Position numbers and translations under genes: made by a program. From Anas platyrhynchos (Eukaryota > Chordata > Aves > Anseriformes > Anatidae): a stretch of DNA of 64,000 bases. A model generated the notes under the pieces. The model saw only the letters and a list, made by a program, of their open reading frames with translations, was not told the origin of the DNA and did no database searches. The DNA lies in contig NC_092599.1 in NCBI RefSeq assembly GCF_047663525.1, positions 25,415,501 through 25,479,500 on the forward strand. The letters run 5' to 3'. The number at the start of each line of letters is the position of its first letter. Position 1 is the stretch's first letter. Below, one piece after another: positions 1-64,000 of this stretch.

Positions 1-900
1 ATACCAGTACATACCATTAAAATATAAGCAAAAACAGACAAAAGAAACTGCAACAAAGGAAAATTGAAGCGACAATTACTTGTAACAGTCAAAAACCTGC
101 GTGCCTTGAAAAAGAAACCAAGGAATGTGTCTATTTTCCCCTTCACTGGAAATTTGAAATATAATTAAATATTTTCCAGCAGATTCTGAAAAAAAAACCA
201 ACACTGAGGCTTTGAAGCTGAGTATAAAACAAATGTTTTCAGAAAATAACACTGTTACTGAGCATGACCTGTGAGAAAACAATATGGGGCAAACTATAAC
301 CGCCATTTAAATATAAGTAGCATACTCTATGGATACAACAAGCATCCTGATCATCATGTAAGTCCTCTATGAATACTTCAGTTTGCACAAAAGAGAAAGA
401 GAAAGAAAGATTTTACTGAGACTAGGAAGCAGATGATTTTAATCATACTCAAGTCCATCAGAACTGCAATTCACTGAAGGAGCAACGGTCAAAAGAGTTT
501 AGGCAGCAATTTGCTTGTCAGCACTTAGGTCAGATTTAAGTCAAGTGAGAAGAAAACTTTAACTTTGTATTCTTGTGAACCACTGTCTCAGCGTGCCTTT
601 AAGAACAGAGAAAATACTCCTTTAATTAACACTTTCAAAAATAACTAACTCTAAAGTCTTTAATACTGCAAAAGCTCTGAGAGACTAAATTTCATGTACT
701 AGAAAACTAAGCAGAAAGTATTTACAACCATTCACACAATTCTTGTCTTAAAGAAACAAAATCAGCAATTTTGCAAACAACTTGTTCAAACATTTAAAAT
801 TGTTGACTGTAACTTGCAAAGCTACTTATAAACTTGACTGTACTGCTTGACTACTTGACTGTAACTCGTAAAGCTAGTAACAGGAAATAATTAATCTTGC

Positions 901-1083
901 CTGGGTTTTTAGCAATTCGTTATTTTCCCTCAGAGAGTTAAGCGATGACCTCAGTTCGTTATTTTCATCAGTCATTTTTCTCAAGGTTTCTCTCAGTTGG
1001 CTCATTTTTGTCTCATGCTGCTTATTTTCATCAGTCATTTTTCTCAAGGTTTCTCTCAGTTGGCTCATTTTTGTCTCATGCTG
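901..1083 (-). CDS. CCDC138: Array exon 1, long form (61 codons), CCDC138-like coiled coil
   Basis: The minus-strand exon follows a pyrimidine-rich acceptor ending tttctctag and begins CAG CAT GAG. It ends AAA ACC CAG followed by gcaaga, a GC-type donor. It is 183 nt, phase 0 at both ends, with no stop. It encodes two near-identical 21-residue repeats (QHETKMSQLRETLRKMTDENK) and then a 20-residue tail with ELRSSLNSLRENNELLK, all strongly coiled-coil (E/K/R/Q-rich with leucines at heptad spacing). From memory it resembles the coiled-coil exon of CCDC138 that begins QHE and contains a REKTKENKRLKSS-type stretch; no alignment was run. CCDC138 is a coiled-coil protein of poorly known function. 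Whether this copy is spliced into any mRNA is unknown. Confidence 0.65.
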
Positions 1084-2595
1084 CTAGAGAAACATCAAAT
1101 TTTAAAACGTGATTAACAAGAGAGTCTTTTTAGAAATAATTCCCAACTAAGTTCCATTTCAGTGTTAAAAAACAGGACAAACTTTCAAAGATCAAATTTG
1201 TAATTCTTCATGGTCCAATCTGCACATACCACCAGTAGTGAAGAAAGCAACATCCACACCACATATTAAGAAGAAATATAAAGAAAATGGGAGCCATGGT
1301 GTACAGCCTATGGATCTTTTTTTTTTTCCAGAAAATACCTAGATCTTCTCATTGATCCTCTTGTACATTCCTCAGTTAAGTCAGGTGTGGGAAAGAATTG
1401 TGAATGAAAACAAATGTCAAAGCTTTTGTTTACACTTAGCTCTTTTTTCTTTTAGCATCCATTTTAACCACAAATATGCCCAATTCTCCCTTTTTTGAAT
1501 CTTTCAAATATTCTAACTATTCACTGCTGATAGTTAAGATGCTTTAGTTCACCTGTACTTAAACACCTGTCCTGCAGTGTCCAGGAATGTATCCAATACG
1601 TGCTACATTTCATCGAATTGGAAAAAAATAATTGTGAAACTCAAGATAGTAATCTTTTAATATTTGTTGTTATTATTAGTCCACAATATAATTTAATACC
1701 AGTACATACCATTAAAATATAAGCAAAAACAGACAAAAGAAACTGCAACAAAGGAAAATTGAAGCGACAATTACTTGTAACAGTCAAAAACCTGCGTGCC
1801 TTGAAAAAGAAACCAAGGAATGTGTCTATTTTCCCCTTCACTGGAAATTTGAAATATAATTAAATATTTTCCAGCAGATTCTGAAAAAAAAACCAACACT
1901 GAGGCTTTGAAGCTGAGTATAAAACAAATGTTTTCAGAAAATAACACTGTTACTGAGCATGACCTGTGAGAAAACAATATGGGGCAAACTATAACCGCCA
2001 TTTAAATATAAGTAGCATACTCTATGGATACAACAAGCATCCTGATCATCATGTAAGTCCTCTATGAATACTTCAGTTTGCACAAAAGAGAAAGAGAAAG
2101 AAAGATTTTACTGAGACTAGGAAGCAGATGATTTTAATCATACTCAAGTCCATCAGAACTGCAATTCACTGAAGGAGCAACGGTCAAAAGAGTTTAGGCA
2201 GCAATTTGCTTGTCAGCACTTAGGTCAGATTTAAGTCAAGTGAGAAGAAAACTTTAACTTTGTATTCTTGTGAACCACTGTCTCAGCGTGCCTTTAAGAA
2301 CAGAGAAAATACTCCTTTAATTAACACTTTCAAAAATAACTAACTCTAAAGTCTTTAATACTGCAAAAGCTCTGAGAGACTAAATTTCATGTACTAGAAA
2401 ACTAAGCAGAAAGTATTTACAACCATTCACACAATTCTTGTCTTAAAGAAACAAAATCAGCAATTTTGCAAACAACTTGTTCAAACATTTAAAATTGTTG
2501 ACTGTAACTTGCAAAGCTACTTATAAACTTGACTGTACTGCTTGACTACTTGACTGTAACTTGTAAAGCTAGTAACAGGAAATAATTAATCTTGC

Positions 2596-2778
2596 CTGGG
2601 TTTTTAGCAATTCGTTATTTTCCCTCAGAGAGTTAAGCGATGACCTCAGTTCGTTATTTTCATCAGTCATTTTTCTCAAGGTTTCTCTCAGTTGGCTCAT
2701 TTTTGTCTCATGCTGCTTATTTTCATCAGTCATTTTTCTCAAGGTTTCTCTCAGTTGGCTCATTTTTGTCTCATGCTG
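2596..2778 (-). CDS. CCDC138: Array exon 2, long form
   Basis: This 183-nt, phase 0/0 exon encodes the same 61 residues as array exon 1, with the same tag acceptor and GC donor. A C-to-T change lies in the intron just past the donor (cttgtaaag instead of ctcgtaaag near 2560). Confidence 0.62.
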
Positions 2779-4290
2779 CTAGAGAAACATCAAATTTTAA
2801 AACGTGATTAACAAGAGAGTCTTTTTAGAAATAATTCCCAACTAAGTTCCATTTCAGTGTTAAAAAACAGGACAAACTTTCAAAGATCAAATTTGTAATT
2901 CTTCATGGTCCAATCTGCACATACCACCAGTAGTGAAGAAAGCAACATCCACACCACATATTAAGAAGAAATATAAAGAAAATGGGAGCCATGGTGTACA
3001 GCCTATGGATCTTTTTTTTTTTCCAGAAAATACCTAGATCTTCTCATTGATCCTCTTGTACATTCCTCAGTTAAGTCAGGTGTGGGAAAGAATTGTGAAT
3101 GAAAACAAATGTCAAAGCTTTTGTTTACACTTAGCTCTTTTTTCTTTTAGCATCCATTTTAACCAAAAATATGCCCAATTCTCCCTTTTTTGAATCTTTC
3201 AAATATTCTAACTATTCACTGCTGATAGTTAAGATGCTTTAGTTCACCTGTACTTAAACACCTGTCCTGCAGTGTCCAGGAATGTATCCAATACGTGCTA
3301 CATTTCATTGAATTGGAAAAAAATAATTGTGAAACTCAAGATAGTTATCTTTTAATATTTGTTATTATTATTAGTCCACAATATAATTTAATACCAGTAC
3401 ATACCATTAAAATATAAGCAAAAACAGACAAAAGAAACTGCAACAAAGGAAAATTGAAGCGACAATTACTTGTAACAGTCAAAAACCTGCGTGCCTTGAA
3501 AAAGAAACCAAGGAATGTGTCTATTTTCCCCTTCACTGGAAATTTGAAATATAATTAAATATTTTCCAGCAGATTCTGAAAAAAAAACCAACACTGAGGC
3601 TTTGAAGCTGAGTATAAAACAAATGTTTTCAGAAAATAACACTGTTACTGAGCATGACCTGTGAGAAAACAATATGGGGCAAACTATAACCGCCATTTAA
3701 ATATAAGTAGCATACTCTATGGATACAACAAGCATCCTGATCATCATGTAAGTCCTCTATGAATACTTCAGTTTGCACAAAAGAGAAAGAGAAAGAAAGA
3801 TTTTACTGAGACTAGGAAGCAGATGATTTTAATCATACTCAAGTCCATCAGAACTGCAATTCACTGAAGGAGCAACGGTCAAAAGAGTTTAGGCAGCAAT
3901 TTGCTTGTCAGCACTTAGGTCAGATTTAAGTCAAGTGAGAAGAAAACTTTAACTTTGTATTCTTGTGAACCACTGTCTCAGCGTGCCTTTAAGAACAGAG
4001 AAAATACTCCTTTAATTAACACTTTCAAAAATAACTAACTCTAAAGTCTTTAATACTGCAAAAGCTCTGAGAGACTAAATTTCATGTACTAGAAAACTAA
4101 GCAGAAAGTATTTACAACCATTCACACAATTCTTGTCTTAAAGAAACAAAATCAGCAATTTTGCAAACAACTTGTTCAAACATTTAAAATTGTTGACTGT
4201 AACTTGCAAAGCTACTTATAAACTTGACTGTACTGCTTGACTACTTGACTGTAACTCGTAAAGCTAGTAACAGGAAATAATTAATCTTGC

Positions 4291-4410
4291 CTGGGATTTT
4301 AGCAATTCGATATTTTCCCTCAGAGAGTTAAGCGATGACCTCAGTTCGTTATTTTCATCAGTCATTTTTCTCAAGGTTTCTCTCAGTTGGCTCATTTTTA
4401 TCTCATGCTG
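4291..4410 (-). CDS. CCDC138: Array exon 3, short form with diverged ends
   Basis: This 120-nt, phase 0/0 exon has a single copy of the 21-residue repeat. It carries three substitutions relative to the common form: QHEIK for QHETK near the start, ENIELL for ENNELL, and KSQ for KTQ at the end. The frame stays open and both splice sites are kept. The same three changes occur in the exons at 19494 and 24461, marking these three units as one subfamily. Confidence 0.6.
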
Positions 4411-5927
4411 CTAGAGAAATATCAAATTTTAAAACGTGATTAACAAGAGAGTCTTTTTAGAAATAATTCCCAACTAAGTTCCATTTCAGTGTTAAAAAAC
4501 AGGTCAAACTTTCAAAGATCAAATTTGTAATTCTTCATGGTCCAATCTGCACATACCACCAGTAGTGAAGAAAGCAACATCCACACCACATATTAAGAAG
4601 AAATATAAAGAAAATGGGAGCCATGGTGTACAGCCTATGGATCTTTTTTTTTTTTTTTCCAGAAAATACCTAGATCTTCTCATTGATCCTCTTGTACATT
4701 CCTCAGTTAAGTCAGGTGTGGGAAAGAATTGTGAATGAAAACAAATGTCAAAGCTTTTGTTTACACTTAGCTCTTTTTTTTTTTTAGCATCCATTTTAAC
4801 CACAAATATGCCCAATTCTCCCTTTTTTGAATCTTTCAAATATTCTAACTATTCACTGCTGATAGTTAAGACGCTTTAGTTCACCTGTACTTAAACACCT
4901 GTCCTGCAATGTCCAGGAATGTATCCAATACGTGCTACATTTCATCGAATTGGAAAAAAATAATTGTGAAACTCAAGATAGTAATCTTTTAATATTTGTT
5001 GTTATTATTAGTCCACAATATAATTTAATACCAGTACATACCATTAAAATATAAGCAAAAACAGACAAAAGAAACTGCAACAAAGGAAAATTGAAGCGAC
5101 AATTACTTGTAACAGTCAAAAACCTGCGTGCCTTGAAAAAGAAACCAAGGAATGTGTCTATTTTCCCCTTCACTGGAAATTTGAAATATAATTAAATATT
5201 TTCCAGCAGATTCTGAAAAAAAAACCAACACTGAGGCTTTGAAGCTGAGTATAAAACAAATGTTTTCAGAAAATAACACTGTTACTGAGCATGACCTGTG
5301 AGAAAACAATATGGGGCAAACTATAACCGCCATTTAAATATAAGTAGCATACTCTATGGATACAACAAGCATCCTGATCATCATGTAAGTCCTCTATGAA
5401 TACTTCAGTTTGCACAAAAGAGAAAGAGAAAGAAAGATTTTACTGAGACTAGGAAGCAGATGATTTTAATCATACTCAAGTCCATCAGAACTGCAATTCA
5501 CTGAAGGAGCAACGGTCAAAAGAGTTTAGGCAGCAATTTGCTTGTCAGCACTTAGGTCAGATTTAAGTCAAGTGAGAAGAAAACTTTAACTTTGTATTCT
5601 TGTGAACCACTGTCTCAGCGTGCCTTTAAGAACAGAGAAAATACTCCTTTAATTAACACTTTCAAAAATAACTAACTCTAAAGTCTTTAATACTGCAAAA
5701 GCTCTGAGAGACTAAATTTCATGTACTAGAAAACTAAGCAGAAAGTATTTACAACCATTCACACAATTCTTGTCTTAAAGAAACAAAATCAGCAATTTTG
5801 CAAACAACTTGTTCAAACATTTAAAATTGTTGACTGTAACTTGCAAAGCTACTTATAAACTTGACTGTACTGCTTGACTACTTGACTGTAACTCGTAAAG
5901 CTAGTAACAGGAAATAATTAATCTTGC

Positions 5928-6110
5928 CTGGGTTTTTAGCAATTCGTTATTTTCCCTCAGAGAGTTAAGCGATGACCTCAGTTCGTTATTTTCATCAGTC
6001 ATTTTTCTAAAGGGTTGTCTCAGTTGGCTCCTTTTTGTCTCATGCTGCTTATTTTCATCAGTCATTTTTCTCAAGGTTTCTCTCAGTTGGCTCATTTTTG
6101 TCTCATGCTG
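5928..6110 (-). CDS. CCDC138: Array exon 4, long form with altered second repeat
   Basis: This 183-nt, phase 0/0 exon is open. The second 21-residue repeat has diverged: KRSQLRQPFRK replaces KMSQLRETLRK. It introduces a proline and an extra arginine that would disturb a coiled coil. It is the most diverged copy in the window. Confidence 0.6.
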
Positions 6111-7627
6111 CTAGAGAAATATCAAATTTTAAAACGTGATTAACAAGAGAGTCTTTTTAGAAATAATTCCCAACTAAGTTCCATTTCAGTGTTAAAAAAC
6201 AGGACAAACTTTCAAAGATCAAATTTGTAATTCTTCATGGTCCAATCTGCACATACCACCAGTAGTGAAGAAAGCAACATCCACACCACATATTAAGAAG
6301 AAATATAAAGAAAATGGGAGCCATGGTGTACAGCCTATGGATCTTTTTTTTTTTTTTTTCCAGAAAATACCTAGATCTTCTCATTGATCCTCTTGTACAT
6401 TCCTCAGTTAAGTCAGGTGTGGGAAAGAATTGTGAATGAAAACAAATGTCAAAGCTTTTGTTTACACTTAGCTCTTTTTTCTTTTAGCATCCATTTTAAC
6501 CACAAATATGCCCAATTCTCCCTTTTTTGAATCTTTCAAATATTCTAACTATTCACTGCTGATAGTTAAGACGCTTTAGTTCACCTGTACTTAAACACCT
6601 GTCCTGCAATGTCCAGGAATGTATCCAATACGTGCTACATTTCATCGAATTGGAAAAAAATAATTGTGAAACTCAAGATAGTTATCTTTTAATATTTGTT
6701 GTTATTATTAGTCCACAATATAATTTAATACCAGTACATACCATTAAAATATAAGCAAAAACAGACAAAAGAAACTGCAACAAAGGAAAATTGAAGCGAC
6801 AATTACTTGTAACAGTCAAAAACCTGCGTGCCTTGAAAAAGAAACCAAGGAATGCGTCTATTTTCCCCTTCACTGGAAATTTGAAATATAATTAAATATT
6901 TTCCAGCAGATTCTGAAAAAAAAACCAACACTGAGGCTTTGAAGCTGAGTATAAAACAAATGTTTTCAGAAAATAACACTGTTACTGAGCATGACCTGTG
7001 AGAAAACAATATGGGGCAAACTATAACCGCCATTTAAATATAAGTAGCATACTCTATGGATACAACAAGCATCCTGATCATCATGTAAGTCCTCTATGAA
7101 TACTTCAGTTTGCACAAAAGAGAAAGAGAAAGAAAGATTTTACTGAGACTAGGAAGCAGATGATTTTAATCATACTCAAGTCCATCAGAACTGCAATTCA
7201 CTGAAGGAGCAACGGTCAAAAGAGTTTAGGCAGCAATTTGCTTGTCAGCACTTAGGTCAGATTTAAGTCAAGTGAGAAGAAAACTTTAACTTTGTATTCT
7301 TGTGAACCACTGTCTCAGCGTGCCTTTAAGAACAGAGAAAATACTCCTTTAATTAACACTTTCAAAAATAACTAACTCTAAAGTCTTTAATACTGCAAAA
7401 GCTCTGAGAGACTAAATTTCATGTACTAGAAAACTAAGCAGAAAGTATTTACAACCATTCACACAATTCTTGTCTTAAAGAAACAAAATCAGCAATTTTG
7501 CAAACAACTTGTTCAAACATTTAAAATTGTTGACTGTAACTTGCAAAGCTACTTATAAACTTGACTGTACTGCTTGACTACTTGACTGTAACTCGTAAAG
7601 CTAGTAACAGGAAATAATTAATCTTGC

Positions 7628-7810
7628 CTGGGTTTTTAGCAATTCGTTATTTTCCCTCAGAGAGTTAAGCGATGACCTCAGTTCGTTATTTTCATCAGTC
7701 ATTTTTCTCAAGGTTTCTCTCAGTTGGCTCATTTTTGTCTCATGCTGCTTATTTTCATCAGTCATTTTTCTCAAGGTTTCTCTCAGTTGGCTCATTTTTG
7801 TCTCATGCTG
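7628..7810 (-). CDS. CCDC138: Array exon 5, long form
   Basis: This 183-nt exon encodes the common 61-residue form with standard array splice sites. Its unit carries the rare variant aatgcgtcta near 6851, shared only with the unit near 17023. Confidence 0.62.
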
Positions 7811-9322
7811 CTAGAGAAACATCAAATTTTAAAACGTGATTAACAAGAGAGTCTTTTTAGAAATAATTCCCAACTAAGTTCCATTTCAGTGTTAAAAAAC
7901 AGGACAAACTTTCAAAGATCAAATTTGTAATTCTTCATGGTCCAATCTGCACATACCACCAGTAGTGAAGAAAGCAACATCCACACCACATATTAAGAAG
8001 AAATATAAAGAAAATGGGAGCCATGGTGTACAGCCTATGGATCTTTTTTTTTTTCCAGAAAATACCTAGATCTTCTCATTGATCCTCTTGTACATTCCTC
8101 AGTTAAGTCAGGTGTGGGAAAGAATTGTGAATGAAAACAAATGTCAAAGCTTTTGTTTACACTTAGCTCTTTTTTCTTTTAGCATCCATTTTAACCACAA
8201 ATATGCCCAATTCTCCCTTTTTTGAATCTTTCAAATATTCTAACTATTCACTGCTGATAGTTAAGATGCTTTAGTTCACCTGTACTTAAACACCTGTCCT
8301 GCAGTGTCCAGGAATGTATCCAATACGTGCTACATTTCATCGAATTGGAAAAAAATAATTGTGAAACTCAAGATAGTAATCTTTTAATATTTGTTGTTAT
8401 TATTAGTCCACAATATAATTTAATACCAGTACATACCATTAAAATATAAGCAAAAACAGACAAAAGAAACTGCAACAAAGGAAAATTGAAGCGACAATTA
8501 CTTGTAACAGTCAAAAACCTGCGTGCCTTGAAAAAGAAACCAAGGAATGTGTCTATTTTCCCCTTCACTGGAAATTTGAAATATAATTAAATATTTTCCA
8601 GCAGATTCTGAAAAAAAAACCAACACTGAGGCTTTGAAGCTGAGTATAAAACAAATGTTTTCAGAAAATAACACTGTTACTGAGCATGACCTGTGAGAAA
8701 ACAATATGGGGCAAACTATAACCGCCATTTAAATATAAGTAGCATACTCTATGGATACAACAAGCATCCTGATCATCATGTAAGTCCTCTATGAATACTT
8801 CAGTTTGCACAAAAGAGAAAGAGAAAGAAAGATTTTACTGAGACTAGGAAGCAGATGATTTTAATCATACTCAAGTCCATCAGAACTGCAATTCACTGAA
8901 GGAGCAACGGTCAAAAGAGTTTAGGCAGCAATTTGCTTGTCAGCACTTAGGTCAGATTTAAGTCAAGTGAGAAGAAAACTTTAACTTTGTATTCTTGTGA
9001 ACCACTGTCTCAGCGTGCCTTTAAGAACAGAGAAAATACTCCTTTAATTAACACTTTCAAAAATAACTAACTCTAAAGTCTTTAATACTGCAAAAGCTCT
9101 GAGAGACTAAATTTCATGTACTAGAAAACTAAGCAGAAAGTATTTACAACCATTCACACAATTCTTGTCTTAAAGAAACAAAATCAGCAATTTTGCAAAC
9201 AACTTGTTCAAACATTTAAAATTGTTGACTGTAACTTGCAAAGCTACTTATAAACTTGACTGTACTGCTTGACTACTTGACTGTAACTCGTAAAGCTAGT
9301 AACAGGAAATAATTAATCTTGC

Positions 9323-9505
9323 CTGGGTTTTTAGCAATTCGTTATTTTCCCTCAGAGAGTTAAGCGATGACCTCAGTTCGTTATTTTCATCAGTCATTTT
9401 TCTCAAGGTTTCTCTCAGTTGGCTCATTTTTGTCTCATGCTGCTTATTTTCATCAGTCATTTTTCTCAAGGTTTCTCTCAGTTGGCTCATTTTTGTCTCA
9501 TGCTG
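9323..9505 (-). CDS. CCDC138: Array exon 6, long form
   Basis: This 183-nt exon encodes the common 61 residues. It belongs to a run of 1695-bp units (8498-16973) whose exons are identical in translation. Confidence 0.62.
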
Positions 9506-11017
9506 CTAGAGAAACATCAAATTTTAAAACGTGATTAACAAGAGAGTCTTTTTAGAAATAATTCCCAACTAAGTTCCATTTCAGTGTTAAAAAACAGGAC
9601 AAACTTTCAAAGATCAAATTTGTAATTCTTCATGGTCCAATCTGCACATACCACCAGTAGTGAAGAAAGCAACATCCACACCACATATTAAGAAGAAATA
9701 TAAAGAAAATGGGAGCCATGGTGTACAGCCTATGGATCTTTTTTTTTTTCCAGAAAATACCTAGATCTTCTCATTGATCCTCTTGTACATTCCTCAGTTA
9801 AGTCAGGTGTGGGAAAGAATTGTGAATGAAAACAAATGTCAAAGCTTTTGTTTACACTTAGCTCTTTTTTCTTTTAGCATCCATTTTAACCACAAATATG
9901 CCCAATTCTCCCTTTTTTGAATCTTTCAAATATTCTAACTATTCACTGCTGATAGTTAAGATGCTTTAGTTCACCTGTACTTAAACACCTGTCCTGCAGT
10001 GTCCAGGAATGTATCCAATACGTGCTACATTTCATCGAATTGGAAAAAAATAATTGTGAAACTCAAGATAGTAATCTTTTAATATTTGTTGTTATTATTA
10101 GTCCACAATATAATTTAATACCAGTACATACCATTAAAATATAAGCAAAAACAGACAAAAGAAACTGCAACAAAGGAAAATTGAAGCGACAATTACTTGT
10201 AACAGTCAAAAACCTGCGTGCCTTGAAAAAGAAACCAAGGAATGTGTCTATTTTCCCCTTCACTGGAAATTTGAAATATAATTAAATATTTTCCAGCAGA
10301 TTCTGAAAAAAAAACCAACACTGAGGCTTTGAAGCTGAGTATAAAACAAATGTTTTCAGAAAATAACACTGTTACTGAGCATGACCTGTGAGAAAACAAT
10401 ATGGGGCAAACTATAACCGCCATTTAAATATAAGTAGCATACTCTATGGATACAACAAGCATCCTGATCATCATGTAAGTCCTCTATGAATACTTCAGTT
10501 TGCACAAAAGAGAAAGAGAAAGAAAGATTTTACTGAGACTAGGAAGCAGATGATTTTAATCATACTCAAGTCCATCAGAACTGCAATTCACTGAAGGAGC
10601 AACGGTCAAAAGAGTTTAGGCAGCAATTTGCTTGTCAGCACTTAGGTCAGATTTAAGTCAAGTGAGAAGAAAACTTTAACTTTGTATTCTTGTGAACCAC
10701 TGTCTCAGCGTGCCTTTAAGAACAGAGAAAATACTCCTTTAATTAACACTTTCAAAAATAACTAACTCTAAAGTCTTTAATACTGCAAAAGCTCTGAGAG
10801 ACTAAATTTCATGTACTAGAAAACTAAGCAGAAAGTATTTACAACCATTCACACAATTCTTGTCTTAAAGAAACAAAATCAGCAATTTTGCAAACAACTT
10901 GTTCAAACATTTAAAATTGTTGACTGTAACTTGCAAAGCTACTTATAAACTTGACTGTACTGCTTGACTACTTGACTGTAACTCGTAAAGCTAGTAACAG
11001 GAAATAATTAATCTTGC

Positions 11018-11200
11018 CTGGGTTTTTAGCAATTCGTTATTTTCCCTCAGAGAGTTAAGCGATGACCTCAGTTCGTTATTTTCATCAGTCATTTTTCTCA
11101 AGGTTTCTCTCAGTTGGCTCATTTTTGTCTCATGCTGCTTATTTTCATCAGTCATTTTTCTCAAGGTTTCTCTCAGTTGGCTCATTTTTGTCTCATGCTG
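11018..11200 (-). CDS. CCDC138: Array exon 7, long form
   Basis: This 183-nt, phase 0/0 exon is identical in translation to its neighbours in the homogenised block. Confidence 0.62.
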
Positions 11201-12712
11201 CTAGAGAAACATCAAATTTTAAAACGTGATTAACAAGAGAGTCTTTTTAGAAATAATTCCCAACTAAGTTCCATTTCAGTGTTAAAAAACAGGACAAACT
11301 TTCAAAGATCAAATTTGTAATTCTTCATGGTCCAATCTGCACATACCACCAGTAGTGAAGAAAGCAACATCCACACCACATATTAAGAAGAAATATAAAG
11401 AAAATGGGAGCCATGGTGTACAGCCTATGGATCTTTTTTTTTTTCCAGAAAATACCTAGATCTTCTCATTGATCCTCTTGTACATTCCTCAGTTAAGTCA
11501 GGTGTGGGAAAGAATTGTGAATGAAAACAAATGTCAAAGCTTTTGTTTACACTTAGCTCTTTTTTCTTTTAGCATCCATTTTAACCACAAATATGCCCAA
11601 TTCTCCCTTTTTTGAATCTTTCAAATATTCTAACTATTCACTGCTGATAGTTAAGATGCTTTAGTTCACCTGTACTTAAACACCTGTCCTGCAGTGTCCA
11701 GGAATGTATCCAATACGTGCTACATTTCATCGAATTGGAAAAAAATAATTGTGAAACTCAAGATAGTAATCTTTTAATATTTGTTGTTATTATTAGTCCA
11801 CAATATAATTTAATACCAGTACATACCATTAAAATATAAGCAAAAACAGACAAAAGAAACTGCAACAAAGGAAAATTGAAGCGACAATTACTTGTAACAG
11901 TCAAAAACCTGCGTGCCTTGAAAAAGAAACCAAGGAATGTGTCTATTTTCCCCTTCACTGGAAATTTGAAATATAATTAAATATTTTCCAGCAGATTCTG
12001 AAAAAAAAACCAACACTGAGGCTTTGAAGCTGAGTATAAAACAAATGTTTTCAGAAAATAACACTGTTACTGAGCATGACCTGTGAGAAAACAATATGGG
12101 GCAAACTATAACCGCCATTTAAATATAAGTAGCATACTCTATGGATACAACAAGCATCCTGATCATCATGTAAGTCCTCTATGAATACTTCAGTTTGCAC
12201 AAAAGAGAAAGAGAAAGAAAGATTTTACTGAGACTAGGAAGCAGATGATTTTAATCATACTCAAGTCCATCAGAACTGCAATTCACTGAAGGAGCAACGG
12301 TCAAAAGAGTTTAGGCAGCAATTTGCTTGTCAGCACTTAGGTCAGATTTAAGTCAAGTGAGAAGAAAACTTTAACTTTGTATTCTTGTGAACCACTGTCT
12401 CAGCGTGCCTTTAAGAACAGAGAAAATACTCCTTTAATTAACACTTTCAAAAATAACTAACTCTAAAGTCTTTAATACTGCAAAAGCTCTGAGAGACTAA
12501 ATTTCATGTACTAGAAAACTAAGCAGAAAGTATTTACAACCATTCACACAATTCTTGTCTTAAAGAAACAAAATCAGCAATTTTGCAAACAACTTGTTCA
12601 AACATTTAAAATTGTTGACTGTAACTTGCAAAGCTACTTATAAACTTGACTGTACTGCTTGACTACTTGACTGTAACTCGTAAAGCTAGTAACAGGAAAT
12701 AATTAATCTTGC

Positions 12713-12895
12713 CTGGGTTTTTAGCAATTCGTTATTTTCCCTCAGAGAGTTAAGCGATGACCTCAGTTCGTTATTTTCATCAGTCATTTTTCTCAAGGTT
12801 TCTCTCAGTTGGCTCATTTTTGTCTCATGCTGCTTATTTTCATCAGTCATTTTTCTCAAGGTTTCTCTCAGTTGGCTCATTTTTGTCTCATGCTG
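12713..12895 (-). CDS. CCDC138: Array exon 8, long form
   Basis: This 183-nt, phase 0/0 exon encodes the common 61 residues with a tag acceptor and GC donor. It lies in the homogenised block. Confidence 0.62.
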
Positions 12896-14407
12896 CTAGA
12901 GAAACATCAAATTTTAAAACGTGATTAACAAGAGAGTCTTTTTAGAAATAATTCCCAACTAAGTTCCATTTCAGTGTTAAAAAACAGGACAAACTTTCAA
13001 AGATCAAATTTGTAATTCTTCATGGTCCAATCTGCACATACCACCAGTAGTGAAGAAAGCAACATCCACACCACATATTAAGAAGAAATATAAAGAAAAT
13101 GGGAGCCATGGTGTACAGCCTATGGATCTTTTTTTTTTTCCAGAAAATACCTAGATCTTCTCATTGATCCTCTTGTACATTCCTCAGTTAAGTCAGGTGT
13201 GGGAAAGAATTGTGAATGAAAACAAATGTCAAAGCTTTTGTTTACACTTAGCTCTTTTTTCTTTTAGCATCCATTTTAACCACAAATATGCCCAATTCTC
13301 CCTTTTTTGAATCTTTCAAATATTCTAACTATTCACTGCTGATAGTTAAGATGCTTTAGTTCACCTGTACTTAAACACCTGTCCTGCAGTGTCCAGGAAT
13401 GTATCCAATACGTGCTACATTTCATCGAATTGGAAAAAAATAATTGTGAAACTCAAGATAGTAATCTTTTAATATTTGTTGTTATTATTAGTCCACAATA
13501 TAATTTAATACCAGTACATACCATTAAAATATAAGCAAAAACAGACAAAAGAAACTGCAACAAAGGAAAATTGAAGCGACAATTACTTGTAACAGTCAAA
13601 AACCTGCGTGCCTTGAAAAAGAAACCAAGGAATGTGTCTATTTTCCCCTTCACTGGAAATTTGAAATATAATTAAATATTTTCCAGCAGATTCTGAAAAA
13701 AAAACCAACACTGAGGCTTTGAAGCTGAGTATAAAACAAATGTTTTCAGAAAATAACACTGTTACTGAGCATGACCTGTGAGAAAACAATATGGGGCAAA
13801 CTATAACCGCCATTTAAATATAAGTAGCATACTCTATGGATACAACAAGCATCCTGATCATCATGTAAGTCCTCTATGAATACTTCAGTTTGCACAAAAG
13901 AGAAAGAGAAAGAAAGATTTTACTGAGACTAGGAAGCAGATGATTTTAATCATACTCAAGTCCATCAGAACTGCAATTCACTGAAGGAGCAACGGTCAAA
14001 AGAGTTTAGGCAGCAATTTGCTTGTCAGCACTTAGGTCAGATTTAAGTCAAGTGAGAAGAAAACTTTAACTTTGTATTCTTGTGAACCACTGTCTCAGCG
14101 TGCCTTTAAGAACAGAGAAAATACTCCTTTAATTAACACTTTCAAAAATAACTAACTCTAAAGTCTTTAATACTGCAAAAGCTCTGAGAGACTAAATTTC
14201 ATGTACTAGAAAACTAAGCAGAAAGTATTTACAACCATTCACACAATTCTTGTCTTAAAGAAACAAAATCAGCAATTTTGCAAACAACTTGTTCAAACAT
14301 TTAAAATTGTTGACTGTAACTTGCAAAGCTACTTATAAACTTGACTGTACTGCTTGACTACTTGACTGTAACTCGTAAAGCTAGTAACAGGAAATAATTA
14401 ATCTTGC

Positions 14408-14590
14408 CTGGGTTTTTAGCAATTCGTTATTTTCCCTCAGAGAGTTAAGCGATGACCTCAGTTCGTTATTTTCATCAGTCATTTTTCTCAAGGTTTCTCT
14501 CAGTTGGCTCATTTTTGTCTCATGCTGCTTATTTTCATCAGTCATTTTTCTCAAGGTTTCTCTCAGTTGGCTCATTTTTGTCTCATGCTG
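14408..14590 (-). CDS. CCDC138: Array exon 9, long form
   Basis: This 183-nt, phase 0/0 exon encodes the common 61 residues. It lies in the homogenised block. Confidence 0.62.
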
Positions 14591-16102
14591 CTAGAGAAAC
14601 ATCAAATTTTAAAACGTGATTAACAAGAGAGTCTTTTTAGAAATAATTCCCAACTAAGTTCCATTTCAGTGTTAAAAAACAGGACAAACTTTCAAAGATC
14701 AAATTTGTAATTCTTCATGGTCCAATCTGCACATACCACCAGTAGTGAAGAAAGCAACATCCACACCACATATTAAGAAGAAATATAAAGAAAATGGGAG
14801 CCATGGTGTACAGCCTATGGATCTTTTTTTTTTTCCAGAAAATACCTAGATCTTCTCATTGATCCTCTTGTACATTCCTCAGTTAAGTCAGGTGTGGGAA
14901 AGAATTGTGAATGAAAACAAATGTCAAAGCTTTTGTTTACACTTAGCTCTTTTTTCTTTTAGCATCCATTTTAACCACAAATATGCCCAATTCTCCCTTT
15001 TTTGAATCTTTCAAATATTCTAACTATTCACTGCTGATAGTTAAGATGCTTTAGTTCACCTGTACTTAAACACCTGTCCTGCAGTGTCCAGGAATGTATC
15101 CAATACGTGCTACATTTCATCGAATTGGAAAAAAATAATTGTGAAACTCAAGATAGTAATCTTTTAATATTTGTTGTTATTATTAGTCCACAATATAATT
15201 TAATACCAGTACATACCATTAAAATATAAGCAAAAACAGACAAAAGAAACTGCAACAAAGGAAAATTGAAGCGACAATTACTTGTAACAGTCAAAAACCT
15301 GCGTGCCTTGAAAAAGAAACCAAGGAATGTGTCTATTTTCCCCTTCACTGGAAATTTGAAATATAATTAAATATTTTCCAGCAGATTCTGAAAAAAAAAC
15401 CAACACTGAGGCTTTGAAGCTGAGTATAAAACAAATGTTTTCAGAAAATAACACTGTTACTGAGCATGACCTGTGAGAAAACAATATGGGGCAAACTATA
15501 ACCGCCATTTAAATATAAGTAGCATACTCTATGGATACAACAAGCATCCTGATCATCATGTAAGTCCTCTATGAATACTTCAGTTTGCACAAAAGAGAAA
15601 GAGAAAGAAAGATTTTACTGAGACTAGGAAGCAGATGATTTTAATCATACTCAAGTCCATCAGAACTGCAATTCACTGAAGGAGCAACGGTCAAAAGAGT
15701 TTAGGCAGCAATTTGCTTGTCAGCACTTAGGTCAGATTTAAGTCAAGTGAGAAGAAAACTTTAACTTTGTATTCTTGTGAACCACTGTCTCAGCGTGCCT
15801 TTAAGAACAGAGAAAATACTCCTTTAATTAACACTTTCAAAAATAACTAACTCTAAAGTCTTTAATACTGCAAAAGCTCTGAGAGACTAAATTTCATGTA
15901 CTAGAAAACTAAGCAGAAAGTATTTACAACCATTCACACAATTCTTGTCTTAAAGAAACAAAATCAGCAATTTTGCAAACAACTTGTTCAAACATTTAAA
16001 ATTGTTGACTGTAACTTGCAAAGCTACTTATAAACTTGACTGTACTGCTTGACTACTTGACTGTAACTCGTAAAGCTAGTAACAGGAAATAATTAATCTT
16101 GC

Positions 16103-16285
16103 CTGGGTTTTTAGCAATTCGTTATTTTCCCTCAGAGAGTTAAGCGATGACCTCAGTTCGTTATTTTCATCAGTCATTTTTCTCAAGGTTTCTCTCAGTT
16201 GGCTCATTTTTGTCTCATGCTGCTTATTTTCATCAGTCATTTTTCTCAAGGTTTCTCTCAGTTGGCTCATTTTTGTCTCATGCTG
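16103..16285 (-). CDS. CCDC138: Array exon 10, long form
   Basis: This 183-nt exon encodes the common 61 residues. The unit changes character just to the right: gagccaacgtg replaces gagccatggtg near 16497, and a T tract lengthens near 16650. This suggests the edge of the homogenised block. Confidence 0.62.
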
Positions 16286-17798
16286 CTAGAGAAACATCAA
16301 ATTTTAAAACGTGATTAACAAGAGAGTCTTTTTAGAAATAATTCCCAACTAAGTTCCATTTCAGTGTTAAAAAACAGGACAAACTTTCAAAGATCAAATT
16401 TGTAATTCTTCATGGTCCAATCTGCACATACCACCAGTAGTGAAGAAAGCAACATCCACACCACATATTAAGAAGAAATATAAAGAAAATGGGAGCCAAC
16501 GTGTACAGCCTATGGATCTTTTTTTTTTTTTCCAGAAAATACCTAGATCTTCTCATTGATCCTCTTGTACATTCCTCAGTTAAGTCAGGTGTGGGAAAGA
16601 ATTGTGAATGAAAACAAATGTCAAAGCTTTTGTTTACACAGCTCTTTTTTTTTTTTAGCATCCATTTTAACCACAAATATGCCCAATTCTCCCTTTTTTG
16701 AATCTTTCAAATATTCTAACTATTCACTGCTGATAGTTAAGACGCTTTAGTTCACCTGTACTTAAACACCTGTCCTGCAATGTCCAGGAATGTATCCAAT
16801 ACGTGCTACATTTCATCGAATTGGAAAAAAATAATTGTGAAACTCAAGATAGTAATCTTTTAATATTTGTTGTTATTATTAGTCCACAATATAATTTAAT
16901 ACCAGTACATACCATTAAAATATAAGCAAAAACAGACAAAAGAAACTGCAACAAAGGAAAATTGAAGCGACAATTACTTGTAACAGTCAAAAACCTGCGT
17001 GCCTTGAAAAAGAAACCAAGGAATGCGTCTATTTTCCCCTTCACTGGAAATTTGAAATATAATTAAATATTTTCCAGCAGATTCTGAAAAAAAAACCAAC
17101 ACTGAGGCTTTGAAGCTGAGTATAAAACAAATGTTTTCAGAAAATAACACTGTTACTGAGCATGACCTGTGAGAAAACAATATGGGGCAAACTATAACCG
17201 CCATTTAAATATAAGTAGCATACTCTATGGATACAACAAGCATCCTGATCATCATGTAAGTCCTCTATGAATACTTCAGTTTGCACAAAAGAGAAAGAGA
17301 AAGAAAGATTTTACTGAGACTAGGAAGCAGATGATTTTAATCATACTCAAGTCCATCAGAACTGCAATTCACTGAAGGAGCAACGGTCAAAAGAGTTTAG
17401 GCAGCAATTTGCTTGTCAGCACTTAGGTCAGATTTAAGTCAAGTGAGAAGAAAACTTTAACTTTGTATTCTTGTGAACCACTGTCTCAGCGTGCCTTTAA
17501 GAACAGAGAAAATACTCCTTTAATTAACACTTTCAAAAATAACTAACTCTAAAGTCTTTAATACTGCAAAAGCTCTGAGAGACTAAATTTCATGTACTAG
17601 AAAACTAAGCAGAAAGTATTTACAACCATTCACACAATTCTTGTCTTAAAGAAACAAAATCAGCAATTTTGCAAACAACTTGTTCAAACATTTAAAATTG
17701 TTGACTGTAACTTGCAAAGCTACTTATAAACTTGACTGTACTGCTTGACTACTTGACTGTAACTCGTAAAGCTAGTAACAGGAAATAATTAATCTTGC

Positions 17799-17981
17799 CT
17801 GGGTTTTTAGCAATTCGTTATTTTCCCTCAGAGAGTTAAGCGATGACCTCAGTTCGTTATTTTCATCAGTCATTTTTCTCAAGGTTTCTCTCAGTTGGCT
17901 CATTTTTGTCTCATGCTGCTTATTTTCATCAGTCATTTTTCTCAAGGTTTCTCTCAGTTGGCTCATTTTTGTCTCATGCTG
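17799..17981 (-). CDS. CCDC138: Array exon 11, long form
   Basis: This 183-nt exon encodes the common 61 residues. Its unit shares the aatgcgtct variant with the unit of array exon 5. Confidence 0.62.
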
Positions 17982-19493
17982 CTAGAGAAACATCAAATTT
18001 TAAAACGTGATTAACAAGAGAGTCTTTTTAGAAATAATTCCCAACTAAGTTCCATTTCAGTGTTAAAAAACAGGACAAACTTTCAAAGATCAAATTTGTA
18101 ATTCTTCATGGTCCAATCTGCACATACCACCAGTAGTGAAGAAAGCAACATCCACACCACATATTAAGAAGAAATATAAAGAAAATGGGAGCCATGGTGT
18201 ACAGCCTATGGATCTTTTTTTTTTTCCAGAAAATACCTAGATCTTCTCATTGATCCTCTTGTACATTCCTCAGTTAAGTCAGGTGTGGGAAAGAATTGTG
18301 AATGAAAACAAATGTCAAAGCTTTTGTTTACACTTAGCTCTTTTTTCTTTTAGCATCCATTTTAACCAAAAATATGCCCAATTCTCCCTTTTTTGAATCT
18401 TTCAAATATTCTAACTATTCACTGCTGATAGTTAAGATGCTTTAGTTCACCTGTACTTAAACACCTGTCCTGCAGTGTCCAGGAATGTATCCAATACGTG
18501 CTACATTTCATTGAATTGGAAAAAAATAATTGTGAAACTCAAGATAGTTATCTTTTAATATTTGTTATTATTATTAGTCCACAATATAATTTAATACCAG
18601 TACATACCATTAAAATATAAGCAAAAACAGACAAAAGAAACTGCAACAAAGGAAAATTGAAGCGACAATTACTTGTAACAGTCAAAAACCTGCGTGCCTT
18701 GAAAAAGAAACCAAGGAATGTGTCTTTTTTCCCCTTCACTGGAAATTTGAAATATAATTAAATATTTTCCAGCAGATTCTGAAAAAAAAACCAACACTGA
18801 GGCTTTGAAGCTGAGTATAAAACAAATGTTTTCAGAAAATAACACTGTTACTGAGCATGACCTGTGAGAAAACAATATGGGGCAAACTATAACCGCCATT
18901 TAAATATAAGTAGCATACTCTATGGATACAACAAGCATCCTGATCATCATGTAAGTCCTCTATGAATACTTCAGTTTGCACAAAAGAGAAAGAGAAAGAA
19001 AGATTTTACTGAGACTAGGAAGCAGATGATTTTAATCATACTCAAGTCCATCAGAACTGCAATTCACTGAAGGAGCAACGGTCAAAAGAGTTTAGGCAGC
19101 AATTTGCTTGTCAGCACTTAGGTCAGATTTAAGTCAAGTGAGAAGAAAACTTTAACTTTGTATTCTTGTGAACCACTGTCTCAGCGTGCCTTTAAGAACA
19201 GAGAAAATACTCCTTTAATTAACACTTTCAAAAATAACTAACTCTAAAGTCTTTAATACTGCAAAAGCTCTGAGAGACTAAATTTCATGTACTAGAAAAC
19301 GAAGCAGAAAGTATTTACAACCATTCACACAATTCTTGTCTTAAAGAAACAAAATCAGCAATTTTGCAAACAACTTGTTCAAACATTTAAAATTGTTGAC
19401 TGTAACTTGCAAAGCTACTTATAAACTTGACTGTACTGCTTGACTACTTGACTGTAACTCGTAAAGCTAGTAACAGGAAATAATTAATCTTGC

Positions 19494-19613
19494 CTGGGAT
19501 TTTAGCAATTCGATATTTTCCCTCAGAGAGTTAAGCGATGACCTCAGTTCGTTATTTTCATCAGTCATTTTTCTCAAGGTTTCTCTCAGTTGGCTCATTT
19601 TTATCTCATGCTG
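19494..19613 (-). CDS. CCDC138: Array exon 12, short diverged form
   Basis: This 120-nt, phase 0/0 exon is open. It carries the same QHEIK, ENIELL and KSQ changes as the exons at 4291 and 24461. It is the first unit of the three-unit higher-order repeat. Confidence 0.6.
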
Positions 19614-21130
19614 CTAGAGAAACATCAAATTTTAAAACGTGATTAACAAGAGAGTCTTTTTAGAAATAATTCCCAACTAAGTTCCATTTCAGTGTTAAAA
19701 AACAGGTCAAACTTTCAAAGATCAAATTTGTAATTCTTCATGGTCCAATCTGCACATACCACCAGTAGTGAAGAAAGCAACATCCACACCACATATTAAG
19801 AAGAAATATAAAGAAAATGGGAGCCATGGTGTACAGCCTATGGATCTTTTTTTTTTTTTTTCCAGAAAATACCTAGATCTTCTCATTGATCCTCTTGTAC
19901 ATTCCTCAGTTAAGTCAGGTGTGGGAAAGAATTGTGAATGAAAACAAATGTCAAAGCTTTTGTTTACACTTAGCTCTTTTTTTTTTTTAGCATCCATTTT
20001 AACCACAAATATGCCCAATTCTCCCTTTTTTGAATCTTTCAAATATTCTAACTATTCACTGCTGATAGTTAAGACGCTTTAGTTCACCTGTACTTAAACA
20101 CCTGTCCTGCAATGTCCAGGAATGTATCCAATACGTGCTACATTTCATCGAATTGGAAAAAAATAATTGTGAAACTCAAGATAGTAATCTTTTAATATTT
20201 GTTGTTATTATTAGTCCACAATATAATTTAATACCAGTACATACCATTAAAATATAAGCAAAAACAGACAAAAGAAACTGCAACAAAGGAAAATTGAAGC
20301 GACAATTACTTGTAACAGTCAAAAACCTGCGTGCCTTGAAAAAGAAACCAAGGAATGTGTCTATTTTCCCCTTCACTGGAAATTTGAAATATAATTAAAT
20401 ATTTTCCAGCAGATTCTGAAAAAAAAAACAACACTGAGGCTTTGAAGCTGAGTATAAAACAAATGTTTTCAGAAAATAACACTGTTACTGAGCATGACCT
20501 GTGAGAAAACAATATGGGGCAAACTATAACCGCCATTTAAATATAAGTAGCATACTCTATGGATACAACAAGCATCCTGATCATCATGTAAGTCCTCTAT
20601 GAATACTTCAGTTTGCACAAAAGAGAAAGAGAAAGAAAGATTTTACTGAGACTAGGAAGCAGATGATTTTAATCATACTCAAGTCCATCAGAACTGCAAT
20701 TCACTGAAGGAGCAACGGTCAAAAGAGTTTAGGCAGCAATTTGCTTGTCAGCACTTAGGTCAGATTTAAGTCAAGTGAGAAGAAAACTTTAACTTTGTAT
20801 TCTTGTGAACCACTGTCTCAGCGTGCCTTTAAGAACAGAGAAAATACTCCTTTAATTAACACTTTCAAAAATAACTAACTCTAAAGTCTTTAATACTGCA
20901 AAAGCTCTGAGAGACTAAATTTCATGTACTAGAAAACGAAGCAGAAAGTATTTACAACCATTCACACAATTCTTGTCTTAAAGAAACAAAATCAGCAATT
21001 TTGCAAACAACTTGTTCAAACATTTAAAATTGTTGACTGTAACTTGCAAAGCTACTTATAAACTTGACTGTACTGCTTGACTACTTGACTGTAACTCGTA
21101 AAGCTAGTAACAGGAAATAATTAATCTTGC

Positions 21131-21250
21131 CTGGGTTTTTAGCAATTCGTTATTTTCCCTCAGAGAGTTAAGCGATGACCTCAGTTCGTTATTTTCATCA
21201 GTCATTTTTCTCAAGGTTTCTCTCAGTTGGCTCATTTTTGTCTCATGCTG
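21131..21250 (-). CDS. CCDC138: Array exon 13, short common form
   Basis: This 120-nt, phase 0/0 exon has one copy of the 21-residue repeat plus the common tail (ENNELLKTQ). It matches the exon at 26098 one higher-order period (4967 bp) away. Confidence 0.6.
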
Positions 21251-22765
21251 CTAGAGAAACATCAAATTTTAAAACGTGATTAACAAGAGAGTCTTTTTAG
21301 AAATAATTCCCAACTAAGTTCCATTTCAGTGTTAAAAAACAGGACAAACTTTCAAAGATCAAATTTGTAATTCTTCATGGTCCAATCTGCACATACCACC
21401 AGTAGTGAAGAAAGCAACATCCACACCACATATTAAGAAGAAATATAAAGAAAATGGGAGCCATGGTGTACAGCCTATGGATCTTTTTTTTTTTTTCCAG
21501 AAAATACCTAGATCTTCTCATTGATCCTCTTGTACATTCCTCAGTTAAGTCAGGTGTGGGAAAGAATTGTGAATGAAAACAAATGTCAAAGCTTTTGTTT
21601 ACACTTAGCTCTTTTTTTTTTTTAGCATCCATTTTAACCACAAATATGCCCAATTCTCCCTTTTTTGAATCTTTCAAATATTCTAACTATTCACTGCTGA
21701 TAGTTAAGACGCTTTAGTTCACCTGTACTTAAACACCTGTCCTGCAATGTCCAGGAATGTATCCAATACGTGCTACATTTCATCGAATTGGAAAAAAATA
21801 ATTGTGAAACTCAAGATAGTAATCTTTTAATATTTGTTGTTATTATTAGTCCACAATATAATTTAATACCAGTACATACCATTAAAATATAAGCAAAAAC
21901 AGACAAAAGAAACTGCAACAAAGGAAAATTGAAGCGACAATTACTTGTAACAGTCAAAAACCTGCGTGCCTTGAAAAAGAAACCAAGGAATGTGTCTATT
22001 TTCCCCTTCACTGGAAATTTGAAATATAATTAAATATTTTCCAGCAGATTCTGAAAAAAAAACCAACACTGAGGCTTTGAAGCTGAGTATAAAACAAATG
22101 TTTTCAGAAAATAACACTGTTACTGAGCATGACCTGTGAGAAAACAATATGGGGCAAACTATAACCGCCATTTAAATATAAGTAGCATACTCTATGGATA
22201 CAACAAGCATCCTGATCATCATGTAAGTCCTCTATGAATACTTCAGTTTGCACAAAAGAGAAAGAGAAAGAAAGATTTTACTGAGACTAGGAAGCAGATG
22301 ATTTTAATCATACTCAAGTCCATCAGAACTGCAATTCACTGAAGGAGCAACGGTCAAAAGAGTTTAGGCAGCAATTTGCTTGTCAGCACTTAGGTCAGAT
22401 TTAAGTCAAGTGAGAAGAAAACTTTAACTTTGTATTCTTGTGAACCACTGTCTCAGCGTGCCTTTAAGAACAGAGAAAATACTCCTTTAATTAACACTTT
22501 CAAAAATAACTAACTCTAAAGTCTTTAATACTGCAAAAGCTCTGAGAGACTAAATTTCATGTACTAGAAAACTAAGCAGAAAGTATTTACAACCATTCAC
22601 ACAATTCTTGTCTTAAAGAAACAAAATCAGCAATTTTGCAAACAACTTGTTCAAACATTTAAAATTGTTGACTGTAACTTGCAAAGCTACTTATAAACTT
22701 GACTGTACTGCTTGACTACTTGACTGTAACTCGTAAAGCTAGTAACAGGAAATAATTAATCTTGC

Positions 22766-22948
22766 CTGGGTTTTTAGCAATTCGTTATTTTCCCTCAGAG
22801 AGTTAAGCGATGACCTCAGTTCGTTATTTTCATCAGTCATTTTTCTCAAGGTTTCTCTCAGTTGGCTCATTTTTGTCTCATGCTGCTTATTTTCATCAGT
22901 CATTTTTCTCAAGGTTTCTCTCAGTTGGCTCATTTTTGTCTCATGCTG
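22766..22948 (-). CDS. CCDC138: Array exon 14, long form
   Basis: This 183-nt exon encodes the common 61 residues. It is the third unit of the first higher-order repeat copy. Confidence 0.62.
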
Positions 22949-24460
22949 CTAGAGAAACATCAAATTTTAAAACGTGATTAACAAGAGAGTCTTTTTAGAA
23001 ATAATTCCCAACTAAGTTCCATTTCAGTGTTAAAAAACAGGACAAACTTTCAAAGATCAAATTTGTAATTCTTCATGGTCCAATCTGCACATACCACCAG
23101 TAGTGAAGAAAGCAACATCCACACCACATATTAAGAAGAAATATAAAGAAAATGGGAGCCATGGTGTACAGCCTATGGATCTTTTTTTTTTTCCAGAAAA
23201 TACCTAGATCTTCTCATTGATCCTCTTGTACATTCCTCAGTTAAGTCAGGTGTGGGAAAGAATTGTGAATGAAAACAAATGTCAAAGCTTTTGTTTACAC
23301 TTAGCTCTTTTTTCTTTTAGCATCCATTTTAACCAAAAATATGCCCAATTCTCCCTTTTTTGAATCTTTCAAATATTCTAACTATTCACTGCTGATAGTT
23401 AAGATGCTTTAGTTCACCTGTACTTAAACACCTGTCCTGCAGTGTCCAGGAATGTATCCAATACGTGCTACATTTCATTGAATTGGAAAAAAATAATTGT
23501 GAAACTCAAGATAGTTATCTTTTAATATTTGTTATTATTATTAGTCCACAATATAATTTAATACCAGTACATACCATTAAAATATAAGCAAAAACAGACA
23601 AAAGAAACTGCAACAAAGGAAAATTGAAGCGACAATTACTTGTAACAGTCAAAAACCTGCGTGCCTTGAAAAAGAAACCAAGGAATGTGTCTTTTTTCCC
23701 CTTCACTGGAAATTTGAAATATAATTAAATATTTTCCAGCAGATTCTGAAAAAAAAACCAACACTGAGGCTTTGAAGCTGAGTATAAAACAAATGTTTTC
23801 AGAAAATAACACTGTTACTGAGCATGACCTGTGAGAAAACAATATGGGGCAAACTATAACCGCCATTTAAATATAAGTAGCATACTCTATGGATACAACA
23901 AGCATCCTGATCATCATGTAAGTCCTCTATGAATACTTCAGTTTGCACAAAAGAGAAAGAGAAAGAAAGATTTTACTGAGACTAGGAAGCAGATGATTTT
24001 AATCATACTCAAGTCCATCAGAACTGCAATTCACTGAAGGAGCAACGGTCAAAAGAGTTTAGGCAGCAATTTGCTTGTCAGCACTTAGGTCAGATTTAAG
24101 TCAAGTGAGAAGAAAACTTTAACTTTGTATTCTTGTGAACCACTGTCTCAGCGTGCCTTTAAGAACAGAGAAAATACTCCTTTAATTAACACTTTCAAAA
24201 ATAACTAACTCTAAAGTCTTTAATACTGCAAAAGCTCTGAGAGACTAAATTTCATGTACTAGAAAACGAAGCAGAAAGTATTTACAACCATTCACACAAT
24301 TCTTGTCTTAAAGAAACAAAATCAGCAATTTTGCAAACAACTTGTTCAAACATTTAAAATTGTTGACTGTAACTTGCAAAGCTACTTATAAACTTGACTG
24401 TACTGCTTGACTACTTGACTGTAACTCGTAAAGCTAGTAACAGGAAATAATTAATCTTGC

Positions 24461-24580
24461 CTGGGATTTTAGCAATTCGATATTTTCCCTCAGAGAGTTA
24501 AGCGATGACCTCAGTTCGTTATTTTCATCAGTCATTTTTCTCAAGGTTTCTCTCAGTTGGCTCATTTTTATCTCATGCTG
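24461..24580 (-). CDS. CCDC138: Array exon 15, short diverged form
   Basis: This 120-nt open exon has the QHEIK, ENIELL and KSQ changes. It lies exactly 4967 bp from array exon 12. Confidence 0.6.
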
Positions 24581-26097
24581 CTAGAGAAACATCAAATTTT
24601 AAAACGTGATTAACAAGAGAGTCTTTTTAGAAATAATTCCCAACTAAGTTCCATTTCAGTGTTAAAAAACAGGTCAAACTTTCAAAGATCAAATTTGTAA
24701 TTCTTCATGGTCCAATCTGCACATACCACCAGTAGTGAAGAAAGCAACATCCACACCACATATTAAGAAGAAATATAAAGAAAATGGGAGCCATGGTGTA
24801 CAGCCTATGGATCTTTTTTTTTTTTTTTCCAGAAAATACCTAGATCTTCTCATTGATCCTCTTGTACATTCCTCAGTTAAGTCAGGTGTGGGAAAGAATT
24901 GTGAATGAAAACAAATGTCAAAGCTTTTGTTTACACTTAGCTCTTTTTTTTTTTTAGCATCCATTTTAACCACAAATATGCCCAATTCTCCCTTTTTTGA
25001 ATCTTTCAAATATTCTAACTATTCACTGCTGATAGTTAAGACGCTTTAGTTCACCTGTACTTAAACACCTGTCCTGCAATGTCCAGGAATGTATCCAATA
25101 CGTGCTACATTTCATCGAATTGGAAAAAAATAATTGTGAAACTCAAGATAGTAATCTTTTAATATTTGTTGTTATTATTAGTCCACAATATAATTTAATA
25201 CCAGTACATACCATTAAAATATAAGCAAAAACAGACAAAAGAAACTGCAACAAAGGAAAATTGAAGCGACAATTACTTGTAACAGTCAAAAACCTGCGTG
25301 CCTTGAAAAAGAAACCAAGGAATGTGTCTATTTTCCCCTTCACTGGAAATTTGAAATATAATTAAATATTTTCCAGCAGATTCTGAAAAAAAAAACAACA
25401 CTGAGGCTTTGAAGCTGAGTATAAAACAAATGTTTTCAGAAAATAACACTGTTACTGAGCATGACCTGTGAGAAAACAATATGGGGCAAACTATAACCGC
25501 CATTTAAATATAAGTAGCATACTCTATGGATACAACAAGCATCCTGATCATCATGTAAGTCCTCTATGAATACTTCAGTTTGCACAAAAGAGAAAGAGAA
25601 AGAAAGATTTTACTGAGACTAGGAAGCAGATGATTTTAATCATACTCAAGTCCATCAGAACTGCAATTCACTGAAGGAGCAACGGTCAAAAGAGTTTAGG
25701 CAGCAATTTGCTTGTCAGCACTTAGGTCAGATTTAAGTCAAGTGAGAAGAAAACTTTAACTTTGTATTCTTGTGAACCACTGTCTCAGCGTGCCTTTAAG
25801 AACAGAGAAAATACTCCTTTAATTAACACTTTCAAAAATAACTAACTCTAAAGTCTTTAATACTGCAAAAGCTCTGAGAGACTAAATTTCATGTACTAGA
25901 AAACGAAGCAGAAATTATTTACAACCATTCACACAATTCTTGTCTTAAAGAAACAAAATCAGCAATTTTGCAAACAACTTGTTCAAACATTTAAAATTGT
26001 TGACTGTAACTTGCAAAGCTACTTATAAACTTGACTGTACTGCTTGACTACTTGACTGTAACTCGTAAAGCTAGTAACAGGAAATAATTAATCTTGC

Positions 26098-26217
26098 CTG
26101 GGTTTTTAGCAATTCGTTATTTTCCCTCAGAGAGTTAAGCGATGACCTCAGTTCGTTATTTTCATCAGTCATTTTTCTCAAGGTTTCTCTCAGTTGGCTC
26201 ATTTTTGTCTCATGCTG
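26098..26217 (-). CDS. CCDC138: Array exon 16, short common form
   Basis: This 120-nt open exon lies exactly 4967 bp from array exon 13. Its unit has a private change, gaaattattt for gaaagtattt, near 25911. Confidence 0.6.
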
Positions 26218-27732
26218 CTAGAGAAACATCAAATTTTAAAACGTGATTAACAAGAGAGTCTTTTTAGAAATAATTCCCAACTAAGTTCCATTTCAGTGTT
26301 AAAAAACAGGACAAACTTTCAAAGATCAAATTTGTAATTCTTCATGGTCCAATCTGCACATACCACCAGTAGTGAAGAAAGCAACATCCACACCACATAT
26401 TAAGAAGAAATATAAAGAAAATGGGAGCCATGGTGTACAGCCTATGGATCTTTTTTTTTTTTTCCAGAAAATACCTAGATCTTCTCATTGATCCTCTTGT
26501 ACATTCCTCAGTTAAGTCAGGTGTGGGAAAGAATTGTGAATGAAAACAAATGTCAAAGCTTTTGTTTACACTTAGCTCTTTTTTTTTTTTAGCATCCATT
26601 TTAACCACAAATATGCCCAATTCTCCCTTTTTTGAATCTTTCAAATATTCTAACTATTCACTGCTGATAGTTAAGACGCTTTAGTTCACCTGTACTTAAA
26701 CACCTGTCCTGCAATGTCCAGGAATGTATCCAATACGTGCTACATTTCATCGAATTGGAAAAAAATAATTGTGAAACTCAAGATAGTAATCTTTTAATAT
26801 TTGTTGTTATTATTAGTCCACAATATAATTTAATACCAGTACATACCATTAAAATATAAGCAAAAACAGACAAAAGAAACTGCAACAAAGGAAAATTGAA
26901 GCGACAATTACTTGTAACAGTCAAAAACCTGCGTGCCTTGAAAAAGAAACCAAGGAATGTGTCTATTTTCCCCTTCACTGGAAATTTGAAATATAATTAA
27001 ATATTTTCCAGCAGATTCTGAAAAAAAAAACAACACTGAGGCTTTGAAGCTGAGTATAAAACAAATGTTTTCAGAAAATAACACTGTTACTGAGCATGAC
27101 CTGTGAGAAAACAATATGGGGCAAACTATAACCGCCATTTAAATATAAGTAGCATACTCTATGGATACAACAAGCATCCTGATCATCATGTAAGTCCTCT
27201 ATGAATACTTCAGTTTGCACAAAAGAGAAAGAGAAAGAAAGATTTTACTGAGACTAGGAAGCAGATGATTTTAATCATACTCAAGACCATCAGAACTGCA
27301 ATTCACTGAAGGAGCAACGGTCAAAAGAGTTTAGGCAGCAATTTGCTTGTCAGCATTTAGGTCAGATTTAAGTCAAGTGAGAAGAAAACTTTAACTTTGT
27401 ATTCTTGTGAACCACTGTCTCAGCGTGCCTTTAAGAACAGAGAAAATACTCCTTTAATTAACACTTTCAAAAATAACTAACTCTAAAGTCTTTAATACTG
27501 CAAAAGCTCTGAGAGACTAAATTTCATGTACTAGAAAACGAAGCAGAAAGTATTTACAACCATTCACACAATTCTTGTCTTAAAGAAACAAAATCAGCAA
27601 TTTTGCAAACAACTTGTTCAAACATTTAAAATTGTTGACTGTAACTTGCAAAGCTACTTATAAACTTGACTGTACTGCTTGACTACTTGACTGTAACTCG
27701 TAAAGCTAGTAACAGGAAATAATTAATCTTGC

Positions 27733-27915
27733 CTGGGTTTTTAGCAATTCGTTATTTTCCCTCAGAGAGTTAAGCGATGACCTCAGTTCGTTATTTTCAT
27801 CAGTCATTTTTCTCAAGGTTTCTCTCAGTTGGCTCATTTTTGTCTCATGCTGCTTATTTTCATCAGTCATTTTTCTCAAGGTTTCTCTCAGTTGGCTCAT
27901 TTTTGTCTCATGCTG
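27733..27915 (-). CDS. CCDC138: Array exon 17, long form
   Basis: This 183-nt exon encodes the common 61 residues. The intron just before the acceptor has the gaaatatc variant shared with the units at 4291, 5928 and 29435. Confidence 0.62.
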
Positions 27916-29434
27916 CTAGAGAAATATCAAATTTTAAAACGTGATTAACAAGAGAGTCTTTTTAGAAATAATTCCCAACTAAGTTCCATTTCAGTGTTAA
28001 AAAACAGGACAAACTTTCAAAGATCAAATTTGTAATTCTTCATGGTCCAATCTGCACATACCACCAGTAGTGAAGAAAGCAACATCCACACCACATATTA
28101 AGAAGAAATATAAAGAAAATGGGAGCCATGGTGTACAGCCTATGGATCTTTTTTTTTTTTTTTTTCCAGAAAATACCTAGATCTTCTCATTGATCCTCTT
28201 GTACATTCCTCAGTTAAGTCAGGTGTGGGAAAGAATTGTGAATGAAAACAAATGTCAAAGCTTTTGTTTACACTTAGCTCTTTTTTTTTTTTAGCATCCA
28301 TTTTAACCACAAATATGCCCAATTCTCCCTTTTTTGAATCTTTCAAATATTCTAACTATTCACTGCTGATAGTTAAGACGCTTTAGTTCACCTGTACTTA
28401 AACACCTGTCCTGCAATGTCCAGGAATGTATCCAATACGTGCTACATTTCATCGAATTGGAAAAAAATAATTGTGAAACTCAAGATAGTAATCTTTTAAT
28501 ATTTGTTGTTATTATTAGTCCACAATATAATTTAATACCAGTACATACCATTAAAATATAAGCAAAAACAGACAAAAGAAACTGCAACAAAGGAAAATTG
28601 AAGCGACAATTACTTGTAACAGTCAAAAACCTGCGTGCCTTGAAAAAGAAACCAAGGAATGTGTCTTTTTTCCCCTTCACTGGAAATCTGTAATATAATT
28701 AAATATTTTCCAGCAGATTCTGAAAAAAAAACCAACACTGAGGCTTTGAAGCTGAGTATAAAACAAATGTTTTCAGAAAATAACACTGTTACTGAGCATG
28801 ACCTGTGAGAAAACAATATGGGGCAAACTATAACCGCCATTTAAATATAAGTAGCATACTCTATGGATACAACAAGCATCCTGATCATCATGTAAGTCCT
28901 CTATGAATACTTCAGTTTGCACAAAAGAGAAAGAGAAAGAAAGATTTTACTGAGACTAGGAAGCAGATGATTTTAATCATACTCAAGACCATCAGAACTG
29001 CAATTCACTGAAGGAGCAACGGTCAAAAGAGTTTAGGCAGCAATTTGCTTGTCAGCATTTAGGTCAGATTTAAGTCAAGTGAGAAGAAAACTTTAACTTT
29101 GTATTCTTGTGAACCACTGTCTCAGCGTGCCTTTAAGAACAGAGAAAATACTCCTTTAATTAACACTTTCAAAAATAACTAACTCTAAAGTCTTTAATAC
29201 TGCAAAAGCTCTGAGAGACTAAATTTCATGTACTAGAAAACGAAGCAGAAAGTATTTACAACCATTCACACAATTCTTGTCTTAAAGAAACAAAATCAGC
29301 AATTTTGCAAACAACTTGTTCAAACATTTAAAATTGTTGACTGTAACTTGCAAAGCTACTTATAAACTTGACTGTACTGCTTGACTACTTGACTGTAACT
29401 CGTAAAGCTAGTAACAGGAAATAATTAATCTTGC

Positions 29435-29554
29435 CTGGGTTTTTAGCAATTCGTTATTTTCCCTCAGAGAGTTAAGCGATGACCTCAGTTCGTTATTTTC
29501 ATCAGTCATTTTTCTCAAGGTTTCTCTCAGTTGGCTCATTTTTGTCTCATGCTG
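29435..29554 (-). CDS. CCDC138: Array exon 18, short form, first exon of the array in transcript order
   Basis: This 120-nt, phase 0/0 exon is open. On the minus strand it is the array copy nearest the upstream chimeric gene, about 1.8 kb after exon 7. If exon 7 were spliced onward from its apparent phase-0 donor, this exon would be the in-frame acceptor. Confidence 0.6.
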
Positions 29555-30116
29555 CTAGAGAAATATCAAATTTTAAAACGTGATTAACAAGAGAGTCTTT
29601 TTAGAAATAATTCCCAACTAAGTTCCATTTCAGTGTTAAAAAACAGGACAAACTTTCAAAGATCAAATTTGTAATTCTTCATGGTCCAATCTGCACATAC
29701 CACCAGTAGTGAAGAAAGCAACATCCACACCACATATTAAGAAGAAATATAAAGAAAATGGGAGCCATGGTGTACAGCCTATGGATCTTTTTTTTTTTTT
29801 TCCAGAAAATACCTAGATCTTCTCATTGATCCTCTTGTACATTCCTCAGTTAAGTCAGGTGTGGGAAAGAATTGTGAATGAAAACAAATGTCAAAGCTTT
29901 TGTTTACACTTAGCTCATTTTTTTTTTTTAGCATCCATTTTAACCTCAAATATGCCCAATTCTCCCTTTTTTGAATCTTTCAAATATTCTAACTATTCAC
30001 TGCTGATAGTTAAGACGCTTTAGTTCACCTGTACTTAAACACCTGTCCTGCAATGTCCAGGAATGTATCCAATACGTGCTACATTTCATCGAATTGGAAA
30101 AAAATAATTGTGAAAC

Positions 30117-30423
30117 TCAAGATAGTAATCTTTTAATATTTGTTGTTATTATTAGTCCACAATATAATTTAATACCAGTACATACCATTAAAATATAAGC
30201 AAAAACAGACAAAAGAAACTGCAACAAAGGAAAATTGAAGTGACAATTACTTGTAACAGTCAAAAACCTGCGTGCCTTGAAAAAGAAACCAAGGAATGTG
30301 TCTTTTTTCCCCTTCACTGGAAATTTGAAATATAATTAAATATTTTCCAGCAGATTCTGAAAAAAAAAAACAACACTGAGGCTTTGAAGCCGAGTATAAA
30401 ACAAATGTTTTCAGAAAATAACA
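30117..30423. repeat. Partial last unit and right edge of the array
   Basis: The unit continues normally through its A tract (now 11-12 A) and gaagccgagtataaaac, then diverges right after ttcagaaaataaca at about 30423. The flank beyond does not obviously match the unit. The single-base change gaagtgacaatt near 30237 is private to this partial copy. Confidence 0.85.
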
Positions 30424-31374
30424 TTCCATTTCTCAGAAACCGTGAGAATCTTCTATGTGAAAATAGCTTTTTGTTCAGAAGTGTTGTCTTCTGCACTAGG
30501 AATTCAACCATCCACTACATTTTCTTAAGCGTCACTCTCAGACTGTTATCATGCTGCAAAAAGGACTTAAGCGGTAAATATAGAAATGATCTCATCAACA
30601 AAGAAAATGCTACAGATCGGCTCCAAACGGAGTGCTCAATTACTTCCATTGAAAAGGCCAAACCTTTAGAGTTAACCAAGCCTAGGAAAAGCTTGCCCAG
30701 CTTGGGATGGAACAGGAGCAAGGTGGCTTGAAATTGACCATAAACTTTCAAAACAGTCAGGGACAGCAGAATTATAAGTGAAAGGTTTTGAGAGGAAATA
30801 AAAAAGAATTAATATTCTCAATTTCTCCAAACCACATTACACAATGCTTTATAAGGCTTGCATATTTGGGGTTTTGACAATAATTTCACAGTTCTTCAGG
30901 GATTTGGCAATAATTTCACAGACCACAGGGCTGTTGTAGGTGGTGCCAGGATGTCTAAACCATCCAATTCCATTATCAAATCGGGTACCATCTGTATCAT
31001 AATAAAGTGCATCACTTCATTCCTGCCAAATGTTTGTCTAGTCTGTTCCGAAGACCTGCAAATACTGGAAGCACCAGTCTTACTGACCTCTCTAACCCAG
31101 TGGTTAACTGCTTCATTTTAATCTAGTTTTCCCAAATTTCAACAGTAATCTGTACCTACACATCCCACAATTCATTGCACCATTCTGAACTGGAAACCAC
31201 ACCAAACTCACTAACAACAGTTTGGCACTTTTTATGCTAAATCTTTCATTTGGGGGTTTCAAACACTTTAAAGAAATAAGCATTATATCCAGCAAACATA
31301 TGATGGCTTAAGAAAACTACAAGCAAGTTAAAATGTATGGGGAGCAATAAGAATCACTAAGTAAGTTATTGTAC
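30424..31374. other. Unique spacer between the array and chimera exon 7
   Basis: This AT-rich DNA has no supported exon or RNA gene. On the minus strand it would be the 3' flank of the predicted chimera, or the intron joining it to the array. No AATAAA was seen here on the minus strand; an ATTAAA variant lies near 31118. A stretch around 31020-31125 vaguely recalls a CR1-type LINE and is listed separately. The open frames here have no recognisable content. Confidence 0.6.
31020..31125. mobile_element. Possible decayed CR1-like LINE fragment
   Basis: Phrases such as tgtctagtctgttccgaaga and ctaacccagtggttaact recall avian CR1 LINE sequence as I remember it. The match is short and decayed, so it is only a suggestion. 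A repeat-library search with bird CR1 consensus sequences would settle it. Confidence 0.25.
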
Positions 31375-31533
31375 TTTTTTCATAGTTCCAAGTACTGCCT
31401 AAATGTCTTCATCAGCATCTTTTATTGCAGCGAAAGCTGCTTCACATCTGTGAAGCAATTTTTCTCGCTCAACTAGAGCACGTTCTCGTCTCTCAAGTTC
31501 CAGTGCATATTTCTCCTGTGCTGAATGCTCCCT
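31375..31533 (-). CDS. CCDC138: Chimera exon 7: CCDC138-like coiled coil with in-frame stop
   Basis: After the acceptor ggtatag the exon reads REHSAQEKYALELERRERAL, then VEREKLLHRCEAAFAAIKDA and DEDI, then TAG at 31401-31399. The text ERRE...EREKLL.R.EAAFAAIK is the CCDC138 coiled coil as I remember it. Reading on 24 nt past the stop reaches ATG AAA AAA followed by gtacaa at 31374, a weak but phase-0 donor. That gives a 159-nt exon that would join the array exons (starting QHE) in frame, just as in CCDC138. The stop therefore looks like a later mutation that closes the frame before the array. Confidence 0.65.
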
Positions 31534-34500
31534 CTATACCAAGGAAAAAAAATGTTGAAACGCCTTTGAAACACATGAAATTACCGATTTATAGTGAACT
31601 AGAATTCTTTCCTCTGCAGATATGCTTAGGTTTTGTTTTTAATTATAGTGTTACACAATAGCTGACTAATTAGAAGTATCCTAATGGCCATCTACATTCA
31701 ATTGGATTTGCGGCAGGACTGCTTGGCCTTCCAAAATGCAGAATTCAACTCTGCATGGCTGTTCAAGTAACAGCATAGACAATTAAAAGTAGGATTTTGT
31801 TTCCAGAAGTTTTGGATAATGCTATTATCTGTAAGACAAAAGAGTCCAGTGCCCTAAACACTAGATTGCTGTATTGTTTCTTCAGTTAGTGGAAAGCACC
31901 TCTAGGAAAGTGGTGAGAAAAAAGATACGCACAATTCTTTTGATCTTGGATGGTGCAAAAGACAGTCCCAGCAGGAAATCTAGCAGAAGCACAGAAGCTG
32001 TTACAGAATAAAACCAATGCAGGTTTGGGAGCTCTTTAGTTAGTGGCCCAAGCCTGCTGGTGGATAAACTATTGGGAGTCACCAGCAGCAGAAAAGTAAA
32101 GGCAGAAGGGATGGTCTTCACAGAAGATCAAGTCAAGAGGGCAAGTGCTCTTGAATGCCCAGAGTGAAGAGCATAGTTTCAGGTGCTGTCAGGAAAAGCA
32201 GTGCTTGCAGGTGTTTCTCTCCATGCCAACACCGCATCACAAGACACAACTCTTGGAATAATAGCACTGTGTTCAAACTCCCTTCAGCAGAGCAAATCTC
32301 TGATCTAACCACTACCCATGTCATTACCAAGTCAGTGAACTAATTTAGGGGAAGAGGTGGATGATGACAGTGATATAGTTAGTAATTTCTGAATTCTCTG
32401 TCAAAAGTGAGAATCTTTGTAACATTACTGATCATTACAAAATGTCTGAGGCCATTACAGTTCCTACCTGGAGATTCTGACGGGCGACTTGCAGTTCGCT
32501 ATTACTCTGACTTTTACCCAAATGGGATGGTAAGGTGTTATCTGTGGAGAAAAAGAACACACTTTACATTAAAAATATAGTCTTAAATAAATAAAGACTG
32601 CTTATCCAAACCAGCGAAAGTGTATTTTAAGCGTTTACAGCGACCAGCATAAAGCAAGACATATTGAAATGAAAAAGTAATCTCCTAAAGAATTACGGAG
32701 AAATGCTCAAAGTTTTGTTCCATGACTTGTTTGAATCAATCTATGCACGGACTGAAACATGAGGTAGCCAAAGTTTCCTTTTTGTTATGGCTTCAGGAAA
32801 GTGATTAACTGCTGAATAGACCCAGACCTCTCCTATTTCCCGTTGAGTGAAACACTTCAGAACTGCAATTTAACAAATTGCTACTGAGTAAATTAAGAGG
32901 AATTTAGTTGTATACAATGAGAGTTGATGTACAATAGTCACAGTTTCTCTGTTAAGAATTTAGTTTAGAATAAAGAGAAGCCAGTCCACCATTTAGGGAA
33001 CCTGAGCACTTTCATTTCTGATAAAGGCTGCCTCACACTCGACTCTAAAAATACTAATAGATACGCCTCTTGCTCGAATATTTAGTCCTACCTAACCGAC
33101 TACATTAGCAATGAGCGTGAGCACCCATATAGCCCCAATGCAAATTCCTTTTTGTCATTCCTGGTCCTCCCTTGTTCTGTCTTGAAGACCCAAGTGTACA
33201 TCTTTGGCACAAATGACGATAACACAAACATTACTGCCCATTGTTCCAAACCAGTATTAGTCCGACACTGCCATTATTACAGAGCTGAATTCATTCTTAG
33301 GTGGTTAGAAACACATTCGGAGCCTGTATTCATAGGTCACATAGGAAGACAGACCTGCCTTCCCATTGACGCTTACCGATGTCCAAACACAAAGAGCTAA
33401 ACAGGCAGCAGCAAATGAAAATGGATCAGAACAGACTAGAGAACACAGAAAGGATAGAAGTAGGGAAGTATGTGACAGATTCTTAAGAACCAAGCATAAC
33501 AATACTGCTTCTCAGCAACATGTTACAGCATAAATTGGAACTCCTTACATATTCACTCCTCTTTTGGAGTGATTAGGGCCATACTAGCTGTTCAGTGTTG
33601 CTATCTGTCTTCTTACTGCAATACGAAGTATTTCTAGAAGAACCTCTGGTACAGACAGTCATGTTTATGCTGAGTTTCAGAGAGTAACGCCTCTTACCAA
33701 CATCATATTTATGAAGTTCCGCTAGCGATGGTGCTTTACAATCCAGCAACTGCTCCTATTGAACATGAAGGCAACACATTAATATTTCATCTTGCATGTG
33801 GGCCTTTTCAACAACTACATTAACAGACAACTCTTGCCTCCACCACACAAACTACATTACTTAAACTATTAAAGCTGAAAAGCTTCCAGTTATTACGAAG
33901 CTTAATGAAACACTCAAACATTTAAAATAGGGAAAAAAAATCAGAATTTGTCTCTTATGGATGGCATGTTCAGCTTGTGAAACCATTTGGTTCAAAGGCA
34001 GCATACCCTGCCACAGAATAGCCTGTCTAAAACAAACATCTTAAGACTAAGTGTCATTGCTGCTGTGTTACACAAAACTAATACCTGTGCAAAAGTCAGA
34101 CTGTGCGACTGAAGGCTTTTACGCAACAATCGAGAGTTAGAGCATTCCTTACTTTCTGCTCTATTTAATCCAAATTTAGAAAACAAACAAGCAGCATAGA
34201 GGGCAAGGAAGTCTGAGTTCTCAGGCCTGATACCTTCCTGCCAGTCACACAATAAATAGAGAACTGCCTACCTAGTCTTAACTTCTTGGATGTGACTACT
34301 AACATGATTTTCCTGCATTTTTGAAGACTGTCAACCCTGAAACCTTGACAAGTGTACGAAAGCCTGCAGTTGCAGTTTTCTTGAAAGCTAGACCGAAGTG
34401 TCAAATGGCAGAGAAATTAACATTTCTTTAAATAGAAGAATAGGAAATCTAGAAAAATAGAATACATTCTAGAAGAATTACATCTAAAGAATATTAATTC

Positions 34501-36100
34501 CATTAGATTTAATACTCAAGATTCTAAAATAATTTAGCCAGGAAGTTTTACAGAAGATGACACGGGAAAAGTGCTCCTCCAGTCAGACGCTAGAAGCTTC
34601 TGAACGTCACAGAACAGAGGTTGGAAATTGGCATTTACCTTCAACTTGTAAACAGCAGGGCTTCCAGGAAACAACTTAGCAGATTTTTCAACCCAGTATT
34701 TTGCTCTTTCATCAGTGACGGCATTATTGCACAGTAACTCCGCTATCTTCAGTACTAGATCTTTCTGCATTGGGTTCAACTCCACAGAACGCTAGTTTTC
34801 CCCATGCACGCACACCGGAAAAAAAGGCAGGAAAAAAAAGGTAACTTGATCTTGCAATCCACACAGAATGGGAAAGAAAATTATAACAGTCATTGAAAAG
34901 ACACAGGTATTCAAATTAGACAGATCTATTAGTAAATACTTTTTGAATGAGTTAAGAAAGACCTCAGTTGCTAAATGCATCACTAGTCTACAGCACCCAG
35001 ATACATCTGCTGCAACTCAAAAGAGCAAAAATTCAGAAAAGAAAGAATTTCCAAGGGAAAAAACGCAGAAGCCAGCTACTCTGCCCCCACCACCAGCTAT
35101 ACGCAGGCAGCTGGACTCTTACGTACCTTTAGTCTAACTCCATATAGACATTTTTGAAGAAATATATAATTAAGTCACACCCTACGACAAGCTGGGATGT
35201 ATTGGCAACAAAACTTTTGAGCACATCCTCTCCCTCCCCAAAACCTGAACAAAGGCATTCTGATGGTGAATTTTTCATTGGGCAATCATATAAATAAATG
35301 TCAATTATGTTCGCCCTGCCCCATCTCACACCCCCCCAAACAAAACCCCCCAAAAAAGCAATAAATACGAACAACTAGAAAACACCCTAGGTCTAGTCTT
35401 CCAGTAGCAACTAGATTACTGCTGTCACCTGAGCCCTTGCTAAGAATCTGTCACTGCTGTCAAATTCCCTATCCAAAGGGCAATGTAAGATATGGAAAGA
35501 ATTTAGTAGCAGCTAGCACAAAGACCCAGTCTAGGTCACAAAAGAATCATTATAAAAAAAAATACTGATGAAGCAAAACACATCAAATGAAGAATCCCCT
35601 CTGCAGTACGTCATATACACCTTTGGCAACAGAAAACATACATATTACACTTTTTCCACAAACATGTTTTCTTCTATGCATTTAAGAAAAGTCCAGAACA
35701 GAATGATTTTAAAAGTCCCTTTACAATGGATTAAAGCAGGACATCGGAGGTCGGTGGAGTACTTACCCTGTAACATCCAAAAGCTTCTTCTATGTTGTCC
35801 TCAGCTTCATAAATTTGTCCAAGAAATCTGTGTGCTCTCGCATCTCTCTTTTGCACACTGAGGTATGTAAATATATACCTATGGAGCAGGAAAAAAAGGA
35901 TCAATATTCCTCAATAATACGAGTCCCTCTGTCCTCCCCCGCCCCCCCCCAGTGTCCACGGAAGCGGGGCAGGAATTTAACATGTGATACAGGAAATGCA
36001 GTCATGCTTGGTTCCAGATACCTGGTCTGGACCTTAAAGTACAGAACATTATTTTTACATGTACAGACGCTACTTATTTGCCACCAAGTATTGGTATTTA

Positions 36101-36142
<42 letters not shown>

Positions 36143-38500
36143 GAAACTGTAACTGTAATTGCTTCATAATACAATGGAATAAAAGCCATTTCAAACAGCA
36201 AGTTTTTCAATATCACGTAACTAATTATCTAAGTTGCTGTTTTATAAAGATTTAAACAGCACTTGATACCCACATCTACTGCTACTGTAAAGCAGCATGA
36301 TAGTGATCTTGATTTCTCCAGTCTACTTCATATTCACTTAGCTTTTCTAAAGTACTTTAGAGAACAGAATAGCAGAATACAGCAACGCGTATTACCTTTT
36401 AGCAAGTTCATATTCCTTTATTTCAAAATACAGCTTAGCGAACTGGAATCCTTTCAACGATTTCTGAACGGAAAACACACAACAAGCACATTTTAGATGT
36501 ACAACACTTTCAAAGTAATTGCATAGGAAGACCCTTCTGATACTTTTTGAGAGACTGAATTTGATAACTAGTTATCAGCTCCAGTCCGCTCCTCATAACC
36601 AAAGTTTTGTTTTTGAAAGATGTGGGATTTGGAAAACAATGCTTTTCCTGTAACTGGCCAAGGCTACAAACGTGAAATTGAGGTTACTGGTGAAGCAAGC
36701 AACAAGCCTTAATACTTGTGACATTTCACAACCACTTCTTACTGAAGAGTGTAGAAGAAGTAGAAGAAGAGAGTCTGCTACATTTAAAGTACAGCCTGTT
36801 TTTTTCCCCCAATGTAACAATGTTGCAAAAAGAACCCCTAAAATCTGACAGAGTAAACAAAAAAGATGGTACTTAGTCCTGGTCTAGTACATATCACTCA
36901 CAACTGTTTCAAGATAGGTAAAATGTTTTCTTCCCACCTAAGAAATCCCACCTACTCTCAGTTTATATACAAAATGCATCAATACAGTAATTTATTTCTG
37001 ATGTCATCAGTCTGAGATAGCTTGAACACACTTGTTCTGGGGATGAAAGACGAAAGGTATTTAAGGAGGAATAAAACAAGGAAACGAAAGCGAGAAAAAG
37101 CAAAACAGAAAACTGAGCAAGCAAGAGGGCAAGATGGGAGAAGCACGGGCAGGAGGAAATGAGTCAAAGGAAAGAGCTAGAGAACTACAAAGTCACAAGC
37201 AAAAACTTCAAGGTAGAAGCTATTTTTAAATATGTATTTAAAATCCGAGCTCCCAACATCGGATCAAAAAGCAGGTTTTGTCTGTGAACTCCAAACTACT
37301 GGAGGTAGTTAGGCCCAACGACGCAAAACATTCGAAATACACTCAAATTGCTACTCCCCACCCCTCCCCCACCCCCAAGTGATCTATGTAAAACTTTAAG
37401 TGAATTTCAATGAAAACAGGCCTCCGCGTTTTCGGTCCATCTTTTCAGGTATCACTGACACGCCAGAGCGGACTCACGCTTGACACCTTGCGGACAGGGA
37501 TGAAAAGCAACCTCAAAAGAAACGCTTGCAGCCTTGGCAGACCCTTCCCTCCGAAATCAACACAACAAGGAAACCAGTAACTATTCCCTCGGTGGACTGT
37601 GCTACACAGTCAGCTGTAAGCATCGCTCGAAAGTCAAAACTAAACGCGTCCGGTGGCCTTGAGCACAAGAAGAGGAGAGGAAATATTTTGTGTCGAGGCC
37701 ACCGGGGAGTATCAACACTGTGGGAACGTATCAGTGCACCTGGCGGCGATGCACTTGACGCTGTCTAGCCCAAACAGTGCCCAAGTCGAACCCACAAAGT
37801 CACAGGACAGCTTTGCTGCTGCTGCTGCTGCTGCTGGGAAAGGCACCAACCAAAGGCACAGCCCCTGCACGCAGTCCCTACCGGATCACGCTTAGCTCGG
37901 GCACATTCACGCCGCTTCAAAGCAACTCCGAGCGGCAGGCCGGGATCTTTCAGGATTAGGGCCCGCTGAATCGCATCAGGCGGCTGAGCGTTTCCCAGCT
38001 AAAATGGGCACGGGTGGCGTTTGTCATCCCCGGGCCCGCTGGCTGACAGGGAGCGGAGCTGTGCGCCCCCAGCCCCCCTCGCTCGGCGCTGTCGCTTCAG
38101 CGAGCGGCCGGCCAGAAACCTCCACGGCGCCGCACGGAAAGGACACTGAAACTTGAAGGCGGCGCGGTGCTTCGTTTGTGAAGGAAAGTACCTCTCCCTC
38201 GCTCCGGCCCCGAGGAAAGCCCTGCTATAAAACCCCTCCTGTCCGTGAGGCGCCGCGGGGCAGGGGCAGGGGCAGGGGCAGGGGCAGCGGCAGCCCCAAC
38301 CCTCCCCTCACGACGCCGGCCACCCCCCTAGCCCCCCACCCCACCCGGGACCCCACCGGGACCCCACCGGGACCCCCTCCGCCTCCCCCCCCGCCGGCCA
38401 AGGGAAGCGGCGAGGCCTCGCTCACCTCTCTCCGAGAAGCCGCAGAGGCCTGCACGGAGGCGACACAGCGCTCCACCTCGGCCTTGCTGCGCCTCAACAT
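31399..38500 (-). CDS. Predicted RANBP2/CCDC138 chimeric gene, 7 exons, 224 aa
   Basis: Joined minus-strand exons are 38426-38500, 36396-36463, 35767-35878, 34639-34791, 33698-33755, 32468-32541 and 31399-31533. All have AG acceptors and GT donors and keep one frame (phases 0, 2, 0, 0, 1, 0). Residues 1-136 match the RANBP2 N-terminus, the TPR-like helical region of the nuclear-pore cytoplasmic filament protein. Residues 137-142 are still the RANBP2 exon-5 start. From about residue 143 the sequence becomes a different, later coiled-coil protein that I recognise as CCDC138-like. RANBP2 and CCDC138 are adjacent and co-oriented in mammals, so a deletion or unequal exchange could fuse them. Primate RGPD genes are a separate precedent for RANBP2 fusions. 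The RANBP1-like, zinc-finger and cyclophilin domains are absent. The gene may be transcribed from the LTR directly upstream. It could instead be an untranslated pseudogene. Confidence 0.7.
31534..32467. other. Intron 6 of the chimera
   Basis: This GT-AG intron of 934 nt shows no recognisable exon or RNA gene. Confidence 0.75.
32468..32541 (-). CDS. CCDC138: Chimera exon 6: CCDC138-like
   Basis: This 74-nt exon runs from acceptor ccacag to donor CAG followed by gtagga. With the carried G it encodes DNTLPSHLGKSQSNSELQVA and RQNLQ. The last part (ELQVARQNLQ) leads into the coiled coil of exon 7. The assignment rests on frame continuity and on recalled similarity to CCDC138 (LAIARQQLQ-type text). 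Confidence 0.6.
32542..33697. other. Intron 5 of the chimera
   Basis: This GT-AG intron of 1156 nt shows no supported feature. Confidence 0.75.
33698..33755 (-). CDS. Chimera exon 5: fusion exon
   Basis: This 58-nt exon runs from acceptor caatag to donor GTTG followed by gtaaga. It encodes EQLLDC and then KAPSLAELHKYDV. The first six codons, including their phase after YKLK, are exactly how RANBP2 exon 5 begins. The rest does not continue as RANBP2 exon 5, which would be much longer. The remainder fits a CCDC138-type exon end (PSLAEL..YDVG, phase 1), though I hold that part less firmly. The parental breakpoint therefore appears to lie inside the exon, near 33737. Confidence 0.7.
33756..34638. 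other. Intron 4 of the chimera
   Basis: This GT-AG intron of 883 nt has no recognisable content. Small open frames on both strands lack coding features. Confidence 0.75.
34639..34791 (-). CDS. RANBP2: Chimera exon 4: RANBP2 exon 4
   Basis: This 153-nt, phase 0/0 exon runs from acceptor aaactag to donor AAG followed by gtaaat. It encodes 51 residues starting RSVELNPMQKDLVLKIAELL and ending FPGSPAVYKLK. This is the best-conserved exon, with roughly 44 of 51 residues as in human RANBP2 by memory. It establishes the parent gene beyond doubt. Confidence 0.92.
34792..35766. other. Intron 3 of the chimera
   Basis: This GT-AG intron of 975 nt contains no recognisable exon, RNA gene or repeat apart from short C-rich runs near 35330-35355. 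Confidence 0.75.
35767..35878 (-). CDS. RANBP2: Chimera exon 3: RANBP2 exon 3
   Basis: This 112-nt exon runs from acceptor ccatag to donor CAGG followed by gtaagt. With the carried bases it encodes R-YIFTYLSVQKRDARAHRFLG and QIYEAEDNIEEAFGCYR. The framework (YI.TY..VQ.RD..AHRFLG..YE.E) is that of RANBP2, but about 15 of 37 residues differ from the human protein as I recall it. That is far more than in exon 4, suggesting relaxed or altered constraint. Confidence 0.82.
35879..36395. other. Intron 2 of the chimera, with a 34-A run
   Basis: This GT-AG intron of 517 nt contains an uninterrupted A34 tract (36103-36136) followed by gagaaagaaac, and a C9 run near 35942. Otherwise nothing was seen. 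Confidence 0.8.
36103..36136. repeat. A34 homopolymer
   Basis: There are thirty-four consecutive A on the plus strand in intron 2. It could be a retrotransposon tail, but no element body is recognisable beside it. Confidence 0.95.
36396..36463 (-). CDS. RANBP2: Chimera exon 2: RANBP2 exon 2
   Basis: This 68-nt exon runs from acceptor ttcag to donor AAAAG followed by gtaata. It encodes KSLKGFQFAKLYFEIKEYEL and then AK, the first TPR-like helix pair of RANBP2. It ends two bases into a codon, completed by exon 3. Confidence 0.85.
37815..37835. repeat. (GCT)7 microsatellite
   Basis: Seven GCT units lie in intron 1. Confidence 0.95.
38257..38286 (+). repeat. (GGGGCA)5 short tandem repeat
   Basis: Five GGGGCA units on the plus strand lie in intron 1. 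Four or more G-runs with 2-nt loops could form a G-quadruplex in plus-strand DNA; the minus-strand transcript would carry the C-rich complement. Confidence 0.9.
38334..38376. repeat. Short 11-bp GC-rich tandem repeat
   Basis: About three copies of accccaccggg lie in the CpG island. The minus strand, and thus the pre-mRNA, is G-rich and could form a quadruplex. Confidence 0.75.
38426..38500 (-). CDS. RANBP2: Chimera exon 1: RANBP2 start codon exon
   Basis: The exon is 25 codons starting MLRRSKAEVERC, very close to the known RANBP2 start (MRRSKA..VER), and ends at GAG followed by gtgagc. The ATG at 38500-38498 is the only candidate start and lies in a CpG island. One codon (Leu) is inserted after Met compared with the human protein as I remember it. 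The 5' untranslated host sequence is only 23 nt long before LTR sequence begins at 38524. Confidence 0.85.
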
Positions 38501-38590
38501 GGCGACCGCAGCAGCGCCGAGCCTGTCGCGTTAAAGGGGTGTAGCTGATTAACCGTCACGGGCCCGTTTGGATTCAGAGTACTGAACCAG

Positions 38591-38745
38591 TCGGACATTC
38601 ACCAAAACTGGGGGTCCGTTCGGACAATCACCAAAAACGTAATAACCGCCTGGGGGTCCACTCAGACATTCACCAAAAACGTATTAACCACCTGGGGGTC
38701 CGTTCAGACATTCACCAACAATGCATTAACCGTCTGGGGGTCTGG
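38591..38745. repeat. 42-bp tandem repeat in U5 of LTR 1
   Basis: One shortened 29-bp unit and three 42-bp units (38620, 38662, 38704) share tc.gacattcaccaaaaacg and ctgggggtcc. The block is flanked by two further related pieces with gattcagag/aacactgaa. Confidence 0.9.
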
Positions 38746-38831
38746 TTAGATTCAGAACACTGAATTATCACGGATAATCACCCTCACCCAAGTCGCATTA
38801 ATGAAAGCTATCACAATGCAATCAAGTATGG

Positions 38832-38837
38832 TTTATT
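38832..38837 (-). terminator. LTR 1 polyadenylation signal AATAAA
   Basis: Minus-strand AATAAA lies about 250 nt after the TATA box. RNA cleavage near 38815 would end proviral transcripts; host fusion transcripts would have to read through it. Confidence 0.65.
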
Positions 38838-38920
38838 ACAGCAACAGATAATCAGGTTCTTTTGGATTGCCGGCGATAGTGACTGTCTGCAAAAGCAAGC
38901 TAATATGCATGAAATACACA

Positions 38921-39055
38921 GGCGTTATAGGTGTTATAGATGTGACAGGTGTTATAGGTGTTGCAGATGTTATAGGTGTTATAGGTGTTACAGATGTTAT
39001 AGATGTTATAGATGGTATAGATGTTACAGGTGTTATAGGTGTTATAGGTGTTATG
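38921..39055. repeat. 9-bp minisatellite in LTR 1 (15 units)
   Basis: Fifteen units of the type ggtgttata/gatgttata lie between the TATA box and AATAAA, so within the transcribed R region. Because 9 is a multiple of 3, both strands are open here, giving false low-complexity ORFs. Confidence 0.92.
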
Positions 39056-39108
39056 GGTGCACAGCCTAGAAATAAACGCGTTGAAAGGATCAAAGACTCT
39101 ATATAGAG

Positions 39109-39116
39109 ATTTATAA
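39109..39116 (-). promoter_or_regulatory. Putative TATA box of LTR 1
   Basis: The minus strand reads TTATAAAT, followed by a second AT-rich palindrome (ctctatatagag, 39097-39108). A start site would be expected near 39080-39085. Transcripts from it would run through R and U5 into the host exon at 38500. Confidence 0.55.
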
Positions 39117-39863
39117 GCAAATATTCAGATCTCACCCAAAGGCGTCCCAATGGGGGGGGGAAGAGAGGCTCAGCCCGTCGACTGATCCCGGAAGTCAGGA
39201 GGTCCTAAGGATGCTGTATGTCCTCGGGATGGTATCTCCCCTGACGATGGTATCTTCCCTAACATCCCCTCTCTCTTGGGCCAATTTATATTATTTTCTG
39301 TCTTTTAGGTGGAGCTTGAGTGGCTCTAGTCAAGCATATCTTAGTTATGATTGGTGTAAAGTTTTCCCGTCTCCGTTTAAAGTAATAGGCTCCGAGAAAT
39401 TCAGAGCGCATGCTCAGTGAGGGGTGGTCGCACCTTGGAGGCGGGTAGCTTTTGGGATGGAGGTGTGTTTTGGTATTATAATGATATTATAATGAGCAAA
39501 AAGAACACTAGGGTACAGCATTTGTCAAAACGTGACAGGTCTTTGGCTTAGGGTGGCAAAAAGTGCTGCTTTGTGCACAAGAACAATCGAGGTCCCACCT
39601 GATCACAGAGCCTAGCCGTGGTGTCTCCACTCCACTCCACGCTCCGTGGTGTTCCTTAGAGCTAGCACACCAAGTTTCCCCAGCGCGATAGTATCTAAGG
39701 TTGGGAGCCTAGGGAACGCTCAGATAATGCAGTTATGCCCTACCCTGAAAGCCTCTTCAAAGCTGTACCTTTTCCTTAAAAACGTGAATGTTAGTTTTAT
39801 TTTCCTAGTTACTTCAGGCATTTACACCACATAATCCACCCCGTGACTATAGTCACTCAAGCT

Positions 39864-42602
39864 TCACGACAGTTGAAATATGTCGGGGATGTCACATACG
39901 TTCTCGGACTGAGGTTTATCGAGTGTATGTACATTTTGTAGGGATGCTAAACGTTTCATCATAAACCAGAGTTTAACATACAAACTAATTGTCAGTATAA
40001 AACACAATACAGTGAGTATTAGCAGAACAATAACAGGGTGAAGCATCTTGTTGAAGATTCCCTTGGCAGCTGGCGACCATCCAAACAAAGTGTCCCACCA
40101 TCGGTGTCTCTCATCTCTCTTCACTCTTTCCATCACTCGATGTATTTCTTGTGCATCATGATGGACAGTAATCAGAGTCTTTTGTCCATTTTCTCGGACT
40201 TGTGTCATCAGCTGCTTCAGGTCCTCATGTACCAGCAATTTCTTCACCAAGGTGAGGTTCATTCCAATAGGAGTAGGCAGCAGTTCATGAAGCAGAATAT
40301 AATTAGATGCAATAAGTTGATAAGAAGTGACAGGAGCTGAGTATTTAAAATCACATCCTAGAATTTTGGTAAAATTGCAAACACAAACATTAGAGTGATT
40401 ACTGGTATCTACCACTGTATCATCTACGACTATAGAATCACAATGAGTTCTCATACAAACGCAACCTTTCCCAATATATATAAGTACAGTTTCAAGGGTT
40501 TCATTAGGATGTATCTCGAAGTGGCAAATATTTTGCTCAGTGTCAAGACAAATGTCTTGAGATTCCAGCGTGTTACTTTCACAGATGAAACCTTTTTGTT
40601 CACGCACAATGCATGCATTTACATCAATTGTTTGCCACTTTCCTCCCTTTTGATGGGCCCATACTTTATGTTCTTTAGGATAAAGTATAGTTCCATTATG
40701 ATTGAGTCCTAATGCAATAATTGGATATACATTGTATACGGTGGCATTACTTATAGTAAGTATGAAGGCAACAATTTTATCATTTTCTGCATAATGGGTA
40801 AAGTTGACTAATTGCCACCAAGCTTGAAATTCTTTTTCAAATTCTGAAGCATTATCCCAAATCAATTTTCGAATTTCAGTGGGCAAAGTTCCTCCTTCTC
40901 CTTCTCTAATAATAGCTGCTGCTACAGATTGTATCCATAACTGCGCTTGGATACAGCTCAAGGCAAGGGAGGTATTGCCTTGGGCTTTTCCAAGGGCATT
41001 TACAATTAATTGATGATCATTTTCCTCAATTTGTTCCCAATGGGGTAAAATATCTGATAGAAGCCATTGATTTGCTCCTAAAGCCAATAAGGATGATTTT
41101 ATTGGTTGTTCCAATTTCCTTAGGTCATCTGTAGTAGCAGTTACTCTACTCATTAAAACCTCAGCATCAATGCTATTTAATATACCTAATCCTGTCCCTA
41201 ATAACCCAGTTGCATCCCGTGGCACGCGCTGAGATTGTTTTAGAGAACGTCCATGTAACCATGCTAACCAGCCGGTGTAGGCAGTTCTCAGAAAGGTGGT
41301 ACATTTCGAGTTAATTTCAGAGATATTAATGTGCAGCGCTAGCTCTACCCTTTTTAGGGACCAACTAGGGTTAAAGAGAATTTGTTGTTGTCCCACATTT
41401 TTAATTATGTAAGGACCTGTTTTGAAGATGGAGGGAGTTAGACTAATGGGGGGCTGAGTTGGTTCATTTTCAAATATCTGCGGAGGCAGAGGCTTCTTAT
41501 CCTTTGTAGTCGATGATGTTTCTGTATTAACCATGAATTCAAATAATATTTCTGTGCCTCTGTAACCCCAAAGACAGTACACAATTATAGGTTTAGTGAA
41601 AGTAAAATTGTACCAGCAATCAAAATTTGGTTCTGTTATTTTAGTACAATCAGTACTATAATTTTGTGGTCTAGTAGAATCAGTGTATACTGTCTTAATT
41701 TCAGTAGGCCGATTATAAGTGGATCCATTAGTTATTCGACAACCAATTTGTATTAGCTGGCCAGATGTGGCTTGAAGTTCAGCCATTTTTAGAGAATCAT
41801 TCCAACTCCATTCATCTTTCAAAAATGTTTTGTTTCCCTGTAAAACTAAGGTAGATAAATTTAGGCTCCTTTTGTTCTGAGGTGTTCCAATGATTGCGCT
41901 GTATCGTGATAATGCATGATTCCAAGGATCATCATAAGGTGTTATGGTGTCACTGGGTATATTTCTACTTCCATACTGCAGTATATCAAATGTAATGTAT
42001 GGTGTTAGGTCAGGTGGTGTAGTTGGTTCAGGCTCAACCACATCTATTTTGAATCTAAATAGTAGTCCTGTACACCGTGACTGCGACAGGCCTGAACCTG
42101 AGCAGTGTTGTTGCCATATACAAGTTACAATAGTGGGTTCTATCAGGGTAAAATTATACCAACAATCCCACTCATCCGTAGCACAGGATTTTGTAGTCAC
42201 TTGGTTTCCAGATATTGTTATTAATGTGGCTTTCTCGTGAGTCGAGCCATTAACCATTCTACACCCCACTCGGATTTCTTCTCCTGTTCTTCCTTTTAGA
42301 AGCGGAAGCCATCTCTCATCCCAGCCCCACTCGTGTCTCGAAAACACCTCAGTTCCATGCATAACCACGGTAGCTAAGTTTAATTTTTCCTTTAAGGCTT
42401 GCGTTCCCAAAATACCAGTGTATTTAACATAGGCTTGGGACCACAGCCAGCCTGGTTCTCCTTGGCTGTAAACCAGAAGTGATCGCATCAAGGTCAGGGC
42501 GGAGCAAAGTATTATTAATCCAAACTGTTGATTCGTCATCTTCCAGCTGTCCATATGCTGTTCGCTCAGGGTTCCTGTAAACATAAAAAGAAAGAAAAGC
42601 AT
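39864..42602 (-). CDS. env: Env, copy 1 (912 aa)
   Basis: This is an open envelope glycoprotein gene starting 25 nt after the pol stop. Residues 27-45 are hydrophobic and would be the signal peptide, possibly from Met22. The surface part holds two related domains, about 59-185 and 233-357. Each has a CR(M/I).NGST motif, a CWYNFT motif (C147, C329) and four matching cysteines. A proline-rich linker follows (370-390). A basic RVPR at 459-462 precedes a Gly/Leu-rich stretch that could be a fusion peptide, and helical, heptad-like sequence follows. The C-terminal ectodomain is cysteine-rich (664-750). A second basic RVKR (826-829) lies before a tryptophan-rich segment and the membrane span (about 856-880), with a 32-residue tail. 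There are many N-glycosylation sites. I do not recognise the CX6CC motif of gamma-type Env; the family is unclear. Confidence 0.9.
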   Translation of the reverse strand: MLFFLFMFTGTLSEQHMDSWKMTNQQFGLIILCSALTLMRSLLVYSQGEPGWLWSQAYVKYTGILGTQALKEKLNLATVVMHGTEVFSRHEWGWDERWLPLLKGRTGEEIRVGCRMVNGSTHEKATLITISGNQVTTKSCATDEWDCWYNFTLIEPTIVTCIWQQHCSGSGLSQSRCTGLLFRFKIDVVEPEPTTPPDLTPYITFDILQYGSRNIPSDTITPYDDPWNHALSRYSAIIGTPQNKRSLNLSTLVLQGNKTFLKDEWSWNDSLKMAELQATSGQLIQIGCRITNGSTYNRPTEIKTVYTDSTRPQNYSTDCTKITEPNFDCWYNFTFTKPIIVYCLWGYRGTEILFEFMVNTETSSTTKDKKPLPPQIFENEPTQPPISLTPSIFKTGPYIIKNVGQQQILFNPSWSLKRVELALHINISEINSKCTTFLRTAYTGWLAWLHGRSLKQSQRVPRDATGLLGTGLGILNSIDAEVLMSRVTATTDDLRKLEQPIKSSLLALGANQWLLSDILPHWEQIEENDHQLIVNALGKAQGNTSLALSCIQAQLWIQSVAAAIIREGEGGTLPTEIRKLIWDNASEFEKEFQAWWQLVNFTHYAENDKIVAFILTISNATVYNVYPIIALGLNHNGTILYPKEHKVWAHQKGGKWQTIDVNACIVREQKGFICESNTLESQDICLDTEQNICHFEIHPNETLETVLIYIGKGCVCMRTHCDSIVVDDTVVDTSNHSNVCVCNFTKILGCDFKYSAPVTSYQLIASNYILLHELLPTPIGMNLTLVKKLLVHEDLKQLMTQVRENGQKTLITVHHDAQEIHRVMERVKRDERHRWWDTLFGWSPAAKGIFNKMLHPVIVLLILTVLCFILTISLYVKLWFMMKRLASLQNVHTLDKPQSENVCDIPDIFQLS

Positions 42603-42627
42603 GCTCGGTTGTATTCAACCGGCAGGG

Positions 42628-45600
42628 TCAGAAAGAAGGTGATATCCACCGGGTGCTGATCCGGTGTGTTTTTCCTGAACAATCTTTAGCTTCCCATGCA
42701 TAGGGATTTTTGGGAGTAGTTAGTGTCATGGGTACTATTCCAATCTGAGGCATTTTTACCAGCACAGGCTGTCCAGGAGAAAATCCTACAGTGTGCTTTT
42801 CCATTTTGGTATGATGCTTTTCTGTTTCAGTGTAGTGCTTTGGAGTGATGGTGGTAGAAGATGTACAGAAGGCTTTCATTTTGGGGCAGCCATCTCCACT
42901 CCATCTATTATTTATTTGATAGATGGCGTCATGTAACCGCAAATGCCATCCAGATTTGTGAGTATTTGCGAAACGTTTGACCAAACCATTAGTGCGTTCT
43001 ACAATACCATTTGCTTGAGGATAATAGGGGGTGTGGAATACCCATCGGATCCCTTCCTCTCTGGCCCAGTCCTGTACCACTGCAGCTGTAAAATGTGAAC
43101 CATTATCACTTTGAATTTCTTCAGGTAGGGGGAGTGTACTGAACCATCCTTTTAGTCCTTTTACCGTGTTTTCCCCAGTAGCTGATGCAAAAGCAGTAGC
43201 CATAGTGAGACCAGATATTACCTCTACTCCTACTAGAACATACTTCTTCCCTCCTGATGATCGCAATGGGCCGATGTAATCAATCTGCCAGGAGTGCCAC
43301 AATGTTTTCCTGTCCCGAATGTGCAAGGGAGGTGCCTTACTCGGATGGTCCTTGTTAAGCCGTAAGCGACATTGGGAGCAGGCAGTCACCACTTGTTCAC
43401 ACAGTTTGACTGATACAGGCCATCCTCGAGCTATACCTTCCCGGTATAAGTCAGCCCGTCCGGTGTGGCCACGCTTAACATGTAACCATTCGAGCAACCG
43501 TTCCCATTCTTGGTTATCATTAGTGAGATCTACTTGACGCAACCGTGTGAGGCTATCTACCTGCTGATTGAATTGGGCAGCTACAGTGTTCGACTGATCA
43601 TGTCCTTTTACCCATCCTATATGTAGTGTTCGCTGTTTTCCTATCTCTAACAGTTGTTTCCAACTTTCGGTTTGCCAGACTGGAACTCTATTTACCTGCC
43701 AATCATTAACTGCCCAGTGACCGATCCACTCAGTAGCTCCCTTAAAAACAGCATATGAGTCAGTATAAATATGGGTAGCACCATGTTGTGCGGCTAATAA
43801 AACTGCTCTGAGTTCCCCTACCTGTGCACTGCCTTCACCGGTTTCAATCAGTTTCTCTCCTGTGGCTACTTCCAATGCCACAGCCTTGTATTTCCACTTA
43901 TTGTTTTCCCTATGAGACGAGGCATCTGTAAACCACACTCCTGTAAGATCACTGTCTTCCTTTAAAGGAGGTGCTTCCTGGATTGGAGATGGTTTGGTTG
44001 GTGGAAGCTGAAACAGGAGGGTACTATCTATGTCCTTTTGTAGTTTGGATATTTTAGTATTACCCTCAGTGATTGGCATAATCTCATTAATACCTTCTAG
44101 ATAGGCATACCATTTACGAACCGTGGGTTTCTGGGCAATGCCAGCAGGTGGTATTGTTCCTTTACGGACTACATCCAGGATACGGAAAGGTCCTTGGACA
44201 ATCACATTCTGTTTTCTCCTTAATTGCTCTGTCTGTTTCACTGCTCGCACTAAAGACAATAATCCCTTCTCAAGATCCGAATATCTTCTTTCAGTATCAC
44301 TGAAAGAGTGGGAGCTGAATTCCAGTGGTCTCTCGGGTCCCTCTGGTCCCCTTTGCCATAAGTTACAATGAGAGCCATGTTCACTGAACCCCCATTCCAC
44401 ATGGATAGGGTCAGTAGGGTGTATAGGACCAAGCTGTTGGAACAACCTCAATTCCTTTATTAATAATTCTATTGCATTAGTATGCTGTTCAGTCCACTCC
44501 CATGATTTTCCTTTCCTAAGCAAGTTATAGAGAGGACGCGCAATGATAGCAAAACCTGGGATATGTTTACGCCAGTAACTTAAAGCACCCAATACTTGTT
44601 GTAATTCCTTTACACTAGAAGGTCTTTGTCCGTGTTCTATTTTTTCCAGCGTGTCCTGAGGAATAGAGGCAGCTCCATTAACCCACCATACTCCTAGGAA
44701 TTTAACTTCCTGAGCAGGCCCTTGGCACTTTGAGTCAGGGATTTCCAATCCTAAATCAGTCAGTGTCTTCCGGATATTTTCCATTGTGCCTTTTACGCTT
44801 TCCTGATCCTTTCCCCCTATCAGGATATCATCTATATACTGATATACTGTGTTGTCCGGTGGAATAGGAATTTCTGCTAGAATTTTAGCCAAAGTATTGT
44901 GGGCAATCGTGGGAGAATGCTTGTATCCTTGTGGAAGCCTATTAAAAGTATATTGGATTCCTTTCCAGGTGAAAGCAAACTGAGCTTTGTCCTGCTCAAG
45001 GAGAGGAATCATAAAAAACATATCTTTAACATCCAAAGCAGCCATCCAAGGATGGGCAGCGCCTTGTATTAATGTCACTATTTCTGCTATGTTTGGGACT
45101 GCAGCAGTTAAAGGTGCGGTGTTAGCATTTAACTGTCTGTAGTCCACGGTAAAGCGCCACTGCCCAGTTGATTTCTTTACTGGCCACACTGGTGAATTAT
45201 AAGGTGAATGGGTCCTTTTAATAATGCCTCTTTCTTCCAATTCTGTTACCACCCCGTCAATCCCCATAAGTGCTGCTGCTGGCAACGGATATTGCCGAAC
45301 ATTAGTAATTTTAGAGGGAGGTAAGGGTATAGATGTTTGTAGCAGGCTCAATTTTACTGTGTCCGAATCCCTTTGATATGTCGCGAAACTCCACACTGTT
45401 CCATCAGGGAGTTTCCACATACGACCACGCAGTACGTCAAATCCTAAAATATTAGTGTATGCAGCACCAACTAATACTTCTACCCTGGTTAATTTTTGTT
45501 CCTCTGGCAACCAGAGCGAAATTTTTGCGGTAGGGCATTGTTTTTCCACACCATCGATTCCTGTAAATTTAACCCTGCGTCGACCAGGTGTTATACCCAG

Positions 45601-45762
45601 GGTCTGTGCGGTCTCATGTGTGATTACTGACATTTGAGCCCCAGTATCAATAAGAAAATTTACCAATATTTTTCGGGGTCCAACAGGAATGGCAATGATA
45701 GGGTCAGATTGTTCATTAGAGAGCCATTGAATTGCTAATACCCGCCGAGCAGGGTGGCTCAC
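42628..45762 (-). CDS. pol: Pro-Pol, copy 1 (protease, RT, RNase H, integrase)
   Basis: The open frame of 1044 codons from 45762 starts with GTG, so it has no own start. It is reached from gag by a -1 shift at 45783-45789. Protease: DTG at residues 39-41. Reverse transcriptase: D244, LPQGY (276-280) and YIDD (309-312). RNase H: D613, E650, D668, D736. Integrase: zinc motif H761-H766-C795-C798, then D828, D886 and E922 with 35 residues between the last two (DD35E). All catalytic residues are in place and no stop interrupts the frame. The C-terminal tail includes a short basic region, and no dUTPase domain was seen. Confidence 0.95.
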   Translation of the reverse strand: MSHPARRVLAIQWLSNEQSDPIIAIPVGPRKILVNFLIDTGAQMSVITHETAQTLGITPGRRRVKFTGIDGVEKQCPTAKISLWLPEEQKLTRVEVLVGAAYTNILGFDVLRGRMWKLPDGTVWSFATYQRDSDTVKLSLLQTSIPLPPSKITNVRQYPLPAAALMGIDGVVTELEERGIIKRTHSPYNSPVWPVKKSTGQWRFTVDYRQLNANTAPLTAAVPNIAEIVTLIQGAAHPWMAALDVKDMFFMIPLLEQDKAQFAFTWKGIQYTFNRLPQGYKHSPTIAHNTLAKILAEIPIPPDNTVYQYIDDILIGGKDQESVKGTMENIRKTLTDLGLEIPDSKCQGPAQEVKFLGVWWVNGAASIPQDTLEKIEHGQRPSSVKELQQVLGALSYWRKHIPGFAIIARPLYNLLRKGKSWEWTEQHTNAIELLIKELRLFQQLGPIHPTDPIHVEWGFSEHGSHCNLWQRGPEGPERPLEFSSHSFSDTERRYSDLEKGLLSLVRAVKQTEQLRRKQNVIVQGPFRILDVVRKGTIPPAGIAQKPTVRKWYAYLEGINEIMPITEGNTKISKLQKDIDSTLLFQLPPTKPSPIQEAPPLKEDSDLTGVWFTDASSHRENNKWKYKAVALEVATGEKLIETGEGSAQVGELRAVLLAAQHGATHIYTDSYAVFKGATEWIGHWAVNDWQVNRVPVWQTESWKQLLEIGKQRTLHIGWVKGHDQSNTVAAQFNQQVDSLTRLRQVDLTNDNQEWERLLEWLHVKRGHTGRADLYREGIARGWPVSVKLCEQVVTACSQCRLRLNKDHPSKAPPLHIRDRKTLWHSWQIDYIGPLRSSGGKKYVLVGVEVISGLTMATAFASATGENTVKGLKGWFSTLPLPEEIQSDNGSHFTAAVVQDWAREEGIRWVFHTPYYPQANGIVERTNGLVKRFANTHKSGWHLRLHDAIYQINNRWSGDGCPKMKAFCTSSTTITPKHYTETEKHHTKMEKHTVGFSPGQPVLVKMPQIGIVPMTLTTPKNPYAWEAKDCSGKTHRISTRWISPSF

Positions 45763-47279
45763 TGCCCTCCCCGGGGATAGGAGTTTTTTTGCTGGGATTC
45801 TGTTTTGTCACTTAAGCTTGGTGCCGAAGGTGTACATTCTTTATGGACGGGATTTTTTCCTGTTAAGCAATCCCCTCCATCTGGAACATTTTTCTTACCC
45901 AGAGATTGGACTAATGTACGGAGGTCATCTAGAGAAGCACCACGCAAGAGTGGTCGGGATGCACCCAAAGCTAGGGCCTTACGCCAGAGCTCATCCCGTT
46001 CTTTATTAAATTTGAACCTGTTTTTAAAATTAGGGTATCTGGGATTTTTAGTGTGGATTTGGCGGACTCGCCGAGAGTGATCTTGGGGCTTAATACTGGA
46101 TGAATTAATCCAGCCCATTCGGCGTCCGTATTTATCTAGGTCTTGGACAAATTCACTCCATGTGGGAATAGGAAAGTTTGGATTCCGTCTACGACCACGA
46201 TCACCATCCCTATGAGCAGCTTGTATACGATCCTGGGTGTTTGCTACAAACATTTTAAGACAATCAGGGAGCCCACGGATAAGAGGGGTTAACCGAACCG
46301 GATCAATAGGAGCTAACATCGGGGATTTCCTAAATTCATCTCTTTCATATATCGCCTGAATACAGGCTGCTTTTTGTACTGCTACAGCCAGGTCAGAATA
46401 GCCTGTAGCTCTAATTTCCAGAGGTTCCCCTCTCTCTTGGGGATCTATACCACCTGCCCAATATGCTGCCCGTGCAGTGATAGAATAACTATGGTCTCCT
46501 GGTGTGGTAGTTAAAAATACTCCAGGTCCCCAAAAGCCACCTGCTTCTTCCTCACTCAACATAATTCGATCTCCTCCTTCGAGAGAAACTCGCCACACAT
46601 ATTCCACTTCCGATTCCCCTGGTCGCCTTGAGAACTTCTCCTGTATTTTAATCAACTCCGCCGGTGACCACGGAATCGTTCGCACAGTAGTGCGGATTTC
46701 ATCATTGTCATCAACAGTAGTCTCAGTCTTAACCAAAGGTCTCAAGGAAATCGATTGAGGTTCAGGGTCAGAAACCTCTTCAACACCATCATCATCGTCA
46801 GACCAGATATCACCATCCCAACTTTCAGGGTCTGCATTATACAACAGTCTACGAATCTGCTTAACCGGAGCGCAAGGCTGTATTTTAGTTAACAGATGAC
46901 TAACCCTTTCCAGCAATTGTTTAAGATAATTATTTTCACTCACGAGTTTATCCACTCTAACTCCTAATGCCTTTCCTGTCTCCCTTTCAAAGGCCAATGA
47001 TGACTTCAATATTTCATTCTCTGATTTCAAAGCGGTATGTTCCGCATCAGAGATCAGTTTGGGAGCAGGAGTTTCCTTAGCTTCTTGCTGAGCACAAGTC
47101 AAACAAGCTCCTAACACAGCACAAATCGCACTTTTACCCTTTCTTAGACCAATCCTTCGTGAAGCCTGACACTGCTCAATGCGCTCCACCACCTTTTCCT
47201 CATCTTTCCAAAACTTTTGGGCCCATTCCTTCCCCGCCTGGGAAGGGGCACATTTGTATTTCTGCAGAAGTTTATCCAT
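45759..47279 (-). CDS. gag: Gag, copy 1 (506 aa)
   Basis: It starts MDKLLQKYKC at 47279, only 4 nt after the primer site, and ends TGA at 45761-45759. Residues about 80-135 form a coiled coil (ALKSENEILK..., KLVSENNYLKQLLERV). An acidic stretch (WSDDDD, 159-164) follows. Residues about 200-350 are the likely capsid, with RRPGESEVEYVWRV (218-231) resembling the major homology region. A basic RGRRR lies near 361-365. No CCHC zinc knuckle is present. N-terminal coiled coil and length fit my memory of chicken ENS-1/ERNI (about 490 aa), a Gag-like protein of early embryos; a database match would be decisive. Confidence 0.85.
   Translation of the reverse strand: MDKLLQKYKCAPSQAGKEWAQKFWKDEEKVVERIEQCQASRRIGLRKGKSAICAVLGACLTCAQQEAKETPAPKLISDAEHTALKSENEILKSSLAFERETGKALGVRVDKLVSENNYLKQLLERVSHLLTKIQPCAPVKQIRRLLYNADPESWDGDIWSDDDDGVEEVSDPEPQSISLRPLVKTETTVDDNDEIRTTVRTIPWSPAELIKIQEKFSRRPGESEVEYVWRVSLEGGDRIMLSEEEAGGFWGPGVFLTTTPGDHSYSITARAAYWAGGIDPQERGEPLEIRATGYSDLAVAVQKAACIQAIYERDEFRKSPMLAPIDPVRLTPLIRGLPDCLKMFVANTQDRIQAAHRDGDRGRRRNPNFPIPTWSEFVQDLDKYGRRMGWINSSSIKPQDHSRRVRQIHTKNPRYPNFKNRFKFNKERDELWRKALALGASRPLLRGASLDDLRTLVQSLGKKNVPDGGDCLTGKNPVHKECTPSAPSLSDKTESQQKNSYPRGGQ
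45783..45789 (-). promoter_or_regulatory. Gag-Pol -1 frameshift slippery site, copy 1
   Basis: The minus strand reads A AAA AAC in the gag frame (codons CAA AAA AAC), 21 nt before the gag stop. A CCCCGGGG-centred hairpin can form directly downstream. The pol frame is -1 relative to gag and overlaps it here, as expected for ribosomal frameshifting. Confidence 0.85.
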
Positions 47280-47283
47280 AGCA

Positions 47284-47301
47284 ATCCTGCCGACTACGCC
47301 A
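47284..47301 (-). other. Primer-binding site for tRNA-Ser, copy 1
   Basis: Minus-strand TGGCGTAGTCGGCAGGAT is complementary to the 3' end (with CCA) of vertebrate tRNA-Ser of the AGA/TGA type as I recall it, with all 18 bases matching. It starts 7 nt after the LTR end, a larger gap than usual, and is followed by TGCT and the gag ATG. Confidence 0.85.
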
Positions 47302-47375
47302 ATTTTACTGTCGCGTTAAAGGGGTGTAGCTGATTAACCGTCACGGGCCCGTTTGGATTCAGAGTACTGAACCAG

Positions 47376-47530
47376 TCGGACATTCACCAAAACTGGGGGT
47401 CCGTTCGGACAATCACCAAAAACGTAATAACCGCCTGGGGGTCCACTCAGACATTCACCAAAAACGTATTAACCACCTGGGGGTCCGTTCAGACATTCAC
47501 CAACAATGCATTAACCGTCTGGGGGTCTGG
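47376..47530. repeat. 42-bp tandem repeat in LTR 2
   Basis: It has the same unit order as LTR 1, including the shortened first unit. Confidence 0.9.
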
Positions 47531-47616
47531 TTAGATTCAGAACACTGAATTATCACGGATAATCACCCTCACCCAAGTCGCATTAATGAAAGCTATCACA
47601 ATGCAATCAAGTATGG

Positions 47617-47622
47617 TTTATT
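47617..47622 (-). terminator. LTR 2 polyadenylation signal AATAAA
   Basis: This is the copy of the LTR 1 signal. It would end copy 2 transcripts and must be bypassed for full copy 1 transcription. Confidence 0.65.
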
Positions 47623-47705
47623 ACAGCAACAGATAATCAGGTTCTTTTGGATTGCCGGCGATAGTGACTGTCTGCAAAAGCAAGCTAATATGCATGAAAT
47701 ACACA

Positions 47706-47840
47706 GGCGTTATAGGTGTTATAGATGTGACAGGTGTTATAGGTGTTGCAGATGTTATAGGTGTTATAGGTGTTACAGATGTTATAGATGTTATAGATGG
47801 TATAGATGTTACAGGTGTTATAGGTGTTATAGGTGTTATG
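47706..47840. repeat. 9-bp minisatellite in LTR 2
   Basis: It has the same fifteen units in the same order as in LTR 1. Confidence 0.92.
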
Positions 47841-47893
47841 GGTGCACAGCCTAGAAATAAACGCGTTGAAAGGATCAAAGACTCTATATAGAG

Positions 47894-47901
47894 ATTTATA
47901 A
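47894..47901 (-). promoter_or_regulatory. Putative TATA box of LTR 2
   Basis: This TTATAAAT occupies the same place as in LTR 1. It is the expected promoter of provirus copy 1. Confidence 0.55.
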
Positions 47902-48648
47902 GCAAATATTCAGATCTCACCCAAAGGCGTCCCAATGGGGGGGGGAAGAGAGGCTCAGCCCGTCGACTGATCCCGGAAGTCAGGAGGTCCTAAGGATGCT
48001 GTATGTCCTCGGGATGGTATCTCCCCTGACGATGGTATCTTCCCTAACATCCCCTCTCTCTTGGGCCAATTTATATTATTTTCTGTCTTTTAGGTGGAGC
48101 TTGAGTGGCTCTAGTCAAGCATATCTTAGTTATGATTGGTGTAAAGTTTTCCCGTCTCCGTTTAAAGTAATAGGCTCCGAGAAATTCAGAGCGCATGCTC
48201 AGTGAGGGGTGGTCGCACCTTGGAGGCGGGTAGCTTTTGGGATGGAGGTGTGTTTTGGTATTATAATGATATTATAATGAGCAAAAAGAACACTAGGGTA
48301 CAGCATTTGTCAAAACGTGACAGGTCTTTGGCTTAGGGTGGCAAAAAGTGCTGCTTTGTGCACAAGAACAATCGAGGTCCCACCTGATCACAGAGCCTAG
48401 CCGTGGTGTCTCCACTCCACTCCACGCTCCGTGGTGTTCCTTAGAGCTAGCACACCAAGTTTCCCCAGCGCGATAGTATCTAAGGTTGGGAGCCTAGGGA
48501 ACGCTCAGATAATGCAGTTATGCCCTACCCTGAAAGCCTCTTCAAAGCTGTACCTTTTCCTTAAAAACGTGAATGTTAGTTTTATTTTCCTAGTTACTTC
48601 AGGCATTTACACCACATAATCCACCCCGTGACTATAGTCACTCAAGCT

Positions 48649-51387
48649 TCACGACAGTTGAAATATGTCGGGGATGTCACATACGTTCTCGGACTGAGGT
48701 TTATCGAGTGTATGTACATTTTGTAGGGATGCTAAACGTTTCATCATAAACCAGAGTTTAACATACAAACTAATTGTCAGTATAAAACACAATACAGTGA
48801 GTATTAGCAGAACAATAACAGGGTGAAGCATCTTGTTGAAGATTCCCTTGGCAGCTGGCGACCATCCAAACAAAGTGTCCCACCATCGGTGTCTCTCATC
48901 TCTCTTCACTCTTTCCATCACTCGATGTATTTCTTGTGCATCATGATGGACAGTAATCAGAGTCTTTTGTCCATTTTCTCGGACTTGTGTCATCAGCTGC
49001 TTCAGGTCCTCATGTACCAGCAATTTCTTCACCAAGGTGAGGTTCATTCCAATAGGAGTAGGCAGCAGTTCATGAAGCAGAATATAATTAGATGCAATAA
49101 GTTGATAAGAAGTGACAGGAGCTGAGTATTTAAAATCACATCCTAGAATTTTGGTAAAATTGCAAACACAAACATTAGAGTGATTACTGGTATCTACCAC
49201 TGTATCATCTACGACTATAGAATCACAATGAGTTCTCATACAAACGCAACCTTTCCCAATATATATAAGTACAGTTTCAAGGGTTTCATTAGGATGTATC
49301 TCGAAGTGGCAAATATTTTGCTCAGTGTCAAGACAAATGTCTTGAGATTCCAGCGTGTTACTTTCACAGATGAAACCTTTTTGTTCACGCACAATGCATG
49401 CATTTACATCAATTGTTTGCCACTTTCCTCCCTTTTGATGGGCCCATACTTTATGTTCTTTAGGATAAAGTATAGTTCCATTATGATTGAGTCCTAATGC
49501 AATAATTGGATATACATTGTATACGGTGGCATTACTTATAGTAAGTATGAAGGCAACAATTTTATCATTTTCTGCATAATGGGTAAAGTTGACTAATTGC
49601 CACCAAGCTTGAAATTCTTTTTCAAATTCTGAAGCATTATCCCAAATCAATTTTCGAATTTCAGTGGGCAAAGTTCCTCCTTCTCCTTCTCTAATAATAG
49701 CTGCTGCTACAGATTGTATCCATAACTGCGCTTGGATACAGCTCAAGGCAAGGGAGGTATTGCCTTGGGCTTTTCCAAGGGCATTTACAATTAATTGATG
49801 ATCATTTTCCTCAATTTGTTCCCAATGGGGTAAAATATCTGATAGAAGCCATTGATTTGCTCCTAAAGCCAATAAGGATGATTTTATTGGTTGTTCCAAT
49901 TTCCTTAGGTCATCTGTAGTAGCAGTTACTCTACTCATTAAAACCTCAGCATCAATGCTATTTAATATACCTAATCCTGTCCCTAATAACCCAGTTGCAT
50001 CCCGTGGCACGCGCTGAGATTGTTTTAGAGAACGTCCATGTAACCATGCTAACCAGCCGGTGTAGGCAGTTCTCAGAAAGGTGGTACATTTCGAGTTAAT
50101 TTCAGAGATATTAATGTGCAGCGCTAGCTCTACCCTTTTTAGGGACCAACTAGGGTTAAAGAGAATTTGTTGTTGTCCCACATTTTTAATTATGTAAGGA
50201 CCTGTTTTGAAGATGGAGGGAGTTAGACTAATGGGGGGCTGAGTTGGTTCATTTTCAAATATCTGCGGAGGCAGAGGCTTCTTATCCTTTGTAGTCGATG
50301 ATGTTTCTGTATTAACCATGAATTCAAATAATATTTCTGTGCCTCTGTAACCCCAAAGACAGTACACAATTATAGGTTTAGTGAAAGTAAAATTGTACCA
50401 GCAATCAAAATTTGGTTCTGTTATTTTAGTACAATCAGTACTATAATTTTGTGGTCTAGTAGAATCAGTGTATACTGTCTTAATTTCAGTAGGCCGATTA
50501 TAAGTGGATCCATTAGTTATTCGACAACCAATTTGTATTAGCTGGCCAGATGTGGCTTGAAGTTCAGCCATTTTTAGAGAATCATTCCAACTCCATTCAT
50601 CTTTCAAAAATGTTTTGTTTCCCTGTAAAACTAAGGTAGATAAATTTAGGCTCCTTTTGTTCTGAGGTGTTCCAATGATTGCGCTGTATCGTGATAATGC
50701 ATGATTCCAAGGATCATCATAAGGTGTTATGGTGTCACTGGGTATATTTCTACTTCCATACTGCAGTATATCAAATGTAATGTATGGTGTTAGGTCAGGT
50801 GGTGTAGTTGGTTCAGGCTCAACCACATCTATTTTGAATCTAAATAGTAGTCCTGTACACCGTGACTGCGACAGGCCTGAACCTGAGCAGTGTTGTTGCC
50901 ATATACAAGTTACAATAGTGGGTTCTATCAGGGTAAAATTATACCAACAATCCCACTCATCCGTAGCACAGGATTTTGTAGTCACTTGGTTTCCAGATAT
51001 TGTTATTAATGTGGCTTTCTCGTGAGTCGAGCCATTAACCATTCTACACCCCACTCGGATTTCTTCTCCTGTTCTTCCTTTTAGAAGCGGAAGCCATCTC
51101 TCATCCCAGCCCCACTCGTGTCTCGAAAACACCTCAGTTCCATGCATAACCACGGTAGCTAAGTTTAATTTTTCCTTTAAGGCTTGCGTTCCCAAAATAC
51201 CAGTGTATTTAACATAGGCTTGGGACCACAGCCAGCCTGGTTCTCCTTGGCTGTAAACCAGAAGTGATCGCATCAAGGTCAGGGCGGAGCAAAGTATTAT
51301 TAATCCAAACTGTTGATTCGTCATCTTCCAGCTGTCCATATGCTGTTCGCTCAGGGTTCCTGTAAACATAAAAAGAAAGAAAAGCAT
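48649..51387 (-). CDS. env: Env, copy 2 (912 aa)
   Basis: The translation is identical to copy 1: two related surface domains, two basic motifs and a C-terminal membrane span, with no stop or frameshift. Confidence 0.9.
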   Translation of the reverse strand: MLFFLFMFTGTLSEQHMDSWKMTNQQFGLIILCSALTLMRSLLVYSQGEPGWLWSQAYVKYTGILGTQALKEKLNLATVVMHGTEVFSRHEWGWDERWLPLLKGRTGEEIRVGCRMVNGSTHEKATLITISGNQVTTKSCATDEWDCWYNFTLIEPTIVTCIWQQHCSGSGLSQSRCTGLLFRFKIDVVEPEPTTPPDLTPYITFDILQYGSRNIPSDTITPYDDPWNHALSRYSAIIGTPQNKRSLNLSTLVLQGNKTFLKDEWSWNDSLKMAELQATSGQLIQIGCRITNGSTYNRPTEIKTVYTDSTRPQNYSTDCTKITEPNFDCWYNFTFTKPIIVYCLWGYRGTEILFEFMVNTETSSTTKDKKPLPPQIFENEPTQPPISLTPSIFKTGPYIIKNVGQQQILFNPSWSLKRVELALHINISEINSKCTTFLRTAYTGWLAWLHGRSLKQSQRVPRDATGLLGTGLGILNSIDAEVLMSRVTATTDDLRKLEQPIKSSLLALGANQWLLSDILPHWEQIEENDHQLIVNALGKAQGNTSLALSCIQAQLWIQSVAAAIIREGEGGTLPTEIRKLIWDNASEFEKEFQAWWQLVNFTHYAENDKIVAFILTISNATVYNVYPIIALGLNHNGTILYPKEHKVWAHQKGGKWQTIDVNACIVREQKGFICESNTLESQDICLDTEQNICHFEIHPNETLETVLIYIGKGCVCMRTHCDSIVVDDTVVDTSNHSNVCVCNFTKILGCDFKYSAPVTSYQLIASNYILLHELLPTPIGMNLTLVKKLLVHEDLKQLMTQVRENGQKTLITVHHDAQEIHRVMERVKRDERHRWWDTLFGWSPAAKGIFNKMLHPVIVLLILTVLCFILTISLYVKLWFMMKRLASLQNVHTLDKPQSENVCDIPDIFQLS

Positions 51388-51412
51388 GCTCGGTTGTATT
51401 CAACCGGCAGGG

Positions 51413-54400
51413 TCAGAAAGAAGGTGATATCCACCGGGTGCTGATCCGGTGTGTTTTTCCTGAACAATCTTTAGCTTCCCATGCATAGGGATTTTTGGGA
51501 GTAGTTAGTGTCATGGGTACTATTCCAATCTGAGGCATTTTTACCAGCACAGGCTGTCCAGGAGAAAATCCTACAGTGTGCTTTTCCATTTTGGTATGAT
51601 GCTTTTCTGTTTCAGTGTAGTGCTTTGGAGTGATGGTGGTAGAAGATGTACAGAAGGCTTTCATTTTGGGGCAGCCATCTCCACTCCATCTATTATTTAT
51701 TTGATAGATGGCGTCATGTAACCGCAAATGCCATCCAGATTTGTGAGTATTTGCGAAACGTTTGACCAAACCATTAGTGCGTTCTACAATACCATTTGCT
51801 TGAGGATAATAGGGGGTGTGGAATACCCATCGGATCCCTTCCTCTCTGGCCCAGTCCTGTACCACTGCAGCTGTAAAATGTGAACCATTATCACTTTGAA
51901 TTTCTTCAGGTAGGGGGAGTGTACTGAACCATCCTTTTAGTCCTTTTACCGTGTTTTCCCCAGTAGCTGATGCAAAAGCAGTAGCCATAGTGAGACCAGA
52001 TATTACCTCTACTCCTACTAGAACATACTTCTTCCCTCCTGATGATCGCAATGGGCCGATGTAATCAATCTGCCAGGAGTGCCACAATGTTTTCCTGTCC
52101 CGAATGTGCAAGGGAGGTGCCTTACTCGGATGGTCCTTGTTAAGCCGTAAGCGACATTGGGAGCAGGCAGTCACCACTTGTTCACACAGTTTGACTGATA
52201 CAGGCCATCCTCGAGCTATACCTTCCCGGTATAAGTCAGCCCGTCCGGTGTGGCCACGCTTAACATGTAACCATTCGAGCAACCGTTCCCATTCTTGGTT
52301 ATCATTAGTGAGATCTACTTGACGCAACCGTGTGAGGCTATCTACCTGCTGATTGAATTGGGCAGCTACAGTGTTCGACTGATCATGTCCTTTTACCCAT
52401 CCTATATGTAGTGTTCGCTGTTTTCCTATCTCTAACAGTTGTTTCCAACTTTCGGTTTGCCAGACTGGAACTCTATTTACCTGCCAATCATTAACTGCCC
52501 AGTGACCGATCCACTCAGTAGCTCCCTTAAAAACAGCATATGAGTCAGTATAAATATGGGTAGCACCATGTTGTGCGGCTAATAAAACTGCTCTGAGTTC
52601 CCCTACCTGTGCACTGCCTTCACCGGTTTCAATCAGTTTCTCTCCTGTGGCTACTTCCAATGCCACAGCCTTGTATTTCCACTTATTGTTTTCCCTATGA
52701 GACGAGGCATCTGTAAACCACACTCCTGTAAGATCACTGTCTTCCTTTAAAGGAGGTGCTTCCTGGATTGGAGATGGTTTGGTTGGTGGAAGCTGAAACA
52801 GGAGGGTACTATCTATGTCCTTTTGTAGTTTGGATATTTTAGTATTACCCTCAGTGATTGGCATAATCTCATTAATACCTTCTAGATAGGCATACCATTT
52901 ACGAACCGTGGGTTTCTGGGCAATGCCAGCAGGTGGTATTGTTCCTTTACGGACTACATCCAGGATACGGAAAGGTCCTTGGACAATCACATTCTGTTTT
53001 CTCCTTAATTGCTCTGTCTGTTTCACTGCTCGCACTAAAGACAATAATCCCTTCTCAAGATCCGAATATCTTCTTTCAGTATCACTGAAAGAGTGGGAGC
53101 TGAATTCCAGTGGTCTCTCGGGTCCCTCTGGTCCCCTTTGCCATAAGTTACAATGAGAGCCATGTTCACTGAACCCCCATTCCACATGGATAGGGTCAGT
53201 AGGGTGTATAGGACCAAGCTGTTGGAACAACCTCAATTCCTTTATTAATAATTCTATTGCATTAGTATGCTGTTCAGTCCACTCCCATGATTTTCCTTTC
53301 CTAAGCAAGTTATAGAGAGGACGCGCAATGATAGCAAAACCTGGGATATGTTTACGCCAGTAACTTAAAGCACCCAATACTTGTTGTAATTCCTTTACAC
53401 TAGAAGGTCTTTGTCCGTGTTCTATTTTTTCCAGCGTGTCCTGAGGAATAGAGGCAGCTCCATTAACCCACCATACTCCTAGGAATTTAACTTCCTGAGC
53501 AGGCCCTTGGCACTTTGAGTCAGGGATTTCCAATCCTAAATCAGTCAGTGTCTTCCGGATATTTTCCATTGTGCCTTTTACGCTTTCCTGATCCTTTCCC
53601 CCTATCAGGATATCATCTATATACTGATATACTGTGTTGTCCGGTGGAATAGGAATTTCTGCTAGAATTTTAGCCAAAGTATTGTGGGCAATCGTGGGAG
53701 AATGCTTGTATCCTTGTGGAAGCCTATTAAAAGTATATTGGATTCCTTTCCAGGTGAAAGCAAACTGAGCTTTGTCCTGCTCAAGGAGAGGAATCATAAA
53801 AAACATATCTTTAACATCCAAAGCAGCCATCCAAGGATGGGCAGCGCCTTGTATTAATGTCACTATTTCTGCTATGTTTGGGACTGCAGCAGTTAAAGGT
53901 GCGGTGTTAGCATTTAACTGTCTGTAGTCCACGGTAAAGCGCCACTGCCCAGTTGATTTCTTTACTGGCCACACTGGTGAATTATAAGGTGAATGGGTCC
54001 TTTTAATAATGCCTCTTTCTTCCAATTCTGTTACCACCCCGTCAATCCCCATAAGTGCTGCTGCTGGCAACGGATATTGCCGAACATTAGTAATTTTAGA
54101 GGGAGGTAAGGGTATAGATGTTTGTAGCAGGCTCAATTTTACTGTGTCCGAATCCCTTTGATATGTCGCGAAACTCCACACTGTTCCATCAGGGAGTTTC
54201 CACATACGACCACGCAGTACGTCAAATCCTAAAATATTAGTGTATGCAGCACCAACTAATACTTCTACCCTGGTTAATTTTTGTTCCTCTGGCAACCAGA
54301 GCGAAATTTTTGCGGTAGGGCATTGTTTTTCCACACCATCGATTCCTGTAAATTTAACCCTGCGTCGACCAGGTGTTATACCCAGGGTCTGTGCGGTCTC

Positions 54401-54547
54401 ATGTGTGATTACTGACATTTGAGCCCCAGTATCAATAAGAAAATTTACCAATATTTTTCGGGGTCCAACAGGAATGGCAATGATAGGGTCAGATTGTTCA
54501 TTAGAGAGCCATTGAATTGCTAATACCCGCCGAGCAGGGTGGCTCAC
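51413..54547 (-). CDS. pol: Pro-Pol, copy 2
   Basis: The translation is identical to copy 1, with all protease, RT, RNase H and integrase catalytic residues kept. The frame opens at a GTG inside the gag end and depends on frameshifting. Confidence 0.95.
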   Translation of the reverse strand: MSHPARRVLAIQWLSNEQSDPIIAIPVGPRKILVNFLIDTGAQMSVITHETAQTLGITPGRRRVKFTGIDGVEKQCPTAKISLWLPEEQKLTRVEVLVGAAYTNILGFDVLRGRMWKLPDGTVWSFATYQRDSDTVKLSLLQTSIPLPPSKITNVRQYPLPAAALMGIDGVVTELEERGIIKRTHSPYNSPVWPVKKSTGQWRFTVDYRQLNANTAPLTAAVPNIAEIVTLIQGAAHPWMAALDVKDMFFMIPLLEQDKAQFAFTWKGIQYTFNRLPQGYKHSPTIAHNTLAKILAEIPIPPDNTVYQYIDDILIGGKDQESVKGTMENIRKTLTDLGLEIPDSKCQGPAQEVKFLGVWWVNGAASIPQDTLEKIEHGQRPSSVKELQQVLGALSYWRKHIPGFAIIARPLYNLLRKGKSWEWTEQHTNAIELLIKELRLFQQLGPIHPTDPIHVEWGFSEHGSHCNLWQRGPEGPERPLEFSSHSFSDTERRYSDLEKGLLSLVRAVKQTEQLRRKQNVIVQGPFRILDVVRKGTIPPAGIAQKPTVRKWYAYLEGINEIMPITEGNTKISKLQKDIDSTLLFQLPPTKPSPIQEAPPLKEDSDLTGVWFTDASSHRENNKWKYKAVALEVATGEKLIETGEGSAQVGELRAVLLAAQHGATHIYTDSYAVFKGATEWIGHWAVNDWQVNRVPVWQTESWKQLLEIGKQRTLHIGWVKGHDQSNTVAAQFNQQVDSLTRLRQVDLTNDNQEWERLLEWLHVKRGHTGRADLYREGIARGWPVSVKLCEQVVTACSQCRLRLNKDHPSKAPPLHIRDRKTLWHSWQIDYIGPLRSSGGKKYVLVGVEVISGLTMATAFASATGENTVKGLKGWFSTLPLPEEIQSDNGSHFTAAVVQDWAREEGIRWVFHTPYYPQANGIVERTNGLVKRFANTHKSGWHLRLHDAIYQINNRWSGDGCPKMKAFCTSSTTITPKHYTETEKHHTKMEKHTVGFSPGQPVLVKMPQIGIVPMTLTTPKNPYAWEAKDCSGKTHRISTRWISPSF

Positions 54548-56064
54548 TGCCCTCCCCGGGGATAGGAGTTTTTTTGCTGGGATTCTGTTTTGTCACTTAA
54601 GCTTGGTGCCGAAGGTGTACATTCTTTATGGACGGGATTTTTTCCTGTTAAGCAATCCCCTCCATCTGGAACATTTTTCTTACCCAGAGATTGGACTAAT
54701 GTACGGAGGTCATCTAGAGAAGCACCACGCAAGAGTGGTCGGGATGCACCCAAAGCTAGGGCCTTACGCCAGAGCTCATCCCGTTCTTTATTAAATTTGA
54801 ACCTGTTTTTAAAATTAGGGTATCTGGGATTTTTAGTGTGGATTTGGCGGACTCGCCGAGAGTGATCTTGGGGCTTAATACTGGATGAATTAATCCAGCC
54901 CATTCGGCGTCCGTATTTATCTAGGTCTTGGACAAATTCACTCCATGTGGGAATAGGAAAGTTTGGATTCCGTCTACGACCACGATCACCATCCCTATGA
55001 GCAGCTTGTATACGATCCTGGGTGTTTGCTACAAACATTTTAAGACAATCAGGGAGCCCACGGATAAGAGGGGTTAACCGAACCGGATCAATAGGAGCTA
55101 ACATCGGGGATTTCCTAAATTCATCTCTTTCATATATCGCCTGAATACAGGCTGCTTTTTGTACTGCTACAGCCAGGTCAGAATAGCCTGTAGCTCTAAT
55201 TTCCAGAGGTTCCCCTCTCTCTTGGGGATCTATACCACCTGCCCAATATGCTGCCCGTGCAGTGATAGAATAACTATGGTCTCCTGGTGTGGTAGTTAAA
55301 AATACTCCAGGTCCCCAAAAGCCACCTGCTTCTTCCTCACTCAACATAATTCGATCTCCTCCTTCGAGAGAAACTCGCCACACATATTCCACTTCCGATT
55401 CCCCTGGTCGCCTTGAGAACTTCTCCTGTATTTTAATCAACTCCGCCGGTGACCACGGAATCGTTCGCACAGTAGTGCGGATTTCATCATTGTCATCAAC
55501 AGTAGTCTCAGTCTTAACCAAAGGTCTCAAGGAAATCGATTGAGGTTCAGGGTCAGAAACCTCTTCAACACCATCATCATCGTCAGACCAGATATCACCA
55601 TCCCAACTTTCAGGGTCTGCATTATACAACAGTCTACGAATCTGCTTAACCGGAGCGCAAGGCTGTATTTTAGTTAACAGATGACTAACCCTTTCCAGCA
55701 ATTGTTTAAGATAATTATTTTCACTCACGAGTTTATCCACTCTAACTCCTAATGCCTTTCCTGTCTCCCTTTCAAAGGCCAATGATGACTTCAATATTTC
55801 ATTCTCTGATTTCAAAGCGGTATGTTCCGCATCAGAGATCAGTTTGGGAGCAGGAGTTTCCTTAGCTTCTTGCTGAGCACAAGTCAAACAAGCTCCTAAC
55901 ACAGCACAAATCGCACTTTTACCCTTTCTTAGACCAATCCTTCGTGAAGCCTGACACTGCTCAATGCGCTCCACCACCTTTTCCTCATCTTTCCAAAACT
56001 TTTGGGCCCATTCCTTCCCCGCCTGGGAAGGGGCACATTTGTATTTCTGCAGAAGTTTATCCAT
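54544..56064 (-). CDS. gag: Gag, copy 2 (506 aa)
   Basis: It is identical to copy 1, with start ATG 4 nt after the primer site and stop overlapping the pol frame. Confidence 0.85.
   Translation of the reverse strand: MDKLLQKYKCAPSQAGKEWAQKFWKDEEKVVERIEQCQASRRIGLRKGKSAICAVLGACLTCAQQEAKETPAPKLISDAEHTALKSENEILKSSLAFERETGKALGVRVDKLVSENNYLKQLLERVSHLLTKIQPCAPVKQIRRLLYNADPESWDGDIWSDDDDGVEEVSDPEPQSISLRPLVKTETTVDDNDEIRTTVRTIPWSPAELIKIQEKFSRRPGESEVEYVWRVSLEGGDRIMLSEEEAGGFWGPGVFLTTTPGDHSYSITARAAYWAGGIDPQERGEPLEIRATGYSDLAVAVQKAACIQAIYERDEFRKSPMLAPIDPVRLTPLIRGLPDCLKMFVANTQDRIQAAHRDGDRGRRRNPNFPIPTWSEFVQDLDKYGRRMGWINSSSIKPQDHSRRVRQIHTKNPRYPNFKNRFKFNKERDELWRKALALGASRPLLRGASLDDLRTLVQSLGKKNVPDGGDCLTGKNPVHKECTPSAPSLSDKTESQQKNSYPRGGQ
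54568..54574 (-). promoter_or_regulatory. Gag-Pol -1 frameshift slippery site, copy 2
   Basis: A AAA AAC is in the gag frame, with the same downstream hairpin as copy 1. Confidence 0.85.
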
Positions 56065-56068
56065 AGCA

Positions 56069-56086
56069 ATCCTGCCGACTACGCCA
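56069..56086 (-). other. Primer-binding site for tRNA-Ser, copy 2
   Basis: The 18 bases are the same as in copy 1, 7 nt after the LTR 3 end. Confidence 0.85.
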
Positions 56087-56160
56087 ATTTTACTGTCGCG
56101 TTAAAGGGGTGTAGCTGATTAACCGTCACGGGCCCGTTTGGATTCAGAGTACTGAACCAG

Positions 56161-56315
56161 TCGGACATTCACCAAAACTGGGGGTCCGTTCGGACAATCA
56201 CCAAAAACGTAATAACCGCCTGGGGGTCCACTCAGACATTCACCAAAAACGTATTAACCACCTGGGGGTCCGTTCAGACATTCACCAACAATGCATTAAC
56301 CGTCTGGGGGTCTGG
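56161..56315. repeat. 42-bp tandem repeat in LTR 3
   Basis: It has the same unit order as LTRs 1 and 2. Confidence 0.9.
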
Positions 56316-56401
56316 TTAGATTCAGAACACTGAATTATCACGGATAATCACCCTCACCCAAGTCGCATTAATGAAAGCTATCACAATGCAATCAAGTATG
56401 G

Positions 56402-56407
56402 TTTATT
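56402..56407 (-). terminator. LTR 3 polyadenylation signal AATAAA
   Basis: This is the copy of the LTR 1 signal. It would end copy 3 transcripts. Confidence 0.65.
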
Positions 56408-56490
56408 ACAGCAACAGATAATCAGGTTCTTTTGGATTGCCGGCGATAGTGACTGTCTGCAAAAGCAAGCTAATATGCATGAAATACACA

Positions 56491-56625
56491 GGCGTTATAG
56501 GTGTTATAGATGTGACAGGTGTTATAGGTGTTGCAGATGTTATAGGTGTTATAGGTGTTACAGATGTTATAGATGTTATAGATGGTATAGATGTTACAGG
56601 TGTTATAGGTGTTATAGGTGTTATG
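56491..56625. repeat. 9-bp minisatellite in LTR 3
   Basis: It has the same fifteen units in the same order as in LTRs 1 and 2. Such repeats normally change fast, so the copying is recent. Confidence 0.92.
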
Positions 56626-56678
56626 GGTGCACAGCCTAGAAATAAACGCGTTGAAAGGATCAAAGACTCTATATAGAG

Positions 56679-56686
56679 ATTTATAA
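56679..56686 (-). promoter_or_regulatory. Putative TATA box of LTR 3
   Basis: This TTATAAAT occupies the same place as in LTR 1. It is the expected promoter of provirus copy 2. Confidence 0.55.
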
Positions 56687-57433
56687 GCAAATATTCAGAT
56701 CTCACCCAAAGGCGTCCCAATGGGGGGGGGAAGAGAGGCTCAGCCCGTCGACTGATCCCGGAAGTCAGGAGGTCCTAAGGATGCTGTATGTCCTCGGGAT
56801 GGTATCTCCCCTGACGATGGTATCTTCCCTAACATCCCCTCTCTCTTGGGCCAATTTATATTATTTTCTGTCTTTTAGGTGGAGCTTGAGTGGCTCTAGT
56901 CAAGCATATCTTAGTTATGATTGGTGTAAAGTTTTCCCGTCTCCGTTTAAAGTAATAGGCTCCGAGAAATTCAGAGCGCATGCTCAGTGAGGGGTGGTCG
57001 CACCTTGGAGGCGGGTAGCTTTTGGGATGGAGGTGTGTTTTGGTATTATAATGATATTATAATGAGCAAAAAGAACACTAGGGTACAGCATTTGTCAAAA
57101 CGTGACAGGTCTTTGGCTTAGGGTGGCAAAAAGTGCTGCTTTGTGCACAAGAACAATCGAGGTCCCACCTGATCACAGAGCCTAGCCGTGGTGTCTCCAC
57201 TCCACTCCACGCTCCGTGGTGTTCCTTAGAGCTAGCACACCAAGTTTCCCCAGCGCGATAGTATCTAAGGTTGGGAGCCTAGGGAACGCTCAGATAATGC
57301 AGTTATGCCCTACCCTGAAAGCCTCTTCAAAGCTGTACCTTTTCCTTAAAAACGTGAATGTTAGTTTTATTTTCCTAGTTACTTCAGGCATTTACACCAC
57401 ATAATCCACCCCGTGACTATAGTCACTCAAGCT

Positions 57434-60172
57434 TCACGACAGTTGAAATATGTCGGGGATGTCACATACGTTCTCGGACTGAGGTTTATCGAGTGTATGT
57501 ACATTTTGTAGGGATGCTAAACGTTTCATCATAAACCAGAGTTTAACATACAAACTAATTGTCAGTATAAAACACAATACAGTGAGTATTAGCAGAACAA
57601 TAACAGGGTGAAGCATCTTGTTGAAGATTCCCTTGGCAGCTGGCGACCATCCAAACAAAGTGTCCCACCATCGGTGTCTCTCATCTCTCTTCACTCTTTC
57701 CATCACTCGATGTATTTCTTGTGCATCATGATGGACAGTAATCAGAGTCTTTTGTCCATTTTCTCGGACTTGTGTCATCAGCTGCTTCAGGTCCTCATGT
57801 ACCAGCAATTTCTTCACCAAGGTGAGGTTCATTCCAATAGGAGTAGGCAGCAGTTCATGAAGCAGAATATAATTAGATGCAATAAGTTGATAAGAAGTGA
57901 CAGGAGCTGAGTATTTAAAATCACATCCTAGAATTTTGGTAAAATTGCAAACACAAACATTAGAGTGATTACTGGTATCTACCACTGTATCATCTACGAC
58001 TATAGAATCACAATGAGTTCTCATACAAACGCAACCTTTCCCAATATATATAAGTACAGTTTCAAGGGTTTCATTAGGATGTATCTCGAAGTGGCAAATA
58101 TTTTGCTCAGTGTCAAGACAAATGTCTTGAGATTCCAGCGTGTTACTTTCACAGATGAAACCTTTTTGTTCACGCACAATGCATGCATTTACATCAATTG
58201 TTTGCCACTTTCCTCCCTTTTGATGGGCCCATACTTTATGTTCTTTAGGATAAAGTATAGTTCCATTATGATTGAGTCCTAATGCAATAATTGGATATAC
58301 ATTGTATACGGTGGCATTACTTATAGTAAGTATGAAGGCAACAATTTTATCATTTTCTGCATAATGGGTAAAGTTGACTAATTGCCACCAAGCTTGAAAT
58401 TCTTTTTCAAATTCTGAAGCATTATCCCAAATCAATTTTCGAATTTCAGTGGGCAAAGTTCCTCCTTCTCCTTCTCTAATAATAGCTGCTGCTACAGATT
58501 GTATCCATAACTGCGCTTGGATACAGCTCAAGGCAAGGGAGGTATTGCCTTGGGCTTTTCCAAGGGCATTTACAATTAATTGATGATCATTTTCCTCAAT
58601 TTGTTCCCAATGGGGTAAAATATCTGATAGAAGCCATTGATTTGCTCCTAAAGCCAATAAGGATGATTTTATTGGTTGTTCCAATTTCCTTAGGTCATCT
58701 GTAGTAGCAGTTACTCTACTCATTAAAACCTCAGCATCAATGCTATTTAATATACCTAATCCTGTCCCTAATAACCCAGTTGCATCCCGTGGCACGCGCT
58801 GAGATTGTTTTAGAGAACGTCCATGTAACCATGCTAACCAGCCGGTGTAGGCAGTTCTCAGAAAGGTGGTACATTTCGAGTTAATTTCAGAGATATTAAT
58901 GTGCAGCGCTAGCTCTACCCTTTTTAGGGACCAACTAGGGTTAAAGAGAATTTGTTGTTGTCCCACATTTTTAATTATGTAAGGACCTGTTTTGAAGATG
59001 GAGGGAGTTAGACTAATGGGGGGCTGAGTTGGTTCATTTTCAAATATCTGCGGAGGCAGAGGCTTCTTATCCTTTGTAGTCGATGATGTTTCTGTATTAA
59101 CCATGAATTCAAATAATATTTCTGTGCCTCTGTAACCCCAAAGACAGTACACAATTATAGGTTTAGTGAAAGTAAAATTGTACCAGCAATCAAAATTTGG
59201 TTCTGTTATTTTAGTACAATCAGTACTATAATTTTGTGGTCTAGTAGAATCAGTGTATACTGTCTTAATTTCAGTAGGCCGATTATAAGTGGATCCATTA
59301 GTTATTCGACAACCAATTTGTATTAGCTGGCCAGATGTGGCTTGAAGTTCAGCCATTTTTAGAGAATCATTCCAACTCCATTCATCTTTCAAAAATGTTT
59401 TGTTTCCCTGTAAAACTAAGGTAGATAAATTTAGGCTCCTTTTGTTCTGAGGTGTTCCAATGATTGCGCTGTATCGTGATAATGCATGATTCCAAGGATC
59501 ATCATAAGGTGTTATGGTGTCACTGGGTATATTTCTACTTCCATACTGCAGTATATCAAATGTAATGTATGGTGTTAGGTCAGGTGGTGTAGTTGGTTCA
59601 GGCTCAACCACATCTATTTTGAATCTAAATAGTAGTCCTGTACACCGTGACTGCGACAGGCCTGAACCTGAGCAGTGTTGTTGCCATATACAAGTTACAA
59701 TAGTGGGTTCTATCAGGGTAAAATTATACCAACAATCCCACTCATCCGTAGCACAGGATTTTGTAGTCACTTGGTTTCCAGATATTGTTATTAATGTGGC
59801 TTTCTCGTGAGTCGAGCCATTAACCATTCTACACCCCACTCGGATTTCTTCTCCTGTTCTTCCTTTTAGAAGCGGAAGCCATCTCTCATCCCAGCCCCAC
59901 TCGTGTCTCGAAAACACCTCAGTTCCATGCATAACCACGGTAGCTAAGTTTAATTTTTCCTTTAAGGCTTGCGTTCCCAAAATACCAGTGTATTTAACAT
60001 AGGCTTGGGACCACAGCCAGCCTGGTTCTCCTTGGCTGTAAACCAGAAGTGATCGCATCAAGGTCAGGGCGGAGCAAAGTATTATTAATCCAAACTGTTG
60101 ATTCGTCATCTTCCAGCTGTCCATATGCTGTTCGCTCAGGGTTCCTGTAAACATAAAAAGAAAGAAAAGCAT
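57434..60172 (-). CDS. env: Env, copy 3 (912 aa)
   Basis: The translation is identical to copies 1 and 2. Confidence 0.9.
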   Translation of the reverse strand: MLFFLFMFTGTLSEQHMDSWKMTNQQFGLIILCSALTLMRSLLVYSQGEPGWLWSQAYVKYTGILGTQALKEKLNLATVVMHGTEVFSRHEWGWDERWLPLLKGRTGEEIRVGCRMVNGSTHEKATLITISGNQVTTKSCATDEWDCWYNFTLIEPTIVTCIWQQHCSGSGLSQSRCTGLLFRFKIDVVEPEPTTPPDLTPYITFDILQYGSRNIPSDTITPYDDPWNHALSRYSAIIGTPQNKRSLNLSTLVLQGNKTFLKDEWSWNDSLKMAELQATSGQLIQIGCRITNGSTYNRPTEIKTVYTDSTRPQNYSTDCTKITEPNFDCWYNFTFTKPIIVYCLWGYRGTEILFEFMVNTETSSTTKDKKPLPPQIFENEPTQPPISLTPSIFKTGPYIIKNVGQQQILFNPSWSLKRVELALHINISEINSKCTTFLRTAYTGWLAWLHGRSLKQSQRVPRDATGLLGTGLGILNSIDAEVLMSRVTATTDDLRKLEQPIKSSLLALGANQWLLSDILPHWEQIEENDHQLIVNALGKAQGNTSLALSCIQAQLWIQSVAAAIIREGEGGTLPTEIRKLIWDNASEFEKEFQAWWQLVNFTHYAENDKIVAFILTISNATVYNVYPIIALGLNHNGTILYPKEHKVWAHQKGGKWQTIDVNACIVREQKGFICESNTLESQDICLDTEQNICHFEIHPNETLETVLIYIGKGCVCMRTHCDSIVVDDTVVDTSNHSNVCVCNFTKILGCDFKYSAPVTSYQLIASNYILLHELLPTPIGMNLTLVKKLLVHEDLKQLMTQVRENGQKTLITVHHDAQEIHRVMERVKRDERHRWWDTLFGWSPAAKGIFNKMLHPVIVLLILTVLCFILTISLYVKLWFMMKRLASLQNVHTLDKPQSENVCDIPDIFQLS

Positions 60173-60197
60173 GCTCGGTTGTATTCAACCGGCAGGG

Positions 60198-63100
60198 TCA
60201 GAAAGAAGGTGATATCCACCGGGTGCTGATCCGGTGTGTTTTTCCTGAACAATCTTTAGCTTCCCATGCATAGGGATTTTTGGGAGTAGTTAGTGTCATG
60301 GGTACTATTCCAATCTGAGGCATTTTTACCAGCACAGGCTGTCCAGGAGAAAATCCTACAGTGTGCTTTTCCATTTTGGTATGATGCTTTTCTGTTTCAG
60401 TGTAGTGCTTTGGAGTGATGGTGGTAGAAGATGTACAGAAGGCTTTCATTTTGGGGCAGCCATCTCCACTCCATCTATTATTTATTTGATAGATGGCGTC
60501 ATGTAACCGCAAATGCCATCCAGATTTGTGAGTATTTGCGAAACGTTTGACCAAACCATTAGTGCGTTCTACAATACCATTTGCTTGAGGATAATAGGGG
60601 GTGTGGAATACCCATCGGATCCCTTCCTCTCTGGCCCAGTCCTGTACCACTGCAGCTGTAAAATGTGAACCATTATCACTTTGAATTTCTTCAGGTAGGG
60701 GGAGTGTACTGAACCATCCTTTTAGTCCTTTTACCGTGTTTTCCCCAGTAGCTGATGCAAAAGCAGTAGCCATAGTGAGACCAGATATTACCTCTACTCC
60801 TACTAGAACATACTTCTTCCCTCCTGATGATCGCAATGGGCCGATGTAATCAATCTGCCAGGAGTGCCACAATGTTTTCCTGTCCCGAATGTGCAAGGGA
60901 GGTGCCTTACTCGGATGGTCCTTGTTAAGCCGTAAGCGACATTGGGAGCAGGCAGTCACCACTTGTTCACACAGTTTGACTGATACAGGCCATCCTCGAG
61001 CTATACCTTCCCGGTATAAGTCAGCCCGTCCGGTGTGGCCACGCTTAACATGTAACCATTCGAGCAACCGTTCCCATTCTTGGTTATCATTAGTGAGATC
61101 TACTTGACGCAACCGTGTGAGGCTATCTACCTGCTGATTGAATTGGGCAGCTACAGTGTTCGACTGATCATGTCCTTTTACCCATCCTATATGTAGTGTT
61201 CGCTGTTTTCCTATCTCTAACAGTTGTTTCCAACTTTCGGTTTGCCAGACTGGAACTCTATTTACCTGCCAATCATTAACTGCCCAGTGACCGATCCACT
61301 CAGTAGCTCCCTTAAAAACAGCATATGAGTCAGTATAAATATGGGTAGCACCATGTTGTGCGGCTAATAAAACTGCTCTGAGTTCCCCTACCTGTGCACT
61401 GCCTTCACCGGTTTCAATCAGTTTCTCTCCTGTGGCTACTTCCAATGCCACAGCCTTGTATTTCCACTTATTGTTTTCCCTATGAGACGAGGCATCTGTA
61501 AACCACACTCCTGTAAGATCACTGTCTTCCTTTAAAGGAGGTGCTTCCTGGATTGGAGATGGTTTGGTTGGTGGAAGCTGAAACAGGAGGGTACTATCTA
61601 TGTCCTTTTGTAGTTTGGATATTTTAGTATTACCCTCAGTGATTGGCATAATCTCATTAATACCTTCTAGATAGGCATACCATTTACGAACCGTGGGTTT
61701 CTGGGCAATGCCAGCAGGTGGTATTGTTCCTTTACGGACTACATCCAGGATACGGAAAGGTCCTTGGACAATCACATTCTGTTTTCTCCTTAATTGCTCT
61801 GTCTGTTTCACTGCTCGCACTAAAGACAATAATCCCTTCTCAAGATCCGAATATCTTCTTTCAGTATCACTGAAAGAGTGGGAGCTGAATTCCAGTGGTC
61901 TCTCGGGTCCCTCTGGTCCCCTTTGCCATAAGTTACAATGAGAGCCATGTTCACTGAACCCCCATTCCACATGGATAGGGTCAGTAGGGTGTATAGGACC
62001 AAGCTGTTGGAACAACCTCAATTCCTTTATTAATAATTCTATTGCATTAGTATGCTGTTCAGTCCACTCCCATGATTTTCCTTTCCTAAGCAAGTTATAG
62101 AGAGGACGCGCAATGATAGCAAAACCTGGGATATGTTTACGCCAGTAACTTAAAGCACCCAATACTTGTTGTAATTCCTTTACACTAGAAGGTCTTTGTC
62201 CGTGTTCTATTTTTTCCAGCGTGTCCTGAGGAATAGAGGCAGCTCCATTAACCCACCATACTCCTAGGAATTTAACTTCCTGAGCAGGCCCTTGGCACTT
62301 TGAGTCAGGGATTTCCAATCCTAAATCAGTCAGTGTCTTCCGGATATTTTCCATTGTGCCTTTTACGCTTTCCTGATCCTTTCCCCCTATCAGGATATCA
62401 TCTATATACTGATATACTGTGTTGTCCGGTGGAATAGGAATTTCTGCTAGAATTTTAGCCAAAGTATTGTGGGCAATCGTGGGAGAATGCTTGTATCCTT
62501 GTGGAAGCCTATTAAAAGTATATTGGATTCCTTTCCAGGTGAAAGCAAACTGAGCTTTGTCCTGCTCAAGGAGAGGAATCATAAAAAACATATCTTTAAC
62601 ATCCAAAGCAGCCATCCAAGGATGGGCAGCGCCTTGTATTAATGTCACTATTTCTGCTATGTTTGGGACTGCAGCAGTTAAAGGTGCGGTGTTAGCATTT
62701 AACTGTCTGTAGTCCACGGTAAAGCGCCACTGCCCAGTTGATTTCTTTACTGGCCACACTGGTGAATTATAAGGTGAATGGGTCCTTTTAATAATGCCTC
62801 TTTCTTCCAATTCTGTTACCACCCCGTCAATCCCCATAAGTGCTGCTGCTGGCAACGGATATTGCCGAACATTAGTAATTTTAGAGGGAGGTAAGGGTAT
62901 AGATGTTTGTAGCAGGCTCAATTTTACTGTGTCCGAATCCCTTTGATATGTCGCGAAACTCCACACTGTTCCATCAGGGAGTTTCCACATACGACCACGC
63001 AGTACGTCAAATCCTAAAATATTAGTGTATGCAGCACCAACTAATACTTCTACCCTGGTTAATTTTTGTTCCTCTGGCAACCAGAGCGAAATTTTTGCGG

Positions 63101-63332
63101 TAGGGCATTGTTTTTCCACACCATCGATTCCTGTAAATTTAACCCTGCGTCGACCAGGTGTTATACCCAGGGTCTGTGCGGTCTCATGTGTGATTACTGA
63201 CATTTGAGCCCCAGTATCAATAAGAAAATTTACCAATATTTTTCGGGGTCCAACAGGAATGGCAATGATAGGGTCAGATTGTTCATTAGAGAGCCATTGA
63301 ATTGCTAATACCCGCCGAGCAGGGTGGCTCAC
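60198..63332 (-). CDS. pol: Pro-Pol, copy 3
   Basis: The translation is identical to copies 1 and 2, with all catalytic residues present. Confidence 0.95.
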   Translation of the reverse strand: MSHPARRVLAIQWLSNEQSDPIIAIPVGPRKILVNFLIDTGAQMSVITHETAQTLGITPGRRRVKFTGIDGVEKQCPTAKISLWLPEEQKLTRVEVLVGAAYTNILGFDVLRGRMWKLPDGTVWSFATYQRDSDTVKLSLLQTSIPLPPSKITNVRQYPLPAAALMGIDGVVTELEERGIIKRTHSPYNSPVWPVKKSTGQWRFTVDYRQLNANTAPLTAAVPNIAEIVTLIQGAAHPWMAALDVKDMFFMIPLLEQDKAQFAFTWKGIQYTFNRLPQGYKHSPTIAHNTLAKILAEIPIPPDNTVYQYIDDILIGGKDQESVKGTMENIRKTLTDLGLEIPDSKCQGPAQEVKFLGVWWVNGAASIPQDTLEKIEHGQRPSSVKELQQVLGALSYWRKHIPGFAIIARPLYNLLRKGKSWEWTEQHTNAIELLIKELRLFQQLGPIHPTDPIHVEWGFSEHGSHCNLWQRGPEGPERPLEFSSHSFSDTERRYSDLEKGLLSLVRAVKQTEQLRRKQNVIVQGPFRILDVVRKGTIPPAGIAQKPTVRKWYAYLEGINEIMPITEGNTKISKLQKDIDSTLLFQLPPTKPSPIQEAPPLKEDSDLTGVWFTDASSHRENNKWKYKAVALEVATGEKLIETGEGSAQVGELRAVLLAAQHGATHIYTDSYAVFKGATEWIGHWAVNDWQVNRVPVWQTESWKQLLEIGKQRTLHIGWVKGHDQSNTVAAQFNQQVDSLTRLRQVDLTNDNQEWERLLEWLHVKRGHTGRADLYREGIARGWPVSVKLCEQVVTACSQCRLRLNKDHPSKAPPLHIRDRKTLWHSWQIDYIGPLRSSGGKKYVLVGVEVISGLTMATAFASATGENTVKGLKGWFSTLPLPEEIQSDNGSHFTAAVVQDWAREEGIRWVFHTPYYPQANGIVERTNGLVKRFANTHKSGWHLRLHDAIYQINNRWSGDGCPKMKAFCTSSTTITPKHYTETEKHHTKMEKHTVGFSPGQPVLVKMPQIGIVPMTLTTPKNPYAWEAKDCSGKTHRISTRWISPSF

Positions 63333-64000
63333 TGCCCTCCCCGGGGATAGGAGTTTTTTTGCTGGGATTCTGTTTTGTCACTTAAGCTTGGTGCCGAAGG
63401 TGTACATTCTTTATGGACGGGATTTTTTCCTGTTAAGCAATCCCCTCCATCTGGAACATTTTTCTTACCCAGAGATTGGACTAATGTACGGAGGTCATCT
63501 AGAGAAGCACCACGCAAGAGTGGTCGGGATGCACCCAAAGCTAGGGCCTTACGCCAGAGCTCATCCCGTTCTTTATTAAATTTGAACCTGTTTTTAAAAT
63601 TAGGGTATCTGGGATTTTTAGTGTGGATTTGGCGGACTCGCCGAGAGTGATCTTGGGGCTTAATACTGGATGAATTAATCCAGCCCATTCGGCGTCCGTA
63701 TTTATCTAGGTCTTGGACAAATTCACTCCATGTGGGAATAGGAAAGTTTGGATTCCGTCTACGACCACGATCACCATCCCTATGAGCAGCTTGTATACGA
63801 TCCTGGGTGTTTGCTACAAACATTTTAAGACAATCAGGGAGCCCACGGATAAGAGGGGTTAACCGAACCGGATCAATAGGAGCTAACATCGGGGATTTCC
63901 TAAATTCATCTCTTTCATATATCGCCTGAATACAGGCTGCTTTTTGTACTGCTACAGCCAGGTCAGAATAGCCTGTAGCTCTAATTTCCAGAGGTTCCCC
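63329..64000 (-). CDS. gag: Gag, copy 3 (C-terminal 223 codons; 5' part beyond the window)
   Basis: The gag frame is open from its stop at 63329 to the window edge, matching copies 1 and 2. An internal ATG at 63889 is not the true start; the real start would lie at about 64849. Confidence 0.85.
   Translation of the reverse strand, partial: GEPLEIRATGYSDLAVAVQKAACIQAIYERDEFRKSPMLAPIDPVRLTPLIRGLPDCLKMFVANTQDRIQAAHRDGDRGRRRNPNFPIPTWSEFVQDLDKYGRRMGWINSSSIKPQDHSRRVRQIHTKNPRYPNFKNRFKFNKERDELWRKALALGASRPLLRGASLDDLRTLVQSLGKKNVPDGGDCLTGKNPVHKECTPSAPSLSDKTESQQKNSYPRGGQ
63353..63359 (-). promoter_or_regulatory. Gag-Pol -1 frameshift slippery site, copy 3
   Basis: A AAA AAC is in the gag frame, as in copies 1 and 2. 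Confidence 0.85.

Follow-up and report, generated by a model that had tools for sequence, protein, structure and literature searches.

The window analyzed here (the whole stretch of 64,000 nucleotides from Anas platyrhynchos) carries a long tandem array of one short coiled-coil exon. This raises the question of whether these exons belong to a gene and are spliced in tandem into a giant, length-variable protein, as the earlier note had suggested, or are satellite-like by-products. The array contains 18 complete units (start positions 1, 1696, 3391 ... 28535 in the window; length 1,635-1,702 bp), each consisting of one exon with flanking intron, and the units are so alike that chance is not an issue. 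The array continues past the left edge of the window, and 18 is a lower bound on the number of units. The exon lies on the minus strand in all 18 units and is 183 nt long in 12 and 120 nt in 6. The 63-nt difference is one 21-codon block, which is doubled in the 12 long exons. These counts bear out the earlier note's description of at least 18 copies (18 complete units and a partial 19th) of a 120- or 183-nt exon, open and in phase 0 at both ends (18/18), together encoding about 972 residues (2,916 nt, 972 codons, no stop). Phase 0 is backed independently by the upstream exons described below, as exons 1-6 total 540 nt and exon 7 closes at 699 nt. The features of the array are as follows.

1..30423, minus strand: exon array, 18 complete units (1.63-1.70 kb) and a 252-bp partial unit.
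30172-30423: partial 19th unit, 252-bp match.
29435..29554, minus strand: the array exon transcribed first, in unit 18 (120 nt, 40 aa, QHETKMSQLRETLRKMTDENNELRSSLNSLRENNELLKTQ).
27733..27915, minus strand: typical long array exon, unit 17, 183 nt, with the 63-nt block twice; same length in 12/18 units.
901..1083, minus strand: last array exon within the window, unit 1, 183 nt, donor gcaaga, acceptor tttctctag/cag.
16899..26832, minus strand: 3-unit block in two adjoining copies (units 11-13 and 14-16; 4,967 bp each, 2 mismatches).

The noncoding unit alignment showed 22 substitution and 10 gap columns in 1,520 columns, and the 120-nt core exon showed 7 substitution columns among units. Units 1, 6, 7, 8 and 9 had no substitutions between them, and the others show differences at up to 16 positions. 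The duplicated 3-unit block would be a footprint of unequal exchange. An RSQLRQPF tract in unit 4 is also present in gene models P0006, P0009 and P0034, suggesting that exchange between array variants is likely.

The acceptor reads TTTCTCTAG/CAG and the donor CCCAG/GCAAG in every one of the 18 units, the donor thus being GC and not GT, a feature that was absent from the earlier note. Each unit also has a tandem acceptor, TAGCAG, and both of its forms, QH and H, were observed among the array-array junctions of Anas gene models. Read-through past the array donor encodes ARLIISCY in all 18 window units. The GC donors together with the tandem acceptor of every unit would be expected to make both exon number and register variable.

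Upstream of the array, between 30.4 and 38.5 kb on the same strand, we found the exons of a host gene, which the earlier note had missed. They begin as a copy of RANBP2 and continue as CCDC138.

38426..38500, minus strand: exon 1, 75 nt, start codon, RANBP2 N-terminus MLRRSKAEVERCVASVQASAASRRE.
36396..36463, minus strand: exon 2, 68 nt, RANBP2 TPR region.
35767..35878, minus strand: exon 3, 112 nt, RANBP2 TPR region.
34639..34791, minus strand: exon 4, 153 nt, RANBP2 TPR region.
33698..33755, minus strand: exon 5, 58 nt, seam from RANBP2 residue 143 (EQLLDCK) to about residue 415 (APxxAELHKYD), P0037 numbering.
32468..32541, minus strand: exon 6, 74 nt, CCDC138-derived, LPSHLGKSQSNSELQVARQNLQ.
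31375..31533, minus strand: exon 7, 159 nt, phase 0/0, coiled coil of CCDC138, with a TAG in frame at 31399-31401.

Exons 1-6 are open and their frames chain unbroken. Residues 2-144 matched the human RANBP2 TPR structure 4ga1 (E=8e-69), and the match ended there. Compared with RANBP2 of Anas zonorhyncha (P0037), the RANBP2 part of the window showed 6 differences in 143 residues. The seam is an internal in-frame deletion that joins duck RANBP2 residue 143 to about residue 415. The N-terminus of CCDC138 is absent from the window gene, with the RANBP2 exons in its place, and any CCDC138 C-terminal exons of this copy lie to the left of the window.

The Pfam family CCDC138_cc scored below its cut-off (E=0.0022) on an artificial tandem of three short exons, and we therefore turned to pairwise alignment with CCDC138. 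The array exon was identical to a stretch of Gavia stellata CCDC138 at 19/40 positions without gaps. Exons 6 and 7 and the array exon were collinear with Gavia CCDC138, with 55/115 identical residues and 2 gap positions (E=1e-30, with an X put in place of the exon 7 stop). Judging by these alignments, the exon that forms the array is the coiled-coil exon of CCDC138 itself. In the Pfam search of the artificial tandem (best 25 of 125 families), Takusan, ZapB, Exonuc_VII_S and DUF3972 scored above their curated cut-offs and were rejected as compositional coiled-coil matches.

With its in-frame stop in the window copy, exon 7 must be skipped, and its phase of 0/0 means that skipping preserves the frame. 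A pigeon CCDC138 isoform model (P0201) appears, by eye, to skip the homologue of this exon.

Seven Anas platyrhynchos gene models share the first 180 residues encoded in the window without a difference. Thirty Anas models were examined, all of them cluster representatives found with queries containing the array exon, so that the proportions below are biased. An array exon was present in 21 of the 30, and 11 contained two or more in tandem (2 to 10), whereas 27 contained between none and four. Exon 6 was joined straight to an array exon in 18/30, and the exon 7 sequence was absent from those 18. CCDC138 C-terminal sequence, which is outside the window, was found by string match in 24/30, and six ended in ARLIISCY, the array read-through peptide. 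These models come from computed annotation (with isoforms numbered X...), and the splice junctions are known here from annotation, not RNA. The tandem-spliceable, phase-symmetric exon of the earlier note thus has its counterpart in the 11 models with array exons in a row. Its "giant, length-variable protein" holds in part, as the array-bearing models do differ in length, but "giant" is unproven. The longest array-bearing model fetched has 832 aa and 10 array exons. The long-query search took proteins of about 634-2,016 aa and gave the best 120 of 142 matches as cluster representatives, behind which longer forms could be hidden.

Pfam annotation of the Anas matches listed included PF21035, the CCDC138 C-terminal domain, where the C-terminus was reached. 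GRIP (PF01465) was not found in the annotation of these matches, and the C-terminal exons of the window copy lie outside the window. Some duck models bear the label "RANBP2-like and GRIP domain-containing", which in view of these domains is misleading. The chimera explains this and other misleading names of duck models (UACA-like, sporulation-specific protein 15-like, RGPD5/6). It occurred only in Anas among the matches listed, and no RANBP2-CCDC138 chimera was found among the papers listed from the open-licence PMC literature, judged by title and the start of the abstract.

We therefore consider it quite likely that the array arose by amplification of the coiled-coil exon in a chimeric Anas RANBP2-CCDC138 gene, and that a variable number of array exons is spliced into the transcript. 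The exons, frames, homologies, array structure and stop codon are read from the window itself, and the junctions and isoforms are those of published gene models.

Selection among the units bears on this reading. All seven exon changes were nonsynonymous and none was synonymous (possible changes: 72 synonymous, 269 nonsynonymous and 19 stop), and exon columns were more variable than intron columns (7/120 vs 22/1,520, Fisher p=0.004). Purifying selection was thus not visible among the array exons of the 18 window units by either comparison. The earlier note had named the synonymous versus nonsynonymous comparison as its own check, and the outcome counts against it, although the synonymous test is weak and not decisive, since three changes are common to units 3, 12 and 15 and four are clustered in unit 4, i.e., two haplotypes. 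The same counts would suit decay: the locus would be a degenerate copy of a genuine chimeric gene, its array a local macrosatellite whose uniformity is due to unequal exchange, and its transcription at most noise. The stop in exon 7, the proviruses directly before the start codon and the 6/30 models that end by read-through within the array also fit such a by-product. However, all 18 exons are open with both splice sites kept, exons 1-6 are open and encode an N-terminus identical to seven models, and exon 7 can be skipped in frame, as its pigeon homologue appears to be. We regard decay as the less probable reading, though one with some weight. A purely noncoding satellite was rejected because host exons 1-7 lie on the same strand and their frames chain, yet no purifying selection is visible in the array.

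At the other extreme, all exons of the array could be joined in a single protein chain exceeding 1,150 residues. The open phase-symmetric exons do sum to 972 residues, and A. acuta models have 9-10 array exons, but more than 10 were found in no fetched model (cluster representatives among the matches listed), nearly all Anas models (27/30) have 0-4, and GC donors and read-through endings favour short products, which makes such a chain improbable. We attach just as little probability to an assembly artefact, i.e., a wrong copy number or wrong contiguity of identical units. Assemblers miscount such repeats, and both units 1 and 6-9, without substitutions, and the proviral tandem described below are of this kind. 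Several tandem array exons of differing variants are nevertheless found in models of both A. platyrhynchos and A. acuta, and the remaining units are not identical.

In the chimeric gene that we favour, a RANBP2 copy would have been shortened by about 270 internal codons and by its 3' part. Fused to it would be the middle and end portions of CCDC138, a gene that lies next to RANBP2 in vertebrates. Unequal crossing-over, as we infer, would then have multiplied the 40-codon exon of CCDC138 with its flanking intron. The minus-strand transcript would begin at or above 38.5 kb and contain TPR exons 1-5 and exon 6. Exon 7 with its stop would usually be skipped, a variable number of array exons would be next, and the transcript would end either with the C-terminal part of CCDC138, which would lie left of the window, or with 8 read-through codons past an array donor. 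The product, if made, would have a TPR head and a variable-length rod, followed in most models by the CCDC138 C-terminal part, and may have inherited a centrosome- or cilium-linked role from CCDC138.

The 5' flank of the gene is proviral, and the repeat starts about 24 bp upstream of the start codon.

38525..64000, minus strand: proviral copies in tandem with a period of 8,785 bp, oriented like the gene, 0 mismatches over 16,690 compared positions.

A more specific scenario, which we hold tentatively and think rather unlikely as a whole, is that of a multi-copy, recently born RANBP2-CCDC138 gene of dabbling ducks, in which the exon array and leaky GC/NAGNAG splicing set the rod length of a TPR-rod protein at centrosomes or in the germ line. 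In the window copy, a retroviral LTR directly before the ATG would have captured the promoter.

The 972 array residues include one proline and no glycine. AlphaFold2 predicted helices of 265 and 150 residues across the array of P0034, with pLDDT of about 80-88 at residues 231-440 and about 77-87 at 501-600, and lower values at the ends. Overall confidence was low (mean 59.4, pTM 0.26), and only the long helices are usable. The helix break at 463-487 overlaps the start of a variant exon (residue 476), beginning 13 residues before it. The hydrophobic period of joined exons was 3.33 for the short exon, 3.39 for the long exon and 3.38 for all 18; higher peaks occurred in 3, 2 and 0 of 300 shuffles, respectively. 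None of the peaks is at 3.5, which counts against the favoured reading, as does the low AlphaFold2 confidence; we read the departure as register slips at exon junctions, because repetition of a 40- or 61-residue unit permits only certain periods.

The duck chimera with its coding macrosatellite is LPA KIV-2-like in architecture and primate RGPD-like in origin, and a large single-exon array now has an identified gene and a definite origin. The KIV-2 unit of human LPA is 5.6 kb with two exons of about 160 and 182 bp, present in 1 to about 40 units per allele (PMC11462820). Both arrays consist of near-identical in-frame intron-plus-exon units in tandem within a protein-coding gene (18/18 duck units), and copy number would, by analogy, set protein length. 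The duck unit differs in its size (about 1.7 kb), single exon, coiled coil instead of kringle, GC donors and chimeric host gene. It is a bird counterpart of KIV-2 whose repeat unit has one short exon, and the relation of array length, splicing and protein length is therefore testable with ordinary duck long-read RNA and DNA.

The tail of primate RGPD derives from GCC2, a neighbouring gene. RGPD genes derive from RANBP2 and contain a GRIP domain, and segmental duplication has produced eight copies of them on human chromosome 2 (PMC6920530). Like RGPD, the duck gene is a RANBP2-derived multi-copy gene that keeps the TPR head and has other sequence at its end. Unlike RGPD, its tail is CCDC138 without a GRIP domain, it contains an exon array, and its RANBP2 part is short, reaching residue 143 and adding about 11 residues from around 415. 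This suggests that RANBP2 has been a source of lineage-specific chimeras at least twice, in primates (RGPD) and in ducks.

Compared with CCDC138 itself, exons 6 and 7 and the array exon are CCDC138 exons and Anas models end in PF21035, whereas the N-terminus is replaced and one exon is present at least 18 times. In Gavia CCDC138 the next stretch is LGDVTELNKK..., which, on inspection by eye, is lacking in those array-bearing Anas models that extend to the C-terminal part. Repeats were also observed in the swan and goose models P0155/P0157, which begin inside the repeated stretch. The CCDC138 model of Cygnus atratus contains four copies of the homologous exon within the protein, and that of Anser cygnoides two copies of the following segment. 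Unlike in the duck array, what is repeated in swan and goose covers two exon-like segments (66 aa in swan).

Eighteen complete tandem units, each 1,635-1,702 bp long, and a partial one of 252 bp make up the array at 1-30423; the array extends beyond base 1 of the window, and 18 units is a lower bound. In every complete unit there is a single open exon, read from the minus strand, of 183 nt in 12 units and 120 nt in six, and the summed exons amount to 2,916 nt or 972 codons, so that the exon count and coding total given in an earlier note were borne out. The long exons contain a 63-nt block twice, and the extra block is identical in sequence in all 12. The acceptor TTTCTCTAG/CAG and the donor CCCAG/GCAAG (slash, splice position) were found in 18 of 18 exons (901-29554), so that every exon combines a donor of the GC type with a tandem acceptor, TAGCAG. 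Such a uniform set of splice sites is potentially leaky.

Seven exons of the host gene could be chained between the array and 38.5 kb:

38426-38500, minus strand: host exon 1
36396-36463, minus strand: host exon 2
35767-35878, minus strand: host exon 3
34639-34791, minus strand: host exon 4
33698-33755, minus strand: host exon 5
32468-32541, minus strand: host exon 6; CCDC138 from here on
31375-31533, minus strand: host exon 7; in-frame TAG at 31399-31401

Exons 1-6 are all open (540 nt, 180 codons). Host residues 2-144 matched the RANBP2 TPR domain (4ga1, E=8e-69) up to the motif EQLLDC. The residues directly after this motif, APSLAELHKYD, correspond to position ~415 of duck RANBP2, and therefore about 270 internal codons are missing. 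Exons 6 and 7 together with the array exon were collinear with CCDC138 of Gavia stellata (55 of 115 aligned residues identical), and the array exon by itself aligned gap-free with 19 of 40 residues identical. The array is a real coding macrosatellite inside a chimeric gene of the duck lineage. In our search of open-licence PMC papers, a coding macrosatellite in a duck RANBP2-CCDC138 chimera was not found described. The array is of the same kind as the human coding VNTR LPA KIV-2 in architecture, and the chimera is of the same kind as the primate RANBP2-derived RGPD family in origin, but they are members of neither. Exon 7, with its in-frame stop codon, has phase 0 at both ends and can be skipped.

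Computed protein models related to the gene were found in three protein searches, each of which scored only about 8,000 candidates and reported matches as cluster representatives. With exons 1-7 and three array exons as the query, 33 matches were obtained: 26 from Anas (named as A. platyrhynchos or A. acuta), one nameless and six from other vertebrates, the last being RANBP2/RGPD-type proteins or fragments. A 1,152-aa query gave three further A. acuta isoforms of 762-832 aa among the best 120 of 142 matches, and the third search gave one further A. platyrhynchos model and CCDC138 of other birds among the best 120 of 687. With the parent RANBP2 proteins P0037 (Anas zonorhyncha) and P0038 left out, 30 Anas models were counted, which are representatives rather than genes and are skewed towards the queries used. 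The 180-residue N-terminus of the window gene was identical in seven A. platyrhynchos models (P0001-P0005, P0009 and P0014), which makes mallard or domestic duck the most likely source of the window.

At least one array exon was present in 21 of the 30 models, and 11 contained at least two in tandem, with a maximum of 10. Exon 6 was joined straight to an array exon in 18, and CCDC138 C-terminal sequence was found in 24. An additional Q was present at some array-array junctions and missing from others, which is what the tandem acceptor predicts. Six models ended in ARLIISCY, which all 18 window units encode when the GC donor is left unused. These published gene models support the proposed tandem splicing for at least part of the family. 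They also differ in array exon number, in agreement with the length-variable protein that had been suggested. A giant rod of 972 residues is improbable as the standard form of the putative protein. The exon 7 body was found in one model; the model P0032 begins with MKKQHETKM, a peptide that corresponds to the final exon 7 codons running into an array exon, and exon 7 is therefore probably also included at times. The translation start of P0032 appears to lie in these final exon 7 codons. In three models (P0001, P0003 and P0036) one exon encodes 81 or 82 residues and has three copies of the 21-residue block, and none of the window's 18 units has an exon of this size. The A. platyrhynchos relatives lie on contigs of 4.6, 6.1, 11.2 and 43.0 Mb, which may be dispersed loci or merely different assemblies.

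In the AlphaFold2 prediction for the 832-residue A. acuta model P0034, helices span residues 198-462 and 488-637, and the break at 463-487 overlaps the start of a variant exon at residue 476. The pLDDT was ~80-88 at 231-440, 77-87 at 501-600 and below 50 past ~610, and confidence was low for the TPR head and for the C-terminal region; over the whole model the mean was 59.4 and the pTM 0.26. In multiciliated cells of the frog, tagged CCDC138 is reported at basal bodies (PMC5488662), so a centrosome- or cilium-linked role for the putative chimeric protein is at most a reasonable guess.

Array units differed pairwise at 0 to 16 positions. Units 1, 6, 7, 8 and 9 showed zero substitutions among them, and units 11-13 and 14-16 form a duplicated block of 4,967 bp with 2 mismatches. 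Because of these near-identical units and the duplicated three-unit block, the array looks like one shaped by recent unequal exchange or gene conversion. Variable columns numbered 7 of 120 in the core exon and 22 of 1,520 in the noncoding part. All seven exonic changes were nonsynonymous, and the comparison of exon and noncoding columns across the 18 units showed no visible purifying selection, at low power, as the variants fall into just two haplotypes; the synonymous-nonsynonymous check called for earlier thus has little weight. The exon of unit 4 (5028-6727) has four clustered changes (KRSQLRQPF), and their recurrence in other duck models suggests exchange between variant exons or paralogues.

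Upstream of the gene, from ~38.52 kb (38525) to 64000, proviral copies stand in tandem with a period of 8,785 bp and 0 mismatches over 16,690 positions compared. With zero divergence, either the proviral tandem is of very recent origin or the assembly is at fault here. The provirus has the orientation of the host gene (minus) and begins ~24 bp upstream of the start codon, and its LTR is a possible promoter for this gene copy. The one period examined contains three long ORFs of 912, 1,044 and 506 codons. In a scan of five ORF pieces, both pieces of the middle ORF matched Pfam protease, reverse transcriptase, RNase H and integrase, and the three from the other ORFs had no Pfam family match at E 0.001.

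In other birds, the CCDC138 model of Cygnus atratus (P0155) has four copies of the exon homologous to the array exon and that of Anser cygnoides (P0157) has the following segment twice; both models start inside the repeat, and either could come from a gene with or without a RANBP2 head. By eye, the stretch occurs just once in the proteins from Gavia, ostrich and pigeon (P0158, P0160 and P0201). The tendency of the CCDC138 coiled-coil stretch to multiply may, judging from these sequences, predate the fusion. Within each of the swan and goose models the coiled-coil stretch has its own duplications, and the duplicated unit in swan comprises two segments.
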